Below, one piece after another: positions 1 through 47,707 of a stretch of 47,707 nt of DNA; the first letter of the stretch is position 1; each line of letters starts with the position of its first letter. The stretch comes from a virus. The stretch lies in IMG/VR virus record IMGVR_UViG_3300034073_002217, positions 1-47,707 of that record. One strand, given 5' to 3'. Below the pieces are notes generated by a model. It made no database searches and was not told the origin of the DNA. It saw only the letters and a program-made list of their open reading frames with translations. The translations under genes were made by a program, and so were the position numbers.

Positions 1-30
1 CGTTTCATCTAATTCAACTTGAACTTTCAT
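1..30 (-). CDS. 5' end of an unidentified gene, cut by the window edge
   Basis: An ATG at 28-30 opens a frame that runs off the left edge after ten codons (MKVQVELDET). It is preceded by GAGG four bases upstream, a plausible ribosome-binding site, and starts directly after the deaminase gene stop. The fragment is too short to name. It continues the minus-strand gene series. Confidence 0.45.
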   Translation of the reverse strand, partial: MKVQVELDET

Positions 31-36
31 TTTGCC

Positions 37-495
37 TCACAATTGCACATAACCATTATTGTCTAAACTATAGAACACATTTTTGATATCAAAAGTTGCA
101 ATTGCTCTTGCACATCCTGGACACGGTTTCGCAAGACCATAAACAAACTTTTTCTTTTCATTTGTCTCGTACTTCATTCTACATACATATAACGTGCATC
201 GTGTTAGATCGTCAATACTTATTTCTCTCAATGCATTTTTGATACAATCTGTTTCAGCATGTAAGAAAATAGACTCTTTATTCTTACCATACATTGCTTG
301 AAACGGATGTGTTTTCATTTGATTTATACCAAACGAAACGATCTCATTTTTAAGAACAAGACAAGCAGCAATTCGTGCTTGCCTAACAGGTTCAACTGCA
401 CTTGCCATCTTAGACAGGATGTTCATATACTTATCGTGTCTGCCACCGAAAGACTTATCTTTCAGTGGCCGTCTCGGTCGATCAATATCGTTCAT
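37..495 (-). CDS. Cytidine/deoxycytidylate deaminase family protein
   Basis: A 152-residue protein with the zinc-dependent deaminase signature: HAE at residues 79-81 (zinc ligand His79, proton shuttle Glu81) and PCPGC at 124-128 (zinc ligands Cys125 and Cys128). In T4-type phages dCMP deaminase makes dUMP for thymidylate synthesis during phage DNA replication. This protein is shorter than T4 Cd (193 aa) and has a basic N-terminal segment, so the exact substrate (dCMP, cytidine or another base) is not settled. Its start overlaps the end of the 42-aa gene upstream by 14 bases, and a consensus sigma70 promoter at 634-662 should drive both. The fold is clear; the substrate is inferred. Confidence 0.8.
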   Translation of the reverse strand: MNDIDRPRRPLKDKSFGGRHDKYMNILSKMASAVEPVRQARIAACLVLKNEIVSFGINQMKTHPFQAMYGKNKESIFLHAETDCIKNALREISIDDLTRCTLYVCRMKYETNEKKKFVYGLAKPCPGCARAIATFDIKNVFYSLDNNGYVQL

Positions 496-610
496 TTTTA
501 TGCTTTACCTTTCTAGTATATTTCGTTTTGTCTCGCACTACCTTTGGTTTGAAAGGAGTGTCTTTAGCAAAAAGAACATATGCTGTTCTAGGTTTCTTTT
601 GTTTTCTCAT
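482..610 (-). CDS. Small basic protein, 42 aa
   Basis: A short frame starting MRKQKKPRTA with a very good Shine-Dalgarno (AAAGGAG, seven bases before the ATG). It overlaps the 3' end of the DUF1289 gene and the 5' end of the deaminase gene, the tight packing typical of phage early genes. About one third of the residues are Lys or Arg. It is the first gene after the consensus promoter at 634-662. No family is recognised; small basic early proteins in T4-like phages often act on host factors, but nothing in this sequence proves that. The strong ribosome-binding site is the main support. Confidence 0.55.
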   Translation of the reverse strand: MRKQKKPRTAYVLFAKDTPFKPKVVRDKTKYTRKVKHKNERY

Positions 611-761
611 CTGATCTCTCCTTTAGTTCTTCCATTATAGAAGAACGATTCTCGTCTGTCAAGATAGACCAAACTTCAATTTCTTCAACATATCGTTTAC
701 ATCCAACACACATCTCTGTGTGTGGATCAATCTTACACACCTTAATACATGGACTTTGCAT
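588..761 (-). CDS. DUF1289-family small cysteine-rich protein
   Basis: A 57-residue protein with four cysteines spaced C-x3-C-x7-C-x2-C (SPCIKVCKIDPHTEMCVGCKR), followed by EEIEVWSILTDENR. This matches the layout of bacterial DUF1289 proteins, small Cys-rich proteins of unknown role in proteobacteria. The ATG at 759-761 is preceded by GAGGAAAC. The gene lies just downstream of a rho-independent terminator and contains, on the same strand, a perfect sigma70 promoter (634-662) for the next genes. The cysteines suggest zinc or iron-sulphur binding (inference). It may have been acquired from a proteobacterial host. Confidence 0.65.
   Translation of the reverse strand: MQSPCIKVCKIDPHTEMCVGCKRYVEEIEVWSILTDENRSSIMEELKERSDEKTKET
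634..662 (-). promoter_or_regulatory. Consensus sigma70 promoter
   Basis: On the minus strand TTGACA (657-662), a 17-bp spacer and TATAAT (634-639): both hexamers match consensus perfectly. Transcription should start near 627, just upstream of the ribosome-binding site of the 42-aa gene, and run into the deaminase gene. It lies inside the DUF1289 coding region. A likely early promoter read by host RNA polymerase. Confidence 0.8.
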
Positions 762-776
762 TGTTTCCTCTATATG

Positions 777-807
777 AAAAAAGAGTGAGGAACGAATCCC
801 TCACTCT
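777..807 (-). terminator. Rho-independent terminator after the GIY-YIG gene
   Basis: Perfect 9-bp inverted repeat (782-790 and 799-807, AGAGTGAGG arms, 8-nt loop) followed on the minus strand by six T. The promoter-distal arm overlaps the stop codon of the GIY-YIG gene, so it ends that transcript. Confidence 0.8.
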
Positions 808-1142
808 GCGATTTCTCGTATATCCGTGTTGAGAGTGGGTTCCAGTTCTGCGATAAGTTCACGCTCCATCAAATGAGCAGCATCTTTACCACGAACCTTT
901 GCCAGTACACGGTATCCAACATCCTCTACCGTCTCAAGACTTAGCAAAGCCTTAGACAGCTTCCAGGAGTATCCTCTCGTATGAGCATTATACCAATGCT
1001 GACCGATGCGTTTATGCATCGACTTACGAACGGATTTATCCCTCAAGAAGGTAATGCCGATATAGGTATCACCTTCTACGTTAAGCTCGTAGATGATGTG
1101 GGTGCGGTCTGTTCGACCTTTGCGTTTGCGTCCGTTATTCAT
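801..1142 (-). CDS. Small GIY-YIG-like nuclease, possibly leaderless
   Basis: A 113-residue protein whose N-terminal part reads HIIYELNVEGDTYIGIT, followed by HKRIGQHWYNA and a Glu-rich C-terminal helix (LMERELIAELEPTLN). This is the arrangement of the GIY-YIG nuclease domain: Tyr...YIG strand pair, helix with Arg, then a metal-binding Glu. The ATG at 1142 is chosen because an upstream in-frame GTG at 1181 overlaps the -35 element of the promoter. With that promoter the transcript would start at about the ATG, giving a leaderless mRNA. Base composition is visibly richer in G+C than the neighbours. With its own promoter and terminator the gene looks like an independently acquired cassette. DNA target unknown. 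Confidence 0.65.
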   Translation of the reverse strand: MNNGRKRKGRTDRTHIIYELNVEGDTYIGITFLRDKSVRKSMHKRIGQHWYNAHTRGYSWKLSKALLSLETVEDVGYRVLAKVRGKDAAHLMERELIAELEPTLNTDIREIAE

Positions 1143-1148
1143 ACAAGT

Positions 1149-1177
1149 ATAATACCAAACCCTACACCTAATGTCAA
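1149..1177 (-). promoter_or_regulatory. Sigma70 promoter of the GIY-YIG cassette
   Basis: Minus strand TTGACA (1172-1177), 17-bp spacer, TATTAT (1149-1154). The expected start point, about position 1142, coincides with the ATG of the GIY-YIG gene. A 12-bp perfect inverted repeat abuts the -35 box on its upstream side. Confidence 0.75.
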
Positions 1178-1180
1178 GCA

Positions 1181-1209
1181 CTTTTTTGCATAAAAGGTAT
1201 GCAAAAAAG
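1181..1209. repeat. Perfect 12-bp inverted repeat next to a promoter
   Basis: Arms CTTTTTTGCATA (1181-1192) and TATGCAAAAAAG (1198-1209) with a 5-nt spacer. On the minus strand it sits 3 bp upstream of the -35 hexamer of the promoter at 1149-1177. It could be an operator or an A-tract UP-like element. It lacks a T run outside the stem, so a classical terminator is less likely. Confidence 0.7.
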
Positions 1210-1215
1210 CATAGG

Positions 1216-1250
1216 TTGTATATGATTTGTTGTATATATAGGTTGTATAT
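1216..1250. repeat. Three copies of TTGTATAT
   Basis: TTGTATAT occurs at 1216-1223, 1230-1237 and 1243-1250, spaced 13-14 bp apart, in the AT-rich intergenic region between regA and the GIY-YIG cassette. The spacing resembles small protein-binding iterons. No function is shown. Confidence 0.5.
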
Positions 1251-1283
1251 GGTGGACTAAACTCAATTATTTAGATACAACCC

Positions 1284-1377
1284 AACACAATTACCACATG
1301 TATACAGATTACTATGAGTTGTCTTTAATACTTAACACAATTACCACATGTATACAGATTACTATGAGTTGCCTTTA
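1284..1377. repeat. Tandem 50-bp duplication at the end of regA
   Basis: A 44-bp sequence at 1284-1327 recurs at 1334-1377 with one mismatch, a 50-bp period. The right-hand copy contains the last codons and stop of regA, so the left-hand copy is a duplicated regA tail and downstream flank. This and the elements around it fill the 180-bp gap 1182-1361, where no coding frame is visible. Confidence 0.8.
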
Positions 1378-1757
1378 CGACCTATTGTATACTTAGCAAC
1401 GCATTCCCAATTTGGTTTTTCTTTAAAAGAAAGAATTTTGATTTGAGATAATGGTGATCTAGGTTCTTTAATTTTATCAGGAGAAATTAGTTTCAACAAT
1501 CCCCATTCTTCTAAAAGAGCAGCAATTGTATTTCTTCTACCTTTATCATCATCAGAGAAATCGGTTTGTTTTCCATCTAATGCAAACAATTCTTTAAAAT
1601 GAACTATAAAATATCTACCTTGTTTATGTAAAATATGACAAGATTGATATAACTTATTTTCTTTTCTGGATGCAACACCGATTCGTGTTAGAGTTTCTTT
1701 TATTTTAAGAAAATCTTGTTCCTTTTCTAGTTTCACTTCAACTAACTTATCAATCAT
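1362..1757 (-). CDS. regA: RegA translational repressor
   Basis: 131 residues, close to T4 RegA (122 aa). Family stretches are visible: DFLKIKETLTRIGVAS near the N-terminus, LYQSCHILHKQGRYFIVHFKE at 37-57, AALLEEWGL at 80-88 and the C-terminal KYTIG. RegA binds the initiation region of many early phage mRNAs and blocks their translation. The gene starts directly after gp62 (stop and start adjacent), the same order as in T4 (45-44-62-regA). Its last codons are duplicated just downstream (1284-1327). Identification is firm. Confidence 0.95.
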   Translation of the reverse strand: MIDKLVEVKLEKEQDFLKIKETLTRIGVASRKENKLYQSCHILHKQGRYFIVHFKELFALDGKQTDFSDDDKGRRNTIAALLEEWGLLKLISPDKIKEPRSPLSQIKILSFKEKPNWECVAKYTIGRKGNS

Positions 1758-2132
1758 CTATCCGCCCTTTTCTTGTTGTTTTTTCAATTCGGATAATTGT
1801 TCATCGGTCAAAATAGAAAGAACTTCTCTTGCTTTGACACGATTATATTTATAAACATCACAAATTAGATCAACATCAGAGGCAGATGTCTTTTTCCAAG
1901 GCCATTTTTCAAACCTTTTCTTTTTACGAATAGAGTTATAATGGTATTCATATTGGAGTTTTTTATCCAGATGATGATTGATATTCATCTCGTTTGCATG
2001 AAATAGTGTATCTGGATATAGAGAAAGTGCCCGATTACAAACAAAGGGCACATATAACGATTCTAGGTATTCATCAACCATTATATGTTCTTTCTTGAAC
2101 ATAATATCATTCACAAAATCAAAAGGGGTCAT
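1758..2132 (-). CDS. 62: Clamp loader small subunit gp62
   Basis: A 124-residue protein lying between a gp44-type ATPase and regA, as in T4. It starts TPFDFVNDIMFKKEHIM and contains a KRFEKWPWKK segment, features of the short gp62 versions in cyanophage-type T4 relatives (T4 gp62 is 187 aa). One copy joins four gp44 ATPases to load the gp45 ring at primer-template junctions. Its ATG overlaps the TGA of the small CxxC protein gene (ATGA), suggesting translational coupling. Sequence similarity to T4 is low, so the call rests mainly on position and size. Confidence 0.8.
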   Translation of the reverse strand: MTPFDFVNDIMFKKEHIMVDEYLESLYVPFVCNRALSLYPDTLFHANEMNINHHLDKKLQYEYHYNSIRKKKRFEKWPWKKTSASDVDLICDVYKYNRVKAREVLSILTDEQLSELKKQQEKGG

Positions 2133-2302
2133 TGTATATCCTTCAACTTTATCTCTTCAAGAGTGTTGGCACAAGAATCACATATCTTCATTTTTAAAAC
2201 CCCATCAGAGGTTTTAACTTTAATCTTATTCGGAAATGTCTTAGAATATACACTCCCGCAAAGTTGACAAGTTCTCTTGAAGTATTTGTCCATCTTAGAC
2301 AT
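2129..2302 (-). CDS. 57-aa double-CxxC (zinc-ribbon-like) protein
   Basis: A short frame starting MSKMDKYFKR with CQLC at residues 12-15 and CDSC at 41-44, a layout expected for one zinc ribbon. It lies between gp44 and gp62 and ends in an ATGA overlap with gp62, so it is probably translated on the same message. No strong Shine-Dalgarno is seen; a second in-frame ATG at 2293 is an alternative start. In T4 the 44 and 62 genes are adjacent and coupled, so an extra cysteine protein here is unexpected. It could be a DNA- or RNA-binding accessory of the replisome or simply an inserted gene. Confidence 0.65.
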   Translation of the reverse strand: MSKMDKYFKRTCQLCGSVYSKTFPNKIKVKTSDGVLKMKICDSCANTLEEIKLKDIQ

Positions 2303-2322
2303 GTGTTCTTGCCCAACAATAA

Positions 2323-3252
2323 TTATTTCATCTCACATTCCAACATAATTTCAACTAAACACGCCATTGTATTTATCTCTTTATCTGCGGCAAAGGCTGC
2401 CTGATACATATATTTTGATAAGATTAATACTAAAGTTGGTATTGATTGTGGAGTGAAATATGTAGATGCAGTATCATACAATTTACGATATAATGTAGTA
2501 TCATCATATTCTGCTTCAACCGACCATTTACGAATGCCCGTAAAGTTCTTCTCCTTTATCATACCAACAAGTTGCTTTAATTGAACAGTCTCAAAGTCTG
2601 TCAAAATACCAGAATCAATCTTACCAGATACAGAATACTTCTGTAGTTCATTCAGAATCTTTCTGAAATCTGGGAAGAACTTTCTGATTACTTCAGCAAC
2701 AGCATTCTTATCAAACTCAATGTTTTCTTTTGTTAAAATGTCACGGATTCTCTTATAGAACTGTGCAGCAATTTCTAATCTTTCCTGCTTACTGTAAATA
2801 AATTCAACAGTAGAACACCGAGAATGCAAAGGTTCAATGATCTTATGCTTAAAATTACAAGTAAGAATAAAACCACAGTTTGCCGAAAACTCTTCCATAA
2901 AATTACGAAGTGCAGGTTGTGTGGCAGTTGTTAGGTAATCTGCTTCATCAAGGATTACATACTTTCTTCCACCAGAAATAGACATGGAAGAAGCAAAATC
3001 CTTAATTTGTGTTCTAAGAGTATCAATGTTTCCATCAAGAGATCCATTGATAATCATATAATCACAATTTAGTTCTTCTAGCATTGCTCTGGCAATAGTA
3101 GTTTTACCAACTCCAGGAGCACCTGATAGAATCAGATTTGGAATGCTTTTCTGAGATACAAAATCAAGAAAAGTCTGTTTTAGTCTCTCAGGAAGAATGG
3201 TTTCAGCAACCGTCTTTGGACGATACTTTTCTACAAACAAATAATGTTCCAT
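2323..3252 (-). CDS. 44: Clamp loader large subunit gp44 (AAA+ ATPase)
   Basis: 309 residues (T4 gp44 is 319). Walker A GAPGVGKT at 44-51, Walker B VILDEAD at 99-105, sensor-1 Asn in TCN near 133, and the SRC box at 144-146 that carries the arginine finger in clamp loaders. With gp62 it uses ATP to open and load the sliding clamp. It is followed on the strand by the 57-aa cysteine protein and gp62, and preceded by gp45 with 11 bases between. All catalytic motifs are intact. Confidence 0.95.
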   Translation of the reverse strand: MEHYLFVEKYRPKTVAETILPERLKQTFLDFVSQKSIPNLILSGAPGVGKTTIARAMLEELNCDYMIINGSLDGNIDTLRTQIKDFASSMSISGGRKYVILDEADYLTTATQPALRNFMEEFSANCGFILTCNFKHKIIEPLHSRCSTVEFIYSKQERLEIAAQFYKRIRDILTKENIEFDKNAVAEVIRKFFPDFRKILNELQKYSVSGKIDSGILTDFETVQLKQLVGMIKEKNFTGIRKWSVEAEYDDTTLYRKLYDTASTYFTPQSIPTLVLILSKYMYQAAFAADKEINTMACLVEIMLECEMK

Positions 3253-3263
3253 AATATAAATCC

Positions 3264-3911
3264 TTATTCAAAGACCGATTTGACACTTAGTGCAATCCAA
3301 TATTCAACCACATCACTCTTAAGATGTGCTCTTCCCTCACTACTTAAAGATACAGTATATGTTGCAGGAATCAACTTAAGTTTTTCAGATTCAATAATAG
3401 CAGAAAAGGTTTTATCGGTTTCTCCAATCTCTGTAGAGAATACATCCGAACCTTTATTCTTTGTGTTAACTGTTGATATTGATAAAACTCCATCTTCTCC
3501 ACGGATTTCAATTTCTGAAAATCCAAGAATAGACATTGCTTTAGTAACCCCTTGTAGAATTTCTGGGGTCAAATCAAACACAACATATACAGGCAAATCC
3601 TTCATTTCTTTCTCTGGATAAAGAATCAGAGAAGGATCACAATAGTTATATTTTACCTTGCTTCTTCCTTGTCTAATAATCATATGATTATCATGAAAAT
3701 CTATATCAGATTCCCTATCTAAAGATAGAATACCCAAAAACTTAGACAAATCATAAATACCAACTTTCATAGGAAAAACATCAGAAACCTCTGCCTTTGC
3801 GACAGAGGTTTTTGTCATAGTTTTAATAATGTTTCCTGGAGTTAGTACAATCGAAGGGTTCAAAGTTTGAAAGTTTTGTAGAACAGCAATGGTTTGCTGG
3901 TTTAATTTCAT
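3264..3911 (-). CDS. 45: Sliding clamp gp45
   Basis: 215 residues, near T4 gp45 (228). The opening MKLNQQTIAVLQNFQTLNPS and the IYDLSKFLGILSL stretch at about 71-83 match the gp45 family closely. The trimeric ring tethers DNA polymerase and, in T4, also contacts gp55 and gp33 to activate late promoters. That fits the late-type promoters seen across this window. It is first in the 45-44-62-regA run. The start is preceded by GGAGATAT. Confidence 0.95.
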   Translation of the reverse strand: MKLNQQTIAVLQNFQTLNPSIVLTPGNIIKTMTKTSVAKAEVSDVFPMKVGIYDLSKFLGILSLDRESDIDFHDNHMIIRQGRSKVKYNYCDPSLILYPEKEMKDLPVYVVFDLTPEILQGVTKAMSILGFSEIEIRGEDGVLSISTVNTKNKGSDVFSTEIGETDKTFSAIIESEKLKLIPATYTVSLSSEGRAHLKSDVVEYWIALSVKSVFE

Positions 3912-3966
3912 AATATATCTCCATCATTGCAAAAGGAACTCACCTTATCAGAAGGAATTAAGACGG

Positions 3967-4833
3967 TCAACCCGCCTTCTTTTTTCTCTTCTTAATTTCA
4001 TCAAGTTGTCCAGCATCAGCAGTAGCACTAGCACCCAATGCTGCAAGATCAACTAATGATCCACCAAACACCATTGTACCAACGTGTTGCAGTTTCATCC
4101 ATGGACATAACCAAGTCTTCAACCCTGCTTCTTGCAACTTTTGACAGAACCAATAATCTTCTGATAGATATCTTTTAGAAACTGGATCGATTTCTGCTTG
4201 GAAGAACATCATAATTTCACGAGAACCATCAAAATGTTCAGTACGAACATGATCTGGTTTATATGAATATTGTGGGAACTTTTCAACGAAAGTCTGGAAT
4301 GTCTTTCTACGCATCATCATAAATCCAGTGCCAATTTCTAGCACTTCAACTGGTTGTCCTAATGGAATTGAAGTTTGATTTCCCTTTGGATTGAAAACAT
4401 AATCACCAACAAATGCTTCTAACTTACCTGGATCTTCATCAGCAAATCCCTTATCAACTGCCATCTTAATCTTTTCCCATGCAATGCACTTCTTGGGATA
4501 TGGACCACCGATAACATCATATTCGGATTCATCTGATTGTAGTGCAAGCAGAGCAATAACATCATGTGGATTAAACCCAATATCTGCGTCAATAAACATC
4601 ATATGGGTTGCATCAGAACGCATAAATTCATCACAACAATAGTTTCTTGCTCGGGGAATTAGTGATTCATTGAATAGAAAATACATCTGCAATGCCACAC
4701 CATAATGCACACACATTGCAGATAAATCAGCAATCGATCTGGCAAACATTCCGCTGCAATTTCCTCCGTACATCGGAACTGCTAGGAATAACTTTTTCTT
4801 CTTTAATTCTGCAACGGGAATCTTGATTTCCAT
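3967..4833 (-). CDS. Glycosyltransferase-like protein (GT-A type)
   Basis: 288 residues. FLAVPMYGG near the N-terminus, a ARNYCCDEFMRSDATHMMFIDADIGF region (DxD at about 81-83) and IGTGFMMMRRKTF followed by YLSEDYWFCQKL are the hallmarks of a GT-A glycosyltransferase with a DxD metal site and a later acidic SED loop. A shorter paralogue lies at 44950-45669 with the same blocks (FIDCDMDW, VGTGMMRIRR, LVSED). The Ala/Lys-rich C-terminus is extra. Substrate unknown: DNA bases, tail fibres or host glycans are all possible. A CATAAATA late-type -10 is 40 bases upstream. Confidence 0.7.
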   Translation of the reverse strand: MEIKIPVAELKKKKLFLAVPMYGGNCSGMFARSIADLSAMCVHYGVALQMYFLFNESLIPRARNYCCDEFMRSDATHMMFIDADIGFNPHDVIALLALQSDESEYDVIGGPYPKKCIAWEKIKMAVDKGFADEDPGKLEAFVGDYVFNPKGNQTSIPLGQPVEVLEIGTGFMMMRRKTFQTFVEKFPQYSYKPDHVRTEHFDGSREIMMFFQAEIDPVSKRYLSEDYWFCQKLQEAGLKTWLCPWMKLQHVGTMVFGGSLVDLAALGASATADAGQLDEIKKRKKKAG

Positions 4834-4872
4834 ATTATTATTTCTCCTTAATCATTGATATAATCACGATAG

Positions 4873-4880
4873 TATTTATG
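4873..4880 (-). promoter_or_regulatory. Late-type promoter -10 (CATAAATA)
   Basis: A one-base variant of the T4 late -10 TATAAATA, on the minus strand, 40 bp before the glycosyltransferase start and overlapping the end of the DUF3310 gene. Confidence 0.4.
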
Positions 4881-5169
4881 CTTGTCCTTTTTCAACCATC
4901 GTCTTCAATCTCTCTGCAAAATATATAATCTTGTTCAAGTCATATATTTTTTCTGCACCATCCTTTTCACCAAATCTATAACATGCCTTGAATATATTTC
5001 CCAATGCAAAATTCATATTCTTGTATTCAATCAAATCATTCAGTTCTTTTGCACTATCTGGTAATTCATAATATGATGTAGATCCACCATCAGATTTTAC
5101 CTTTGGTTGTTCTTGTTGAACTTGTGGTTGTATCGGATCAACGTATAGAGATGATGTAGTCATAACCAT
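4876..5169 (-). CDS. DUF3310 (SaV-like) protein
   Basis: 97 residues. After a Gln/Pro-rich N-terminal 30 residues comes YYELPDSAKELNDLIEY, then NFALGNIFKACYRFGEKDG and LNKIIYFAERL. This is the pattern of DUF3310/SaV domains, often annotated in phages as nucleotide-kinase-related, although a biochemical role is not firmly known to me. Its start overlaps the stop of the deformylase gene by one base, so the two are probably co-translated. Confidence 0.7.
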   Translation of the reverse strand: MVMTTSSLYVDPIQPQVQQEQPKVKSDGGSTSYYELPDSAKELNDLIEYKNMNFALGNIFKACYRFGEKDGAEKIYDLNKIIYFAERLKTMVEKGQA

Positions 5170-5663
5170 TATTTCATCCTCACTTTCTTTTTTCTTGCTT
5201 GTTCTAAATGATAACTGTTTGCTCTTTGTGTAAATAGAATTCCATTTAAATGATCTAATTCATGTTGGAATATTCTTGCAGTCATACCAATAAATTTATT
5301 TGTTACAGTTTGCCCGTCTGGATTAGTATATCTTGCTCTAATCATCTTAGGTCTTTTGACCTTAACAATCAAATTTGGAAAAGTTAAACACCCTTCTTCC
5401 AAATATATTTCTTCTGAAGAAATATCAACAATAATAGGATTAAAACAACACGTGATAGGTTTACCTGTCATAACAAATGCTCTATAAGGTAGACCCACTT
5501 GAGGTGCTGCTAATCCTATTCCATTATTAGCAATCATAGTTTGTGCTAAAATGTGTGCCAGTTCAGATGGATGAATAGGAGGATTTGAAAAATCAAATCT
5601 CTCCGTTTTCTTAAATAAGATTTCATCTGTACTAGGAACTAATTGTCTTACCAAACTATCCAT
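5169..5663 (-). CDS. def: Peptide deformylase
   Basis: 164 residues with all three deformylase motifs: GIGLAAPQVG at 48-57, EEGCLTFP at 89-96 (metal ligand Cys92) and QHELDH at 133-138 (ligands His134, His138 and catalytic Glu135). The enzyme removes the formyl group from nascent bacterial proteins. Phage deformylases are known from marine T4-like phages and are thought to support rapid synthesis of phage or host proteins during infection. Length is that of the compact phage forms. It overlaps its upstream neighbour by 8 bases. It looks active. Confidence 0.93.
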   Translation of the reverse strand: MDSLVRQLVPSTDEILFKKTERFDFSNPPIHPSELAHILAQTMIANNGIGLAAPQVGLPYRAFVMTGKPITCCFNPIIVDISSEEIYLEEGCLTFPNLIVKVKRPKMIRARYTNPDGQTVTNKFIGMTARIFQHELDHLNGILFTQRANSYHLEQARKKKVRMK

Positions 5664-5892
5664 TATCTTTTCTCTTTCTTACATCAGAAATGAGTTGTTC
5701 AGAAACAATTAAAGAAAATCCTGGATGTATTGATCTATCCAATTCTTGTACAAACATAACAATTGAAGCAGAAATCATTGGCAATCCTGTTTTATCGTCT
5801 CCATGCATTTTCATGACATCAATAACAGTTTTGAGAAATCTATCTTTCATTTCCAGAATTGTTTCTGCTTTCACTGCTGTTTCATAATCCAT
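5656..5892 (-). CDS. Conserved-looking small protein of unknown function
   Basis: 78 residues from the ATG at 5892, chosen because AAAGGG lies five bases upstream; a TTG further upstream has no site of its own. Largely helical and Met-rich (ETILEMKDRFLKTVIDVMKMHGDDKTG, then a segment LPMISASIVMFVQELDRSIHPGFSLIVSEQLISDV). No membrane signal or catalytic motif is seen and no family is recognised. It lies between RlpA and deformylase and overlaps the latter, so it belongs to the same transcript. Confidence 0.65.
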   Translation of the reverse strand: MDYETAVKAETILEMKDRFLKTVIDVMKMHGDDKTGLPMISASIVMFVQELDRSIHPGFSLIVSEQLISDVRKRKDNG

Positions 5893-5893
5893 A

Positions 5894-6382
5894 TTATACC
5901 CTTTCAATTTTAACAGGAACCACTCCCGATTTTGTCATCGCAATCACTTTAGCAGCAGCAAGAGATAAGTCAATAATTCTTCCTCTAATAAAAGGTCCAC
6001 GGTCATTGATTGTTACAATTACAGACTTATTATTTCTTACATTTGTAACTCTAACTCTTGTTCCAAAAGGCAAGGTTCTATGTGCAGCAGTCAATGCATT
6101 TGGATTAAACCATCCTCCTGAAGCAACTCTTTGTGGTTGCCAATAATAGGATGCTAACCCAGAAGAATCTACATTTCTTGTTCTTGCAACTGTTCTGATT
6201 CTTTTCTTTTTTGCAAGTTTTTGTTGCTTCACCTTTACAAGTTTTTGTTGACTTGTTTCAGAAGAAAAACAATTTGGAAAACAATCTATTTGTGCTCTTG
6301 CGGGTTTTGTTGTAAAAATAACAAAAACTAAAAATGTCAATGCTAGTGCAAATAAAATGTCTCTAAAAATACGATAATGCAT
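5894..6382 (-). CDS. RlpA-like double-psi beta-barrel protein, exported
   Basis: 162 residues. Residues 8-24 form a hydrophobic export signal ending in a PARA|QID-type cleavage site, so the product should act in the periplasm. A basic linker (45-68) leads to the RlpA barrel: GLASYY, NPNALTAAHRTLPFGTRVRVT (His101), NDRGPF (Asp127), RIIDLS (Asp138). RlpA proteins cut or bind peptidoglycan as lytic transglycosylases. The usual Gly-Glu before the Phe is Gly-Gly-Trp here, so the catalytic Glu may be missing and the protein may only bind glycan. The RBS is AAGGA. A possible role in lysis or in altering the wall of the infected cell. Confidence 0.8.
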   Translation of the reverse strand: MHYRIFRDILFALALTFLVFVIFTTKPARAQIDCFPNCFSSETSQQKLVKVKQQKLAKKKRIRTVARTRNVDSSGLASYYWQPQRVASGGWFNPNALTAAHRTLPFGTRVRVTNVRNNKSVIVTINDRGPFIRGRIIDLSLAAAKVIAMTKSGVVPVKIERV

Positions 6383-6393
6383 TTTTTTAATCC

Positions 6394-6810
6394 TTATTTG
6401 TTACACCAATCTGGTTTTTTCTTTCCATCATATGAAACTGCAAGTTTCATTGCAATCAATTTCTTACTCAACAAAATACCATCTACATAAACATCTCCAA
6501 CTATTCTGCCTCCATACTTATCCCATTTTATAAGTTTTATGTCAACCACTTTTGCTTTATTAATTTCTGTAATAACAAAAGATTTTGCTTCTTGTGCTAA
6601 TTTATTTTCATTTGGACATTTTGCTTTTCCTCCAATTTCTGGACTATCAATACCAGAAATTCTGAGAAGCAAAGTTTGTTTCAATTCTTTTGGTAAAAAT
6701 TTTGCTTCTATTTCTACAGTATCCCCATCCAACACCCGTAATACTTTATATGGTTCTGCTATTGTTGGGGTTGAAAATGCTAATACTATTGCTAATGCTA
6801 TTCTTATCAT
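6394..6810 (-). CDS. Secreted thermonuclease (SNase family)
   Basis: 138 residues: a signal peptide (1-18, ending in TIA|EPYK) and then a staphylococcal-nuclease fold. The catalytic set is complete: DGDT with Asp30, Arg50, GIDSPE with Asp55 and Glu58, and DKYGGR with Arg102. SNases cut DNA and RNA with calcium. With an export signal the enzyme would reach the periplasm or medium, where it could destroy incoming DNA of rival phages or supply nucleotides (inference). Preceded by TAGGAGA and placed between gp46 and RlpA, another exported protein. Confidence 0.85.
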   Translation of the reverse strand: MIRIALAIVLAFSTPTIAEPYKVLRVLDGDTVEIEAKFLPKELKQTLLLRISGIDSPEIGGKAKCPNENKLAQEAKSFVITEINKAKVVDIKLIKWDKYGGRIVGDVYVDGILLSKKLIAMKLAVSYDGKKKPDWCNK

Positions 6811-6818
6811 TAGGTCTC

Positions 6819-8540
6819 CTATTCTACAATCTTTGAAAAGTTCTTTTTCTTTTCAAATCTAATAATATTTTCAAATCGTTCTTGTATTTGATCCGTCTTA
6901 TGACTAATAACAAATACATTATTTCGTTTTGTTAACGATTGAACAATTTTAATGAATTCTTCAGTACCAGATGAATCTAAAGAAGAATCCATGATTTCAT
7001 CAAGTATTAGAAGATTCGTTGCTGCTGAATTTCTCATTCTTGCCAATTCTCTCCATGTAAAAAGAATAGCAAGATTCAATCTCATTTTTTCTCCTTCAGA
7101 AAAAGATTCAAAGGTAAAAGCATCCCTATATCTGGACTTTATCTTTTCTTCAAAGGTTTCATCAATAGTAAATTGACAGAAAAATTCCATATCGTCCAAA
7201 TACTTGTTAATCATCTGATTGATAACTGGAATATATTGTTTGATAATTTTTGCCTTAATTCCACCATCTTTCAACAAAACGAGACCAACATTATATAGTT
7301 CTCTTTGAGCAAAAAGATGTTCTTTTGTTTTTTTCAAATAATTCAATTTATTAATAGTTTCTGTATCATCAATTTCGACCAACGAATTATTGTTCAAATC
7401 TTTGATATCTTTCTCATATGAAGAAATTACTTTCATGCAGAAATTAATTTTAGAAGAAAGTTCAATAAGTTCTTTGTTTAGTTGTTGTAATTCATCTGCC
7501 CATGAAATAATTTGCTCTTGATTCTTTTCCAGTTTTGAAATCTTTTCTGATAATTCTTTGAGAATAGATTCGTTTTCTTCTTTCTTTGTAGAAATATCAA
7601 GCAATTTCTTATCTTTAAAATCAGAAGTAATATGTTGTTCACAGGTGGGACAAGAATCATTTCCCTGATAGAATGCAATACCCTTCTCATTGCCCTTTAA
7701 TTTAGATTCTAGGGCAGTTCTCATATTGTATGCCTTATCCAGTGCATTCTTATTTTTCTGCCTGTTCTTGCTTATTTTTGACTGTAATTGATTGCTTTTA
7801 ATTTCCAAGGAAGAGAACTCAGAATTGTGAGTATCTAATTCTAATTGAGTTTCTTTAATCAATGTTTCTTTTTGAGAAATTAATTCCATGATATCACGAG
7901 AAGCACGTTCTCTATGCTTTTTATTCACTTCTAAAGTATTTTCTGCAATCTTGATTTTGGTATCACAATCTGTGATCTCAAACTTGTTTTCTGCTGTTTT
8001 ATCTTTAAGCAAAGCATTCATGGTTGTGAATATTTGTATATCCAACAAATCTTCAACAAATGCTCTTCTTTGTGCTGCTGGTAATAGCATAAACGGAGTA
8101 AAGTTTGCAGAACCAAGAACAACAACCTGACAAAATGATTTATAATTCATTTTAAGAATTGTTTTTTCTAAAATTGATTGATAATCTTTACTGTCTGCTG
8201 ATTGATTTATCAAAGTTCCGTTTTGATAGATTTCAAATATATTTGGTTTCATTCCACGACGAACTATGTATTTGTTTCCATTGATAGAAAATTCTATTTC
8301 TACCAACATATTTTTAGAATTTGTACTGTTGATTAATTGTGGTTTGTTTATATTACGAAACGATTTTCCAAAAAGAACAAATGTTATCGCATCAATCAAA
8401 GTACTTTTTCCAGAACCATTGACCCCACAAATTAAAGTATTATTATGAGAATTAAGTTGGATTTCCGTAAACATGTTTCCCGTAGACAGAAAATTTTGCC
8501 ATCGGATTTTAGAAAATATAAGAATGGTCACATCCTCCAC
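6819..8540 (-). CDS. 46: Recombination endonuclease subunit gp46
   Basis: SMC/Rad50-like ATPase of about 570 residues (T4 gp46: 560). Walker A GVNGSGKST at about 39-47, zinc hook CPTC near 297 in a long coiled coil, signature FSEGEKMRL near 481, Walker B LLILDE near 510. With gp47 it resects DNA ends for recombination-dependent replication. The start is unclear. The listed GTG at 8540 overlaps the strong GGAGGA site (8533-8538). The position best spaced from that site is an ATT at 8523-8525, giving (M)LIFSKIRWQNFLSTGN as in relatives. The true ATG-bearing 5' end seems to have been taken over by the HNH gene upstream. Confidence 0.93.
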   Translation of the reverse strand: MEDVTILIFSKIRWQNFLSTGNMFTEIQLNSHNNTLICGVNGSGKSTLIDAITFVLFGKSFRNINKPQLINSTNSKNMLVEIEFSINGNKYIVRRGMKPNIFEIYQNGTLINQSADSKDYQSILEKTILKMNYKSFCQVVVLGSANFTPFMLLPAAQRRAFVEDLLDIQIFTTMNALLKDKTAENKFEITDCDTKIKIAENTLEVNKKHRERASRDIMELISQKETLIKETQLELDTHNSEFSSLEIKSNQLQSKISKNRQKNKNALDKAYNMRTALESKLKGNEKGIAFYQGNDSCPTCEQHITSDFKDKKLLDISTKKEENESILKELSEKISKLEKNQEQIISWADELQQLNKELIELSSKINFCMKVISSYEKDIKDLNNNSLVEIDDTETINKLNYLKKTKEHLFAQRELYNVGLVLLKDGGIKAKIIKQYIPVINQMINKYLDDMEFFCQFTIDETFEEKIKSRYRDAFTFESFSEGEKMRLNLAILFTWRELARMRNSAATNLLILDEIMDSSLDSSGTEEFIKIVQSLTKRNNVFVISHKTDQIQERFENIIRFEKKKNFSKIVE

Positions 8541-8554
8541 ATAATAATTTTAAC

Positions 8555-8776
8555 TTAAAAGGTATTTTTAACCCAATTTCTTTCTAGGTTCTTTTTCCAA
8601 GGCAACATTCTCAAATTACTTTTTTCTGATAATGCCTCAGGAGATATGTTATTGTCAAATCCAAATTTTATCGATATGATGTGGTCTAATTGATAACCAC
8701 CATCAATCCCAGATAATGTTCTTTTATGAGTATTTATGATACTTTTCTGCCATCGGATTTTTTCAAAAGTCAACAT
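8555..8776 (-). CDS. Small HNH endonuclease carrying a gp46 N-terminus
   Basis: 73 residues. The core LDHIISIKFGFDNNISPEALSEKSNLRMLPWKKN is the phage HNH type: Asp-His pair, Asn in NNISPE, and SNLRML. The first eleven residues, MLTFEKIRWQK, copy the gp46 N-terminus (LIFSKIRWQN), with 14 identical bases (8749-8762 against 8497-8510). Its ATG follows the gp47 stop by one base, where gp46 normally begins in T4-like phages. The simplest reading is a free-standing homing endonuclease that inserted into the start of gp46 and now uses its original start site. Confidence 0.8.
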   Translation of the reverse strand: MLTFEKIRWQKSIINTHKRTLSGIDGGYQLDHIISIKFGFDNNISPEALSEKSNLRMLPWKKNLERNWVKNTF

Positions 8777-8777
8777 A

Positions 8778-9833
8778 TCAAATTTCCATATTGCTTGCTT
8801 GCTGATATAAGTCAGAAAATAAATCTTGTAATTGTGGTTTATTTACTTCTACATCAAGACCATCAATCGTTTTTCTTAAGATTGAAATTGTATCTTCTGC
8901 TTGGTCAAAAGTCGTTTCTTCAGTAACTAATATACTATGTTCAATGATTTTTATTTCGTTTGGAGATTGTTTCTCTAACTCATTAATAAAAAGATCAAAC
9001 AAATATGGGTTTGACTTTTTCTTAACAATAACTTTACAATAATTGTTAGTAATATTATTACATGATACAAACTGTTGGATAATATCCTCTAATGTCTTAC
9101 AGTTTGTATCATCATAATTAATTTGTGTAAAGATAGAATAAGGATTTGCAATGAAAGTAAGTTCTCTTATATTTGTATCAAATAAATGAAATCCTCTAGG
9201 ACAATCATAATCTGCCCAAGTCATTGGATAAGGAGCACCAAGATAATGAATATTTCCTTTTGATGATTTCTGATGATAATGTCCCGAAAATACCAAATCA
9301 AATTTACTTAAAGTATCAGGAGACATACCATGTTCTGATACAACACCTTTATAAAATTCAAATCCTGAAAGTTCAAAATGACCCATACAAATTTGTGCTT
9401 TTGTATCATCAATCATTTGCATTGTATGCGATTCATTTTGTGTTGTTATCCAAGGAACTAAAAGAATAGGAGAACCATCAATCACAATTTTAGTTGTGTT
9501 TGTATAAACATCAAAAGAATAACTATTCAGCAATTCTTGCAATGCGTTTACTTCGTTCGTATTTTTATGAAATACATCATGATTTCCAACAATCATATGA
9601 ACAGTATATTCTTGCAACGGATTGAGAAAATCTGTTCTCATTCTTTTTGATGTATTAAAATTAATATATTTTCTTCTATCTACTAAATCTCCCAAATGAA
9701 TAACAGTATTCACACCCTTTTCCTTTAATGTTGGGAAAAAGGTGTTATCAAAAAACTGTTTTTGGTTATCTAGAAGAATAGTAGAATCTGATCTAGCACC
9801 ATAGTGTGTGTCACAAACAATAGCAATTAACAT
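8778..9833 (-). CDS. 47: Recombination endonuclease subunit gp47
   Basis: 351 residues (T4 gp47: 339). Metallophosphatase motifs: DTHYG at about 8-12, GDLVDRR near 48-54, GNHD near 93-96 and GHYHQK near 191-196, the two-metal site of the Mre11/SbcD family. It is the nuclease partner of gp46. Gene order 47 then 46 is as in T4, but the HNH gene now separates them. The C-terminal part (after about 260) is the capping domain. Confidence 0.93.
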   Translation of the reverse strand: MLIAIVCDTHYGARSDSTILLDNQKQFFDNTFFPTLKEKGVNTVIHLGDLVDRRKYINFNTSKRMRTDFLNPLQEYTVHMIVGNHDVFHKNTNEVNALQELLNSYSFDVYTNTTKIVIDGSPILLVPWITTQNESHTMQMIDDTKAQICMGHFELSGFEFYKGVVSEHGMSPDTLSKFDLVFSGHYHQKSSKGNIHYLGAPYPMTWADYDCPRGFHLFDTNIRELTFIANPYSIFTQINYDDTNCKTLEDIIQQFVSCNNITNNYCKVIVKKKSNPYLFDLFINELEKQSPNEIKIIEHSILVTEETTFDQAEDTISILRKTIDGLDVEVNKPQLQDLFSDLYQQASNMEI

Positions 9834-9838
9834 AATAT

Positions 9839-10042
9839 TTATTTCTTTGTTGTAATTTTTGGTGCTTTTAAGGTTTTCATATTATGTGTATTAATTGCAT
9901 CTTGACAGGCACGTTGAATCCTTTCAAGCATCACACAATACATATCTCTTTGCCATTTATTTGTCTTATCATCAGACAACTTTTCAATGTATTCAACGAT
10001 GATAGGTGGCAGTTTGTTTTTTGCTTCTTCTTTCATATACAT
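9839..10042 (-). CDS. Small protein between gp55 and gp47
   Basis: 67 residues from the ATG at 10042, which has GAGG six bases upstream; an ATG at 10054, coupled to the gp55 stop (ATGA), is the alternative. Helical and charged: EEAKNKLPPIIVEYIEKLSDDKTNKWQRDMYCVMLERIQRA, ending in a basic tail. A small gene at this place is usual in cyanophage-type T4 relatives. Function unknown. Confidence 0.7.
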   Translation of the reverse strand: MYMKEEAKNKLPPIIVEYIEKLSDDKTNKWQRDMYCVMLERIQRACQDAINTHNMKTLKAPKITTKK

Positions 10043-10050
10043 AGTTAACC

Positions 10051-10578
10051 TCATTCAAAAAATTGTTGAATTGTATTAGAACTGACCTTAGCAATTTTCT
10101 TTTTCTCTGTCAACTTATTTTCATACTGTCTGACAAATTCATCCGATACTTCATTGAATACAGAATCTTGTTGAGCATAATTATACAAATCATCTCCAAC
10201 ATCTTCAAGCATCAACGATTTCATATTTTTAATTTTTATATATTGTTGTTTCTTCTCTTTGTCAATCCTTCTAATAAAGGCAAATTTAATTATTTGTGTA
10301 AAATATGCAAATGGGTTGTTTGTTTTATCTGGATTAAAATTATGAAGATATAGCAAACAATTTTCCACACCATCAGAAATCATTTCATCTTTATATGAAT
10401 AAGCAAAGAAACTGGACTTGTTTGCCAGATTAGTTGCAATCAATAATATTGCTTCTCCAATATATGAAGGAATTGGAGGAGATTCTTTGTTCATAAGTTT
10501 GTTTTGATTGCATTCAATTTTATATTCGCAAATCACTTCATACAATCTTTTGTTATTCACATAATTTCTTTTTCTCAT
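10051..10578 (-). CDS. 55: Late sigma factor gp55
   Basis: 175 residues (T4 gp55: 185). PPIPSYIGEAILLIATNLANKSSFFAYSYKDEMISDGVENCLLYL and the following NPFAYFTQIIKFAFIRRIDKEKKQ match the compact region-2-like domain of T4-type late sigma factors. The C-terminal segment that binds the sliding clamp in T4 is represented by the end NTIQQFFE. gp55 directs host RNA polymerase to TATAAATA promoters, of which many are seen in this window. A strong + strand promoter-like element lies just upstream, on the opposite strand. Confidence 0.93.
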   Translation of the reverse strand: MRKRNYVNNKRLYEVICEYKIECNQNKLMNKESPPIPSYIGEAILLIATNLANKSSFFAYSYKDEMISDGVENCLLYLHNFNPDKTNNPFAYFTQIIKFAFIRRIDKEKKQQYIKIKNMKSLMLEDVGDDLYNYAQQDSVFNEVSDEFVRQYENKLTEKKKIAKVSSNTIQQFFE

Positions 10579-10592
10579 GCTGTATTTTTTCC

Positions 10593-10620
10593 TTGACGAG
10601 ATTTCTGGTGCCTGTATAAT
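10593..10620 (+). promoter_or_regulatory. Sigma70-type promoter on the + strand (antisense)
   Basis: TTGACG (10593-10598), a 16-bp spacer and a perfect TATAAT (10615-10620). It lies in the 60-bp gap upstream of gp55 but points away from it, into the antisense strand of the Sm-like gene and uvsW. A small dyad TGAC-TGT-GTCA (10620-10630) covers the expected start point. No + strand gene lies downstream for more than 20 kb. Confidence 0.55.
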
Positions 10621-10638
10621 GACTGTGTCAGTGAAATG

Positions 10639-11031
10639 TTAATGTAATGATCCTGAACCATCATTTGATTTAATGCTGTTAGAATAACTATCCATCAATG
10701 ATGCTTCCATCATAATATTCACTGATTGTATTTCTTTAATCATATTCTCTTCATGTACAAAAGAAAATCTTAAGGAATGATGATAATATCTTATCATTTC
10801 TTCATGTAAATCTGTTGTAGTAATAATATGATTGGTTGATATTTCACATATATTTGTTGTTGCAAAAGGCATGTATTTTGTTAATACTATTGCTGATTTG
10901 CCTCCAGGGGTCATCTTTTCAGATACCACTAATGGACAAGAAATAAGAAGTTTATTATCGTAATAATCTATTATGTCTCCAATAATTTCTTCACCGTTAA
11001 TAAGTCTTATGTGTTGTATGTTTTCTGACAT
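10639..11031 (-). CDS. Conserved phage protein with a possible Sm-like N-terminal domain
   Basis: 130 residues. The opening HIRLINGEEIIGDIIDYYDNKLLISCPLVV, then KYMPFATTNICEISTNHIITTTDL, looks like a small beta barrel of the Sm/Lsm kind: a loop with NGEE-x-x-G followed by strands. A helical tail and a Ser-rich end follow. Similar genes sit near uvsW and gp55 in marine T4-like phages and are annotated as hypothetical. RNA binding is plausible but not shown. Its ribosome-binding site is AGGAGGAAGC. Confidence 0.65.
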   Translation of the reverse strand: MSENIQHIRLINGEEIIGDIIDYYDNKLLISCPLVVSEKMTPGGKSAIVLTKYMPFATTNICEISTNHIITTTDLHEEMIRYYHHSLRFSFVHEENMIKEIQSVNIMMEASLMDSYSNSIKSNDGSGSLH

Positions 11032-11048
11032 GCTTCCTCCTATGAGGA

Positions 11049-12479
11049 TTAAATACTAACTCTATAAACTTTATATGGAAATTTCTCTTGATTATAAATC
11101 TTAACTCTTTCTATATAATGAAGAATAGTATAATTCTTACTAGATTTCCATGATAAATCGTCTGCAATATCAAATAATGTAGATTTTACTTTACTTTCAC
11201 TTTTTCTCAATACACGACCAATAGATTGCAACGTTCTAACTCTCGATTTAGATGGTGATGCAAATATTATATTCTCAAGACTCTTGATATTTATTCCAGT
11301 AGAAAATGTCTGAACAGAAGCAACAATTATAGCATTTGTTTGAGATTCAACAATTTCTCTCATATCATTTCTTTCTTCTCCATCTACCCCACCATGTATG
11401 AAATATACTGGTCTATCAGTAATAGATTGAAGCATACGATGTAATACTTCACCGTGTTTCTCAACATATTGAAATAATATTAGAGTATTACCATTAAGAG
11501 AATTTGCTAAGTTTACTATGAACTTATTTCTTTTTTGATTTGATATAATATAATCAATTTCTTGTTGATAATCAAGTTTCTTTGCTGCTTTTTTAACATC
11601 ATCTGCATAATCAAATACTATGCATTTGACACGAAAATCTGCAAGATGTTTTTCTTCTATTAACTTAGCAGTTGTTGTTACTTCTTTCACAGGACCAAAC
11701 AATCCTTCAACAACTAATTTATTTGTTTGTGTTCCATCTAAAGTTCCTGTAAATCCAAAACGATATTTACAATTTGCAAGGTTGCACATAATTTTAGTAA
11801 GTGATGCTGCTTTTGCTAAATGAACTTCGTCACATATCACTACTTCAAATTGATTAAACCATTCTTGTGGCATACGATATATGCTTTGCCATGTGGAAAT
11901 TGTATATTGACAATCAGTATCTTTTTCTTTTCCAGAAGTAATTAGATGACAATTTAAATTATAACCATATGATTTAAAATCAGATGCCAATTGATGAACT
12001 AATCCTGTTGTTGGAACTATAAATAAAGTTTTCTTGGCATAATATCTGGATATAAGATATATAATAAAAGATTTGCCACTTCCAGTAGGACTTAATAATA
12101 CTCTTCTACTGCTTCTTATGGCAGATACAAAAGCATCTATTTGATAATCTCTTGGTTCTAAAGGAAGGTTTAGAGAATCAAAGAAATGTCTACTCTCAGT
12201 GAGTGAAAATGGGGTATTCGTAAACTCGTTAGTATACGATATATTATATTCTCTATCTTCAGCAAACTTTACGATTTCTTGAAAAAGTCCGTGATAAATT
12301 GACTTATTTCTAGGATTATAAAGTCTCAATTTCCCATCCCATGTTCCACGTTTAAATGCGGGCATAAACTTATATCCAGGAACTTGGAACGTGAAATATT
12401 CTTTAAGTTCTTCTTCGATGCCTTTATCGGTTGAAGAGACTTTAATATATACTTCATTTATTTTTGAAATTTCTATCAT
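11049..12479 (-). CDS. uvsW: DNA/RNA helicase UvsW
   Basis: 476 residues from the ATG at 12479, which overlaps the uvsY stop (ATGA). Superfamily-2 motifs: PRDYQ (Q-like) at 109-113, Walker A SPTGSGKS at 130-137, DEVH at 217-220, GFTGT, and C-terminal QSIGRVLRKS (motif VI). T4 UvsW (about 500 aa) drives branch migration and unwinds R-loops, switching replication from origin- to recombination-dependent mode. Its N-terminal DNA-binding region (residues 1-100, with TWDGK) matches the T4 type. Intact. Confidence 0.93.
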   Translation of the reverse strand: MIEISKINEVYIKVSSTDKGIEEELKEYFTFQVPGYKFMPAFKRGTWDGKLRLYNPRNKSIYHGLFQEIVKFAEDREYNISYTNEFTNTPFSLTESRHFFDSLNLPLEPRDYQIDAFVSAIRSSRRVLLSPTGSGKSFIIYLISRYYAKKTLFIVPTTGLVHQLASDFKSYGYNLNCHLITSGKEKDTDCQYTISTWQSIYRMPQEWFNQFEVVICDEVHLAKAASLTKIMCNLANCKYRFGFTGTLDGTQTNKLVVEGLFGPVKEVTTTAKLIEEKHLADFRVKCIVFDYADDVKKAAKKLDYQQEIDYIISNQKRNKFIVNLANSLNGNTLILFQYVEKHGEVLHRMLQSITDRPVYFIHGGVDGEERNDMREIVESQTNAIIVASVQTFSTGINIKSLENIIFASPSKSRVRTLQSIGRVLRKSESKVKSTLFDIADDLSWKSSKNYTILHYIERVKIYNQEKFPYKVYRVSI

Positions 12480-12910
12480 GCTCCAGATAACCACTTTCTT
12501 TCTTCAATAAAGTTTTTTATAACAAATGTTCTTCCATTTATTGATTGAAGAATCATTTTGAGATATTCTACTTTTTCTTGTTGCACACCAATTTTCAATT
12601 CCATTTCGAGCAATTCCGAATCATAATCAAGGAAAAATTCTATTTCAGATTTGAGAATCTTTCCTCTTTCTGGAATTTTCCATTGTTTTTCTTGCATTAC
12701 TTCTTTGGTAGGATTAATAAAAAACTCTTTCTTTTCTGCTCTTAGAGTTTTATATGCGTGTTGATGTTTTAGTAATTTTGTTTTTTCAGCAAAGTATAGT
12801 TTGATATATTTTGCATGTAGTTGTGGGGTTCTTATTGACTCTTGTCCGATATTGGTGCTATCTATCTTAGAGTCAGAATCCCAACATTTTTGTATATCTT
12901 CAAAATACAT
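12476..12910 (-). CDS. uvsY: Recombination mediator UvsY
   Basis: 144 residues (T4: 137). MYFEDIQKCWDSDSKIDSTNIGQESIRTPQLHAKY at the start and a C-terminal SINGRTFVIKNFIEERKWLSG match the family: T4 has a DIDSTKL-type opening and an SRGFAIKHI end. UvsY loads the UvsX recombinase on gp32-covered single-stranded DNA. Coupled to uvsW by a 4-base overlap. Ribosome-binding site AGAGGAG. Confidence 0.9.
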   Translation of the reverse strand: MYFEDIQKCWDSDSKIDSTNIGQESIRTPQLHAKYIKLYFAEKTKLLKHQHAYKTLRAEKKEFFINPTKEVMQEKQWKIPERGKILKSEIEFFLDYDSELLEMELKIGVQQEKVEYLKMILQSINGRTFVIKNFIEERKWLSGA

Positions 12911-12933
12911 AATATTCTCCTCTTTTTGTAAGG

Positions 12934-12962
12934 AGACTACTGAATATGTTGAGTAATGTCAA
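12934..12962 (-). promoter_or_regulatory. Possible sigma70-type promoter before uvsY
   Basis: A perfect TTGACA (12957-12962) with a 17-bp spacer, but the -10 TAGTCT matches only three of six consensus bases. In T4 uvsY is a middle gene that needs an activator, so a good -35 with a weak -10 could be an activated promoter. Confidence 0.3.
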
Positions 12963-12966
12963 GCAA

Positions 12967-13425
12967 TTATTTTGGATCATACCCCCATTCTAAATGAGAA
13001 TTGCCATCAGTGAATATATGTTTTGCTGGTACTCTCATTGCGGCAACATGATATTCGCCATTTAAATGATTTCTACCATGCTCGTGTGCATATTCTTTTG
13101 ATGTTGTTACCCAATCTCCTGGTCTAATCATATGTCTTATTGGTATTTCTTTTTTCATTGCTTCTTTACGAACAGATAACGGAACTGCTCTAAATATATA
13201 AATTTTTTCGTCTGGTTTATCTTTCATCCTTTGTATTTTATTAAAATTAGATTGATCATAATCATTTCCTTGATTTCCATAATATTCAAATCCTTTATGT
13301 GAATAAACATCTTTTGGATAAATTCCATTAGAAGTAACATCATGTAAGGGTGCTCCAGTTTCCTTATCTGGCGCTTCATGCTGTCCTTTATAATTTTCAG
13401 TGATAAACTGTTTAAATGTATACAT
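12967..13425 (-). CDS. Putative packaged ADP-ribosyltransferase with capsid-targeting N-terminus
   Basis: 152 residues. It opens MYTFKQFITE|N, like the T4 capsid-targeting peptide (MKTYQEFIAEA) cut after [IL]-x-E by gp21. The rest carries an ADP-ribosyltransferase-like R-S-E pattern: IYIFRAVP (Arg79), GDWVTTSKEYAHEH (Thr107-Ser109) and HLEWGYDP (Glu146), as in polyvalent ART domains of phages and plasmids. T4 Alt is a head-packaged ADP-ribosyltransferase that modifies host RNA polymerase on entry; this would be a smaller analogue. Target unknown. It lies between uvsY and the gp3-position tail gene. Confidence 0.6.
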   Translation of the reverse strand: MYTFKQFITENYKGQHEAPDKETGAPLHDVTSNGIYPKDVYSHKGFEYYGNQGNDYDQSNFNKIQRMKDKPDEKIYIFRAVPLSVRKEAMKKEIPIRHMIRPGDWVTTSKEYAHEHGRNHLNGEYHVAAMRVPAKHIFTDGNSHLEWGYDPK

Positions 13426-13434
13426 TTTTATCCT

Positions 13435-13956
13435 TTACATTTTTTGGATACTATATGATCTATATCTAAATGTTGCTGATGCTTCAAGATATTGAACATC
13501 TTGTGGGGTAGAATCGAAAATCAATGATGATATTGAAATAGGAAAAGCATCTTTAAATACTACTTCATAATTTGGATTTCTTGAAGATGTTAGAATAATC
13601 AATGACATATCAGAAGTTATTCCAAGTCCAGTATAAACTGGATTTCCTGATATTGATTTGTATTCATCAAAACTATTTGGAAATCCAAGTTCTCTTATCC
13701 AATTATACAACTCAAGATAGTTCTGAAGATCTTCATCAACTTTATAGTTAATCATAAGATCATCAAAATCGATATGATCTCCTGCTTTTGGTATTCTGAC
13801 GAATGGGTTAGGTTGTTCTGGACCATTTAATACCATTCCTGGAAGATTTACATTTTGAAGAAAGAAATTAACATTGGGGCACTTTTTGATTTGAAATCTG
13901 AAATTCAAAGGACTCAGAAAGTTTTTATTTTCTGGAATATTATCAAGTGCTGACAT
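13435..13956 (-). CDS. Tail-tube-like virion protein, at the gp3 position
   Basis: 173 residues. The pattern FRFQIKKCPNVNFFLQNVNLPGMVL, PNPFVRIPKAGDHIDFDDLMINYKVDEDLQNYLELYNWI and a later DAFPISISSLIFDS is that of the gp19/tail-tube fold family. In cyanophage-type T4 genomes the gene between gp23 and uvsY is annotated gp3, tail completion and sheath stabiliser (T4 gp3: 176 aa), so this is the positional candidate. Fold and position point to different T4 names, so I leave the symbol blank. Confidence 0.65.
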   Translation of the reverse strand: MSALDNIPENKNFLSPLNFRFQIKKCPNVNFFLQNVNLPGMVLNGPEQPNPFVRIPKAGDHIDFDDLMINYKVDEDLQNYLELYNWIRELGFPNSFDEYKSISGNPVYTGLGITSDMSLIILTSSRNPNYEVVFKDAFPISISSLIFDSTPQDVQYLEASATFRYRSYSIQKM

Positions 13957-13957
13957 T

Positions 13958-14302
13958 TTAAATTCTCCTTAATGCTTTGTGATCGAATACATAAATTGAA
14001 TGTGGTTCATTTCCACCTTCATTAAATCTTACTGCGGCAAATCCTTCACTTTTTGCTTGATTCAGATGTGGTTCTATATCATCTCCTGCATAAATGTGAC
14101 TCATATCTTTTACACGATTTGTTGGTATTTGTTTTGTCAATACTTCTTTTTCTTGTCCTGATTGTGTAAATTGTCTAGCAAACTCTTTATCTACAGAATA
14201 AAATTTTCCTTTTAGTGGTCCACCTTTACGATTGTGTACAGATTCTCCACGATATATTGTTATGTGATTTTCTTCTGTGATATATTGTTTAAACTTCTTC
14301 AT
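13958..14302 (-). CDS. Second putative packaged ADP-ribosyltransferase-like protein
   Basis: 114 residues. It opens MKKFKQYITE|E, a second version of the capsid-targeting motif with the [IL]-x-E cut site. Then HITIYRGES (Arg18), GKFYSVDKEFARQF (Ser37) and NEPHSIYVFD (Glu99) resemble the Arg, Ser and Glu blocks of small ADP-ribosyltransferase toxins. It follows the gp3-position gene's start closely and overlaps the upstream GIY-YIG gene by 14 bases. A packaged effector is the favoured reading. The ART call is weaker than for its neighbour at 12967-13425. Confidence 0.5.
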   Translation of the reverse strand: MKKFKQYITEENHITIYRGESVHNRKGGPLKGKFYSVDKEFARQFTQSGQEKEVLTKQIPTNRVKDMSHIYAGDDIEPHLNQAKSEGFAAVRFNEGGNEPHSIYVFDHKALRRI

Positions 14303-14576
14303 CTTTAAGATACCTAATTCTTGCGTGTTTTACTTCTGATATTGCTTGTTCTAAATCAATATCAAACCATTCCCCATGTGTTTTTCTGTGTTTAATCGTA
14401 TTGTGAATAGTTTGTTCAAGTAATCTAACTTGATCATCAGAAATCAATTCAATGTGATGCAATTTAAGTTTTTTTGGATGTCCTGTTTGAAGATTTTTCA
14501 ATCTTCTTGCAGGATTATTTGTTATTCCAATTTTATATGGTTTTTCTGTTCCACCGATTACATATAGATATGCCAT
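14289..14576 (-). CDS. GIY-YIG family nuclease (MUG113/T5orf172 type)
   Basis: 95 residues. AYLYVIGGTEKPYKIGITNNPARRLKNLQTGHPKKL, then LLEQTIHNTIKHRKTHGEWFDID, is the GIY-YIG variant in which the motif is LYVI...YKIGIT. Catalytic Tyr, Arg24 and Glu (in LLEQ) are present. It is small, has no DNA-binding domain and has its own late promoter -10 (14602-14609). It may be a free-standing homing-type endonuclease or a repair or defence nuclease. It overlaps the ART-like gene downstream. Confidence 0.8.
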   Translation of the reverse strand: MAYLYVIGGTEKPYKIGITNNPARRLKNLQTGHPKKLKLHHIELISDDQVRLLEQTIHNTIKHRKTHGEWFDIDLEQAISEVKHARIRYLKDEEV

Positions 14577-14601
14577 TTTATACTCCTGTTGTCTTATGGA
14601 G

Positions 14602-14609
14602 TATTTATA
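14602..14609 (-). promoter_or_regulatory. Late promoter -10 TATAAATA
   Basis: Exact T4 late -10 on the minus strand, 26 bp before the GIY-YIG gene (14289-14576) and immediately downstream of a terminator. Confidence 0.65.
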
Positions 14610-14611
14610 AC

Positions 14612-14637
14612 AAAAAGGGGAGGCATTTCTGCCTCCC
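14612..14637 (-). terminator. Rho-independent terminator after the homing endonuclease gene
   Basis: Stem GGGAGGCA (14618-14625) with TGCCTCCC (14630-14637), 4-nt loop, and on the minus strand a run of T at 14616-14612. It isolates the endonuclease gene from the late promoter that follows. Confidence 0.75.
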
Positions 14638-14673
14638 TCAGTAAGACCAGTTATTCTGGTTCTTGTTTAATAT

Positions 14674-14681
14674 TATTTATA
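14674..14681 (-). promoter_or_regulatory. Late promoter -10 TATAAATA overlapping the endonuclease stop
   Basis: Exact TATAAATA on the minus strand over the last codons of the homing endonuclease gene. Any transcript from it meets the terminator at 14612-14637 within about 60 bp, so its use is doubtful. Confidence 0.35.
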
Positions 14682-16194
14682 AAATTGACTTTTTTACAAA
14701 TACCAATGTTCCACAATCATATATTCTTTTGTATCCGTTGTCTTCCATATATTGTTTCTCTGTAATATCATTACATATATTTAATTTTTTCTTTGTATAA
14801 TTTGACCTATGCATTCTTTTTTCGTTTTTTGATAAATCAACATAAGCATATGATGGTGGATTGCGTTTAATTAATACAAACCCATTTTTCAAATATACAT
14901 TTCCTTGTGACCTTGAATAATCAGCATAGGATATAATATCTCCTTGATATTGTTTTTGAAAATTCTTTAGTAGTTTAGAAAATCCTCCTACACAAGAAAT
15001 TCCTTGACCAACACAATATCTTGACAGTTCCCACGGATAGTTTTTGTTATACCTGGATTTACAAAAAGTCATAATGCTTATGATTTTATCATCGTCATAT
15101 AAGGCAAACCAAATGCTTGATTTATCATCACCTTGCAAATGATTTTTATTTAAAAACTGTTTTTTGTCTGTTTGTGATGGTATTCTTATTGTCAATTTCC
15201 TCGCATACAATCTTTGGTATGGTTGTTCCAAAAGATTTACCAGAATAGACTTCCATATATCTTGTTTATAGATCCAATCATCACTAAAGATATGAATCAA
15301 CCTAACACCTACTTTCTCGCACTCAAGTGTTTTTGATATATGATACTTTCTGTCTTTTCTTAATGCAGGGTTGGAGTGTTCTGGTCTAAATGCGTGATAA
15401 AACACTCCATTATATTCAATCGCAAGTTTTTTAGATGGAATATATAAATCTACTTCCTTGCCATTCAATAATGTTCTGTCGTTGATTAAAACTTGGTCTT
15501 GTCCAATAATAGAACAAACATAATCAATAACTTGCTGATGTTGTCCAGATATTTTATTAAATTTTCTTGGATAACTGTTTGGTTGATTGGTCTCAATTTC
15601 GTGATAGTTCAACCACCTACTTACTGTTGCTTTAGAACTACCAACCATTTCTGCTATTTCTTCAACCTTCTTTCTTTGATTACAATGTAAATCAAACAAC
15701 CATTGTTTATCTTGTAGTTTCAACAATATAAGGGGTTGAGAACAATTGTGTTGAACCATAGGTATGTTATGTTGAATACATGCTTTTTTTATTGGATTAA
15801 TAGAACAGTTAATCAATTCTGCGATTTCTTCATAAGACTTTTTCAAATCAATTCTTTGATAATATAACCAATCTTTATCATTTAGTTTTTGATAAGTATC
15901 TTGATTCAATCTGTGTCTATGAGATCTACTACAATCTGGACCACAATAATTGCTAAATTTATTTTGATATGATTTGTTATATGTTACAGGCAACCCACAG
16001 ACTATACAGTTAGGGAAAGTTTGCTCCGTATAACCAAGATGTATTGCTAAACAACGAATCTTTAGTGGAGAATCAATCGGCATCCATTGTGTATAATTTA
16101 TTATTGTTTCACGAAGTTGTTTGTTTACTGATAAAGAAATCATATATTTCTTATCAAAGATTCTTTCGTCACATATTTGTTTGAGATCAATCAT
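14677..16194 (-). CDS. Homing endonuclease, Vsr-like (EDxHD-type) fold
   Basis: 505 residues from the ATG at 16194 (GGAAA six bases upstream). Order of parts: a zinc-binding motif CIVCG ... YCGPDCSRSH; two helix-turn-helix-like segments of the same type (YEEIAELINCS and VEEIAEMVGSSKATVSRW); then the nuclease VDLYIPSKKLAIEYNGVFYH ... KTLECEKVGVRLIHIFSDDW, the EDxHD/Vsr-like core of phage homing enzymes such as I-Bth0305I; and a C-terminal acetyltransferase-like stretch. It sits directly behind gp23, a favoured homing site, and is closed off by terminators on both sides. Confidence 0.8.
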   Translation of the reverse strand: MIDLKQICDERIFDKKYMISLSVNKQLRETIINYTQWMPIDSPLKIRCLAIHLGYTEQTFPNCIVCGLPVTYNKSYQNKFSNYCGPDCSRSHRHRLNQDTYQKLNDKDWLYYQRIDLKKSYEEIAELINCSINPIKKACIQHNIPMVQHNCSQPLILLKLQDKQWLFDLHCNQRKKVEEIAEMVGSSKATVSRWLNYHEIETNQPNSYPRKFNKISGQHQQVIDYVCSIIGQDQVLINDRTLLNGKEVDLYIPSKKLAIEYNGVFYHAFRPEHSNPALRKDRKYHISKTLECEKVGVRLIHIFSDDWIYKQDIWKSILVNLLEQPYQRLYARKLTIRIPSQTDKKQFLNKNHLQGDDKSSIWFALYDDDKIISIMTFCKSRYNKNYPWELSRYCVGQGISCVGGFSKLLKNFQKQYQGDIISYADYSRSQGNVYLKNGFVLIKRNPPSYAYVDLSKNEKRMHRSNYTKKKLNICNDITEKQYMEDNGYKRIYDCGTLVFVKKSIL

Positions 16195-16237
16195 TATAGT
16201 TTCCATTCTATGGTTTGGTATCTGTTGTAATATAGAT

Positions 16238-16266
16238 AAAAAAGAAGGGGGAATCAACCCCCTTCT
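16238..16266 (-). terminator. Strong rho-independent terminator behind gp23
   Basis: Perfect 9-bp stem AGAAGGGGG (16243-16251) with CCCCCTTCT (16258-16266), 6-nt loop, and six T on the minus strand. It lies 20 bp after the major capsid gene stop and should end the abundant gp23 transcript. Confidence 0.88.
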
Positions 16267-16286
16267 AATAATATGTATTGACTATT

Positions 16287-17636
16287 TTACATCAAGTTTG
16301 TAACAAGAACTCTTCTGTAGTAAACATTGCTGTCCTTAGTAAGTGCACCAACACCAGCAGTTGCACCTTCGGCAAATGGATTTGCTACCATTCCATAACG
16401 AGTCTTGAATCCAATCTTTGGATGGAATGAGTCTTGATCAACTGCACGAACCATTTGGAGAGGAACGTATGGGCAGTAGAATAGACCGGCATCAAATGCG
16501 TTTGATCCCTTATAACCTACGACCATATAGTTTCCACCTGTTGCATATGGGTCGATATAGACACGCATACGACCGTTAAGAACACCAGCAAATGTATTAC
16601 CAGTATCATCAACATTAAGTTGGTTGCTATTAAGTGCTGGAGCATAATCAAGGATACCTGCCATTTGAAGTGCAGAAGCAACATCTGATGAACAGATTAC
16701 GATATTGCCCTTCCCTCTACGGGTATCTTTTGCGATCTTATTAGCTTCTCTTTCAACTTGGAACATAAGACCCTTGAACTTTTCAACTGACCAACGACCG
16801 TTTGAGTCTGTATCAAGATCAAAGATACCAGAAGTTGTTGTACCTTCTGTAGCACCCTTAGTTGCAGTAACAAGGATTGTACGAACTACTTCACGATTGA
16901 TTTCTGCAAGAATTTCAGCAGAAAGAATGTTTGATAGTTCTGTTTCTGCATCAAGACCGTGAATTGCCTTAAGATCTTGTGCAAGTTCCATTGTGTATTC
17001 TGCTTTGAGAGCACGTGACTTTGCAGTAACGGCAACCTTTTCAATGCTGAATGCCATTTGAGCAAATGCAGTATTGTCAGTTGTACCAAGTGCTTCTGCT
17101 TGTGCAGTTGACATTGCTGAACCGAAGTTATAGATTCCTTCTTCAGCAAGGTTTGCTGTTACAGTTGTGTTGCCTGGAAGAGTACCAACATGCTTTTGAC
17201 CAAGTGTGTTTGCACCAGAAACAACTGAAGAGAATGCAGTATTGACTTCGTTGTAGAATGTTTCTGTGTGTGTTTGGTTAGCATATCTTGCACGCATTGC
17301 GAAGATAAGTCCTGTTGGACCTGTCATTGGCTGAACGCCGCAGATATCATAAGCAATAAGATTTGGCATTGCACGACGAACGAGAGAAATAAGAACAGGA
17401 TCGAAAGTGTCGATTGCACCATCAGATGCTGTAGAGCTAGATGCTCTCATTGCGTTTGCTGGAATTGGATTTTCAACAAGGAACTGGCTTGAATAAGCAG
17501 AACCTTCACGAAGTGCCTTTTCTGTATTTTCAAGAAGAACGGCAGTTGTATTACGGCGATGAATGTCCTTAATTGGGTTAAGGTCTTCATGCTCTAGAAT
17601 TGGCTTCCACTTGTTATTAAGTTGTTCTGTTAACAT
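16287..17636 (-). CDS. 23: Major capsid protein gp23
   Basis: 449 residues (cyanophage-type gp23 are about 460; T4 is 521). Blocks PVLISLVRRAMPNLIAYDICGVQPMTGPTGLIFAMRARY at 84-122 and SPKIGF/ARYGMVANPF-type sequences near the end are typical. A gp21 site FLVE|NPIP near residue 55 gives the mature N-terminus. Composition is more G+C-rich and the codon use more regular than in its neighbours, as expected of a very highly expressed gene. It has an exact late promoter 41 bp upstream and a strong terminator. Confidence 0.95.
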   Translation of the reverse strand: MLTEQLNNKWKPILEHEDLNPIKDIHRRNTTAVLLENTEKALREGSAYSSQFLVENPIPANAMRASSSTASDGAIDTFDPVLISLVRRAMPNLIAYDICGVQPMTGPTGLIFAMRARYANQTHTETFYNEVNTAFSSVVSGANTLGQKHVGTLPGNTTVTANLAEEGIYNFGSAMSTAQAEALGTTDNTAFAQMAFSIEKVAVTAKSRALKAEYTMELAQDLKAIHGLDAETELSNILSAEILAEINREVVRTILVTATKGATEGTTTSGIFDLDTDSNGRWSVEKFKGLMFQVEREANKIAKDTRRGKGNIVICSSDVASALQMAGILDYAPALNSNQLNVDDTGNTFAGVLNGRMRVYIDPYATGGNYMVVGYKGSNAFDAGLFYCPYVPLQMVRAVDQDSFHPKIGFKTRYGMVANPFAEGATAGVGALTKDSNVYYRRVLVTNLM

Positions 17637-17676
17637 TTTTGTGTTTACTCCCTAGAATTTCTTTATGGGTTGTTAT

Positions 17677-17684
17677 TATTTATA
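17677..17684 (-). promoter_or_regulatory. Late promoter -10 TATAAATA of gp23
   Basis: Exact TATAAATA 41 bp before the gp23 ATG, in the only sizeable gap between gp22 and gp23. T4 gene 23 is also served by its own strong late promoter. Confidence 0.8.
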
Positions 17685-17689
17685 ATTAA

Positions 17690-18916
17690 TTACTTTTTGA
17701 TAGTTCTTGAAATTGCTTTGGCATAATTAGCAATTTGTGGTTCAAGATATTTTACTTCTTGAGATTGTGTAACTTCTTCAACTTCTTCATTTAAAGTTGA
17801 AGGTGCTGTCTTAATGCCAAAATACTTTTCCTTGACAATTTCAAGTTTCTTCTTGTAGTTGTCTGGATTATTTTCAAACTCAACTCCTTCTGTCAAAGTC
17901 TTAAACTTGTCTACTTGTGTAAGAGCAAGTCCTTCAGAGACTTCGGCAAAAACCTTTTCTTTGTTACGTTCTTCAACGATTGCATTAAGCTCAATATTCT
18001 TTTCAAGTTGTTCGTTAAGTCTTGCTTCTAGTTCTTCAACTTTTTCTGCAAGTGCTTCAACTGCATCAACTTGTTCTTCTGGGAATTGAACATAATGTTC
18101 TGCGAATAGATTACGGAGACCCATAATGAAATCTTCTGCTAGTTCGTTGCGCAATGATGTATCAATTGCAACTTTATTTTCTTCTACCCAATTTTGAGCA
18201 ACATATGACATATAATAATCAATTTGCTCAGTAAGTGTTTCTGTAACTTGTTCTACTTCTTCAGTAAGTTTTGCTTCGTATTCTTCTTCAATACGAGCAA
18301 CTTCTGCGATAACTTTTGCATTTACTGCTGCTTCAAAAAGAACTGCTGTCTTTTCTTTGAATTCTTCTGAAAGTTCTTCACCGGAAAATAGTTCTGCAAC
18401 ATCTTCCTTAACAGCACCTTTCATAGCAATTGATGCGGCATTCTTGGCAGCAGCATCATCTGGAATTGTGGAAGCAAATTGTTTAGAAGTCATCATAGCA
18501 AGGACTTGTTCTAGTTGTGACTTATCCATTGCTGCCATTGATGTCATTGCTTGTGCCATCATGCCTGATTTTGAGGCATCTGATGGTTTTGCTTCGATAG
18601 AAGAAGCAGCAGAAGTATTGTCACCTTCCATGGCTTCCTCCATTACTTCTGGTTTCTTCTTCATATTTTTGCCTTTCTTCTTATTGTGGTAAGATTCATT
18701 TACTTTTTGTTCAACTCTAACTAAAGCACCTTTAACATCATCAGTTTTGGCACTCCCATCATTAATTTTTTTTAACAATTCATCATGGGATGGATGCTTT
18801 TTGGGTATCAGTTTTGGGCCATCTTTCATATGATCTGCATGAACAGTTATTCCTAATGGTCCTGGAGTAACCCGAAATTCTTTCCCCAAACGATCTTTCA
18901 TAGTTGTTGTTGGCAT
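17690..18916 (-). CDS. 22: Prohead scaffold gp22
   Basis: 408 residues, against 269 in T4. The T4-like part begins near residue 165: long Glu-rich helices, then DYYMSYVAQNWVEENKVAIDTSLRNELAEDFIMGLRNLFAEHYVQFPEEQVD and a coiled coil, ending AKAISRTIKK. The first 160 residues are extra. They include a basic segment with KGKNMKKKPEV and an Ala/Met-rich segment. gp22 forms the core around which gp23 assembles and is degraded by gp21. An exact late -10 is 31 bp upstream. Confidence 0.9.
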   Translation of the reverse strand: MPTTTMKDRLGKEFRVTPGPLGITVHADHMKDGPKLIPKKHPSHDELLKKINDGSAKTDDVKGALVRVEQKVNESYHNKKKGKNMKKKPEVMEEAMEGDNTSAASSIEAKPSDASKSGMMAQAMTSMAAMDKSQLEQVLAMMTSKQFASTIPDDAAAKNAASIAMKGAVKEDVAELFSGEELSEEFKEKTAVLFEAAVNAKVIAEVARIEEEYEAKLTEEVEQVTETLTEQIDYYMSYVAQNWVEENKVAIDTSLRNELAEDFIMGLRNLFAEHYVQFPEEQVDAVEALAEKVEELEARLNEQLEKNIELNAIVEERNKEKVFAEVSEGLALTQVDKFKTLTEGVEFENNPDNYKKKLEIVKEKYFGIKTAPSTLNEEVEEVTQSQEVKYLEPQIANYAKAISRTIKK

Positions 18917-18946
18917 ATTTTCCTCTTTAAAGTGTGAGTTTATTTC

Positions 18947-18954
18947 TATTTATA
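18947..18954 (-). promoter_or_regulatory. Late promoter -10 TATAAATA of gp22
   Basis: Exact TATAAATA on the minus strand, immediately after the gp21 stop and 31 bp before gp22. Confidence 0.7.
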
Positions 18955-19602
18955 TTAAAGTGATTTTAGGAATTGCTCAAACAACTTTACTTTCTGTTCT
19001 TCAAGTTGTCTTGATGACATTTTCTTAACACTTTCTTTAATCTTTTCTACAAATTCACCAGTTTGTTCATTGTAGAAATATTCTACATTCTCCATGATTC
19101 CTTGAACAAATGCTCCTGGTGCTGATGGATCTGCAACAATATCTGCTGCTGTTACAATACGAAAATCGTCTTGTACTTCCATCAATCCATTTTGTCCTGC
19201 CTTCAATGAACCTAGTCCACGTGAAGAAACACCAAGATTTGCTCCACCTTCAATCAATCCTCTGGCAATATTTCCCATAGGAGTATCAAGAACTTTTGCT
19301 CTACCCCAAACAACACCATTTGATCTAACTTCAAGATTTTCAATGAGGTGTGATACTCTATCAAGATTGATTTGTGGTCCTGATGGATGATTTAATTCAC
19401 CATAAGCACGTTTTTCTGAAACTACTTCTTTTAGATAACGATTGACTTCGTTTCTCATCACTCCTTCAGAATAAACTCTTCCGTTCTTGTTACCTTTTCC
19501 ATAGACCATGTAACAACCTTCAATGAAAAGATTTTTCTTTCCATTTTCTGATGCTTCTGTGATGAACGATACTTCATCTGCTTGTTCTAAAATAAGTTTC
19601 AT
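18955..19602 (-). CDS. 21: Prohead protease gp21
   Basis: 215 residues (T4: 212). Catalytic blocks: YGELNHPSGP with His72, and GVSSRGLGSLKAG with the nucleophile Ser at 126/127. The TPMGNIARGLIEGGANLG segment between them is typical. It cuts scaffold, capsid and packaged proteins after [IL]-x-E, a motif present in gp23 and in the family of small packaged proteins in this window. Confidence 0.95.
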   Translation of the reverse strand: MKLILEQADEVSFITEASENGKKNLFIEGCYMVYGKGNKNGRVYSEGVMRNEVNRYLKEVVSEKRAYGELNHPSGPQINLDRVSHLIENLEVRSNGVVWGRAKVLDTPMGNIARGLIEGGANLGVSSRGLGSLKAGQNGLMEVQDDFRIVTAADIVADPSAPGAFVQGIMENVEYFYNEQTGEFVEKIKESVKKMSSRQLEEQKVKLFEQFLKSL

Positions 19603-19611
19603 GAATTCCTC

Positions 19612-19983
19612 TTAATATGTGCTAATAAAATTGCCGATCTTTTGTAGATCAATCATAATATAACCGTTTGAAGTACCTATAAGTTCAAGGACAAGAGTTG
19701 CACTTTGATCTTTTAGTAATGCTTTACCGTTTCCAGCATAATCTGCCCATCCTGTAGAATCATAAACTCCAACAGTATTTGATCCTCTTTTCACAATCCA
19801 ACAAGCACCTTCATTTGGTTGAGATCCCCACCAAACTTGTTTAATAACAGCACCTGTTAATATTTCGTTTGATGTGGCAACATTTGAAGTAGAACTATTA
19901 CCAGCAATAGTTATTGTACTATTGCCGGTAGCATGAATTGTTACTGATAAATTTTGTCTATTATGTACAATTGAATAACTCAT
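19612..19983 (-). CDS. Unidentified beta-rich, probably virion protein
   Basis: 123 residues, rich in Ser, Thr, Asn and Val (HATGNSTITIAGNSSTSNVATSN), then a mixed beta segment with VWWGSQPNEGACWIVKRGSNTVGVYDSTGWADYAG. No known catalytic motif. It sits between gp21 and a DUF6496-like protein in the head gene run; a head decoration or minor capsid protein is likely. Its composition resembles that of the fibre proteins and the gp18 insertion. Confidence 0.6.
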   Translation of the reverse strand: MSYSIVHNRQNLSVTIHATGNSTITIAGNSSTSNVATSNEILTGAVIKQVWWGSQPNEGACWIVKRGSNTVGVYDSTGWADYAGNGKALLKDQSATLVLELIGTSNGYIMIDLQKIGNFISTY

Positions 19984-19986
19984 GGA

Positions 19987-20862
19987 TTACTTCTTGCTTT
20001 TTGTAGATTTTGATGGTTTTTTGTAATTTGGATCTAAAGTTCCAACTACAACCCCTTTACCAGGAACTTTTGCTAATGCCCGTGTGGGGTCCATTGGACC
20101 TGATCCATATCTTTCATCTGGTCCTGCGTCTGCTGGACCTAGCATTTCTTTAGGATATTCTGGTGCTCTAATTCTATTTACATCAATACCTTTTAGAATT
20201 TTTGACATTCTTTTTGTAGTTGATGGAGGAGATGTTGCTTCTTTTGCTGCTGCTTTCAATTCGTTTCTTTTTGCAACAATGCCTGGGCTTCTTTTGTTGA
20301 AAGTATCTTTATATGCTTTTTTTATTGCTATTAAAGATTGTTCGTCTGAAGATTCATTCATCTGACTGTAAGCAATTGCTAATGCTTGCTTTTTATCTGT
20401 TACCTGTTTGCCGTGACTATCTTTAAGTTCTCCAGCAGAAAACTCCCGCATAACCTTGGCAATCTTACTTTGTTCTTTTGGTGAAAGTTTTCGGGTTACT
20501 CTTTCATCTAATGTTTCAAAATATTCCAATTCTTCAAATTCTTCATTCTTGGGGGTTTTATTTTTTTTCTTTTCTTTTTGATTCAAAGCAACTGTGCGAT
20601 TTCTAGCAGCAGTGAATAAAGGATGTTCTATTTTAGATTTTTCTTCAATGGTTTCTTCATAAACCTTTTCATCTTCACCAGGATTATATCCATGCTCAGG
20701 TGTACGATTTACAGTCTTAATATTCTTTGCATTGAATAAATTATCATCGTTGCCATTTGCATCTTTATGCTTAACAACAACATGCTTGTCCTTGAATCTC
20801 TTTTCATCAGGAGATTTAGGTTCATAAACCTCTAATTGAAGAATTTCTTTAAGCGTTTTCAT
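19987..20862 (-). CDS. Basic head-region protein with DUF6496-like motif
   Basis: 291 residues, Lys-rich. The segment KIAKVMREFSAGELKDSHGKQVTDKKQALAIAYSQM at about 133-168 matches the DUF6496-type phage motif (KVM-x-E...GTLKSG-x-GK-x-V...QAIAIA). The N-terminus MKTLKEILQLEVYE vaguely resembles the capsid-targeting peptide, with LQLE as a possible gp21 site. Together with the basic tail this suggests an internal head protein bound to DNA. It overlaps the acidic core gene by 14 bases. Confidence 0.55.
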   Translation of the reverse strand: MKTLKEILQLEVYEPKSPDEKRFKDKHVVVKHKDANGNDDNLFNAKNIKTVNRTPEHGYNPGEDEKVYEETIEEKSKIEHPLFTAARNRTVALNQKEKKKNKTPKNEEFEELEYFETLDERVTRKLSPKEQSKIAKVMREFSAGELKDSHGKQVTDKKQALAIAYSQMNESSDEQSLIAIKKAYKDTFNKRSPGIVAKRNELKAAAKEATSPPSTTKRMSKILKGIDVNRIRAPEYPKEMLGPADAGPDERYGSGPMDPTRALAKVPGKGVVVGTLDPNYKKPSKSTKSKK

Positions 20863-21163
20863 CTGAATCTCCTTCTAAGTCTTCTTCTTCAAAATCGAAA
20901 TCTAGTTCATCTCCTACTTCAAGATCATCATCCTCAAATTCTTCTTCTTCACTTTCTTCGTAATCTTCTGTTTCTTCTTCTGTGTCGTCATCTTCAGATT
21001 CTTCATCATCTGAATTGACTCCCATAAATTCTTGTGCTACTTGTGCTTTTCTTTCAGCAACAGCATCACGAATCTTATCAAGCATTAATTCTGCAAATGT
21101 GGTTTGCATACCAACCACATCTTTGTCTAATGTTTGTGTGATAATATCTTCTTTATCAGCCAT
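20849..21163 (-). CDS. Acidic prohead core protein (gp67/gp68-like)
   Basis: 104 residues. A helical N-terminal half (TTFAELMLDKIRDAVAERKAQVAQEFMG) is followed by a tail of almost only Glu, Asp and Ser. It lies between portal gp20 and protease gp21, where T4 carries the prohead core genes 67 and 68. The acidic tail is typical of these scaffold components. Which T4 gene it corresponds to cannot be decided. Confidence 0.75.
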   Translation of the reverse strand: MADKEDIITQTLDKDVVGMQTTFAELMLDKIRDAVAERKAQVAQEFMGVNSDDEESEDDDTEEETEDYEESEEEEFEDDDLEVGDELDFDFEEEDLEGDSDENA

Positions 21164-21166
21164 AAT

Positions 21167-22801
21167 TTATTTATCTCCCTTTTTATCTTCACTTTTCTCA
21201 TCAGATTTTTGTTTTTTTGCTGGTTTTTTAGCAGCAGGTTTTGGAGGAGGTTGCCCTTGTTCCATTTGTTGTTGCATCTGTTGCATCATAAGTTCTTGAT
21301 TATATTGCGGATTTTCTATTTCTTCCGCAATTTGTTCATTCATTTCTTCAATTTCTTCATCAGATTGCTTTAATACATTTCTGCGAATCCAAAGATGCGA
21401 ATAATACTTACCTGCATAATCATCTACATCTCTAAGACGATTCATTCTTTCTGCCATAATTTCCATTTCTTTCAACTCGGCAAAATAATTATCTCTTAGG
21501 AATCTAAATCTAATAAATTTCTTGATCTGTTCCCAATCTTCAGGAGCAGCAATTTTCTTCAGTATAAGTTGTTTTTCTAATGCAGCAATGAATAGCATAG
21601 AAAATTTATTTCTTACTCTGTCAACAAATTTGGCAAAGTTGACTTCATCCCTAGAAATTTCAGTTGCACGACCTAATGTATATACAGTATCAGGTTTCAA
21701 TCTTGACATTGGAACTTGCAGTGATCTGTATAATTTATCTTCAAAATATTGAACAGATTCAAGCAATTGTGGTAATGCTGTTCCACCTTGAAGAACATCT
21801 ATTTGTGTTCCTCTTCCACCTTCTCTGCGTGGCAACCAATAATCTTCAAGCATAGTCATAAACTTACGGTCATCACGAATTTCACCTGTATTTGCATCAT
21901 ATGATAATTTATTCTTATATTTAACCATCATTTCACGAAGATATTGTTCTGCTTTAATTTTTGGCAGATTTCCAACATCAATATAAAATATTCTTCTTTC
22001 GGGAGCACGAGACAAATGGTAAATTAGAGAAGAATCTTCTAGTGCTCTCAATTGATTCAATGGTTTAATAGATGGATGGAGATATGATAATACCATTGTA
22101 TTATTTTTATCCATCAATCCAGATACTACTTGAATAATAGAATCTGGATTAACTCTTACACCGGTTGTTCCTAGTTGAGAGATTATTTTTGAACCATAAT
22201 TCAATCCTCGTTCATTGTATATGTAATATTCTTTTTTGGTATTTTGGATTACGGCATCTGTTTTGCCATCTCTTTTCTTTGTTACCTCACGAATTTTACG
22301 AATCTTTCGAGGATCAATATATCTCAATTCTTTTATACCTTCAGCAGGTCTTGCTTCGTCAATGATGATATGGTAATAACTTCTTCCATCAATATACCAT
22401 CTTTTAAAAACATCATATGCATTATTTTTGAAATCTAATAAATCGATAACATTATCGAATTCTTGAAGAATAACTTTTTTTAGATTGTCTTGTACTGGGA
22501 GATCATCTAGGATTAATTCAACTGTTTTTTTACCATCTTCTGATACGATTGCTTCATTTGTTACTTCATTTACTGCTTTATCGATTTCTGGTTGCAAAGA
22601 CATTTCTCTGTATTTTGCAACCAGTTCTGCTTCTGTACGAACAGTACCATCTAAATCTATATATTGGCCAAATGTCCCGCCAGCAGCAACAACAACGGCA
22701 CCATCGTCCTTTACTTCTGGAGTAAAGGACTTTATTGTTTCCTTGGGTTCTTTGCGTTTAATTTGGAACCCAAAGAAATTAAATCCATTGTTATCTGCCA
22801 T
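21167..22801 (-). CDS. 20: Portal protein gp20
   Basis: 544 residues (T4: 524). Typical blocks include ELVAKYREMSLQPEIDKAVNEVTNEAIV, YYHIIIDEARPAEGIKELRYIDPRKIRKIREV, LSRAPERRIFYIDVGNLPKIKAEQYLR, GRGTQIDVLQGG and VPMSRLKPDTVYTLGRATEISRDEVNFAKFVDRVR. It forms the twelvefold ring for DNA entry and starts head assembly. The C-terminus is Gln/Lys-rich. Intact. Confidence 0.95.
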   Translation of the reverse strand: MADNNGFNFFGFQIKRKEPKETIKSFTPEVKDDGAVVVAAGGTFGQYIDLDGTVRTEAELVAKYREMSLQPEIDKAVNEVTNEAIVSEDGKKTVELILDDLPVQDNLKKVILQEFDNVIDLLDFKNNAYDVFKRWYIDGRSYYHIIIDEARPAEGIKELRYIDPRKIRKIREVTKKRDGKTDAVIQNTKKEYYIYNERGLNYGSKIISQLGTTGVRVNPDSIIQVVSGLMDKNNTMVLSYLHPSIKPLNQLRALEDSSLIYHLSRAPERRIFYIDVGNLPKIKAEQYLREMMVKYKNKLSYDANTGEIRDDRKFMTMLEDYWLPRREGGRGTQIDVLQGGTALPQLLESVQYFEDKLYRSLQVPMSRLKPDTVYTLGRATEISRDEVNFAKFVDRVRNKFSMLFIAALEKQLILKKIAAPEDWEQIKKFIRFRFLRDNYFAELKEMEIMAERMNRLRDVDDYAGKYYSHLWIRRNVLKQSDEEIEEMNEQIAEEIENPQYNQELMMQQMQQQMEQGQPPPKPAAKKPAKKQKSDEKSEDKKGDK

Positions 22802-22814
22802 ATTATATCAGTCC

Positions 22815-23438
22815 TTATCTTACTCCAGGAGGAGTAGAAATATCTGCCGTATCATTTCCTCTTTCCGCAGTCAATTCTCCAGAAATCCAATAATCATATG
22901 CAAATTCTACATCAAATTGTTCGACTTGATTGATTGCATCCCAATCCAATTGAATTGCATCAACTGTTACTGGAAATGCACCAACTAAAGTACATTTAAA
23001 AATTACTCCGGGTTCTTCTTGAATTCCATATTCAAAACCTCCTTTGGAATATTGTTTCACCACGATATTTGCTTTATAAGTTAATGGTGAAGGACCAACT
23101 TGTCCTGACATAATGTTTGTTATTTTTCCATTCAATTGTTCGTGCCAATTCATAAATGAGTTTCTGACTAGAAAATCTTCATCGTTCATTACTGTAATTG
23201 ACCAATTTGGAAATACTCTATCACCTATAATTTTTACTTTTCTTCCAAAGTATGGAATGTCGATAGATTCCACCACTGATGGTGGAATCGAAGATGCTTT
23301 TGCCAAAAATCTAATTCTTTCTGGGGAGGTGGTTCCATTGCTTCCAGGAAAAGTAGACATTTCTATTTCAAATAGAGAAGGTCTGGCTCCTCCTAGATTA
23401 AGACCTTCCGATTTGAATCGTTCTATATTGAATGTCAT
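22815..23438 (-). CDS. 19: Tail tube protein gp19
   Basis: 207 residues (T4: 163). FNIERFKSEGLNLGGARPSLFEIEM at the start, IPYFGRKVKIIGDRVFPNWSITVMND in the middle and VGAFPVTVDAIQLDWDAINQVEQFDVEFAYDYW near the end are gp19 hallmarks. It stacks as hexamers inside the gp18 sheath. The 15 residues after the last strand (TAERGNDTADISTPPGVR) are an extension. An exact late -10 is upstream. Confidence 0.93.
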   Translation of the reverse strand: MTFNIERFKSEGLNLGGARPSLFEIEMSTFPGSNGTTSPERIRFLAKASSIPPSVVESIDIPYFGRKVKIIGDRVFPNWSITVMNDEDFLVRNSFMNWHEQLNGKITNIMSGQVGPSPLTYKANIVVKQYSKGGFEYGIQEEPGVIFKCTLVGAFPVTVDAIQLDWDAINQVEQFDVEFAYDYWISGELTAERGNDTADISTPPGVR

Positions 23439-23466
23439 TTTTTAATAACTCCTTTGATAATCTTGT

Positions 23467-23474
23467 TATTTATA
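23467..23474 (-). promoter_or_regulatory. Late promoter -10 TATAAATA of gp19
   Basis: Exact TATAAATA between gp18 and gp19, 29 bp before the gp19 ATG. Confidence 0.7.
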
Positions 23475-23482
23475 TCTATTTA

Positions 23483-26005
23483 TTAAAACTGTCCAACAAC
23501 TTCAGAGAAGTTTACCCCTGTGCGAACGGCGACAAAATTTAGGGTGATAAAATTAATCGAGCGAGCAGGTTTTATATAGATATCACCAACAAATTCGTTT
23601 CTATCAATAACTTCTGCGGTGTTGTTTGTGCTGTCACAGACAACAAGGAAATCTGTGATACCACGACGGCCCTGAACATCACGAAGATATGGAACAACAA
23701 GATTCTTAAACTGACTACGAGTAAATGCATCGTTAAATTCAAAAAGTGTGAACTTAGATGCAGTTGCAATTGCCTTTTCAAGGACAATGAATAGTCTACG
23801 AACATTAATGCGATCAAATGCAGATGGTTTAGCAAGAAGTGTCTTATCACCAAATAAAACAGTTCCTTGACCTGGGAATGTTACTACTGGATTAACTCCT
23901 GCTTTATAAAGAGTATCACGGTCTGCTTGTCTTGGATTATATGCAAGTTTAACAATGTTCTTAATTTGACCACGATTAAATCCAGCAGGAGACCACCAAG
24001 GATCATTGGTTTGATCAGTTCTAACACAAAGACCAGCAGTATCACCGTTTAATGGAATCCAACGATAAATGTCATTATAACGATCATACATATACTTATA
24101 ACCAGAATCCATTACAGCATATGAAGTTGAACGAATGTTATTTCTGAAATTAACAACTGCTTCTGCTTCATTACCAATGTTATTAACAACATCACCTTTT
24201 TGTGGTGAAATTAAAACAATGCAATCTTTTCTCTTTTCTGCGATATTATCAATTAGATAATTTGCAAGAGTAAATGATCTTGCCTTGCCTTGAAGAATTA
24301 ATGAAATATCAATGTCTTCGGCAGAAGCAAACTTATCATATGCAGAAAGAAGAATTGATTGTTCAATGTTTGATTCGTCCTTACCATCTCTTCCAAGAGA
24401 CATTTGGAATGTAACATTGTCTAGTGTTGAACTAACAAGATTTTCTGCTGCTGCTGATGCAGCACCTGCAATATCATTTACTGCATAAACATATTGTGAT
24501 TGGTCGTTTATAACTGTTCTCCAGTAGTTTGCTCCACCATCGATTGTCTTAGCATCGGTAGCACGAGAAACTGCACGATAAACTTCAAGGATTGTTCCTG
24601 GAACACCTGTAATCTTGCCACCTTCATCAGAAACAACAACATGCATTTCATCAGAATTGATTGAAGAATTTCCAAAATTGATTACATAATCAGATTGTCC
24701 TGGTGCAGAATCAACTGATGGATAAAATTCCCAATATCTTGTGACAGCATTTGTTGTTGTGCTGTTTGAAACAAATGTGTAGTCTGTAGATAGTGCATAA
24801 CGATCTTCAAAGTTTATTGTATATGTGGCAGCAGGAGAAACTGTTACTTCTGTTGTGAAAGTAGCATTTGTAACAAGATTTGCAGAAATTGCAACTGTTG
24901 TATTAAATGCAGTTGAGTTAATAACATTGTTAACAACAGCATCTACTGCAAAAGTGTTTCCAGCAGTTATAACCATACCCGCATATAGGGCATCAGTATT
25001 ACTTGTTGCTGCTTCTGAACCACCTGTAGAATTTGTTACTAATACTGTTGAATTTCCAGTTGTGCTTACATAAACATTTGATGCGGCATTACCATAAACT
25101 GTTGTATTACCAATTGCAGTGATTTTCATAAATTGTGTACCAATTAAAGTATTGCCAACTTCAATCAGATCTGTTACATTTAGTAATGCTTTTAATGCGG
25201 TTGCATTTGCAGAAGCATTGGTGTTTGATGTTGCAGATTGACGAACTGTGGCAGTATTTGAATTGATTGTGATTGGTATTGTTGTTCTTGTGCCATATGA
25301 AGAAAGATTAATGGTTGAAGAATAACCAGTAGAATTTCCGCACACTGAAATCTTTAATGAATTGCCCAATTCTCCTGGGAATCTAGCAACAAATTTTACA
25401 TCAGTATCAAATGTTCCATCTTTTTGTGTGAAGTGATCTTCATTTTTAACTATTTGATATTCTAGATTTGCTACAGCAGCAGTATTTGCTACGGCAGAAA
25501 ATGCTGTGTTAGATACAAATTGAATTGCATCGTTCGTTGTATTTGCAATTGCATCATCAGTATCTGTGATAGAGAATGCAGTAGAATTGATGATTGATGC
25601 AATTGTTGCTCCAGTCGCAACTCCTGAATTTGCAGAAGAAATGACAATTAATCCAACAGAAAGTTCGGAAGTATTACCAGTTGCAAGTGTAACAATACCA
25701 TTGCTGGATTCAACATTTGCTGTAACAGTAGGGGTTACTCCAGTAGTATTTGCTGCACGTGAAATATAAAGACGATTTCCATAACCAAGGAATGATGCAG
25801 CAGTAAACCAAGTTTCTGCGTTTAGATTTGTTGGTTTGCCAAATCTTTTTACTAATTCGGTTTCAGAATCGATTAATACTCTTTGATCGATTGGTCCCCA
25901 ACGAAAAACTCCACCAAGTGCACCTTCAGTTGTTGAAACTGCTGGTACAATGGTAGTTAAATCAATCTCTCTGACATTAACTCCAGGCGAAACTAAAAAT
26001 GGCAT
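23483..26005 (-). CDS. 18: Tail sheath protein gp18 with a large insertion
   Basis: 840 residues; T4 gp18 has 659. The N-terminal SPGVNVREIDLTTIVPAVSTTEGALGGVFRWGPIDQRVLI and the C-terminal YRWIPLNGDTAGLCVRTDQTNDPWWSPAGFNRG, FVVCDSTNNTAEVIDRNEFVGDIYIKPARSINFITLNFVAVRTG are classic sheath sequences. Between about residue 95 and 430 lies a long Asn/Thr/Ser/Val-rich stretch unlike the conserved part. It probably forms extra beta domains on the outside of the sheath. Late-type -10 47 bp upstream. Confidence 0.93.
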   Translation of the reverse strand: MPFLVSPGVNVREIDLTTIVPAVSTTEGALGGVFRWGPIDQRVLIDSETELVKRFGKPTNLNAETWFTAASFLGYGNRLYISRAANTTGVTPTVTANVESSNGIVTLATGNTSELSVGLIVISSANSGVATGATIASIINSTAFSITDTDDAIANTTNDAIQFVSNTAFSAVANTAAVANLEYQIVKNEDHFTQKDGTFDTDVKFVARFPGELGNSLKISVCGNSTGYSSTINLSSYGTRTTIPITINSNTATVRQSATSNTNASANATALKALLNVTDLIEVGNTLIGTQFMKITAIGNTTVYGNAASNVYVSTTGNSTVLVTNSTGGSEAATSNTDALYAGMVITAGNTFAVDAVVNNVINSTAFNTTVAISANLVTNATFTTEVTVSPAATYTINFEDRYALSTDYTFVSNSTTTNAVTRYWEFYPSVDSAPGQSDYVINFGNSSINSDEMHVVVSDEGGKITGVPGTILEVYRAVSRATDAKTIDGGANYWRTVINDQSQYVYAVNDIAGAASAAAENLVSSTLDNVTFQMSLGRDGKDESNIEQSILLSAYDKFASAEDIDISLILQGKARSFTLANYLIDNIAEKRKDCIVLISPQKGDVVNNIGNEAEAVVNFRNNIRSTSYAVMDSGYKYMYDRYNDIYRWIPLNGDTAGLCVRTDQTNDPWWSPAGFNRGQIKNIVKLAYNPRQADRDTLYKAGVNPVVTFPGQGTVLFGDKTLLAKPSAFDRINVRRLFIVLEKAIATASKFTLFEFNDAFTRSQFKNLVVPYLRDVQGRRGITDFLVVCDSTNNTAEVIDRNEFVGDIYIKPARSINFITLNFVAVRTGVNFSEVVGQF

Positions 26006-26051
26006 TGTATTGTCTCCTTTTCAGAGTTGTTATTATTATTGTGGTTAGTGA

Positions 26052-26059
26052 TATTTATC
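26052..26059 (-). promoter_or_regulatory. Late-type promoter -10 GATAAATA of gp18
   Basis: GATAAATA on the minus strand in the 60-bp gap between gp17 and gp18. Confidence 0.55.
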
Positions 26060-26065
26060 AATTTA

Positions 26066-27688
26066 TCAATTTTGATCCACAACAATCCAATAATCATCTC
26101 TATAAGACATTTCATCAGAGACAGGTTCTACTCCATCATCAATAAATCCAAACGGTAACATATCATCGTTTAATTCTTCTAAACTCTTTTCTTTCAATTT
26201 CATTAATGTGTTTATATCAGTTAAGTCTTTGAAGAATTTCTGTTCTGTTAACCATCCAAACAAAACTAAACACATAACCAAATCATCATGGCATCCTGAT
26301 TCTGCTTCATATGAAGCACCTTTTTTAGAAAATGTAGATAACTCGTGAATTGTTTCATAATCATTAATAAGTAATTGATTTTGTTCTACTAATAATTTTA
26401 ACATAGAACATCCAATTGCTTTTACAGATTTTGTAGTTCTTATTCCTCTATCAGTTCCTGAAGATTTGTAGTTCAGAGTAATTCGTTTTCCTTGCTTTCC
26501 AGCAGACTCAGTAAACATCATTGATTCATATTCATAATCAAAATATAACGATTCTGCTACTTGTTGTCCTATATCATTTACTTCAATTAACATAGAACAA
26601 TTGTTATATTGTCTTCCGATTCTGTTTAATATTTCTGCAAAATCTCCAGGAGTTGTCATATTATCTCTGAACGATAAAACTTGTTGATATGGCATTTCTG
26701 TCACATCAAATACTTGCAATGCAGAATAATCTAATCCTTTTCCACGAGAAACATCAGCAACACCAACATATGTCCTGTTTTTCTTTGGTTTTTCATATTG
26801 ACTAATACCAGCATGTTCTGCTATTGGTGTTTGAGGAACTAATTCTTGTAATTTCCAACCAGCAATAAGAGTTCCTGATGAACCAAGATATTGATTTTCA
26901 TATTCTTGTGCAAATCTATCATAGTCAAAATTCATTCCTGCAAGAATTTCTTCTTTCCATTTTTCATCTCTGTTAGGAACATTTTGCCACGGAACAGAAA
27001 TCAATTTGTAATTGTTTTTATTTTGTCTTGCCAAAGATGTTATCTTATAAAAATGATTTAATCCGTTTACTGTTGATACAAGAACAAGTTTTGTAGATGC
27101 ACCTGATGATATAGTTGGAAATACTGAAGTAAAAAACTCGTCCCAATTATCAATAAATGCTGCCTCATCAATGATTAATAAATTAATTGAATAACCACGA
27201 ATGTTATTTGAAGAGGTTGCTGCTGCAATAACTCTTGATCCGTTTTCTAATTCAAACGAACCTTTATTCCATTCTATAACACCTTGTTGTAACCATTTTG
27301 GCAAATGTTCGTATGCTAACTGTATCCTTGATAGAATTTCTCTTGCAGTTTCTGCTTTATTAGCAAGAATTGCTACAGTTTTATTTGGATTAAAAATAAT
27401 ATACCAAAGAACGAATACAGTAATAGAAGTTGTTTTCCCTGACTGTCTACTGCATTCTGCTACTGTAAACCTTTCATTAAGAACTGTTGTGATGATATCT
27501 TTTTGATAATCATATAAAGGAATAGTGATTAGTCCTTGGTCAACATTCACAATTTTCATATGATTTTCAGCAAAGTAGATTGGGTCTTGTGAACACTTAA
27601 CCATTTCTTGGACTTTTTCAGGAGTCCAATCTATTTGTACATTTGATTTTTTTAGTGTGGATGATCCACGATAACCTTTAAGTTCCAT
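26066..27688 (-). CDS. 17: Terminase large subunit gp17
   Basis: 540 residues (T4: 610). ATPase: Walker A SRQSGKTT at 80-87, Walker B LLIIDEA at 170-176, coupling SST-like VSTVNG. Nuclease: VADVSRGKGLDYSALQVFD near 318 (first Asp), IEVNDIGQ near 382, CHDDLVMCLVL near 475 (last acidic pair). It packages DNA into the prohead and cuts concatemers. Start and the preceding muramidase stop share a base (TAATG), so translation is coupled. Confidence 0.95.
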   Translation of the reverse strand: MELKGYRGSSTLKKSNVQIDWTPEKVQEMVKCSQDPIYFAENHMKIVNVDQGLITIPLYDYQKDIITTVLNERFTVAECSRQSGKTTSITVFVLWYIIFNPNKTVAILANKAETAREILSRIQLAYEHLPKWLQQGVIEWNKGSFELENGSRVIAAATSSNNIRGYSINLLIIDEAAFIDNWDEFFTSVFPTISSGASTKLVLVSTVNGLNHFYKITSLARQNKNNYKLISVPWQNVPNRDEKWKEEILAGMNFDYDRFAQEYENQYLGSSGTLIAGWKLQELVPQTPIAEHAGISQYEKPKKNRTYVGVADVSRGKGLDYSALQVFDVTEMPYQQVLSFRDNMTTPGDFAEILNRIGRQYNNCSMLIEVNDIGQQVAESLYFDYEYESMMFTESAGKQGKRITLNYKSSGTDRGIRTTKSVKAIGCSMLKLLVEQNQLLINDYETIHELSTFSKKGASYEAESGCHDDLVMCLVLFGWLTEQKFFKDLTDINTLMKLKEKSLEELNDDMLPFGFIDDGVEPVSDEMSYRDDYWIVVDQN

Positions 27689-28320
27689 TAATTATGTAAT
27701 CCAAACTCATCTTTTATTTTATTTAATCTTGCTTTCCACCCTTCACGATATTTTTCATATTTTGGGTTTGCGGTTAATCTATTATAATCCTTTTGTCTTG
27801 CGTTTAAAAGTTCGTGTGGATTATCTCCTACGGTATCAATTAATTTTTTTGCAAATCTTGGACCATGATGTACAGATGCATCCAATACAATTGCTCTTGA
27901 TGGTTTGCTCAGTGTATGATATTTTGGATGTTTTATCATTTCATTATAATATTGTGTTTTATATATTTCTCCTGCTTTTTCGTGTGAGAGATTTTTTATT
28001 TCATTTTTTGAAAGTCCTGTTCCTTTTTCACTCACTCCAAACTTTGTTGTTCCTCCAGGATCAGATTTATCTTTTGATAATCCCCCTTCCAACTTGAAAG
28101 TTCTTTCAATAAAATCTTCTGATTCTTTTTTATGATCTATAGGATTGTCTAGTCTTCTAATTAAATCTCCTATTTCATCTTTTGGTGGCGCAACATATTT
28201 TTTAATCAAATTACCAATATGATCAATTCCACGTCTTGGAGTTACTATTGCAGGAGGTTGCATAGATGTTGGGGGTAGATACCCCGAGTCTTCTTTAAGA
28301 AATTGTTTAAAAGTTTTCAT
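27688..28320 (-). CDS. GH108-type muramidase with capsid-targeting N-terminus
   Basis: 210 residues. Starts MKTFKQFLKE|DS, nearly the T4 capsid-targeting peptide with an L-x-E cut site. After a linker comes the GH108 lysozyme domain: FKLEGGLSKDKSDPGGTTKFGVS with the catalytic Glu78, DASVHHGP, and a C-terminal NARQKDYNRL...YREGWKARLNKI peptidoglycan-binding-type end. It is wedged between gp16 and gp17 with one-base overlaps (TAATG) at both ends. It could open the wall from inside the cell at DNA entry, or act in lysis. No signal peptide is seen. Confidence 0.8.
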   Translation of the reverse strand: MKTFKQFLKEDSGYLPPTSMQPPAIVTPRRGIDHIGNLIKKYVAPPKDEIGDLIRRLDNPIDHKKESEDFIERTFKLEGGLSKDKSDPGGTTKFGVSEKGTGLSKNEIKNLSHEKAGEIYKTQYYNEMIKHPKYHTLSKPSRAIVLDASVHHGPRFAKKLIDTVGDNPHELLNARQKDYNRLTANPKYEKYREGWKARLNKIKDEFGLHN

Positions 28321-28700
28321 TATTCTTTCTTTTGTAATAATGTTAATAAATCAGCAGTTGATCCAACAAATAAATTTTGATTAACAGTTTTTGGTGAATC
28401 GTTTGCCTTTTCTTCTTTGTGTCTAATATCAACTTCTTTGGATTTGATTTCCATAAGTTCTTTATTTGCAGTGGTCATTGCAGAAATTAATTCTGTCAAA
28501 ACTCTGTACACTCTTGGGTCTTGAGATTGCTGTGCCATGTCTGCTAAATCAGACATTGCTCTTGTCCCAACATCAATAACATTGTGCATATTCCCTTTTG
28601 CCGTTTCATAATCACTATTAGTTTTAACTGCAACCAAATCTTTTCTTGTTGGTTCTAAAGGAGTTAAATCTAATGCAGTGGCAATAGTATCATCACTCAT
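28320..28700 (-). CDS. 16: Terminase small subunit gp16
   Basis: 126 residues (T4: 164). A helical pair with DYETAKGNMHNVIDVGTRAMSDLADMAQQSQDPRVYRVLTELISAMTTANKELMEIK is typical of the gp16 coiled-coil core. It regulates gp17 and recognises the DNA to be packaged. Overlaps gp15 by 8 bases. The gene order 15-16-17 of T4 is kept except for the inserted muramidase. Confidence 0.88.
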   Translation of the reverse strand: MSDDTIATALDLTPLEPTRKDLVAVKTNSDYETAKGNMHNVIDVGTRAMSDLADMAQQSQDPRVYRVLTELISAMTTANKELMEIKSKEVDIRHKEEKANDSPKTVNQNLFVGSTADLLTLLQKKE

Positions 28701-29541
28701 TCAAAATAATTCCTTCCGATGTTATAATATACCCAAAATCATCATCTACTTCAATCAATGAATAGTCTATAGAAACATTTGCATCTGATGTTGGATTGCC
28801 ATTAGCATCCAATCCAGGGTTTACTGTTACTCTACCTATAACATCTGTTTCTCCAACAGATGCAGCAACATTTGCTTGTGATCCTCCAGAAGGAACAAAG
28901 AATTGAGTATTAGCAATCTTGATAATTGGTTTGCTTACAACTGGACCATACATCCATCCTTTAACCGTAAAATTCAAAGTCCATATGATTGCTCGTCTTT
29001 CTTCAAAATTTCCTGCATATGTATCTTCCATACTGATGTTATTAAGAATGATTGGAATATCCATAGCAATATTCATTTCAGGAATTAGGTTTACTGTTGC
29101 TGTCCAATCTGGAGTGAAGAATGGAATAATCTGTTCAATGATCTTTGTTCCGTCTTCAGCATTTTTAACGTATACATATAAATTAAAATCAAAATTGTAT
29201 GGAACTGGATTATATTGTGATTTTAATTTATTTGCATTTGATGCATCTTTAACTACTTGTCTTGATATAGTATTAAGTTTTCTAGAACCATCATAACCTA
29301 GACCGGTCATCTCAAATGACATTCTTGGTAAAAATATTGCTGTTTGTCTTGTGATTTCTGGATCGGCATCCACTCGTGCAAGCATTTTATCCTTTGGTGC
29401 ATAAGACAAAGGTATTTTTAATACTGCAACTGTATTTCCATCAGCATTCGATCTTGTTATTCTTACATCATTAAAAATATTACCAAAATAAATAACCATT
29501 TTACGAATAGTTGAAAAATAAAATACTCCGTGTCCAAACAT
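28693..29541 (-). CDS. 15: Tail terminator / sheath stabiliser gp15
   Basis: 282 residues (T4: 272). MFGHGVFYFSTIRKMVIYFGNIFNDVRITR, QYNPVPYNFDFNLYVYVKNAEDGTKIIEQIIPFFTPDW and RAIIWTLNFTVKGWMYGPV match T4 gp15 block by block. It caps the finished tail and binds the head neck. The C-terminal 60 residues are Asn/Asp/Val-rich. Confidence 0.93.
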   Translation of the reverse strand: MFGHGVFYFSTIRKMVIYFGNIFNDVRITRSNADGNTVAVLKIPLSYAPKDKMLARVDADPEITRQTAIFLPRMSFEMTGLGYDGSRKLNTISRQVVKDASNANKLKSQYNPVPYNFDFNLYVYVKNAEDGTKIIEQIIPFFTPDWTATVNLIPEMNIAMDIPIILNNISMEDTYAGNFEERRAIIWTLNFTVKGWMYGPVVSKPIIKIANTQFFVPSGGSQANVAASVGETDVIGRVTVNPGLDANGNPTSDANVSIDYSLIEVDDDFGYIITSEGIILNE

Positions 29542-29543
29542 TA

Positions 29544-30185
29544 TTAATACCTCGTACTCTTTTTTCTATTTTTGGCAGATTCTGACATTTTTTTCTTGTG
29601 TTCTTCGGAAAATATTTGTTTTGCTCTTGCCATTTTTATTTTTTCTATTGTTTCTGGAGTATGTTTGTGTCCTTTGCCAAACCCGACATCTCTGCCTTTC
29701 ATTTTTTTACTTATTGTAGTTTTTGTTTCTTCAGAATGTTTTTTCCCTTTATTTCCTTCACTTATTTTTTTTCTTGCTTCTGCGGAGTGTGTTTTGTTAA
29801 ACATATGGTTTTTAGAACCAAGTTGTGCTAATGCTATTTTTTTCTTACTATCTTCGGAGTGATGTTTGCCGAGCATTCCATAAGTGATATTATCAAAAGG
29901 CATTTTTCCTTCACTTATGTTTATCCATTCTTTTTTCCTTTTTACTTTCAATCTTCTCAACACTTTATTTTCCCAGTTTATAGCATCAATTTTGTTTTCA
30001 AAAATTTTTCTAATTTCAACTTCAAATGAATTTATGCCATATTCATTAATTAACTCTTTTACTTTTTTACAAGAAGTGAAATATTTATCCCATAAATCTT
30101 TAGGGTCACAATTCTTAGCATATCTTACTCCATAATATTTTAGTCCGGTGGGGTGATGATATAGATAATATGTATAAGGTTTCAT
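29544..30185 (-). CDS. GIY-YIG homing endonuclease with NUMOD3 repeats (Seg-like)
   Basis: 213 residues. N-terminal GIY-YIG variant YYLYHHPTGLKYYGVRYAKN, then KVKELINEYGINSFEVEIRKIF with the catalytic-site Glu region. Residues 105-210 hold five NUMOD3-type DNA-binding repeats, each about 18-20 residues (GKHHSEDSKKKIA, KTHSAEARKKIS, GKKHSEETKTTIS, HKHTPETIEKIK, FSEEHKKKMSES). This is the layout of T4 Seg-type free-standing homing endonucleases. It separates gp14 from gp15 and has its own exact late -10. Confidence 0.88.
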   Translation of the reverse strand: MKPYTYYLYHHPTGLKYYGVRYAKNCDPKDLWDKYFTSCKKVKELINEYGINSFEVEIRKIFENKIDAINWENKVLRRLKVKRKKEWINISEGKMPFDNITYGMLGKHHSEDSKKKIALAQLGSKNHMFNKTHSAEARKKISEGNKGKKHSEETKTTISKKMKGRDVGFGKGHKHTPETIEKIKMARAKQIFSEEHKKKMSESAKNRKKSTRY

Positions 30186-30216
30186 TAATAATTCTCCTGC
30201 AATTTAAATACAATAG

Positions 30217-30224
30217 TATTTATA
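30217..30224 (-). promoter_or_regulatory. Late promoter -10 TATAAATA before the Seg-like gene
   Basis: Exact TATAAATA 32 bp before the endonuclease start, in the gp14-to-endonuclease gap. Confidence 0.65.
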
Positions 30225-30236
30225 ATTGGTTTGGGT

Positions 30237-30983
30237 TTAATACTTTCCATCTGGAGAATTGCCAAAAGGATTGGTTTCTGTCCAATCTATTACACTATCA
30301 TCTGTTATTTCATCACCAATTCGTTTATTATCTGCTAACGGATCAAATTGCTCAATGTTATCTTGGAATTTAGATGTAACAAGATAATCTCCGTTATTGG
30401 TTTTAAGCACCTTACCGTTTGCTGCAAGTAATCCAAAATCAATTGCATTGACTGAAAAATTCTTTTGCAATTTATCAATATCTTCTATGCCAGTTTCTAA
30501 TACTTCATTAGAATATTCGTATAGTTCACATGTTAAATCATACATTTGCAATTCACCAAGTTGATAGAAGAAAGGTTTATTATCTACATACTTGATTTCA
30601 AAGCATTTTTTATTGAGAGGAAAATATATTAAATCTCCTTCTCTAGGTCTTAATAATTCTGCTTCTTCTCTAGTTATTTCTATTTCAAAAGTTCTTCTAG
30701 CAATTGATAATATAACTTGATCTCTGATTTCTAATCCAAATTTGGAAAAGAATGAACCTTGACCACCAAAACCTTCAGTTGATTTTGTATATACTTCTAT
30801 TGTATAAAATGTATCAAATGAAGAAATATCATCTTCATAATAAACCCCATCAAAGTTATTTCTTCTTCTGGGAAGGTAATACATATCTTGCCCATACAGA
30901 CGAATGCTCTCTACAACAAGATCTTCTAGGAGTTCTTGCTCCATAGAGTTTCCAAAATTGTTGAAAAAAGTTGACGTGGGCAT
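30237..30983 (-). CDS. 14: Neck protein gp14
   Basis: 248 residues (T4: 256). LLEDLVVESIRLYGQDMYYLPRR, YTKSTEGFGGQGSFFSKFGLEIRDQVILSI and PREGDLIYFPLNKKCFEIKYVDNKPFFYQLGELQMY match T4 gp14. With gp13 it closes the filled head and docks the tail. Late-type -10 38 bp upstream. Confidence 0.93.
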   Translation of the reverse strand: MPTSTFFNNFGNSMEQELLEDLVVESIRLYGQDMYYLPRRRNNFDGVYYEDDISSFDTFYTIEVYTKSTEGFGGQGSFFSKFGLEIRDQVILSIARRTFEIEITREEAELLRPREGDLIYFPLNKKCFEIKYVDNKPFFYQLGELQMYDLTCELYEYSNEVLETGIEDIDKLQKNFSVNAIDFGLLAANGKVLKTNNGDYLVTSKFQDNIEQFDPLADNKRIGDEITDDSVIDWTETNPFGNSPDGKY

Positions 30984-30994
30984 ATTCTAATACC

Positions 30995-31543
30995 TTATGA
31001 CATAGGTGATGATTGTTTAGTATTTATCATCTTTTTATTATGTTGTTTAAGATGTTCAAATGCCGCATTAATATCACCATTGTTGTGAGAATCAATAGCA
31101 TTGGAGAGATGTTCCCCTGGCATAGATTCGTCGTATTCATCTTGTGCTTTTTCCAATGCTGCTTTTGATTTAGCAATCAACTCTGGATTTAAGTTTGGTT
31201 TATTAATCTCTCCATGAGAATAAACTGGCAATTCATGTGCCATTCCACCTGCTTGTGCTGGAGATGCGGCAAGCATTGTTGCTGCTATCATTGCTCTCAA
31301 TGATTTTGATTCTAGCAACGAACCTCTTATTTCTTGCGCAGACATTTTATTATTCAATGGTGTATGCCCAAGATTATGTCTTAGAGCATTAATCTTTGTT
31401 AGATGAAATTTTTTTTCACTTGCTGAGGTTTTTGGATTCAGATAAGCATGAATAGAATCATTATGTGCTTTTTTGATGTGTATGTCTTCTGGATTATCGT
31501 TGCTTGCTTGCATTTCAGCAAGGAATTGTTTGAATGTTAGCAT
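30995..31543 (-). CDS. Putative packaged protein with an internal signal-peptide-like segment
   Basis: 182 residues. Opens MLTFKQFLAE|MQ, the capsid-targeting motif with an L-x-E site. Residues 76-78 are LLE, another possible gp21 site, and the sequence after it (SKSLRAMIAATMLAASPAQA|GG) has the form of a Sec signal peptide: basic start, hydrophobic core, Ala-x-Ala. The C-terminal half is helical and charged, with repeated SHNNGDINAAFEHL-type sequence. The protein might be packaged, trimmed and, once injected, exported, but this is speculation. Function unknown. Confidence 0.55.
   Translation of the reverse strand: MLTFKQFLAEMQASNDNPEDIHIKKAHNDSIHAYLNPKTSASEKKFHLTKINALRHNLGHTPLNNKMSAQEIRGSLLESKSLRAMIAATMLAASPAQAGGMAHELPVYSHGEINKPNLNPELIAKSKAALEKAQDEYDESMPGEHLSNAIDSHNNGDINAAFEHLKQHNKKMINTKQSSPMS
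31021..31028 (-). promoter_or_regulatory. Late-type promoter -10 GATAAATA of gp14
   Basis: GATAAATA on the minus strand, 38 bp before gp14 and overlapping the 3' end of the preceding gene. Confidence 0.5.
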
Positions 31544-31570
31544 AAATTGGTTGCCCTGTAAAAATGTTTG

Positions 31571-32083
31571 TTATTCAGAATATTGTCTATTGAATGGAAT
31601 CCATTTTTTATTTTTGTGATCCCATTTGTCACGAATGTATCTTGCTGGTATTTTGTCTTTTACTTTATAACCACCGTAGTTACCGCCTTTTTCAATAGGA
31701 TTTGGCATATTTCTACCAGGAATAATTCTATATAATGCTAATTTTTTTTGTATACCAGCTTTCTTATTTGCAGAACTAATTTTCCAAGAACCACTTTTTT
31801 CATTTGTTGGATCAGTATCATCCCAATGATCACTTATATGAACATGTTTTGTTTGTTCATCCGCAGCTTTGTTTAAGTCTTCATCATTTGAAAAAGTGTC
31901 TCCCCATTTTTTCTTAAATATTTTTTTTGCTTCTTCATGTCCAACAAGAGATGAAAGTGATTTCAAATCCTCTCCAGGTTGTAAATCATCAGGGCCTATA
32001 TGAAAAAATCTTTTTGGTCTTTTTAATTCTGTCAAATATTCTTCATTTATATTAAAGAATTGTTTGAATGTTAGCATTACCAT
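31571..32083 (-). CDS. Putative packaged protein, possibly ADP-ribosyltransferase-like
   Basis: 170 residues; the in-frame ATG two codons later gives MLTFKQFFNINEEYLTE, again capsid-targeting-like, with YLTE as the nearest L-x-E site. The body has FFHIGPDDLQPGEDLKSLSSL, HVHISDHWDD and GGNYGGYKVKDKIPARYI, an order that recalls ADP-ribosyltransferase-fold proteins (FH-x-G...L-x-S...later strands). The catalytic Glu cannot be placed with confidence. Coupled to the upstream gene by a short overlap. Confidence 0.45.
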   Translation of the reverse strand: MVMLTFKQFFNINEEYLTELKRPKRFFHIGPDDLQPGEDLKSLSSLVGHEEAKKIFKKKWGDTFSNDEDLNKAADEQTKHVHISDHWDDTDPTNEKSGSWKISSANKKAGIQKKLALYRIIPGRNMPNPIEKGGNYGGYKVKDKIPARYIRDKWDHKNKKWIPFNRQYSE

Positions 32084-32382
32084 TTAACCTTATTTGCCCA
32101 ATAGGCAGCAGACATTTTACCTTTTGCTATATTTTTGGCATGTCTTGCTTTGAATCTCTTTCTTCTATTCGCATATGCTTCTGATTCTCCTTTTTTCTTA
32201 GGAGAACCTTTCACTCCTCGTTGTCCAAAACGAATAATCTTTTCTTTACCACCAGAACATGCTTTTACCACATGAGACTTACCAGTTTGAGAATCACCGA
32301 CTGCTTGTGCTCTTGGTTTATTACATGCCATTTTGCTTTTATCTATTTTTGCTTCAGATAAGAATTGACTAAATGTTAACAT
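32077..32382 (-). CDS. Basic packaged internal protein
   Basis: 101 residues. Starts MLTFSQFLSE|A, the closest match in the window to the T4 internal-protein peptide, cut after L-x-E. The mature part is strongly basic: KPRAQAVGDSQTGKSHVVKACSGGKEKIIRFGQRGVKGSPKKKG then RRKRFKARHAKNIAKGKMSAAYWANKVKW, a conserved phage motif of unknown role that probably binds nucleic acid. It follows gp13. A DNA-bound internal head protein is the favoured reading. Confidence 0.65.
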   Translation of the reverse strand: MLTFSQFLSEAKIDKSKMACNKPRAQAVGDSQTGKSHVVKACSGGKEKIIRFGQRGVKGSPKKKGESEAYANRRKRFKARHAKNIAKGKMSAAYWANKVKW

Positions 32383-32395
32383 AAAATCTCCTTAA

Positions 32396-33136
32396 TTATC
32401 CTACAAGATCACTGATAGGTAATGAATACGATATAATCATATCTTGTTCTAACAATCTTATTTCCTCAATTGCTTCATCATATATCTGCTGACCATTAAA
32501 TTGAATGCCTCCTGGCATAACCATACCAGTAAACTTCTTTAAATTATTTCCCCACTGACGTTTAATCAAAGCAGTGCAATATTGTAACAACCAACGATCT
32601 TTCCATACATCAGTAAATGTATCTGGATCAACAATTTGATATGCTTCAACAATAATATATTCTCCAGTATTAACTTTGCTCCAATCAACATCTATATGTA
32701 ATCTGTTTCTATGTCTATTGTATCTAATAGGTTGTCTTCCAACGAGAATTTCTTCTAGCATAGAAATGTGTTGCATTGCCATATAATATGGAACCAGAGA
32801 TACATTTGTTAATGTATAAAGATCATTTAATGCAATTTGATATCTAATATTAAATAAATTGTTGGTATTCAATCCTTCACCAATAGTGAAAAGGTTTACT
32901 GCACCGATGATATTTTCTGGTAATTCTATATACCCATCAGTTTTGTTTTGTGCTGTTATTTGGTGTTTGTAGTATTGTTTTTCTGTACCATCAAAATGGT
33001 AATCCCAATAATAAGTTAATGCTTCATCAACTCTATCATCAACTTGTTCATCTGAAACGTTGATTTCGATTACTGGTGCTCCTAATCTACGGAGGCAATT
33101 TTCTTTAAAAGTTGCTCTTGAATTTGGAAATGCCAT
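32396..33136 (-). CDS. 13: Neck protein gp13
   Basis: 246 residues; T4 gp13 is 309. SRATFKENCLRRLGAPVIEINVSDEQVDDRVDEALTYYWDYHFDGTEKQYYKHQIT and KDRWLLQYCTALIKRQWGNNLKKFTGMVMPGGIQFNGQQIYDEAIEEI are typical of gp13 in marine T4 relatives. With gp14 it forms the head-tail connector. Preceded by AAGGAAG and a GATAAATA element that faces the promoter of the divergent oxygenase operon. Confidence 0.93.
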   Translation of the reverse strand: MAFPNSRATFKENCLRRLGAPVIEINVSDEQVDDRVDEALTYYWDYHFDGTEKQYYKHQITAQNKTDGYIELPENIIGAVNLFTIGEGLNTNNLFNIRYQIALNDLYTLTNVSLVPYYMAMQHISMLEEILVGRQPIRYNRHRNRLHIDVDWSKVNTGEYIIVEAYQIVDPDTFTDVWKDRWLLQYCTALIKRQWGNNLKKFTGMVMPGGIQFNGQQIYDEAIEEIRLLEQDMIISYSLPISDLVG

Positions 33137-33150
33137 GGACTTCCTTTACA

Positions 33151-33158
33151 TATAAATA
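33151..33158 (+). promoter_or_regulatory. Late promoter -10 TATAAATA of the oxygenase operon
   Basis: Exact TATAAATA on the + strand, 40 bp before the Rieske gene. It is the only + strand gene start that needs a promoter in this window. Confidence 0.65.
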
Positions 33159-33176
33159 TGATTGTGCTATAATTAC

Positions 33177-33184
33177 TATTTATC
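33177..33184 (-). promoter_or_regulatory. Late-type promoter -10 GATAAATA of gp13
   Basis: GATAAATA on the minus strand, 40 bp before gp13. It points toward the + strand promoter at 33151-33158, so the two transcripts would overlap at their starts. Confidence 0.55.
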
Positions 33185-33198
33185 ATGGAGCATATTTT

Positions 33199-34029
33199 AT
33201 GTTTAGAAATCCACCAAAAGTGATTGGACATATATCAGCACTAAAAAAAGGACCGTTCGTAGGTCAAGAATATATTATGTCAAAAGTTGACGATGAAATC
33301 AAATTATTCAATCGATTGTGTCCTCATAGATTTTATCCTATTGGTGAAATAGGAAATAGTGAAATCAAATGTAAATTGCATGGATTTGGTTTTAATTCTG
33401 ATGGCAGTCCACAAAACAATCCGTATAAGTTAAACTGTCAAAGTTCTAATAATGGCAAGTCTGGAATTGTTTTTAAAAATTTTGTAGAACCTAATCATAA
33501 GTGGGTTGATGATGTTGCCAATGAAACAAATTTAGAATATAGTCATAGTTATACTGGTGAAAGTACTGGAAATTGGTTGTGGTTGATGGAAATTGAGGCA
33601 GATTTATTACATATAATAGAGAATGGAGTTCATCCATGGTTAGCATCTCAAATTGATCCATACTCTGTAAAATTAGAAAATGGTGATGGTTGGATATATC
33701 AAGAACATCCTAATGGGTGGTGGGTTTATATTTTTCCGTTTATATTTGTAGAGTGGACAAAAGGTTGTTTATCTATAAATTGCACTTTTCCTAATGATAT
33801 TAAAGAAGAAAGAGGGTATAAATGGTTAACCCAATTATATTATGATCCTAAAGTAACAACAGAGCAGAGAGATATATTCAATAAAATTGAAGATGTTTTT
33901 AGAGAAGATGTTATTGTATCAGAATTACAGAAAACACGATATGTTCCATATAAAAAATGTATTAATTCACTTGAAAGTCAATCAGTAATTTTTGGCGAAT
34001 GGGTTAAAAAAAATAGGATAAAAGAATGA
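33199..34029 (+). CDS. Rieske-type oxygenase
   Basis: 276 residues from the ATG at 33199, chosen because GGAG lies eight bases upstream; longer frames start inside gp13 antisense. Rieske site: CPH (Cys41, His43) and CKLHGF (Cys58, His61), binding a [2Fe-2S] cluster. A mononuclear iron site is suggested by ADLLHIIENGVHP (Asp135, His138, His145; the two His are seven apart, slightly wider than usual). Such proteins hydroxylate or demethylate small molecules using an outside reductase. First gene of a coupled three-gene operon with two 2OG oxygenases. Substrate unknown. Confidence 0.8.
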   Translation: MFRNPPKVIGHISALKKGPFVGQEYIMSKVDDEIKLFNRLCPHRFYPIGEIGNSEIKCKLHGFGFNSDGSPQNNPYKLNCQSSNNGKSGIVFKNFVEPNHKWVDDVANETNLEYSHSYTGESTGNWLWLMEIEADLLHIIENGVHPWLASQIDPYSVKLENGDGWIYQEHPNGWWVYIFPFIFVEWTKGCLSINCTFPNDIKEERGYKWLTQLYYDPKVTTEQRDIFNKIEDVFREDVIVSELQKTRYVPYKKCINSLESQSVIFGEWVKKNRIKE

Positions 34030-34712
34030 TAAATTATGCTTTATTTCCAACATTGGTAAGTGAATTTCACTATGAATATCCTTTGAGATTTAAAAAAGTA
34101 TTTTTTGAAAGTGTGTTTGATCACTTAAATGAAAATGGTGAATCAAGTGAACAAACATGTCATGTAACAATACATCATGATGAAAGATACAAAGAAATTT
34201 ATGAGTTTGCCGTTTCTTGTGTCAAACAATTTATTAGAACATATAATGTAAATCCAGATTTATTTGATATAAATGTTGTCAAATCTTGGTTGAACATATT
34301 AGGAGGACAATCAAACCCAAATCATAATCATGCAGATGCACACATTTCATTCGTATATTATGTACATGTGCCAGATACTGTTCAAAATTCAATAAGATTT
34401 TATAATTATGAAAACAGACACGAACCTTTTTCATTGTTTTGTAAAATGAATAATCAAAATAATATGTGGGATCATTTCAATTCATATACATGGCAATTCA
34501 AACCGATAGATGGACAACTAATGGTATTTCCAGCATCATTAAATCATGACACAATAGGACATGATGAAAGATTGTCGTGTAATATAAAAATCGTTGAAGA
34601 TATTGAAAACAGAAGAATTGCTATTGCTGGAGATATATTGTTAACTCATAAAGAAAAGAATTCAAAACATTTAGGATTACAACCTGTGAAAAATTGGAGA
34701 TTGTTTGAATAA
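34026..34712 (+). CDS. 2OG-Fe(II) oxygenase-like protein (PF13759 type)
   Basis: 228 residues. LFPTLVSEFHYE at the start, SWLNILGGQSNPNHNHADAHISFVYYVHVP, then PIDGQLMVFPASLNHDTIGHDERLSCNI. This gives the iron triad His102-x-Asp104 and His174 with Arg182 for 2-oxoglutarate, the layout of PF13759-type phage and marine-bacterial oxygenases. Its ATG overlaps the Rieske stop (ATGA) and its stop shares a base with the next start (TAATG), so all three are made together. Substrate unknown; may act on a peptide. Confidence 0.8.
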   Translation: MINYALFPTLVSEFHYEYPLRFKKVFFESVFDHLNENGESSEQTCHVTIHHDERYKEIYEFAVSCVKQFIRTYNVNPDLFDINVVKSWLNILGGQSNPNHNHADAHISFVYYVHVPDTVQNSIRFYNYENRHEPFSLFCKMNNQNNMWDHFNSYTWQFKPIDGQLMVFPASLNHDTIGHDERLSCNIKIVEDIENRRIAIAGDILLTHKEKNSKHLGLQPVKNWRLFE

Positions 34713-35326
34713 TGAAATACACTACAATTTATAATGATCCAGTAAGAAGAGCAACTGTTTTTGAACCATGGTGTTATTGGGACAATGCATTTACTGATGA
34801 AGAATTGCAAAAGATAATTGATTATTGTGAGTCTAAAGAATTATCTCATGGAACTACTTTTGGTCAACAAACAAAAGAAGAAACAGAAAAGATTAGAATA
34901 TCGGATGTTGGTTTTCATAATAGAAATCCAGAAACGGCATGGATATTTGATAGAGTAAATTTTGTTTTACAAAGTGCAAATGAGATGTTTTATGGATTTC
35001 ATTTGAATGGTTATGATTCTTTTCAGTATACTACATATGATGCGGAAAAGAATGGTAATTATGATTGGCATATGGATACTTGTATGGGCAGTTCCACTGA
35101 CCAATTTGAAATTCGTAAATTGTCAATGACTTTGTTGTTGGATGATGATTTTGAAGGTGGTGAATTTCAACTTAATGTAGGAAATCAAAACGAACCTGCT
35201 ATTTTACCTGCACAGAAAGGTAGAGCATTATTATTTCCATCCTTTATGTGTCATAGGGTTACACCTGTAACTAAAGGGAAGAGAAGGTCTTTGGTAGTAT
35301 GGTGTTTGGGTCCAAAGTTTTATTAA
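34712..35326 (+). CDS. 2OG-Fe(II) oxygenase, prolyl-4-hydroxylase (PKHD) type
   Basis: 204 residues. DWHMDTCMG gives His120-x-Asp122, RKLSMTLLLDDDFEGGEF the core strands, FPSFMCHRVTPVTKGKRRSLVVWCLGP gives His181 and the 2OG-binding Arg191/192. Prolyl-4-hydroxylase-like enzymes of this type occur widely in marine T4-like phages. All ligands are intact. Its stop codon overlaps that of the converging PP-loop gene inside a 20-bp palindrome. Confidence 0.88.
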   Translation: MKYTTIYNDPVRRATVFEPWCYWDNAFTDEELQKIIDYCESKELSHGTTFGQQTKEETEKIRISDVGFHNRNPETAWIFDRVNFVLQSANEMFYGFHLNGYDSFQYTTYDAEKNGNYDWHMDTCMGSSTDQFEIRKLSMTLLLDDDFEGGEFQLNVGNQNEPAILPAQKGRALLFPSFMCHRVTPVTKGKRRSLVVWCLGPKFY

Positions 35327-35338
35327 ATATTTAATAAA
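35319..35338. repeat. 20-bp perfect palindrome over two converging stop codons
   Basis: The palindrome has half-site TTTATTAAAT. It contains the TAA of the + strand oxygenase gene (35324-35326) and the TAA of the minus-strand PP-loop gene (35323-35325). As pure A/T it would make a weak hairpin, but it lies where a bidirectional terminator is expected. Confidence 0.7.
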
Positions 35339-36288
35339 CAGTCAATATATGATTTGCTAGTATAGTTGTTAATATTGTTCAATCTTTTGAAAGAATCTTT
35401 TAGAGAAGAATTTATATATAAGTCTTTAAATTTATCATCTTCTTTACTGTATGAATTAAGCAAAACATGAATATCTGAATATGGTTCAATATTATTGAGT
35501 TTGTTTTTAACATCACCAAACATAATTGGTGTTGGTGATATTAAAGGATTGTATACATCTCTTATCAATCTTTTCATTCTTTTTATATTACTAACATATT
35601 TGTTATTTTCTTTCATATCTTTTGCAACCATATATGATTGTTTTATATGCAATTTTGGAAAATCGTTGGTTGTGAAAAAATATGTATTTTCGTGAAATGA
35701 TGATGCCATAAAACAGATTTTCAAATCTAATCTAGAATAAAATTTGTTTTCTTTTCTTACTATTTTTGGTTCACCAACACCAACAACATGTGCAGTTTTT
35801 TCTTTTCTATTCATAGGTTTTGCGAACCCATACTGTTCTAAGTATTTAATGTTATATCGTTGAATAGCAGGCATAAAATGTGCAAATTGTATGTTTGAAC
35901 CATCTTCTAATAGATTTTCTTTTTTGTAATAATTTACGAGAGAATCAAAAGTTATATTTACTCTATTATAAATGCCTTTGAAATTTTTTTGCTTTAGATC
36001 AAATATAGACTTTTTACCATCAACATTTGGAGAATTAACATTTTCATAATAACAGGTTATTATTTCATCTACATGAATATTATTATCCAAAAAACTATTT
36101 AATACAGTCGTAGAATCTGAACCTCCAGAATGATATACTATGACATAATCATATGATTGTCTTATCTGCAATGCCCTTTGTTTACAAAGTTCTTTAAAAG
36201 ACTCAGTTGGTTCTGTCAACCAATCCCAGTTTTTGAAAGATGTCAAGTTTTCAATGTTTATCAATATATTTTGATTATCAAAAAACAT
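35323..36288 (-). CDS. PP-loop ATPase A (asparagine-synthase/ExsB-like)
   Basis: 321 residues. Pyrophosphate-binding loop YHSGGSDSTTVLNSF (SGGSDS 54-59) in front of a DEIITC strand, the signature of N-type ATP pyrophosphatases that adenylate a carboxylate or carbonyl. The segment DWLTEPTESFKELCKQRALQIRQSYDYVIV is shared with the gene at 37109-38137, so the two are paralogues. There is no glutaminase domain and no visible zinc site of QueC type. Last of three tandem PP-loop genes. Function unknown. Confidence 0.7.
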   Translation of the reverse strand: MFFDNQNILINIENLTSFKNWDWLTEPTESFKELCKQRALQIRQSYDYVIVYHSGGSDSTTVLNSFLDNNIHVDEIITCYYENVNSPNVDGKKSIFDLKQKNFKGIYNRVNITFDSLVNYYKKENLLEDGSNIQFAHFMPAIQRYNIKYLEQYGFAKPMNRKEKTAHVVGVGEPKIVRKENKFYSRLDLKICFMASSFHENTYFFTTNDFPKLHIKQSYMVAKDMKENNKYVSNIKRMKRLIRDVYNPLISPTPIMFGDVKNKLNNIEPYSDIHVLLNSYSKEDDKFKDLYINSSLKDSFKRLNNINNYTSKSYIDCLLNI

Positions 36289-36296
36289 TTTATTAT

Positions 36297-37112
36297 TTAC
36301 ATTTTAATTAATTCTAAAAATTGTTTTTTAGTATATGTAACTTGTGATTTTGGTTGTGTCTTTTTCTTTTCATTGATGCGTAATAGCACATTATTGATTT
36401 TTCTGTCAAAATGTTGTCTAAATTTTGGTCTAAAAATAGTTTGATATAAATTTGATTTGAATTTCTCAGATGTGGATTTATCAAATAAATTTACCATAGA
36501 ATTAACTATGCTTAAATCATACTGAAAAAACGGAATCAAAATGTTATCATCTACTATAATATCTGTGTAATAATCCCATTCCGAAAACCCTGCTAACATA
36601 ATTCCAGTTGATTTATTGTATCCAACATCACCTAAATGATCAGCAGAAACTATGATACCTCCATTTTCTTGTGCATATTTTGCACACTCAATCAATGCAA
36701 TAGAATTAAGGGCTTTTACATTTGTAGTCTTTAATAAATCCAAATATTTCTTAATGAAAATTTTAGGTTGAGATATATCAATATATGTTTTTTGAATGTC
36801 AGGAAATTCCTCATAAACTAAATCTACATACATTAACTCATACTCATTGCCGGGAGTTTTAACTGTTACTGCGGTAAACGGAATATTTAATCTTTTGAAT
36901 AATCTGACAACATACTCCGAATCAGCACCACCACTAAATGCTATGTAAATAGATTTGTTCATTGCTGCAATTTTTATTGCAGTTGCTTCACATGCTTCAA
37001 TAAATTTCATTTTTGTAAAAGAATAGGGTGTTATAGTAACATCAAAATCAATATTTTTGTTAATTAGTCTTTCTTTGATATTTGTTGTTAACCAATTGTT
37101 TTCTACAATCAT
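36297..37112 (-). CDS. PP-loop ATPase B
   Basis: 271 residues. FSGGADSEYVVRLF (SGGADS 60-65), PFTAVTVKTPGNEYELMYVDLVYEEFP and GGIIVSADHLGD form the HUP/PP-loop core. More distant from the other two than they are from each other. Its ATG overlaps the upstream PP-loop stop (ATGA). The C-terminal basic helix (RINEKKKTQPKSQVTYTKKQFLELI) is extra. Substrate unknown. Confidence 0.7.
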   Translation of the reverse strand: MIVENNWLTTNIKERLINKNIDFDVTITPYSFTKMKFIEACEATAIKIAAMNKSIYIAFSGGADSEYVVRLFKRLNIPFTAVTVKTPGNEYELMYVDLVYEEFPDIQKTYIDISQPKIFIKKYLDLLKTTNVKALNSIALIECAKYAQENGGIIVSADHLGDVGYNKSTGIMLAGFSEWDYYTDIIVDDNILIPFFQYDLSIVNSMVNLFDKSTSEKFKSNLYQTIFRPKFRQHFDRKINNVLLRINEKKKTQPKSQVTYTKKQFLELIKM

Positions 37113-38137
37113 GTTAATTCCCTTAAATAATATTTTCTCGTGTAATATGTTTTCTGTGCATTTGGAACCTCATGCAACAATTTTTGTAATCCATTCTTGT
37201 AGTATTTATACATATCACTGTCTGTTTTGTTTTTAATAAAAGTATCTCTAATACTCATTAAAACATTTGATGATTTTTTGGTTTTCATAATCATTGGATT
37301 GACCAGTTCATAAATTGCTTTATTATATATTTCATTATAATTTTTCATAAATGTTTTTTTATCTTTCATTATATCAAATACTTTTAACATAGTATATGCT
37401 TGTTTTTTGATTATCTCTGTTGAGAGTAAGGTATTTCCCCAATAGAAATTCTCACGATATAAATTACCATCAAAATATTTACCAGAATAATTCATCAACT
37501 CTAATTCACTGAAAGAAACATATGGAATTTGTTCAAAAACAGAAATACCAGTTTTTCCAGTACCTGTTACCCAACAGGTCTTTTTGTTATCTTTAACAAT
37601 ATGTTTTGATAAATCATTCCAATATAAATGATGTGGACTTTTCCAACAACTTATATTATACATCCAATAATCTTGATATTCAGATATCAATGAAAAAGAT
37701 TTTGGATTTCTGAAGTATTCTGTGTAATCTAAAAATGATATTTTAGTGTTTGGCAAATCTAATTCGTTCAATAATTGTTTTACATTTACATATATTTCTC
37801 TGTTGTTATTTTCATCAGAACCAAAATATTTATCTTGAGAAAATGCACCAACAGATATGATTTCATCTATCTGTATATTATTGTAATAAAAAGATTCTAA
37901 TACATTGCGGGAGTCAATACCACCTGATAAACATAATATAACTCTTTCATATGAATCTCGTATCTCTTGTGCTCTTAATTTGTATAATTCTTTTAAAGAA
38001 AAAGATGGTTCTGTTTTCCAATCAACAGAACCATATAATGAATCGTTGTAATATATACAACATTCTTTACCAGATTTCAAAGCATCTATATGTGTTTTAT
38101 AAACATTTTTGTCTGCATCATACCAAAATATTGTCAT
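37109..38137 (-). CDS. PP-loop ATPase C, paralogue of A
   Basis: 342 residues. DWKTEPSFSLKELYKLRAQEIRDSYERVILCLSGGIDSRNVLESFYYNNIQIDEIISV aligns without gaps to PP-loop A; SGGIDS is at 71-76. A short N-terminal part with YNDSLYG precedes the core, somewhat like the N-terminal lead-in of asparagine-synthase-like proteins but without a catalytic Cys. First of the three; overlaps its upstream neighbour by one base (TAATG). Confidence 0.7.
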   Translation of the reverse strand: MTIFWYDADKNVYKTHIDALKSGKECCIYYNDSLYGSVDWKTEPSFSLKELYKLRAQEIRDSYERVILCLSGGIDSRNVLESFYYNNIQIDEIISVGAFSQDKYFGSDENNNREIYVNVKQLLNELDLPNTKISFLDYTEYFRNPKSFSLISEYQDYWMYNISCWKSPHHLYWNDLSKHIVKDNKKTCWVTGTGKTGISVFEQIPYVSFSELELMNYSGKYFDGNLYRENFYWGNTLLSTEIIKKQAYTMLKVFDIMKDKKTFMKNYNEIYNKAIYELVNPMIMKTKKSSNVLMSIRDTFIKNKTDSDMYKYYKNGLQKLLHEVPNAQKTYYTRKYYLRELT

Positions 38138-38547
38138 TATAATTGTTTAATAAATTGATTGATCTCTTCTTCGGTTAAATCTTGTGGTGTAGATTCTGGT
38201 GGGATTCTTAACGAACCAATTTCTTCAAGTGTTGTTGTTTTCACTACATTCAATTGTGCTTGATATGTACTCATTGAAGTATCAATTTCTGGATCTTTTA
38301 GTTTTTCTTGTGTTTCAAAAAAACCAATTGGACAATTCAATAGAATAATTTTCTTTAATTCTTCTTCTGTAGGTTCTGGAATTGGAATTGATAATGATAC
38401 ATCTGTTCTACATCTTACAGGAGTTCCATCTGGTTTTGTACCAGGAGCAGATGCCAATTCATTTTCAGTAATAGTATCTGTGAAATATCTAACAACAATT
38501 AAGTGATCTTGTGGCCAAACTTCTACTATTTTATAGTAAATGTTCAT
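38137..38547 (-). CDS. Hypothetical protein of the tail-fibre region
   Basis: 136 residues, acidic. YYKIVEVWPQDHLIVVRYFTDTITENELAS, then IPIPEPTEEELKKIILLNCPIGFFETQEKL. No known motif. It sits between the Gly-rich adhesin and the PP-loop genes, with AAGGAG before the ATG and an exact late -10 upstream. A fibre-assembly helper or a small virion protein is possible, but this is only position. Confidence 0.6.
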   Translation of the reverse strand: MNIYYKIVEVWPQDHLIVVRYFTDTITENELASAPGTKPDGTPVRCRTDVSLSIPIPEPTEEELKKIILLNCPIGFFETQEKLKDPEIDTSMSTYQAQLNVVKTTTLEEIGSLRIPPESTPQDLTEEEINQFIKQL

Positions 38548-38562
38548 TTAAGTTCTTCTCCT

Positions 38563-39531
38563 TTAAGAAATAGGACCATTTCTAGTTCCTGTATTTATAT
38601 ATGCTGTAATATTTGAATTGCCTGATACTGCTGGACCTTGTGCACCTGCTGGTCCTGTTGAACCTGTAGATCCAACACCACCGCCAGAACCACCAGAACC
38701 ACCACTAACACCAGAATAATTATCACCTGAAATTCCTGCTGAACCTAAATTACCACCACCACCACCATTGGCTGAAAATGAAGGAAATCCTGGAGCACCT
38801 AAAACACCATTACCTCCAGCACCACCTGTTGTTGCTGTACCTGGACTTCCTGGACTGGAAGATGGTCCTCCAATACCAGCACCACCAGGACCCCCAGCAC
38901 CAGCGGGAGAACCAGCACCACCTCCACCACCACCACCAGCATAGGCAGTATCTATAGAAGGACCTTTTTTATTTGGAATGCTAGAATAGTAATAACCACC
39001 AGCACCTCCACCACCTCCACCACCAGTACCACCAGAACCTCCTGGACCACCAGTACCACCAGAACCACCAGTAAATGTTGCTGATGCATTATCTACATAT
39101 AATATAACTCCTGGGTTTGAATTTGCTGCAAATGCTGTTCCTCCATTACTACCAGTTCCTCCAGTTCCTCCTGTTGCTCCAGGACTTCCACCAGAACCAG
39201 AAGGTGCGGGAGCGCTGTTTGAGAAAAAAGTACCAGGACCCCCTGCTCCACCTGCACCATTAGCACCAGGAGTTCCTGGACTTCCAGCAGGGCCAGTGCC
39301 TCCTGTTATAGTAGAATTATTATCTACATACAAAAATGTTCCTGCTTTCCAACCAGTTCCAGTTCTAAATGCTGGAGTTGTGTTAGATGTTGAACCAATA
39401 TTTGCATTGATAAAACACAATAAATTCAACGGATATAATGGATTTCCTGATGTTGAGTATAAATCAACATTATTTGTTCCGGCAGAAATTGTAACAACTT
39501 TAGTAGGTCTTAAGATTGGTATAATAAACAT
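38563..39531 (-). CDS. Glycine-rich tail-fibre adhesin (gp38-like)
   Basis: 322 residues. The N-terminal 80 (PILRPTKVVTISAGTNNVDLY ... GTFLYVDNNSTITG) form a small beta domain. Residues 80-300 are dominated by Gly-rich runs (GGSGGTGGPGGSGG type) separated by short loops (NPGVILYVDNASATF, YYYSSIPNKKGPSIDTAYA). This resembles adhesins such as T2/S16 gp38, whose Gly-rich motifs form a polyglycine-II sandwich with receptor-binding loops. It follows the 877-aa fibre by one base. It is probably the tip that determines host range. Confidence 0.7.
   Translation of the reverse strand: MFIIPILRPTKVVTISAGTNNVDLYSTSGNPLYPLNLLCFINANIGSTSNTTPAFRTGTGWKAGTFLYVDNNSTITGGTGPAGSPGTPGANGAGGAGGPGTFFSNSAPAPSGSGGSPGATGGTGGTGSNGGTAFAANSNPGVILYVDNASATFTGGSGGTGGPGGSGGTGGGGGGGAGGYYYSSIPNKKGPSIDTAYAGGGGGGGAGSPAGAGGPGGAGIGGPSSSPGSPGTATTGGAGGNGVLGAPGFPSFSANGGGGGNLGSAGISGDNYSGVSGGSGGSGGGVGSTGSTGPAGAQGPAVSGNSNITAYINTGTRNGPIS
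38592..38599 (-). promoter_or_regulatory. Late promoter -10 TATAAATA before 38137-38547
   Basis: Exact TATAAATA inside the 3' end of the adhesin gene, 45 bp before the next start. Confidence 0.5.
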
Positions 39532-42164
39532 TATTTTACATCCGGTAAGAATGATCCATATAGATTTGTACCATCACAAACAAAAGAAAACACATCTCTT
39601 GCTCCTCCTGTTGTTGTTAATGGAGGCGCAACCCCTGCTGTCCATTTAAATACAGAATTCCAAGTCATTGTTCTATTACCGGCACCATCTTGTATAACAT
39701 GAAGAATATATGTACCAATTTTCAAATTGGTTGGTGCACCAAATGTTCTATTTCCACCTAATGTAACTGTAGCAATTTGTCCCAATGCAGTATTCCAACT
39801 AATTGTTGAAGCATCTGTTAATGTTTGTGATTGTACATTTGCTTTTGCAATAGATACTGTGCCAGAAACATCTAGGGTCGTTGCTGGAGATGCAGTTCCA
39901 ACACCAACATTACCATTAGCAACAAAATAAACAGAAGTTCCTATAGTAAAGGTATTTGATATAGATGCATTAGCATAAGTTGCACTGTTTGATGCTATAG
40001 TTGCAATATAAGCAGAATTTACATAAGTGCCAGTAGCATTTGCTATTATACCAGTATTAGCACGAACAGACACGGTTCCTGTACTAGTAATAGTTCCACC
40101 AATCATACCATTGCCAGTTGCTACAGATGTCACTCCTTGGTCATCTGTTGCCCAATAAACAGTGGTTCCGTTTGAGTGTAAAACTTGTCCGGAAGTGCCA
40201 ATACCACCATTTGCTTGTAAACCTACAGAGGTTCCAAGAACAACCCGTGTTGAGTTTGCGGTTACAGATGATCCAACAGATAATGTAGAACCGTTAACTA
40301 CACCAGTATAAACACCAGTAGAATTAGCAATTGTATTTGTGCCAACAGTATGTGATGTTGCATTAACTACACCAGTATAAACACCAGTAGAGTTGGCAAT
40401 TGTTGATGTGCCAACAGTATGTGATGCTGCATTCATTGTTCCTGTAGTATAAACACCAGTAGAATTAGCAATTGTACTTGTACCAACAGTGTGTGATGCA
40501 GCATTAACTACACCGGTATAAACACCAGTAGAATTAGCAATTGTACTTGTACCAACAGTGTGTGATGCAGCATTAACTACACCGGTATAAACACCAGTAG
40601 AATTAGCAATTGTGCTTGTACCAACAGTGTGTGATGCAGCATTCATTGTTCCTGTAGTATAAACACCAGTAGAATTAGCAATTGTGCTTGTACCAACAGA
40701 AAACAACTGTGCGTTTACAGTTCCTATATGATATGCCCCAAGAGTATTAGCAATAAAAGCAGTTCCAATATTATATGCGAAGGCATTTACAACAGTAGAA
40801 TTTGCAACGAATGATGTACCAACAGTATGTGATGCTGCATTCATTGTTCCTGTAGTATAAACACCAGTAGAATTTGCAATTGTTGATGTACCAACAGTAT
40901 GTGATGCAGCATTCATTGTTCCTGTGGTATAAACACCAGAAGTATTTGATATTACTGAAGAACCAACTGTTATTAAAGCAGAATTTACTGATACAGAAGA
41001 ATTTACAAAACCTGTTATTGTTGTATTTCCAGCAGAAAGTGTTGTAACATCACTAACTGCACCTGCTAACGATGATGTTCCGTTTACTCTAAATTTGTGT
41101 GTTGGTGCAGAATTTGAAATTCCAACATTTCCAGAAGTTGTTATGTAAAGAGTTGTTCCTAGTGTGGTTACATTTTGAGTAGATGTTATTCTTAATACTG
41201 ATAAATTTCCACTAAAACTTGCATTTGAAGAAACACTGAGATTAGTTCCACTAAAGGATATATTAGGACTAGAAAAAGATGTATTAGAATTAACGACAAA
41301 AGTGTTTGTTGATATAGTAACAGAACCAATAGTATTTGTAAAAGAATTGTTGGAACTATTAAATACCAGATTTCCATTAAAAGTAACATTTTCATCATCA
41401 CGGACATATTCTGAAGGTATAAGACCCGGAGTAAGACCAAAAGAAGTCCAATATGCTGAAGTTCCGTCAGAAGCAATAATTTCATTTGTATTTCCCGCAA
41501 CACCATCAATTAATATTGTTCCACCAATAGCCAAATTTCCACTGGTATGAAAACCAGAACTATTTACTAAAGATGCTCCATTTACATTCAACCCTCCAGA
41601 AGTAATCAAAGTATTGACAAGATTGTTTCCAACAAAAACCGTTGTCGTATTTTGTAAACTACCACCAGTTCCAGTTGTAGTATTCCCAACAATAAAAGTA
41701 TTAGACCCAACAAAGTTAGTATAAACACCAGTAGAATTGGCAATTGTTGATGTACCAACAGTATGTGATGCTGCATTCATTGTTCCTGTGGTATAAACAC
41801 CAGTAGAATTAGCAATTGTTGATGTACCAACAGTATGTGATGCTGCATTTATTGTGTTAGCATTTATAGATATTGCATTAACACTTGTTGAATTTATAGT
41901 ACCGTAAGAACTGGCATTAATTGTTGTTGCATTTATAGTAGTAGTAGTGATGGTAGTTGCATTGACAAGACCAACATATAACCCAGTTGCATTTGCTGTG
42001 ACGGTGGTTGATACTTGTAAAGAAGTATTTACGAATCCAGTTCCGTTGACGGATAAAGTATGTGTTGGTGATGTATTATTGATACCAACATTAGCACCTG
42101 ATGTTACGATTACGGTATTTGCTACTGTAAGTCCTTTGCGGACTTCAAAGTTCTTGTCTGCCAA
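39531..42164 (-). CDS. Large tail-fibre protein with 23/24-residue repeats
   Basis: 877 residues. N-terminus DKNFEVRKGLTVANTVIVTSGANVGINNTSPTHTLSVNG is a typical fibre anchor region. Two blocks hold near-identical repeats of NAASHTVGTSTIANSTGVYT(TGTM or GVV). A GTSGQVLHSNGTTVYWATDD module and a C-terminal DASTISWNTALGQIATVTLGGNRTF ... GNRTMTWNSVFKWTAG domain follow, as in other marine phage fibres. There is no S74 chaperone. It ends one base into the adhesin gene, so adhesin and fibre are probably one complex. Exact late -10 upstream. Confidence 0.85.
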   Translation of the reverse strand: MADKNFEVRKGLTVANTVIVTSGANVGINNTSPTHTLSVNGTGFVNTSLQVSTTVTANATGLYVGLVNATTITTTTINATTINASSYGTINSTSVNAISINANTINAASHTVGTSTIANSTGVYTTGTMNAASHTVGTSTIANSTGVYTNFVGSNTFIVGNTTTGTGGSLQNTTTVFVGNNLVNTLITSGGLNVNGASLVNSSGFHTSGNLAIGGTILIDGVAGNTNEIIASDGTSAYWTSFGLTPGLIPSEYVRDDENVTFNGNLVFNSSNNSFTNTIGSVTISTNTFVVNSNTSFSSPNISFSGTNLSVSSNASFSGNLSVLRITSTQNVTTLGTTLYITTSGNVGISNSAPTHKFRVNGTSSLAGAVSDVTTLSAGNTTITGFVNSSVSVNSALITVGSSVISNTSGVYTTGTMNAASHTVGTSTIANSTGVYTTGTMNAASHTVGTSFVANSTVVNAFAYNIGTAFIANTLGAYHIGTVNAQLFSVGTSTIANSTGVYTTGTMNAASHTVGTSTIANSTGVYTGVVNAASHTVGTSTIANSTGVYTGVVNAASHTVGTSTIANSTGVYTTGTMNAASHTVGTSTIANSTGVYTGVVNATSHTVGTNTIANSTGVYTGVVNGSTLSVGSSVTANSTRVVLGTSVGLQANGGIGTSGQVLHSNGTTVYWATDDQGVTSVATGNGMIGGTITSTGTVSVRANTGIIANATGTYVNSAYIATIASNSATYANASISNTFTIGTSVYFVANGNVGVGTASPATTLDVSGTVSIAKANVQSQTLTDASTISWNTALGQIATVTLGGNRTFGAPTNLKIGTYILHVIQDGAGNRTMTWNSVFKWTAGVAPPLTTTGGARDVFSFVCDGTNLYGSFLPDVK
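40280..40960 (-). repeat. Tandem 69/72-bp repeats in the fibre gene
   Basis: Near-identical units coding NAASHTVGTSTIANSTGVYT with a TGTM or GVV spacer, differing mainly at third positions. A second block lies at about 41715-41860. Units are close enough for recombination to change their number. Confidence 0.75.
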
Positions 42165-42198
42165 GTTCCTATTCTCCCTTGGTTAGTGTTTTTATTAT

Positions 42199-42206
42199 TA
42201 TTTATA
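42199..42206 (-). promoter_or_regulatory. Late promoter -10 TATAAATA of the 877-aa fibre
   Basis: Exact TATAAATA 35 bp before the fibre start, in the gap to the 912-aa fibre gene. Confidence 0.65.
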
Positions 42207-42207
42207 T

Positions 42208-44946
42208 TTATGCTGCTAATTTTGCTTTAAGTTGTTCTACTTCTTCTGATAATTCTTGTATTGCTTTAATTAGAATAGGAAACATTTTCATTGGATCTGC
42301 TTCCCATTTATCGGGATTTTCTTTATGAACTAATCTGGTATATTCAGCATAACCAAATTGTTGTTCTACTTGATCCAATTCTTGTGCTATGAAACCAAAA
42401 TCTTTTTTACCTTTTCTGGTTCTATCTCTGGTATTCCAATCAAACATAACTGGTCTAACTGCTTTGATATAATTGAGACCAACTGGTATATTTTGGATAT
42501 TTGTTTTATCACGGATATCTGATAGAGATGAAATGGAGGTATCAGCACAACGAAGATTACTTATATTAGCATCACCTAAAGTAAATTCGTTTGATACTGT
42601 TGCTGATGATGGTTGTGCATTATATCCAAGTAATGTATTGTTGGTTCCTGTTGTTATGTTGCTTCCTGCTGTTAGACCAACTGCTGTATTATTAACACCT
42701 GTTGTATTTGAAATTAGAGCATGCCGACCAACTGCTGTATTATTAACACCAGTTGTACTATTAAATAGTGCTCCCTGACCAACTGCTGTATTGTAGTAAC
42801 CTGTTGTATTGTAATATAATGCATTCAATCCAACTGCTACATTATCATAACCAATTGTGTTGGAGTATAACGCATTTTGACCAACTGCTGTATTTTGAAC
42901 ACCTGTTGTATTTGAATATAATGCATTAACACCAAATGCTGTATTGTAGTAACCTGTTGTATTAAGAATTAATGCTTGATAACCAACTGCTGTATTTTGA
43001 ATACCTGTTGTATTTGATAATAATGCATTCAATCCAACTGCTGTATTGTAGTAACCTGTTGTATTGTAATATAATGCATTAACACCAACTGCTGTATTAT
43101 TAGTGCCTGTTGTATTGTAATATAATGCATTCAATCCAACTGCTGTATTATTAACACCTATTGTATTTGAATATAGTGCGTTTAAACCAACTGCTGTATT
43201 ATTAACACCAGTTGTACTATTAAATAGTGCTCCCTGACCAACTGCTGTATTGTAGTAACCTGTTGTATTATTAAATAGTGCTGATCTACCAACTGCTGTA
43301 TTATAATTGCCTGTTGTATTGTAATATAATGCATTCATTCCGACTGCTACATTACTAACACCTGTTATATTTGAATATAGTGCCTGCAAACCAACTGCTG
43401 TATTTTCAACACCTATTGTATTACTTAATAATGCTGATCTACCAACTGCTACATTACTAACACCTGTTGTATTATTATATAAACTTGCAGAACCAACTGC
43501 TATATTATTAATACCTATTGTATTACTTAATAGTGCAGTCATTCCAACTGCGGTGTTATGAGCACCTGTTGTATTTGTAAATAATGCTCGTCGGCCAACT
43601 GCTGTATTATCAGTGCCTGTTGTATTGTTTGCTAGTGTGTTTTCACCGATTGCTGTATTTCTAACACCTATTGTATTATCAAATAATGCTAGATAACCAA
43701 CTGCTGTGTTTTCAATACCTGTTGTATTTGCTAGTAATGATCCTCTACCAACTGCTGTATTATTGTTGCCTGTTGTGTTATTTTGTAATGCTTGCGCACC
43801 AATTGCTGTATTATCAATACCAACTGTATTTGAAAGTAGTGCTGAACCACCAACTGCTGTATTTCTAACACCTGTTGTATTACTTTCTAATGCAGGAGAA
43901 CCAACTGCTGTGTTACTAACACCTGTTGTGTTATTTTCCAGCGAATCTCTGCCAACTGCGGTATTATCATTGCCTGTTGTATTTGCATAAAGTGAATTTA
44001 AACCTACTGCTGTATTTCTAACACCTGTTGTGTTTGATGATAGTGCTGATCTACCAACTGCTGTATTATCATTGCCTGTTGTGTTTGAATATAGTGCTGA
44101 TTGTCCAAGTGCTGTATTATCAACTCCTGTTGTGTTTGAATATAGTGCTGCAAATCCAACTGCTGTGTTATCATTGCCTATTGTATTAAATCTTAATGAT
44201 AATCTTCCAACCGATGTGTTATTACTGCCTGTTGTATTTGCAAATAAAGCACCACGACCAACTGCTGTATTTTCAATACCAATCGTATTTGAATTTAGTA
44301 CTTCTACACCAACTGCTGTATTATTAATGCCTGTTGTATTTGCATTTAGTGCTGATCTGCCAACTGCTGTATTATCATTGCCTGTTGTATTGTTTGCTAG
44401 TGTGCTATCACCAACTGCTGTATTTCTAACACCTATTGTATTATCAAATAATGCTTGAAAACCAACTGCTGTATTATCAACCCCTGTTGTATTTGCACCA
44501 AGTGCTTGACGACCAACTGCTGTATTATCACCGCCTGTTGTATTTGTATATAATGCTGATCTGCCAACTGCTGTATTATTAACACCTGTTGTATTTGAAA
44601 ATAATGCTAGATAACCAACTGCTGTATTATCACCGCCTATTGTATTTGTATATAATGCTTGAAAACCAACTGCTGTATTATTAACACCTGTTGTATTTGA
44701 AAATAATGCTTGACGACCAACTGCTGTATTATCACCGCCTATTGTATTTGTATATAATGCTTGAAAACCAACTGCTGTATTATTAACACCTGTTGTATTA
44801 TCAAATAATGCTTGATAACCAACTGCTACATTACTAATGCCTGTTGTATTATTCTTCAACGCATCAATACCAACAGCAATGTTGGTGCTAGAATAACTAG
44901 CACCATCATAATCCAAAACAACCGAACCTTGGATTTTTATTGCCAT
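42208..44946 (-). CDS. Tail fibre of 17-residue beta-roll-like repeats with S74 chaperone
   Basis: 912 residues. After MAIKIQGSVVLDYDGASYSST about 45 units of 17 residues follow (consensus NTAVGxxALxxNTTGxx) up to about residue 786, with no change in length. The pattern resembles the NxAxG left-handed beta-roll repeats of YadA-type adhesin heads. The C-terminus is a Peptidase S74 chaperone: SDIRDKTNIQ (cut site), PVMFDWN, FGFIAQELDQV, then a coiled coil. It should self-cleave after trimer folding. AAGG precedes the ATG. Confidence 0.88.
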   Translation of the reverse strand: MAIKIQGSVVLDYDGASYSSTNIAVGIDALKNNTTGISNVAVGYQALFDNTTGVNNTAVGFQALYTNTIGGDNTAVGRQALFSNTTGVNNTAVGFQALYTNTIGGDNTAVGYLALFSNTTGVNNTAVGRSALYTNTTGGDNTAVGRQALGANTTGVDNTAVGFQALFDNTIGVRNTAVGDSTLANNTTGNDNTAVGRSALNANTTGINNTAVGVEVLNSNTIGIENTAVGRGALFANTTGSNNTSVGRLSLRFNTIGNDNTAVGFAALYSNTTGVDNTALGQSALYSNTTGNDNTAVGRSALSSNTTGVRNTAVGLNSLYANTTGNDNTAVGRDSLENNTTGVSNTAVGSPALESNTTGVRNTAVGGSALLSNTVGIDNTAIGAQALQNNTTGNNNTAVGRGSLLANTTGIENTAVGYLALFDNTIGVRNTAIGENTLANNTTGTDNTAVGRRALFTNTTGAHNTAVGMTALLSNTIGINNIAVGSASLYNNTTGVSNVAVGRSALLSNTIGVENTAVGLQALYSNITGVSNVAVGMNALYYNTTGNYNTAVGRSALFNNTTGYYNTAVGQGALFNSTTGVNNTAVGLNALYSNTIGVNNTAVGLNALYYNTTGTNNTAVGVNALYYNTTGYYNTAVGLNALLSNTTGIQNTAVGYQALILNTTGYYNTAFGVNALYSNTTGVQNTAVGQNALYSNTIGYDNVAVGLNALYYNTTGYYNTAVGQGALFNSTTGVNNTAVGRHALISNTTGVNNTAVGLTAGSNITTGTNNTLLGYNAQPSSATVSNEFTLGDANISNLRCADTSISSLSDIRDKTNIQNIPVGLNYIKAVRPVMFDWNTRDRTRKGKKDFGFIAQELDQVEQQFGYAEYTRLVHKENPDKWEADPMKMFPILIKAIQELSEEVEQLKAKLAA
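42589..44883 (-). repeat. About 45 tandem 51-bp repeats
   Basis: Each 51-bp unit codes one 17-residue NTAVG repeat; unit length never varies. Variable residues are at fixed places (5-7, 10-12 and the last two). Confidence 0.9.
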
Positions 44947-44949
44947 TTT

Positions 44950-45669
44950 TTACCTTCTAATATTTACTTTATACCATTCGTAAAAATTGCCAATCCATCT
45001 CTTTTCACCAGAATGTCCACAACTTACAACTGGATCAATATAAATCTTTTCACCCATATCAACCCATTTTCTACACATTACAATATCTTCACTAACTAAT
45101 TGTCCATCAATAACTTGAATGTCAAATACCATTCTTGTTGGTTCAGGTTTATGTGGTTCTTTGTATTCAGGACTTGCTTCCCATAGTTTCAATAAAGCAT
45201 CTCTCCTAATACGCATCATTCCTGTACCAACTGCATCTACAATTGATAAACCATTATCTTCAATCTTTAGTTGTGATGTTAATTTAACATTGTATTGTTC
45301 AAAATCACTTTTCTTAACAACAGGTGCACCAACAATACCAACATCATATTCTAACATCCGAAAGAAATCATTTGGATTCCAATCCATATCACAATCAATG
45401 AAGAATAAATCATCAACATTAGAATCTATTGCCATCTTAACAATATCATTCCTTGCTCTTTGAACTAAAGCATCAAAACTCATATAAACAGCAATAACAT
45501 TGATATTTCTTGTTAAACCAATTTTACAGGTTTCCGATAATGCAGATGCATGCCATACATTCACTTTTCCATCATAAGAGGGTGCTGCAAGCATAACAGT
45601 TCGCATTTTAGGTTGTTCAGAAACTTCTGGAGTTTCTGTCTTTACATTTTTCATTTTTTTCATAATCAT
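44950..45669 (-). CDS. Second glycosyltransferase-like protein
   Basis: 239 residues, a paralogue of 3967-4833. VMLAAPSYDG, ARNDIVKMAIDSNVDDLFFIDCDMDWNPNDF (DxD), VDAVGTGMMRIRRDALLKLWE and LVSEDIVMCRKWVDMGEKIYIDPVVSCGHSGEKRW give the GT-A core. It sits between fibre genes, so glycosylation of fibres or receptors is a sensible guess. Two more ATGs within six codons make the exact start uncertain. Confidence 0.68.
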   Translation of the reverse strand: MIMKKMKNVKTETPEVSEQPKMRTVMLAAPSYDGKVNVWHASALSETCKIGLTRNINVIAVYMSFDALVQRARNDIVKMAIDSNVDDLFFIDCDMDWNPNDFFRMLEYDVGIVGAPVVKKSDFEQYNVKLTSQLKIEDNGLSIVDAVGTGMMRIRRDALLKLWEASPEYKEPHKPEPTRMVFDIQVIDGQLVSEDIVMCRKWVDMGEKIYIDPVVSCGHSGEKRWIGNFYEWYKVNIRR

Positions 45670-45677
45670 TCATCCTT

Positions 45678-45995
45678 TTAGTTCAAATCGTTAATATTAA
45701 AATCAGATACTTTTTCTTCGGTTGCTGGTGTATTATGTGCTTCATAGTGAGCATCAAAAATTACATCCATATTTGGTGGCATAAAACCAATCAATTCTGC
45801 TTTTGTGAATTGTGATGTTGTTTTGTTAAGATATTCCACATCTTCTGTATGTGGATATGCACGAGACCATGTTGTTCCATCATTTCTTGTGTGTTTGTAT
45901 ATTACTTCAATATCCCACTTTTTGACAATATTGTCAGCAATATTAACTGTGGGTTGTGCTTTTTTAAGTGTTTTAGTTGTTGAGTACTTTGCCAT
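45678..45995 (-). CDS. Hypothetical small protein of the fibre region
   Basis: 105 residues. Lys-rich start, then KWDIEVIYKHTRNDGTTWSRAYPHTEDVEYLNKTTSQFTKAELIGFMPPNMDVIFDAHYEAHNT. No recognised family. Strong ribosome-binding site GGAGGT six bases before the ATG, and an exact late -10 41 bp upstream. It may be a small virion or fibre-associated protein. Confidence 0.65.
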   Translation of the reverse strand: MAKYSTTKTLKKAQPTVNIADNIVKKWDIEVIYKHTRNDGTTWSRAYPHTEDVEYLNKTTSQFTKAELIGFMPPNMDVIFDAHYEAHNTPATEEKVSDFNINDLN

Positions 45996-46015
45996 TTTCG
46001 ACCTCCGTTGGATTA

Positions 46016-46714
46016 CTAGGCATTGTTGATATTACTATTTATATTATCTATTTGCTTTTGTTGTTCTTTAATTGCTGCAATTAGAAAAGCAATTATTTCA
46101 ATATAGTTAATTGTTTTTGTACCATCTGCTTTTTCGTGTACAATTGAAGGTAGAATTTTCTCAATTTCCTGAGCAATTAAACCATATGAAATGTTTTTAT
46201 TGTTTTTCCATTGAAAAGACACAGGATTGAATTGATTGATTATATCAATTGAATTATTGATTTGTTGAATATTTTCTTTGAGAGAAATATCAGACACATT
46301 ATCAAAATGGACAGCAAAGACTGTATTTGAGGAATTTATATTCCCTGCGACATCTAATGGATATGAAGGACTGCTTGTGCCAATACCAACATTACCATTA
46401 GCAACAAAATAAACAGAATTTCCTACAGTAAAGGTATTTGATATAGATGCATTGGCATATGTGGCAGAATTAGAAGCACCAGAAAAAGAAGTAGAATTGA
46501 TACTAGAATTAACAGAACTATTTCCTATTTTTATATCAGAAAATACAGATAATGATGTTAAATTACTACCTGTTTCAAATATATTTGTTCCGTCAGATGA
46601 ATATAGTTTTCTATCTGTGAGATTGATTGCTAGTTCACCAATGCTTAATGTAGATGTGTTTGGTGCTTTACCAGCAACAGAAGATCTTCGTAATTTGAAT
46701 ATTGTATTGGCCAA
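46016..46714 (-). CDS. Short tail-fibre protein with S74 chaperone
   Basis: 232 residues starting at a TTG with AGGAG seven bases upstream. N-terminal MANTIFKLRRSSVAGKAPNTSTLSIGELAINLTDRKLYSSDGTNIFETG is a common virion-anchor motif. Then SATYANASISNTFTVGNSVYFVANGNVGIGTSSPSYPLDVAG, shared with the 877-aa fibre, and a Peptidase S74 domain (VSDISLKENI, VSFQWKN, YGLIAQEIEKILP). It probably makes a short trimeric fibre. An 18-bp palindrome lies just upstream of its ribosome-binding site. Confidence 0.82.
   Translation of the reverse strand: MANTIFKLRRSSVAGKAPNTSTLSIGELAINLTDRKLYSSDGTNIFETGSNLTSLSVFSDIKIGNSSVNSSINSTSFSGASNSATYANASISNTFTVGNSVYFVANGNVGIGTSSPSYPLDVAGNINSSNTVFAVHFDNVSDISLKENIQQINNSIDIINQFNPVSFQWKNNKNISYGLIAQEIEKILPSIVHEKADGTKTINYIEIIAFLIAAIKEQQKQIDNINSNINNA
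46036..46043 (-). promoter_or_regulatory. Late promoter -10 TATAAATA before 45678-45995
   Basis: Exact TATAAATA within the last codons of the short fibre gene, 41 bp before the next start. Confidence 0.5.
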
Positions 46715-46727
46715 TTTTGGTCTCCTA

Positions 46728-46745
46728 AATCAGTATATACTGATT
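46728..46745. repeat. 18-bp perfect palindrome upstream of the short fibre gene
   Basis: Half-site AATCAGTAT, with no spacer. On the minus strand it ends three bases before the AGGAG of the short fibre gene. It could be an operator or form an mRNA hairpin beside the ribosome-binding site. Confidence 0.6.
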
Positions 46746-46760
46746 GGCAAATATGCCTAC

Positions 46761-47279
46761 TTAAAAAGTACCAGAATCAGTTGATTGTTCTACCAATAAT
46801 TCTGATTTCTTTTTCTTTTGTTTAGAATTAGTATTGTTATGTAACCGTTCTAATTCTTCTGTCTGTCTATTTATTTCTATTTGTAAATCTTTAATTTGTT
46901 TTTCATAATTAGATCTCTCATTAGAGAACTGTATAACCTTGGTTGTTAGTTCGTGTGCTCCAGTCTCAAGTTCTTGGATTTTCTGCTCTAATCTGCTTGA
47001 AACTTCTTTAAACTTGGTTTGTTCTTCTTCCAACCTAGATTTTAACATGTTGTTCTCATTTGTTACCCTTTCAAAAGAGTCTATTGCTTGTTTTCCAATA
47101 TCTTGTTGATTCTGAAAAGCATGTTGCATTTGTTTTATTTGCTCAATTAAATTATTATTCTTTTCACTGAGAATATGTAATTTAATCTCATAATCAACTT
47201 TACTCCTCATGTTTTCAACCAACAACTGTTCTTGTTTTTGTATGTAAAGCAAATGCATATTATCAGAATTTTCGTCCAT
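46761..47279 (-). CDS. Coiled-coil protein of the fibre region
   Basis: 172 residues, helical heptads almost throughout (LLVENMRSKVDYEIKLHILSEKNNNLIEQIKQMQHAF ... LEQKIQELETGAHELTTKVIQFSNERSNYEKQIKDLQIEIN), with a Lys-rich tail. No enzyme motif. It is placed between two fibre genes with GGAGTGAG before the ATG. It may be a fibre-assembly factor, whisker-like protein or scaffold. The fold is clear but the role is not. Confidence 0.7.
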   Translation of the reverse strand: MDENSDNMHLLYIQKQEQLLVENMRSKVDYEIKLHILSEKNNNLIEQIKQMQHAFQNQQDIGKQAIDSFERVTNENNMLKSRLEEEQTKFKEVSSRLEQKIQELETGAHELTTKVIQFSNERSNYEKQIKDLQIEINRQTEELERLHNNTNSKQKKKKSELLVEQSTDSGTF

Positions 47280-47339
47280 GTCTCACTCCATAAATTAGTC
47301 AGTATAAAAATTATCCGTTATATTATAATAGTGTCTATT

Positions 47340-47707
47340 TCAAAAACTTCCGCCATCAAGCGCTTCATAAATCAATGCAGAACCATTAGATTGTAGAACC
47401 TGTCCATCTGTTCCTAATGAAAGTTTTCTAAATCCATTAGAAGTATTTGCCACAAGAATTTCTTCAGCAGTATATGAATTATAACCAGTACCACCTGAAT
47501 TTCCTGATAATGGAGAAGACAGTGATATAGTATTAGCAGTAATATCAACATTAAGAGTTGAATTTGCAGTAATAGAAACCACTGATGAATTTGTAAACAA
47601 ACCACCTGATGAAAGATATGTATTCAGAGTAGCAATTCTATAAGAAGCATTAGCAGTATCAATAGTATTATTACCAGTTAAATCTTGTGTAAGATTGTCA
47701 AATAATT
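47340..47707 (-). CDS. C-terminal part of a tail-fibre protein, cut by the window edge
   Basis: The frame is open to the right edge (about 121 codons visible). It reads LFDNLTQDLTGNNTIDTANASYRIATLNTYLSSGG, then SVVSITANSTLNVDITANTISLSSPLSGNSGGTGYNSYTAEEILVANTSNGFRKLSLGTDGQVLQSNGSALIYEALDGGSF. The GTxGQVLxSNG module also occurs in the 877-aa fibre. The start lies outside the window. Confidence 0.75.
   Translation of the reverse strand, partial: LFDNLTQDLTGNNTIDTANASYRIATLNTYLSSGGLFTNSSVVSITANSTLNVDITANTISLSSPLSGNSGGTGYNSYTAEEILVANTSNGFRKLSLGTDGQVLQSNGSALIYEALDGGSF

Follow-up and report, generated by a model that had tools for sequence, protein, structure and literature searches.

The unrelated proteins of a T4-like virus that begin with the same short peptide very probably carry a T4-like capsid-targeting sequence, by which each would be docked in the prohead, cut by a gp21-type protease, packaged into the head and injected as cargo. 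The analysis concerns the window, i.e. the whole stretch of 47,707 nucleotides. The evidence comprises the tag and its fixed register, protease and scaffold genes in the same window, the modularity of the tagged proteins, a bias at residue 11 and tagged virion proteins in relatives. An earlier note on this DNA had read the shared peptide as a sorting tag, and that reading holds: the T4 targeting positions are matched, the attached domains are unrelated, residue 11 bears a cut-site signature and tagged enzymes occur in the virion proteomes of relatives. The principle of a packaging tag is already known from T4, Mullaney and Black having reportedly dealt in 1996 with the capsid-targeting sequence of its internal head proteins; the cargos here are new.

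The tag and the head-assembly genes

The pattern M-x-x-F-x-Q-[FY]-[IL]-x-E stands at the start of 5/59 window genes, and the five N-termini are present as first quoted. All five genes are on the minus strand, so the position numbers given in the earlier note, kept here as gene names, are their stop-codon ends. F4 and F/Y7 are found in 12967, 13958, 27688, 30995 and 32077, as are the gp21 site residues I/L8 and E10; 31571 has both targeting residues when read from codon 3, with LTE at 15-17 (Table 1). The tagged genes are interspersed with genes for head and tail. TATAAATA/GATAAATA sites are found upstream of genes nearby, but not every tagged gene has one.

Table 1. Tagged genes (predicted cargos) and head-assembly genes of the window; a slash marks a predicted or candidate cut.
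Feature	Position	Strand	Details
Cargo 1 (12967), 152 aa	12967..13425	-	tag MYTFKQFITE/N at 13396-13425; phrog_2579 ('ParB C-terminal domain')
Cargo 2 (13958), 114 aa	13958..14302	-	tag MKKFKQYITE/E at 14273-14302; small domain, model ART-like
gp23 pro-sequence, ends QFLVE/N	17472..17636	-	placed by position from T4 gp23
gp22-type scaffold	17690..18916	-	PF25623, E 9.5e-65
gp21-type prohead protease, Peptidase S77	18955..19602	-	PF03420, E 2.5e-32
19987 protein, gp68 slot, MKTLKEILQLE	19987..20862	-	between gp67-like 20849-21163 (phrog_1064) and gp21
Cargo 3 (27688), 210 aa	27688..28320	-	tag MKTFKQFLKE/D at 28291-28320; GH108 lysozyme by family match
Cargo 4 (30995), 182 aa	30995..31543	-	tag MLTFKQFLAE/M at 31514-31543
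Probable cargo 5 (31571), 170 aa	31571..32083	-	MLTFKQFFNINEEYLTE/L from codon 3, 32027-32077
Cargo 6 (32077), 101 aa	32077..32382	-	tag MLTFSQFLSE/A at 32353-32382; lysine-rich, phrog_7595

The T4 proteins IPII and IPIII start MKTYQEFIAE(A) and IPI starts MKTFKEF, both resembling the window tag. The full MKTYQEFIAEA start, which had also been ascribed to Alt, belongs to IPII and IPIII; Alt begins MELITELFDE. Mutagenesis of IPIII, as relayed in PMC9026906, tied head targeting and processing to positions 4, 7, 8 and 10. As in the window, the three T4 internal proteins carry a short N-terminal tag with aromatics at 4 and 7 on unrelated mature parts, IPII and IPIII have an [LI]-x-E cut at residue 10, and the gp21 protease is encoded in the same genome. 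IPI separates targeting and cut site, as does 31571. The window tag departs from that of IPII and IPIII at position 4, where F (shared with IPI) replaces Y, and at 5-6, which are mostly K-Q. The cargos are also unlike the T4 proteins: family searches give no internal-protein assignment, and five or six genes are tagged here.

The gp21 homologue proposed earlier is confirmed by its Pfam match, and the gp22 and gp23 genes adjoin it. By analogy with T4, the tag would dock on the gp22-type scaffold. The gp23 pro-sequence ends in a candidate cut site that resembles the QF[IL]xE of the tag; its T4 counterpart ends FLTE/A. For this virus's own cargos, docking, cleavage, packaging, injection and function are inferred on the T4 model: residues 4 and 7 would dock the new protein onto the gp22 scaffold core in the prohead, the gp21-type protease would cut after [IL]-x-E (residue 10) so that the tag departs, and the mature domain would remain with the DNA and enter the host upon infection. 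Such a tag would be portable, as an N-terminal extension that turns unrelated domains into head-packaged cargo.

Two looser versions had been put forward as well. Whereas 31571 is probably a member, 19987 was rejected: its L4, I7 and L10 fail the targeting and cut positions and, since it also occupies the gp68 slot, it probably belongs to the prohead core.

The tagged proteins

The cargos are probably early anti-defence or takeover factors, among them an ART-like protein, a lysozyme and a small basic protein. For 13958, an AlphaFold model (pLDDT 82.3) most resembles ADP-ribosyltransferases: the best 50 of 406 Foldseek matches are all ART/PARP (E 0.014-0.061), with 0/406 at E<=0.001, and VIA Z reaches 6.7, the tool's threshold for clear being 8. 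No Pfam family is matched at E<=1. T4 Alt would be comparable judging from sequence and model, as an ADP-ribosyltransferase that is packaged into the head and carries a gp21-type site at its N-terminus, although Alt has 682 aa and 13958 is far shorter, with an F/Y tag. A homologue of 13958 also lies inside a large polyvalent protein, gp32 of Cobetia phage Carin1 (LPD22 + PBECR5), ∼1,470 residues into 2,854 aa, whereas in the window the domain stands alone behind the tag.

The assignment of 27688 to GH108 follows from its match to PF05838 (E 5.8e-14; 52.8 bits against a curated cut-off of 21.2); the gene is flanked by those of the terminase large and small subunits (PHROGs). The model of 12967 has a pLDDT of 55 and a best PDB match of E 2.5, and its ART-like residues were seen by eye only. 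Of its homologues, those in Vibrio phage R11Z (MKTYTEFLSE) and five environmental contigs carry the tag and those in Mycobacterium phage Colt and a Manatee Spring phage do not, N-termini having been read in 4/171 phage records with a match. The 13958 domain, too, is found both with and without a tag. For 30995 there is no match in PHROGs at E<=0.1 or in the phage collection at E<=0.01, and one Pfam match below its cut-off.

Read from its third codon, 31571 begins MLTFKQFF...YLTE, with the targeting residues kept and L-T-E further on. A homologue in L088 (29% over 147 aa, E 7e-10) starts MKTFKQFLAE, consistent with 31571 being, probably, a tagged cargo. After a cut at the tag, 32077 would start AKIDKSKMACNKP, resembling starts like MAKLDKSKMACNKP. 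Among the 80 relatives of 32077 kept from viral contigs, 79 lack the tag, and homologues of three window cargos in other phages are mostly untagged.

Other readings of the shared start

The tag could send proteins into the head for work inside the virion, such as DNA condensation or head maturation, rather than for injection. Like 32077, several tagged proteins of the wider set look small and basic by eye, and the T4 internal proteins are likewise located in the core. This is nevertheless unlikely: among the families matched by tagged cargos are SAM lyase, Zeta toxin, ART and peptidoglycan hydrolase; 13958 is ART-like by its model; and the 13958 domain recurs in a protein that carries a nuclease domain as well as LPD22. 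All this is in keeping with a role in the host.

A translational leader, or a signal for sorting to the membrane or tail, is an improbable account of the shared start, even with its extreme N-terminal place in genes among those for head and tail. The codons vary across the five tags while the residues stay constant, so conservation is at the protein level and not that of a copied DNA leader, except between 30995 and 31571, which have 21 identical bases in common over the tag. By eye, the tag lacks the hydrophobicity of a signal peptide, and the fixed 4/7/8/10 register with a small residue 11 matches the T4 targeting sequence and gp21 cut.

The adjacent position of that same pair could speak for a single gene family, duplicated and with diverged bodies. 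This was rejected as very improbable because, once the tag is removed, the window cargos give no match among themselves at E 1e-3, in line with the original claim that the bodies are mutually unrelated; furthermore, the known families matched by 12967, 27688 and 32077 differ, and related domains occur untagged elsewhere. Chance resemblance was rejected as negligible, since shuffling the window proteins gave 0 matches in 2,000 rounds and elsewhere the exact pattern occurs in at least 119 stretches, against 3 for a scrambled one scanned in full. The pattern's core is also absent from the interior of the window proteins (0 in 15,298 residues); the looser F..[FYW][ILMF].E has one internal copy there (in 8778) and occurs at shuffled starts with a mean of 0.0115 and a maximum of 2.

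The tag in other viruses and in virions

The tag also occurs on other genes of other phages, where the earlier note had proposed to look: the scan hits fall into many unrelated clusters, 174 tagged proteins forming 108 clusters after tag removal. In 129 exact matches, 6 have >60 open codons upstream, which makes their starts unsure; these were kept in. With the selecting hits removed, 31/1,246 N-termini at tag-bearing loci are tagged in register, other offsets giving 0-3; at random viral loci the count is 2/1,432. Residue 11 lies outside the selecting motif. It is A, S or G in 48/104 cluster representatives versus 252/1,144 downstream residues (p 2e-7), the bias that a cut site would show, with other residues in about half of the representatives.

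Among records <100 kb, S77 is found in 8/38 tagged versus 1/40 random (p 0.012), and S77 or gp23 in 9/38 versus 2/40 (p 0.019). The tagged set is the 46 of 80 records listed that exceed 15 kb, the random set 45 of 80 (>15 kb, plus one of 13.4 kb); 3 scrambled-pattern records, 2 of which have S77, were excluded from the S77 comparison. Finding S77 alongside the tag was not accepted as proof, since above 100 kb S77 is present in 7/8 tagged but also 5/5 random records (gp23: 8/8 and 5/5). Near gp21 in relatives the tag is rare (1/936 N-termini; 4 by a looser count), and in the gp21 neighbourhoods of 80 relatives 4/21 motif occurrences start with M. The stretches of DLP6 (36.9 kb) and phiM12 (41.3 kb) have no clear tagged gene: DLP6 AAY80_013 (MSQKTYNDLINE) fits the loose motif only, and one 82-aa phiM12 ORF that fits the strict motif runs opposite the annotated genes.

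On balance, the T4 superfamily may well use the tag as a portable code for packaging, in which ∼10 codons (F4, F/Y7, [ILMF]8, E10) make any gene product head-loaded and injected. If so, the proteins that environmental T4-like phages inject would be readable from sequence alone, in ∼100 or more clusters that are for the most part undescribed; SAM lyases, a Cas9-like nuclease, NMNAT-like enzymes, ADP-ribosyltransferases and lysozymes are among them. Phage-injected proteins are rarely known and expensive to measure; with a tag readable from sequence they can be predicted for uncultured T4-like phages, and the prediction tested.

Virion enzymes of the T4-like cyanophages S-CREM2, S-SCSM1 and S-SM1 have the same kind of start on different cargos; the available parts of their publications do not mention a targeting sequence. 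MKTYQEF, MKTFKQF and MKTFKEF are not printed in the literature text searched, a negative of little weight because sequences often sit in figures. In virions, 4/5 tagged CDS of S-CREM2 were detected versus 48/214 others, the motif having been defined only after its N-termini had been seen; 48/52 virion proteins lack the strict tag. In S-SCSM1, the independent test, 1/2 was detected (p 0.31, not significant): a tagged NMNAT is reported in virions and SSCSM1_30 (MKTFKQFMSE) has no virion-protein label. Combined, the counts are 5/7 tagged versus 95/494 others (p 0.0043); the Atu_ph07 and CBB proteomes were left out, one of the two genomes being large and distant. The proteome authors themselves caution about carry-over and leave undecided whether such enzymes are cargo or carry-over. 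The tag offers a simple reason for NMNAT, SAM hydrolase and kinase in cyanophage virions. The tagged virion enzymes of S-CREM2 are a SAM hydrolase, a kinase and a cytidylyltransferase, and the S-SM1 cytidylyltransferase, which starts MKKFSAFLNE, was likewise found in virions.

Tagged genes in the window virus

The window, a 47.7-kb virus record, comes from a T4-superfamily phage and encodes both the gp21 protease, reported in the earlier note as a homologue, and the gp22 scaffold, together with gp23, terminases, neck and tail genes and, by position, a portal-like gene. Among the phage-collection matches listed, its gp23 is closest to that of Stenotrophomonas phage DLP6 (71.5%), with the Sinorhizobium phages phiN3/phiM12 (65.4%) also among the best. 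The 149-kb record IMGVR_UViG_3300036770_003454, taken to be the same virus, matches the window identically across the 20,456 bases compared.

The motif M-x-x-F-x-Q-[FY]-[IL]-x-E stands at the starts of 5 of the 59 window genes; its core is absent from the interior of the window proteins, and shuffling these proteins produced no motif start in 2,000 rounds, which bears out the shared N-terminal pattern noted earlier for five genes. Structural genes surround the tagged ones, some of which stand alone and others in a row (Table). The T4 late-promoter core, TATAAATA, has 11 copies on the minus strand and two on the plus strand, and it or a variant is found upstream of 14289, 30237 and 32396, each adjoining tagged genes. 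In the 149-kb record, exact ATGNNNNNNTTYNNNCARTWYHTNNNNGAR has five reverse matches and no forward ones, corresponding only to the five Q-type tags, and the reversed ATGNNNNNNTTYNNNCARTWYHTNNNNGAR pattern has none. A scan for further tagged genes covering the first 109 kb of that record, in six pieces, gave 17 rows with the loose motif only and a sixth strictly tagged gene, whose 343-aa product has no Pfam match at E<=0.01.

The first 21 tag bases of 30995 and 31571, neighbouring and otherwise unrelated genes, are identical, as would be expected from copying or recombination of the tag DNA. Elsewhere in the window, three adjoining proteins with SGGxDS-type motifs, recognised by eye, have no Pfam match at E<=0.001, and a 912-aa repeat protein looks by eye like a tail fibre whose C-terminus is chaperone-like.

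Positions of tagged genes and other features (window coordinates unless an L-number, a stretch of another viral or phage record, is given)
Feature	Position	N-terminus or motif	Setting
Tagged gene 12967	12967		between gp23 and uvsY
Tagged gene 13958	13958		between gp23 and uvsY
Tagged gene 27688	27688		between terminase subunit genes
Tagged gene 30995	30995-31543	ATGCTAACATTCAAACAATTC (DNA)	between neck genes
Probable tagged gene 31571	31571-32083	ATGCTAACATTCAAACAATTC (DNA)	between neck genes
Tagged gene 32077	32077		between neck genes
Sixth tagged gene	L426:16872-17903 (~96.9-97.9 kb)	MRFKTFINE	same virus, beyond window
Rieske protein and two 2OG-Fe(II) oxygenases	33112-35326		opposite strand, beside SGGxDS trio
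Three SGGxDS proteins	35323-38137	SGGxDS-type (PP-loop ATPase-like)	
912-aa protein	42208-44946	many NTTGxxNTAVGxxAL repeats	
76-aa ORF, phage T4	L429:15211	MLLEFKQFLYEASIDEF	inside annotated uvsW
S-CREM2 ORF12	L201:7704-10313	RFASFMAEA from annotated residue 18	

Likeness to the T4 capsid-targeting sequence, and register

According to the review PMC9026906, residues 1-10 of the T4 internal head protein IPIII are enough for packaging; targeting depends mainly on residues 4 and 7, processing on 8 and 10. It also has gp21 cleaving after L/I-x-E, in agreement with the [IL]-x-E rule of the earlier note. The window tags retain positions 4, 7, 8 and 10 of IPIII; 31571 resembles IPI, with positions 4 and 7 kept and L-T-E at 15-17. 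The N-terminus MKTYQEFIAEA, previously ascribed to T4 internal head proteins and Alt together, is that of IPII and IPIII in GenBank, where IPI begins MKTFKEFTSTTTPVSTITEA and Alt MELITELFDE. T4 gp23 (FLTE/A, the slash marking the cut) resembles the tag end, as does the candidate site QFLVE/N in the window gp23. The T4 76-aa ORF inside uvsW, presumably UvsW.1, begins much like a CTS but is shifted by one residue.

Residue 11 lies outside the selection pattern. Of 158 distinct tagged proteins, 75 have A, S or G there, whereas these make up 383 of the 1,738 residues at positions 14-24 (p 2e-11); counting one protein per cluster, the figures are 48 of 104 and 252 of 1,144 (p 2e-7); alanine follows the cut in T4 IPII, IPIII and gp23. 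This bias is indirect evidence for the predicted cleavage after residue 10.

At least 119 viral-contig stretches match the exact DNA pattern that encodes M-x-T-F-K-Q-F-[ILMF]-x-E, against three for the same codons reordered (full scan). The tag does occur on other genes elsewhere, as the earlier note proposed to check. With the selecting hits removed, the broader tag is in register at 31 of 1,246 gene starts of the tag-bearing loci; offsets of -2, -1, +1, +2 and +3 gave 0, 3, 1, 1 and 1 matches, and shuffling a mean of 0.2 (maximum 3). Random viral loci carry it at 2 of 1,432 starts, one of which looks like chance. The tag is general, with an exact register. One 14.2-kb viral contig (L026) holds an island of tagged genes, with four exact tags and three variants.

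Tagged proteins in published virion proteomes

For S-CREM2, 52 virion proteins are listed in PMC10665884. Of the five CDS whose starts fit M.{0,3}F..[FYW][ILMF].E, four are among them, as are 48 of the 214 others (p 0.012); once 24 annotated structural proteins are removed, the latter figure becomes 24 of 190 (p 0.0016). This is not a blind test, because the motif was set after the N-termini had been viewed. Those detected are a SAM hydrolase (MKDFDSFLEE), a kinase (VKRFDAFLTE), a cytidylyltransferase (MKNFSSFLTE) and ORF136 (MQTFSMFFSE); the undetected ORF30 (MNFKKWFKE) is one residue out of register. Left out of the count were ORF13, which is tag-like (MKDLHSFLTE), and the Cas9-like virion protein ORF12, whose displaced motif points to a wrongly annotated start codon or an extended tag and which has no Pfam family at E<=0.01.

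For S-SCSM1 the motif was fixed beforehand (ORFs of at least 50 aa), and virion status was a hand count of GenBank labels, 48, where PMC9602691 gives 45. Two of 282 CDS start with the motif: NMNAT (MKSFLQFLKE), labelled a virion protein, and SSCSM1_30 (MKTFKQFMSE), which carries no such label; a third match is internal to CDS 162. S-SCSM1 alone is not significant (p 0.31); pooled, the two phages give 5 of 7 tagged against 95 of 494 others (p 0.0043). Within the 35 kb of S-SM1 covered, the cytidylyltransferase of cluster T4-GC190, found in virions according to PMC3037559, begins MKKFSAFLNE, and an adjoining second cytidyltransferase (GC1454) is untagged. In Methylophilales phage Melnitz-1, genes with MQGFKTFLSE and LINFSKYITE lie next to one for a cytidylyltransferase, in which MKKFSEIIEA is an imperfect form of the tag. 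The authors of the S-CREM2 and S-SCSM1 proteomes were unable to distinguish cargo from carry-over (PMC10665884, PMC9602691); for these virion enzymes, the tag favours cargo over carry-over.

Putative cargo domains with and without the tag

It is established that T-even phages use the CTS to package diverse internal proteins, including a proven anti-restriction factor (PMC3012670, PMC9026906, PMC9391042, PMC5694885), and PMC9026906 suggests that the CTS may be the way T4-like phages incorporate various proteins. The open-access literature matches listed include none applying it to cyanophages or uncultured T4-like phages, which does not imply absence. The members, with an unusually wide cargo list, are therefore new, and the kind is already known.

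With the tag removed, 174 tagged proteins (166 from tag-bearing loci and eight of the window virus, including 19987; L110 duplicates two window genes) fall into 108 clusters at E 1e-3, of which 82 hold a single protein. In 90 cluster representatives of at least 70 aa, Pfam finds 24 families with one member each, including SAM lyase, ART-PolyVal, ADPrib_exo_Tox, Zeta toxin, lysozyme, glucosaminidase, Zn protease, DnaJ and HEAT repeats. Further matches come from PHROGs (25 of 69 families listed), with endolysin families and a cytidyltransferase family that two members share, and from PADLOC, with four families, one a type II restriction enzyme. In the window, 27688 is a GH108 lysozyme that could be packaged and act in entry, or may instead be an endolysin.

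The small, lysine-rich 32077 has no tag between start and core in 79 of its 80 relatives listed from viral contigs, L329 being the sole exception. Many of these relatives begin similarly to MAKLDKSKMACNKP, and a cut after LSE would leave 32077 with AKIDKSKMACNKP, nearly the same start. Besides the same virus, five environmental homologues of 12967 bear the tag, L411 starting with GTG, and indels occur where tag meets domain; the homologue in Vibrio phage R11Z (Schizotequatrovirus) begins MKTYTEFLSE and that in Vibrio phage 1.081.O the looser MYSFSEFINLAE. The 12967 domain is untagged and C-terminal in longer proteins of Mycobacterium phage Colt and a Manatee Spring phage.

For the AlphaFold model of 13958 (mean pLDDT 82), all 50 Foldseek matches listed are ADP-ribosyltransferase/PARP folds, the best at E 0.014 and with probabilities as high as 1.00, but no match of any kind reaches E 0.001; a second aligner gave middling Z scores of up to 6.7. 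Among its homologues L436 is tagged, L442 short and untagged, and L439-L441 are partial matches. The domain is found 264 and 1,000 residues into the ORFs of L437 and L438, and ~1,470 residues into Carin1 gp32, whose 2,854 aa include LPD22 and PBECR5.
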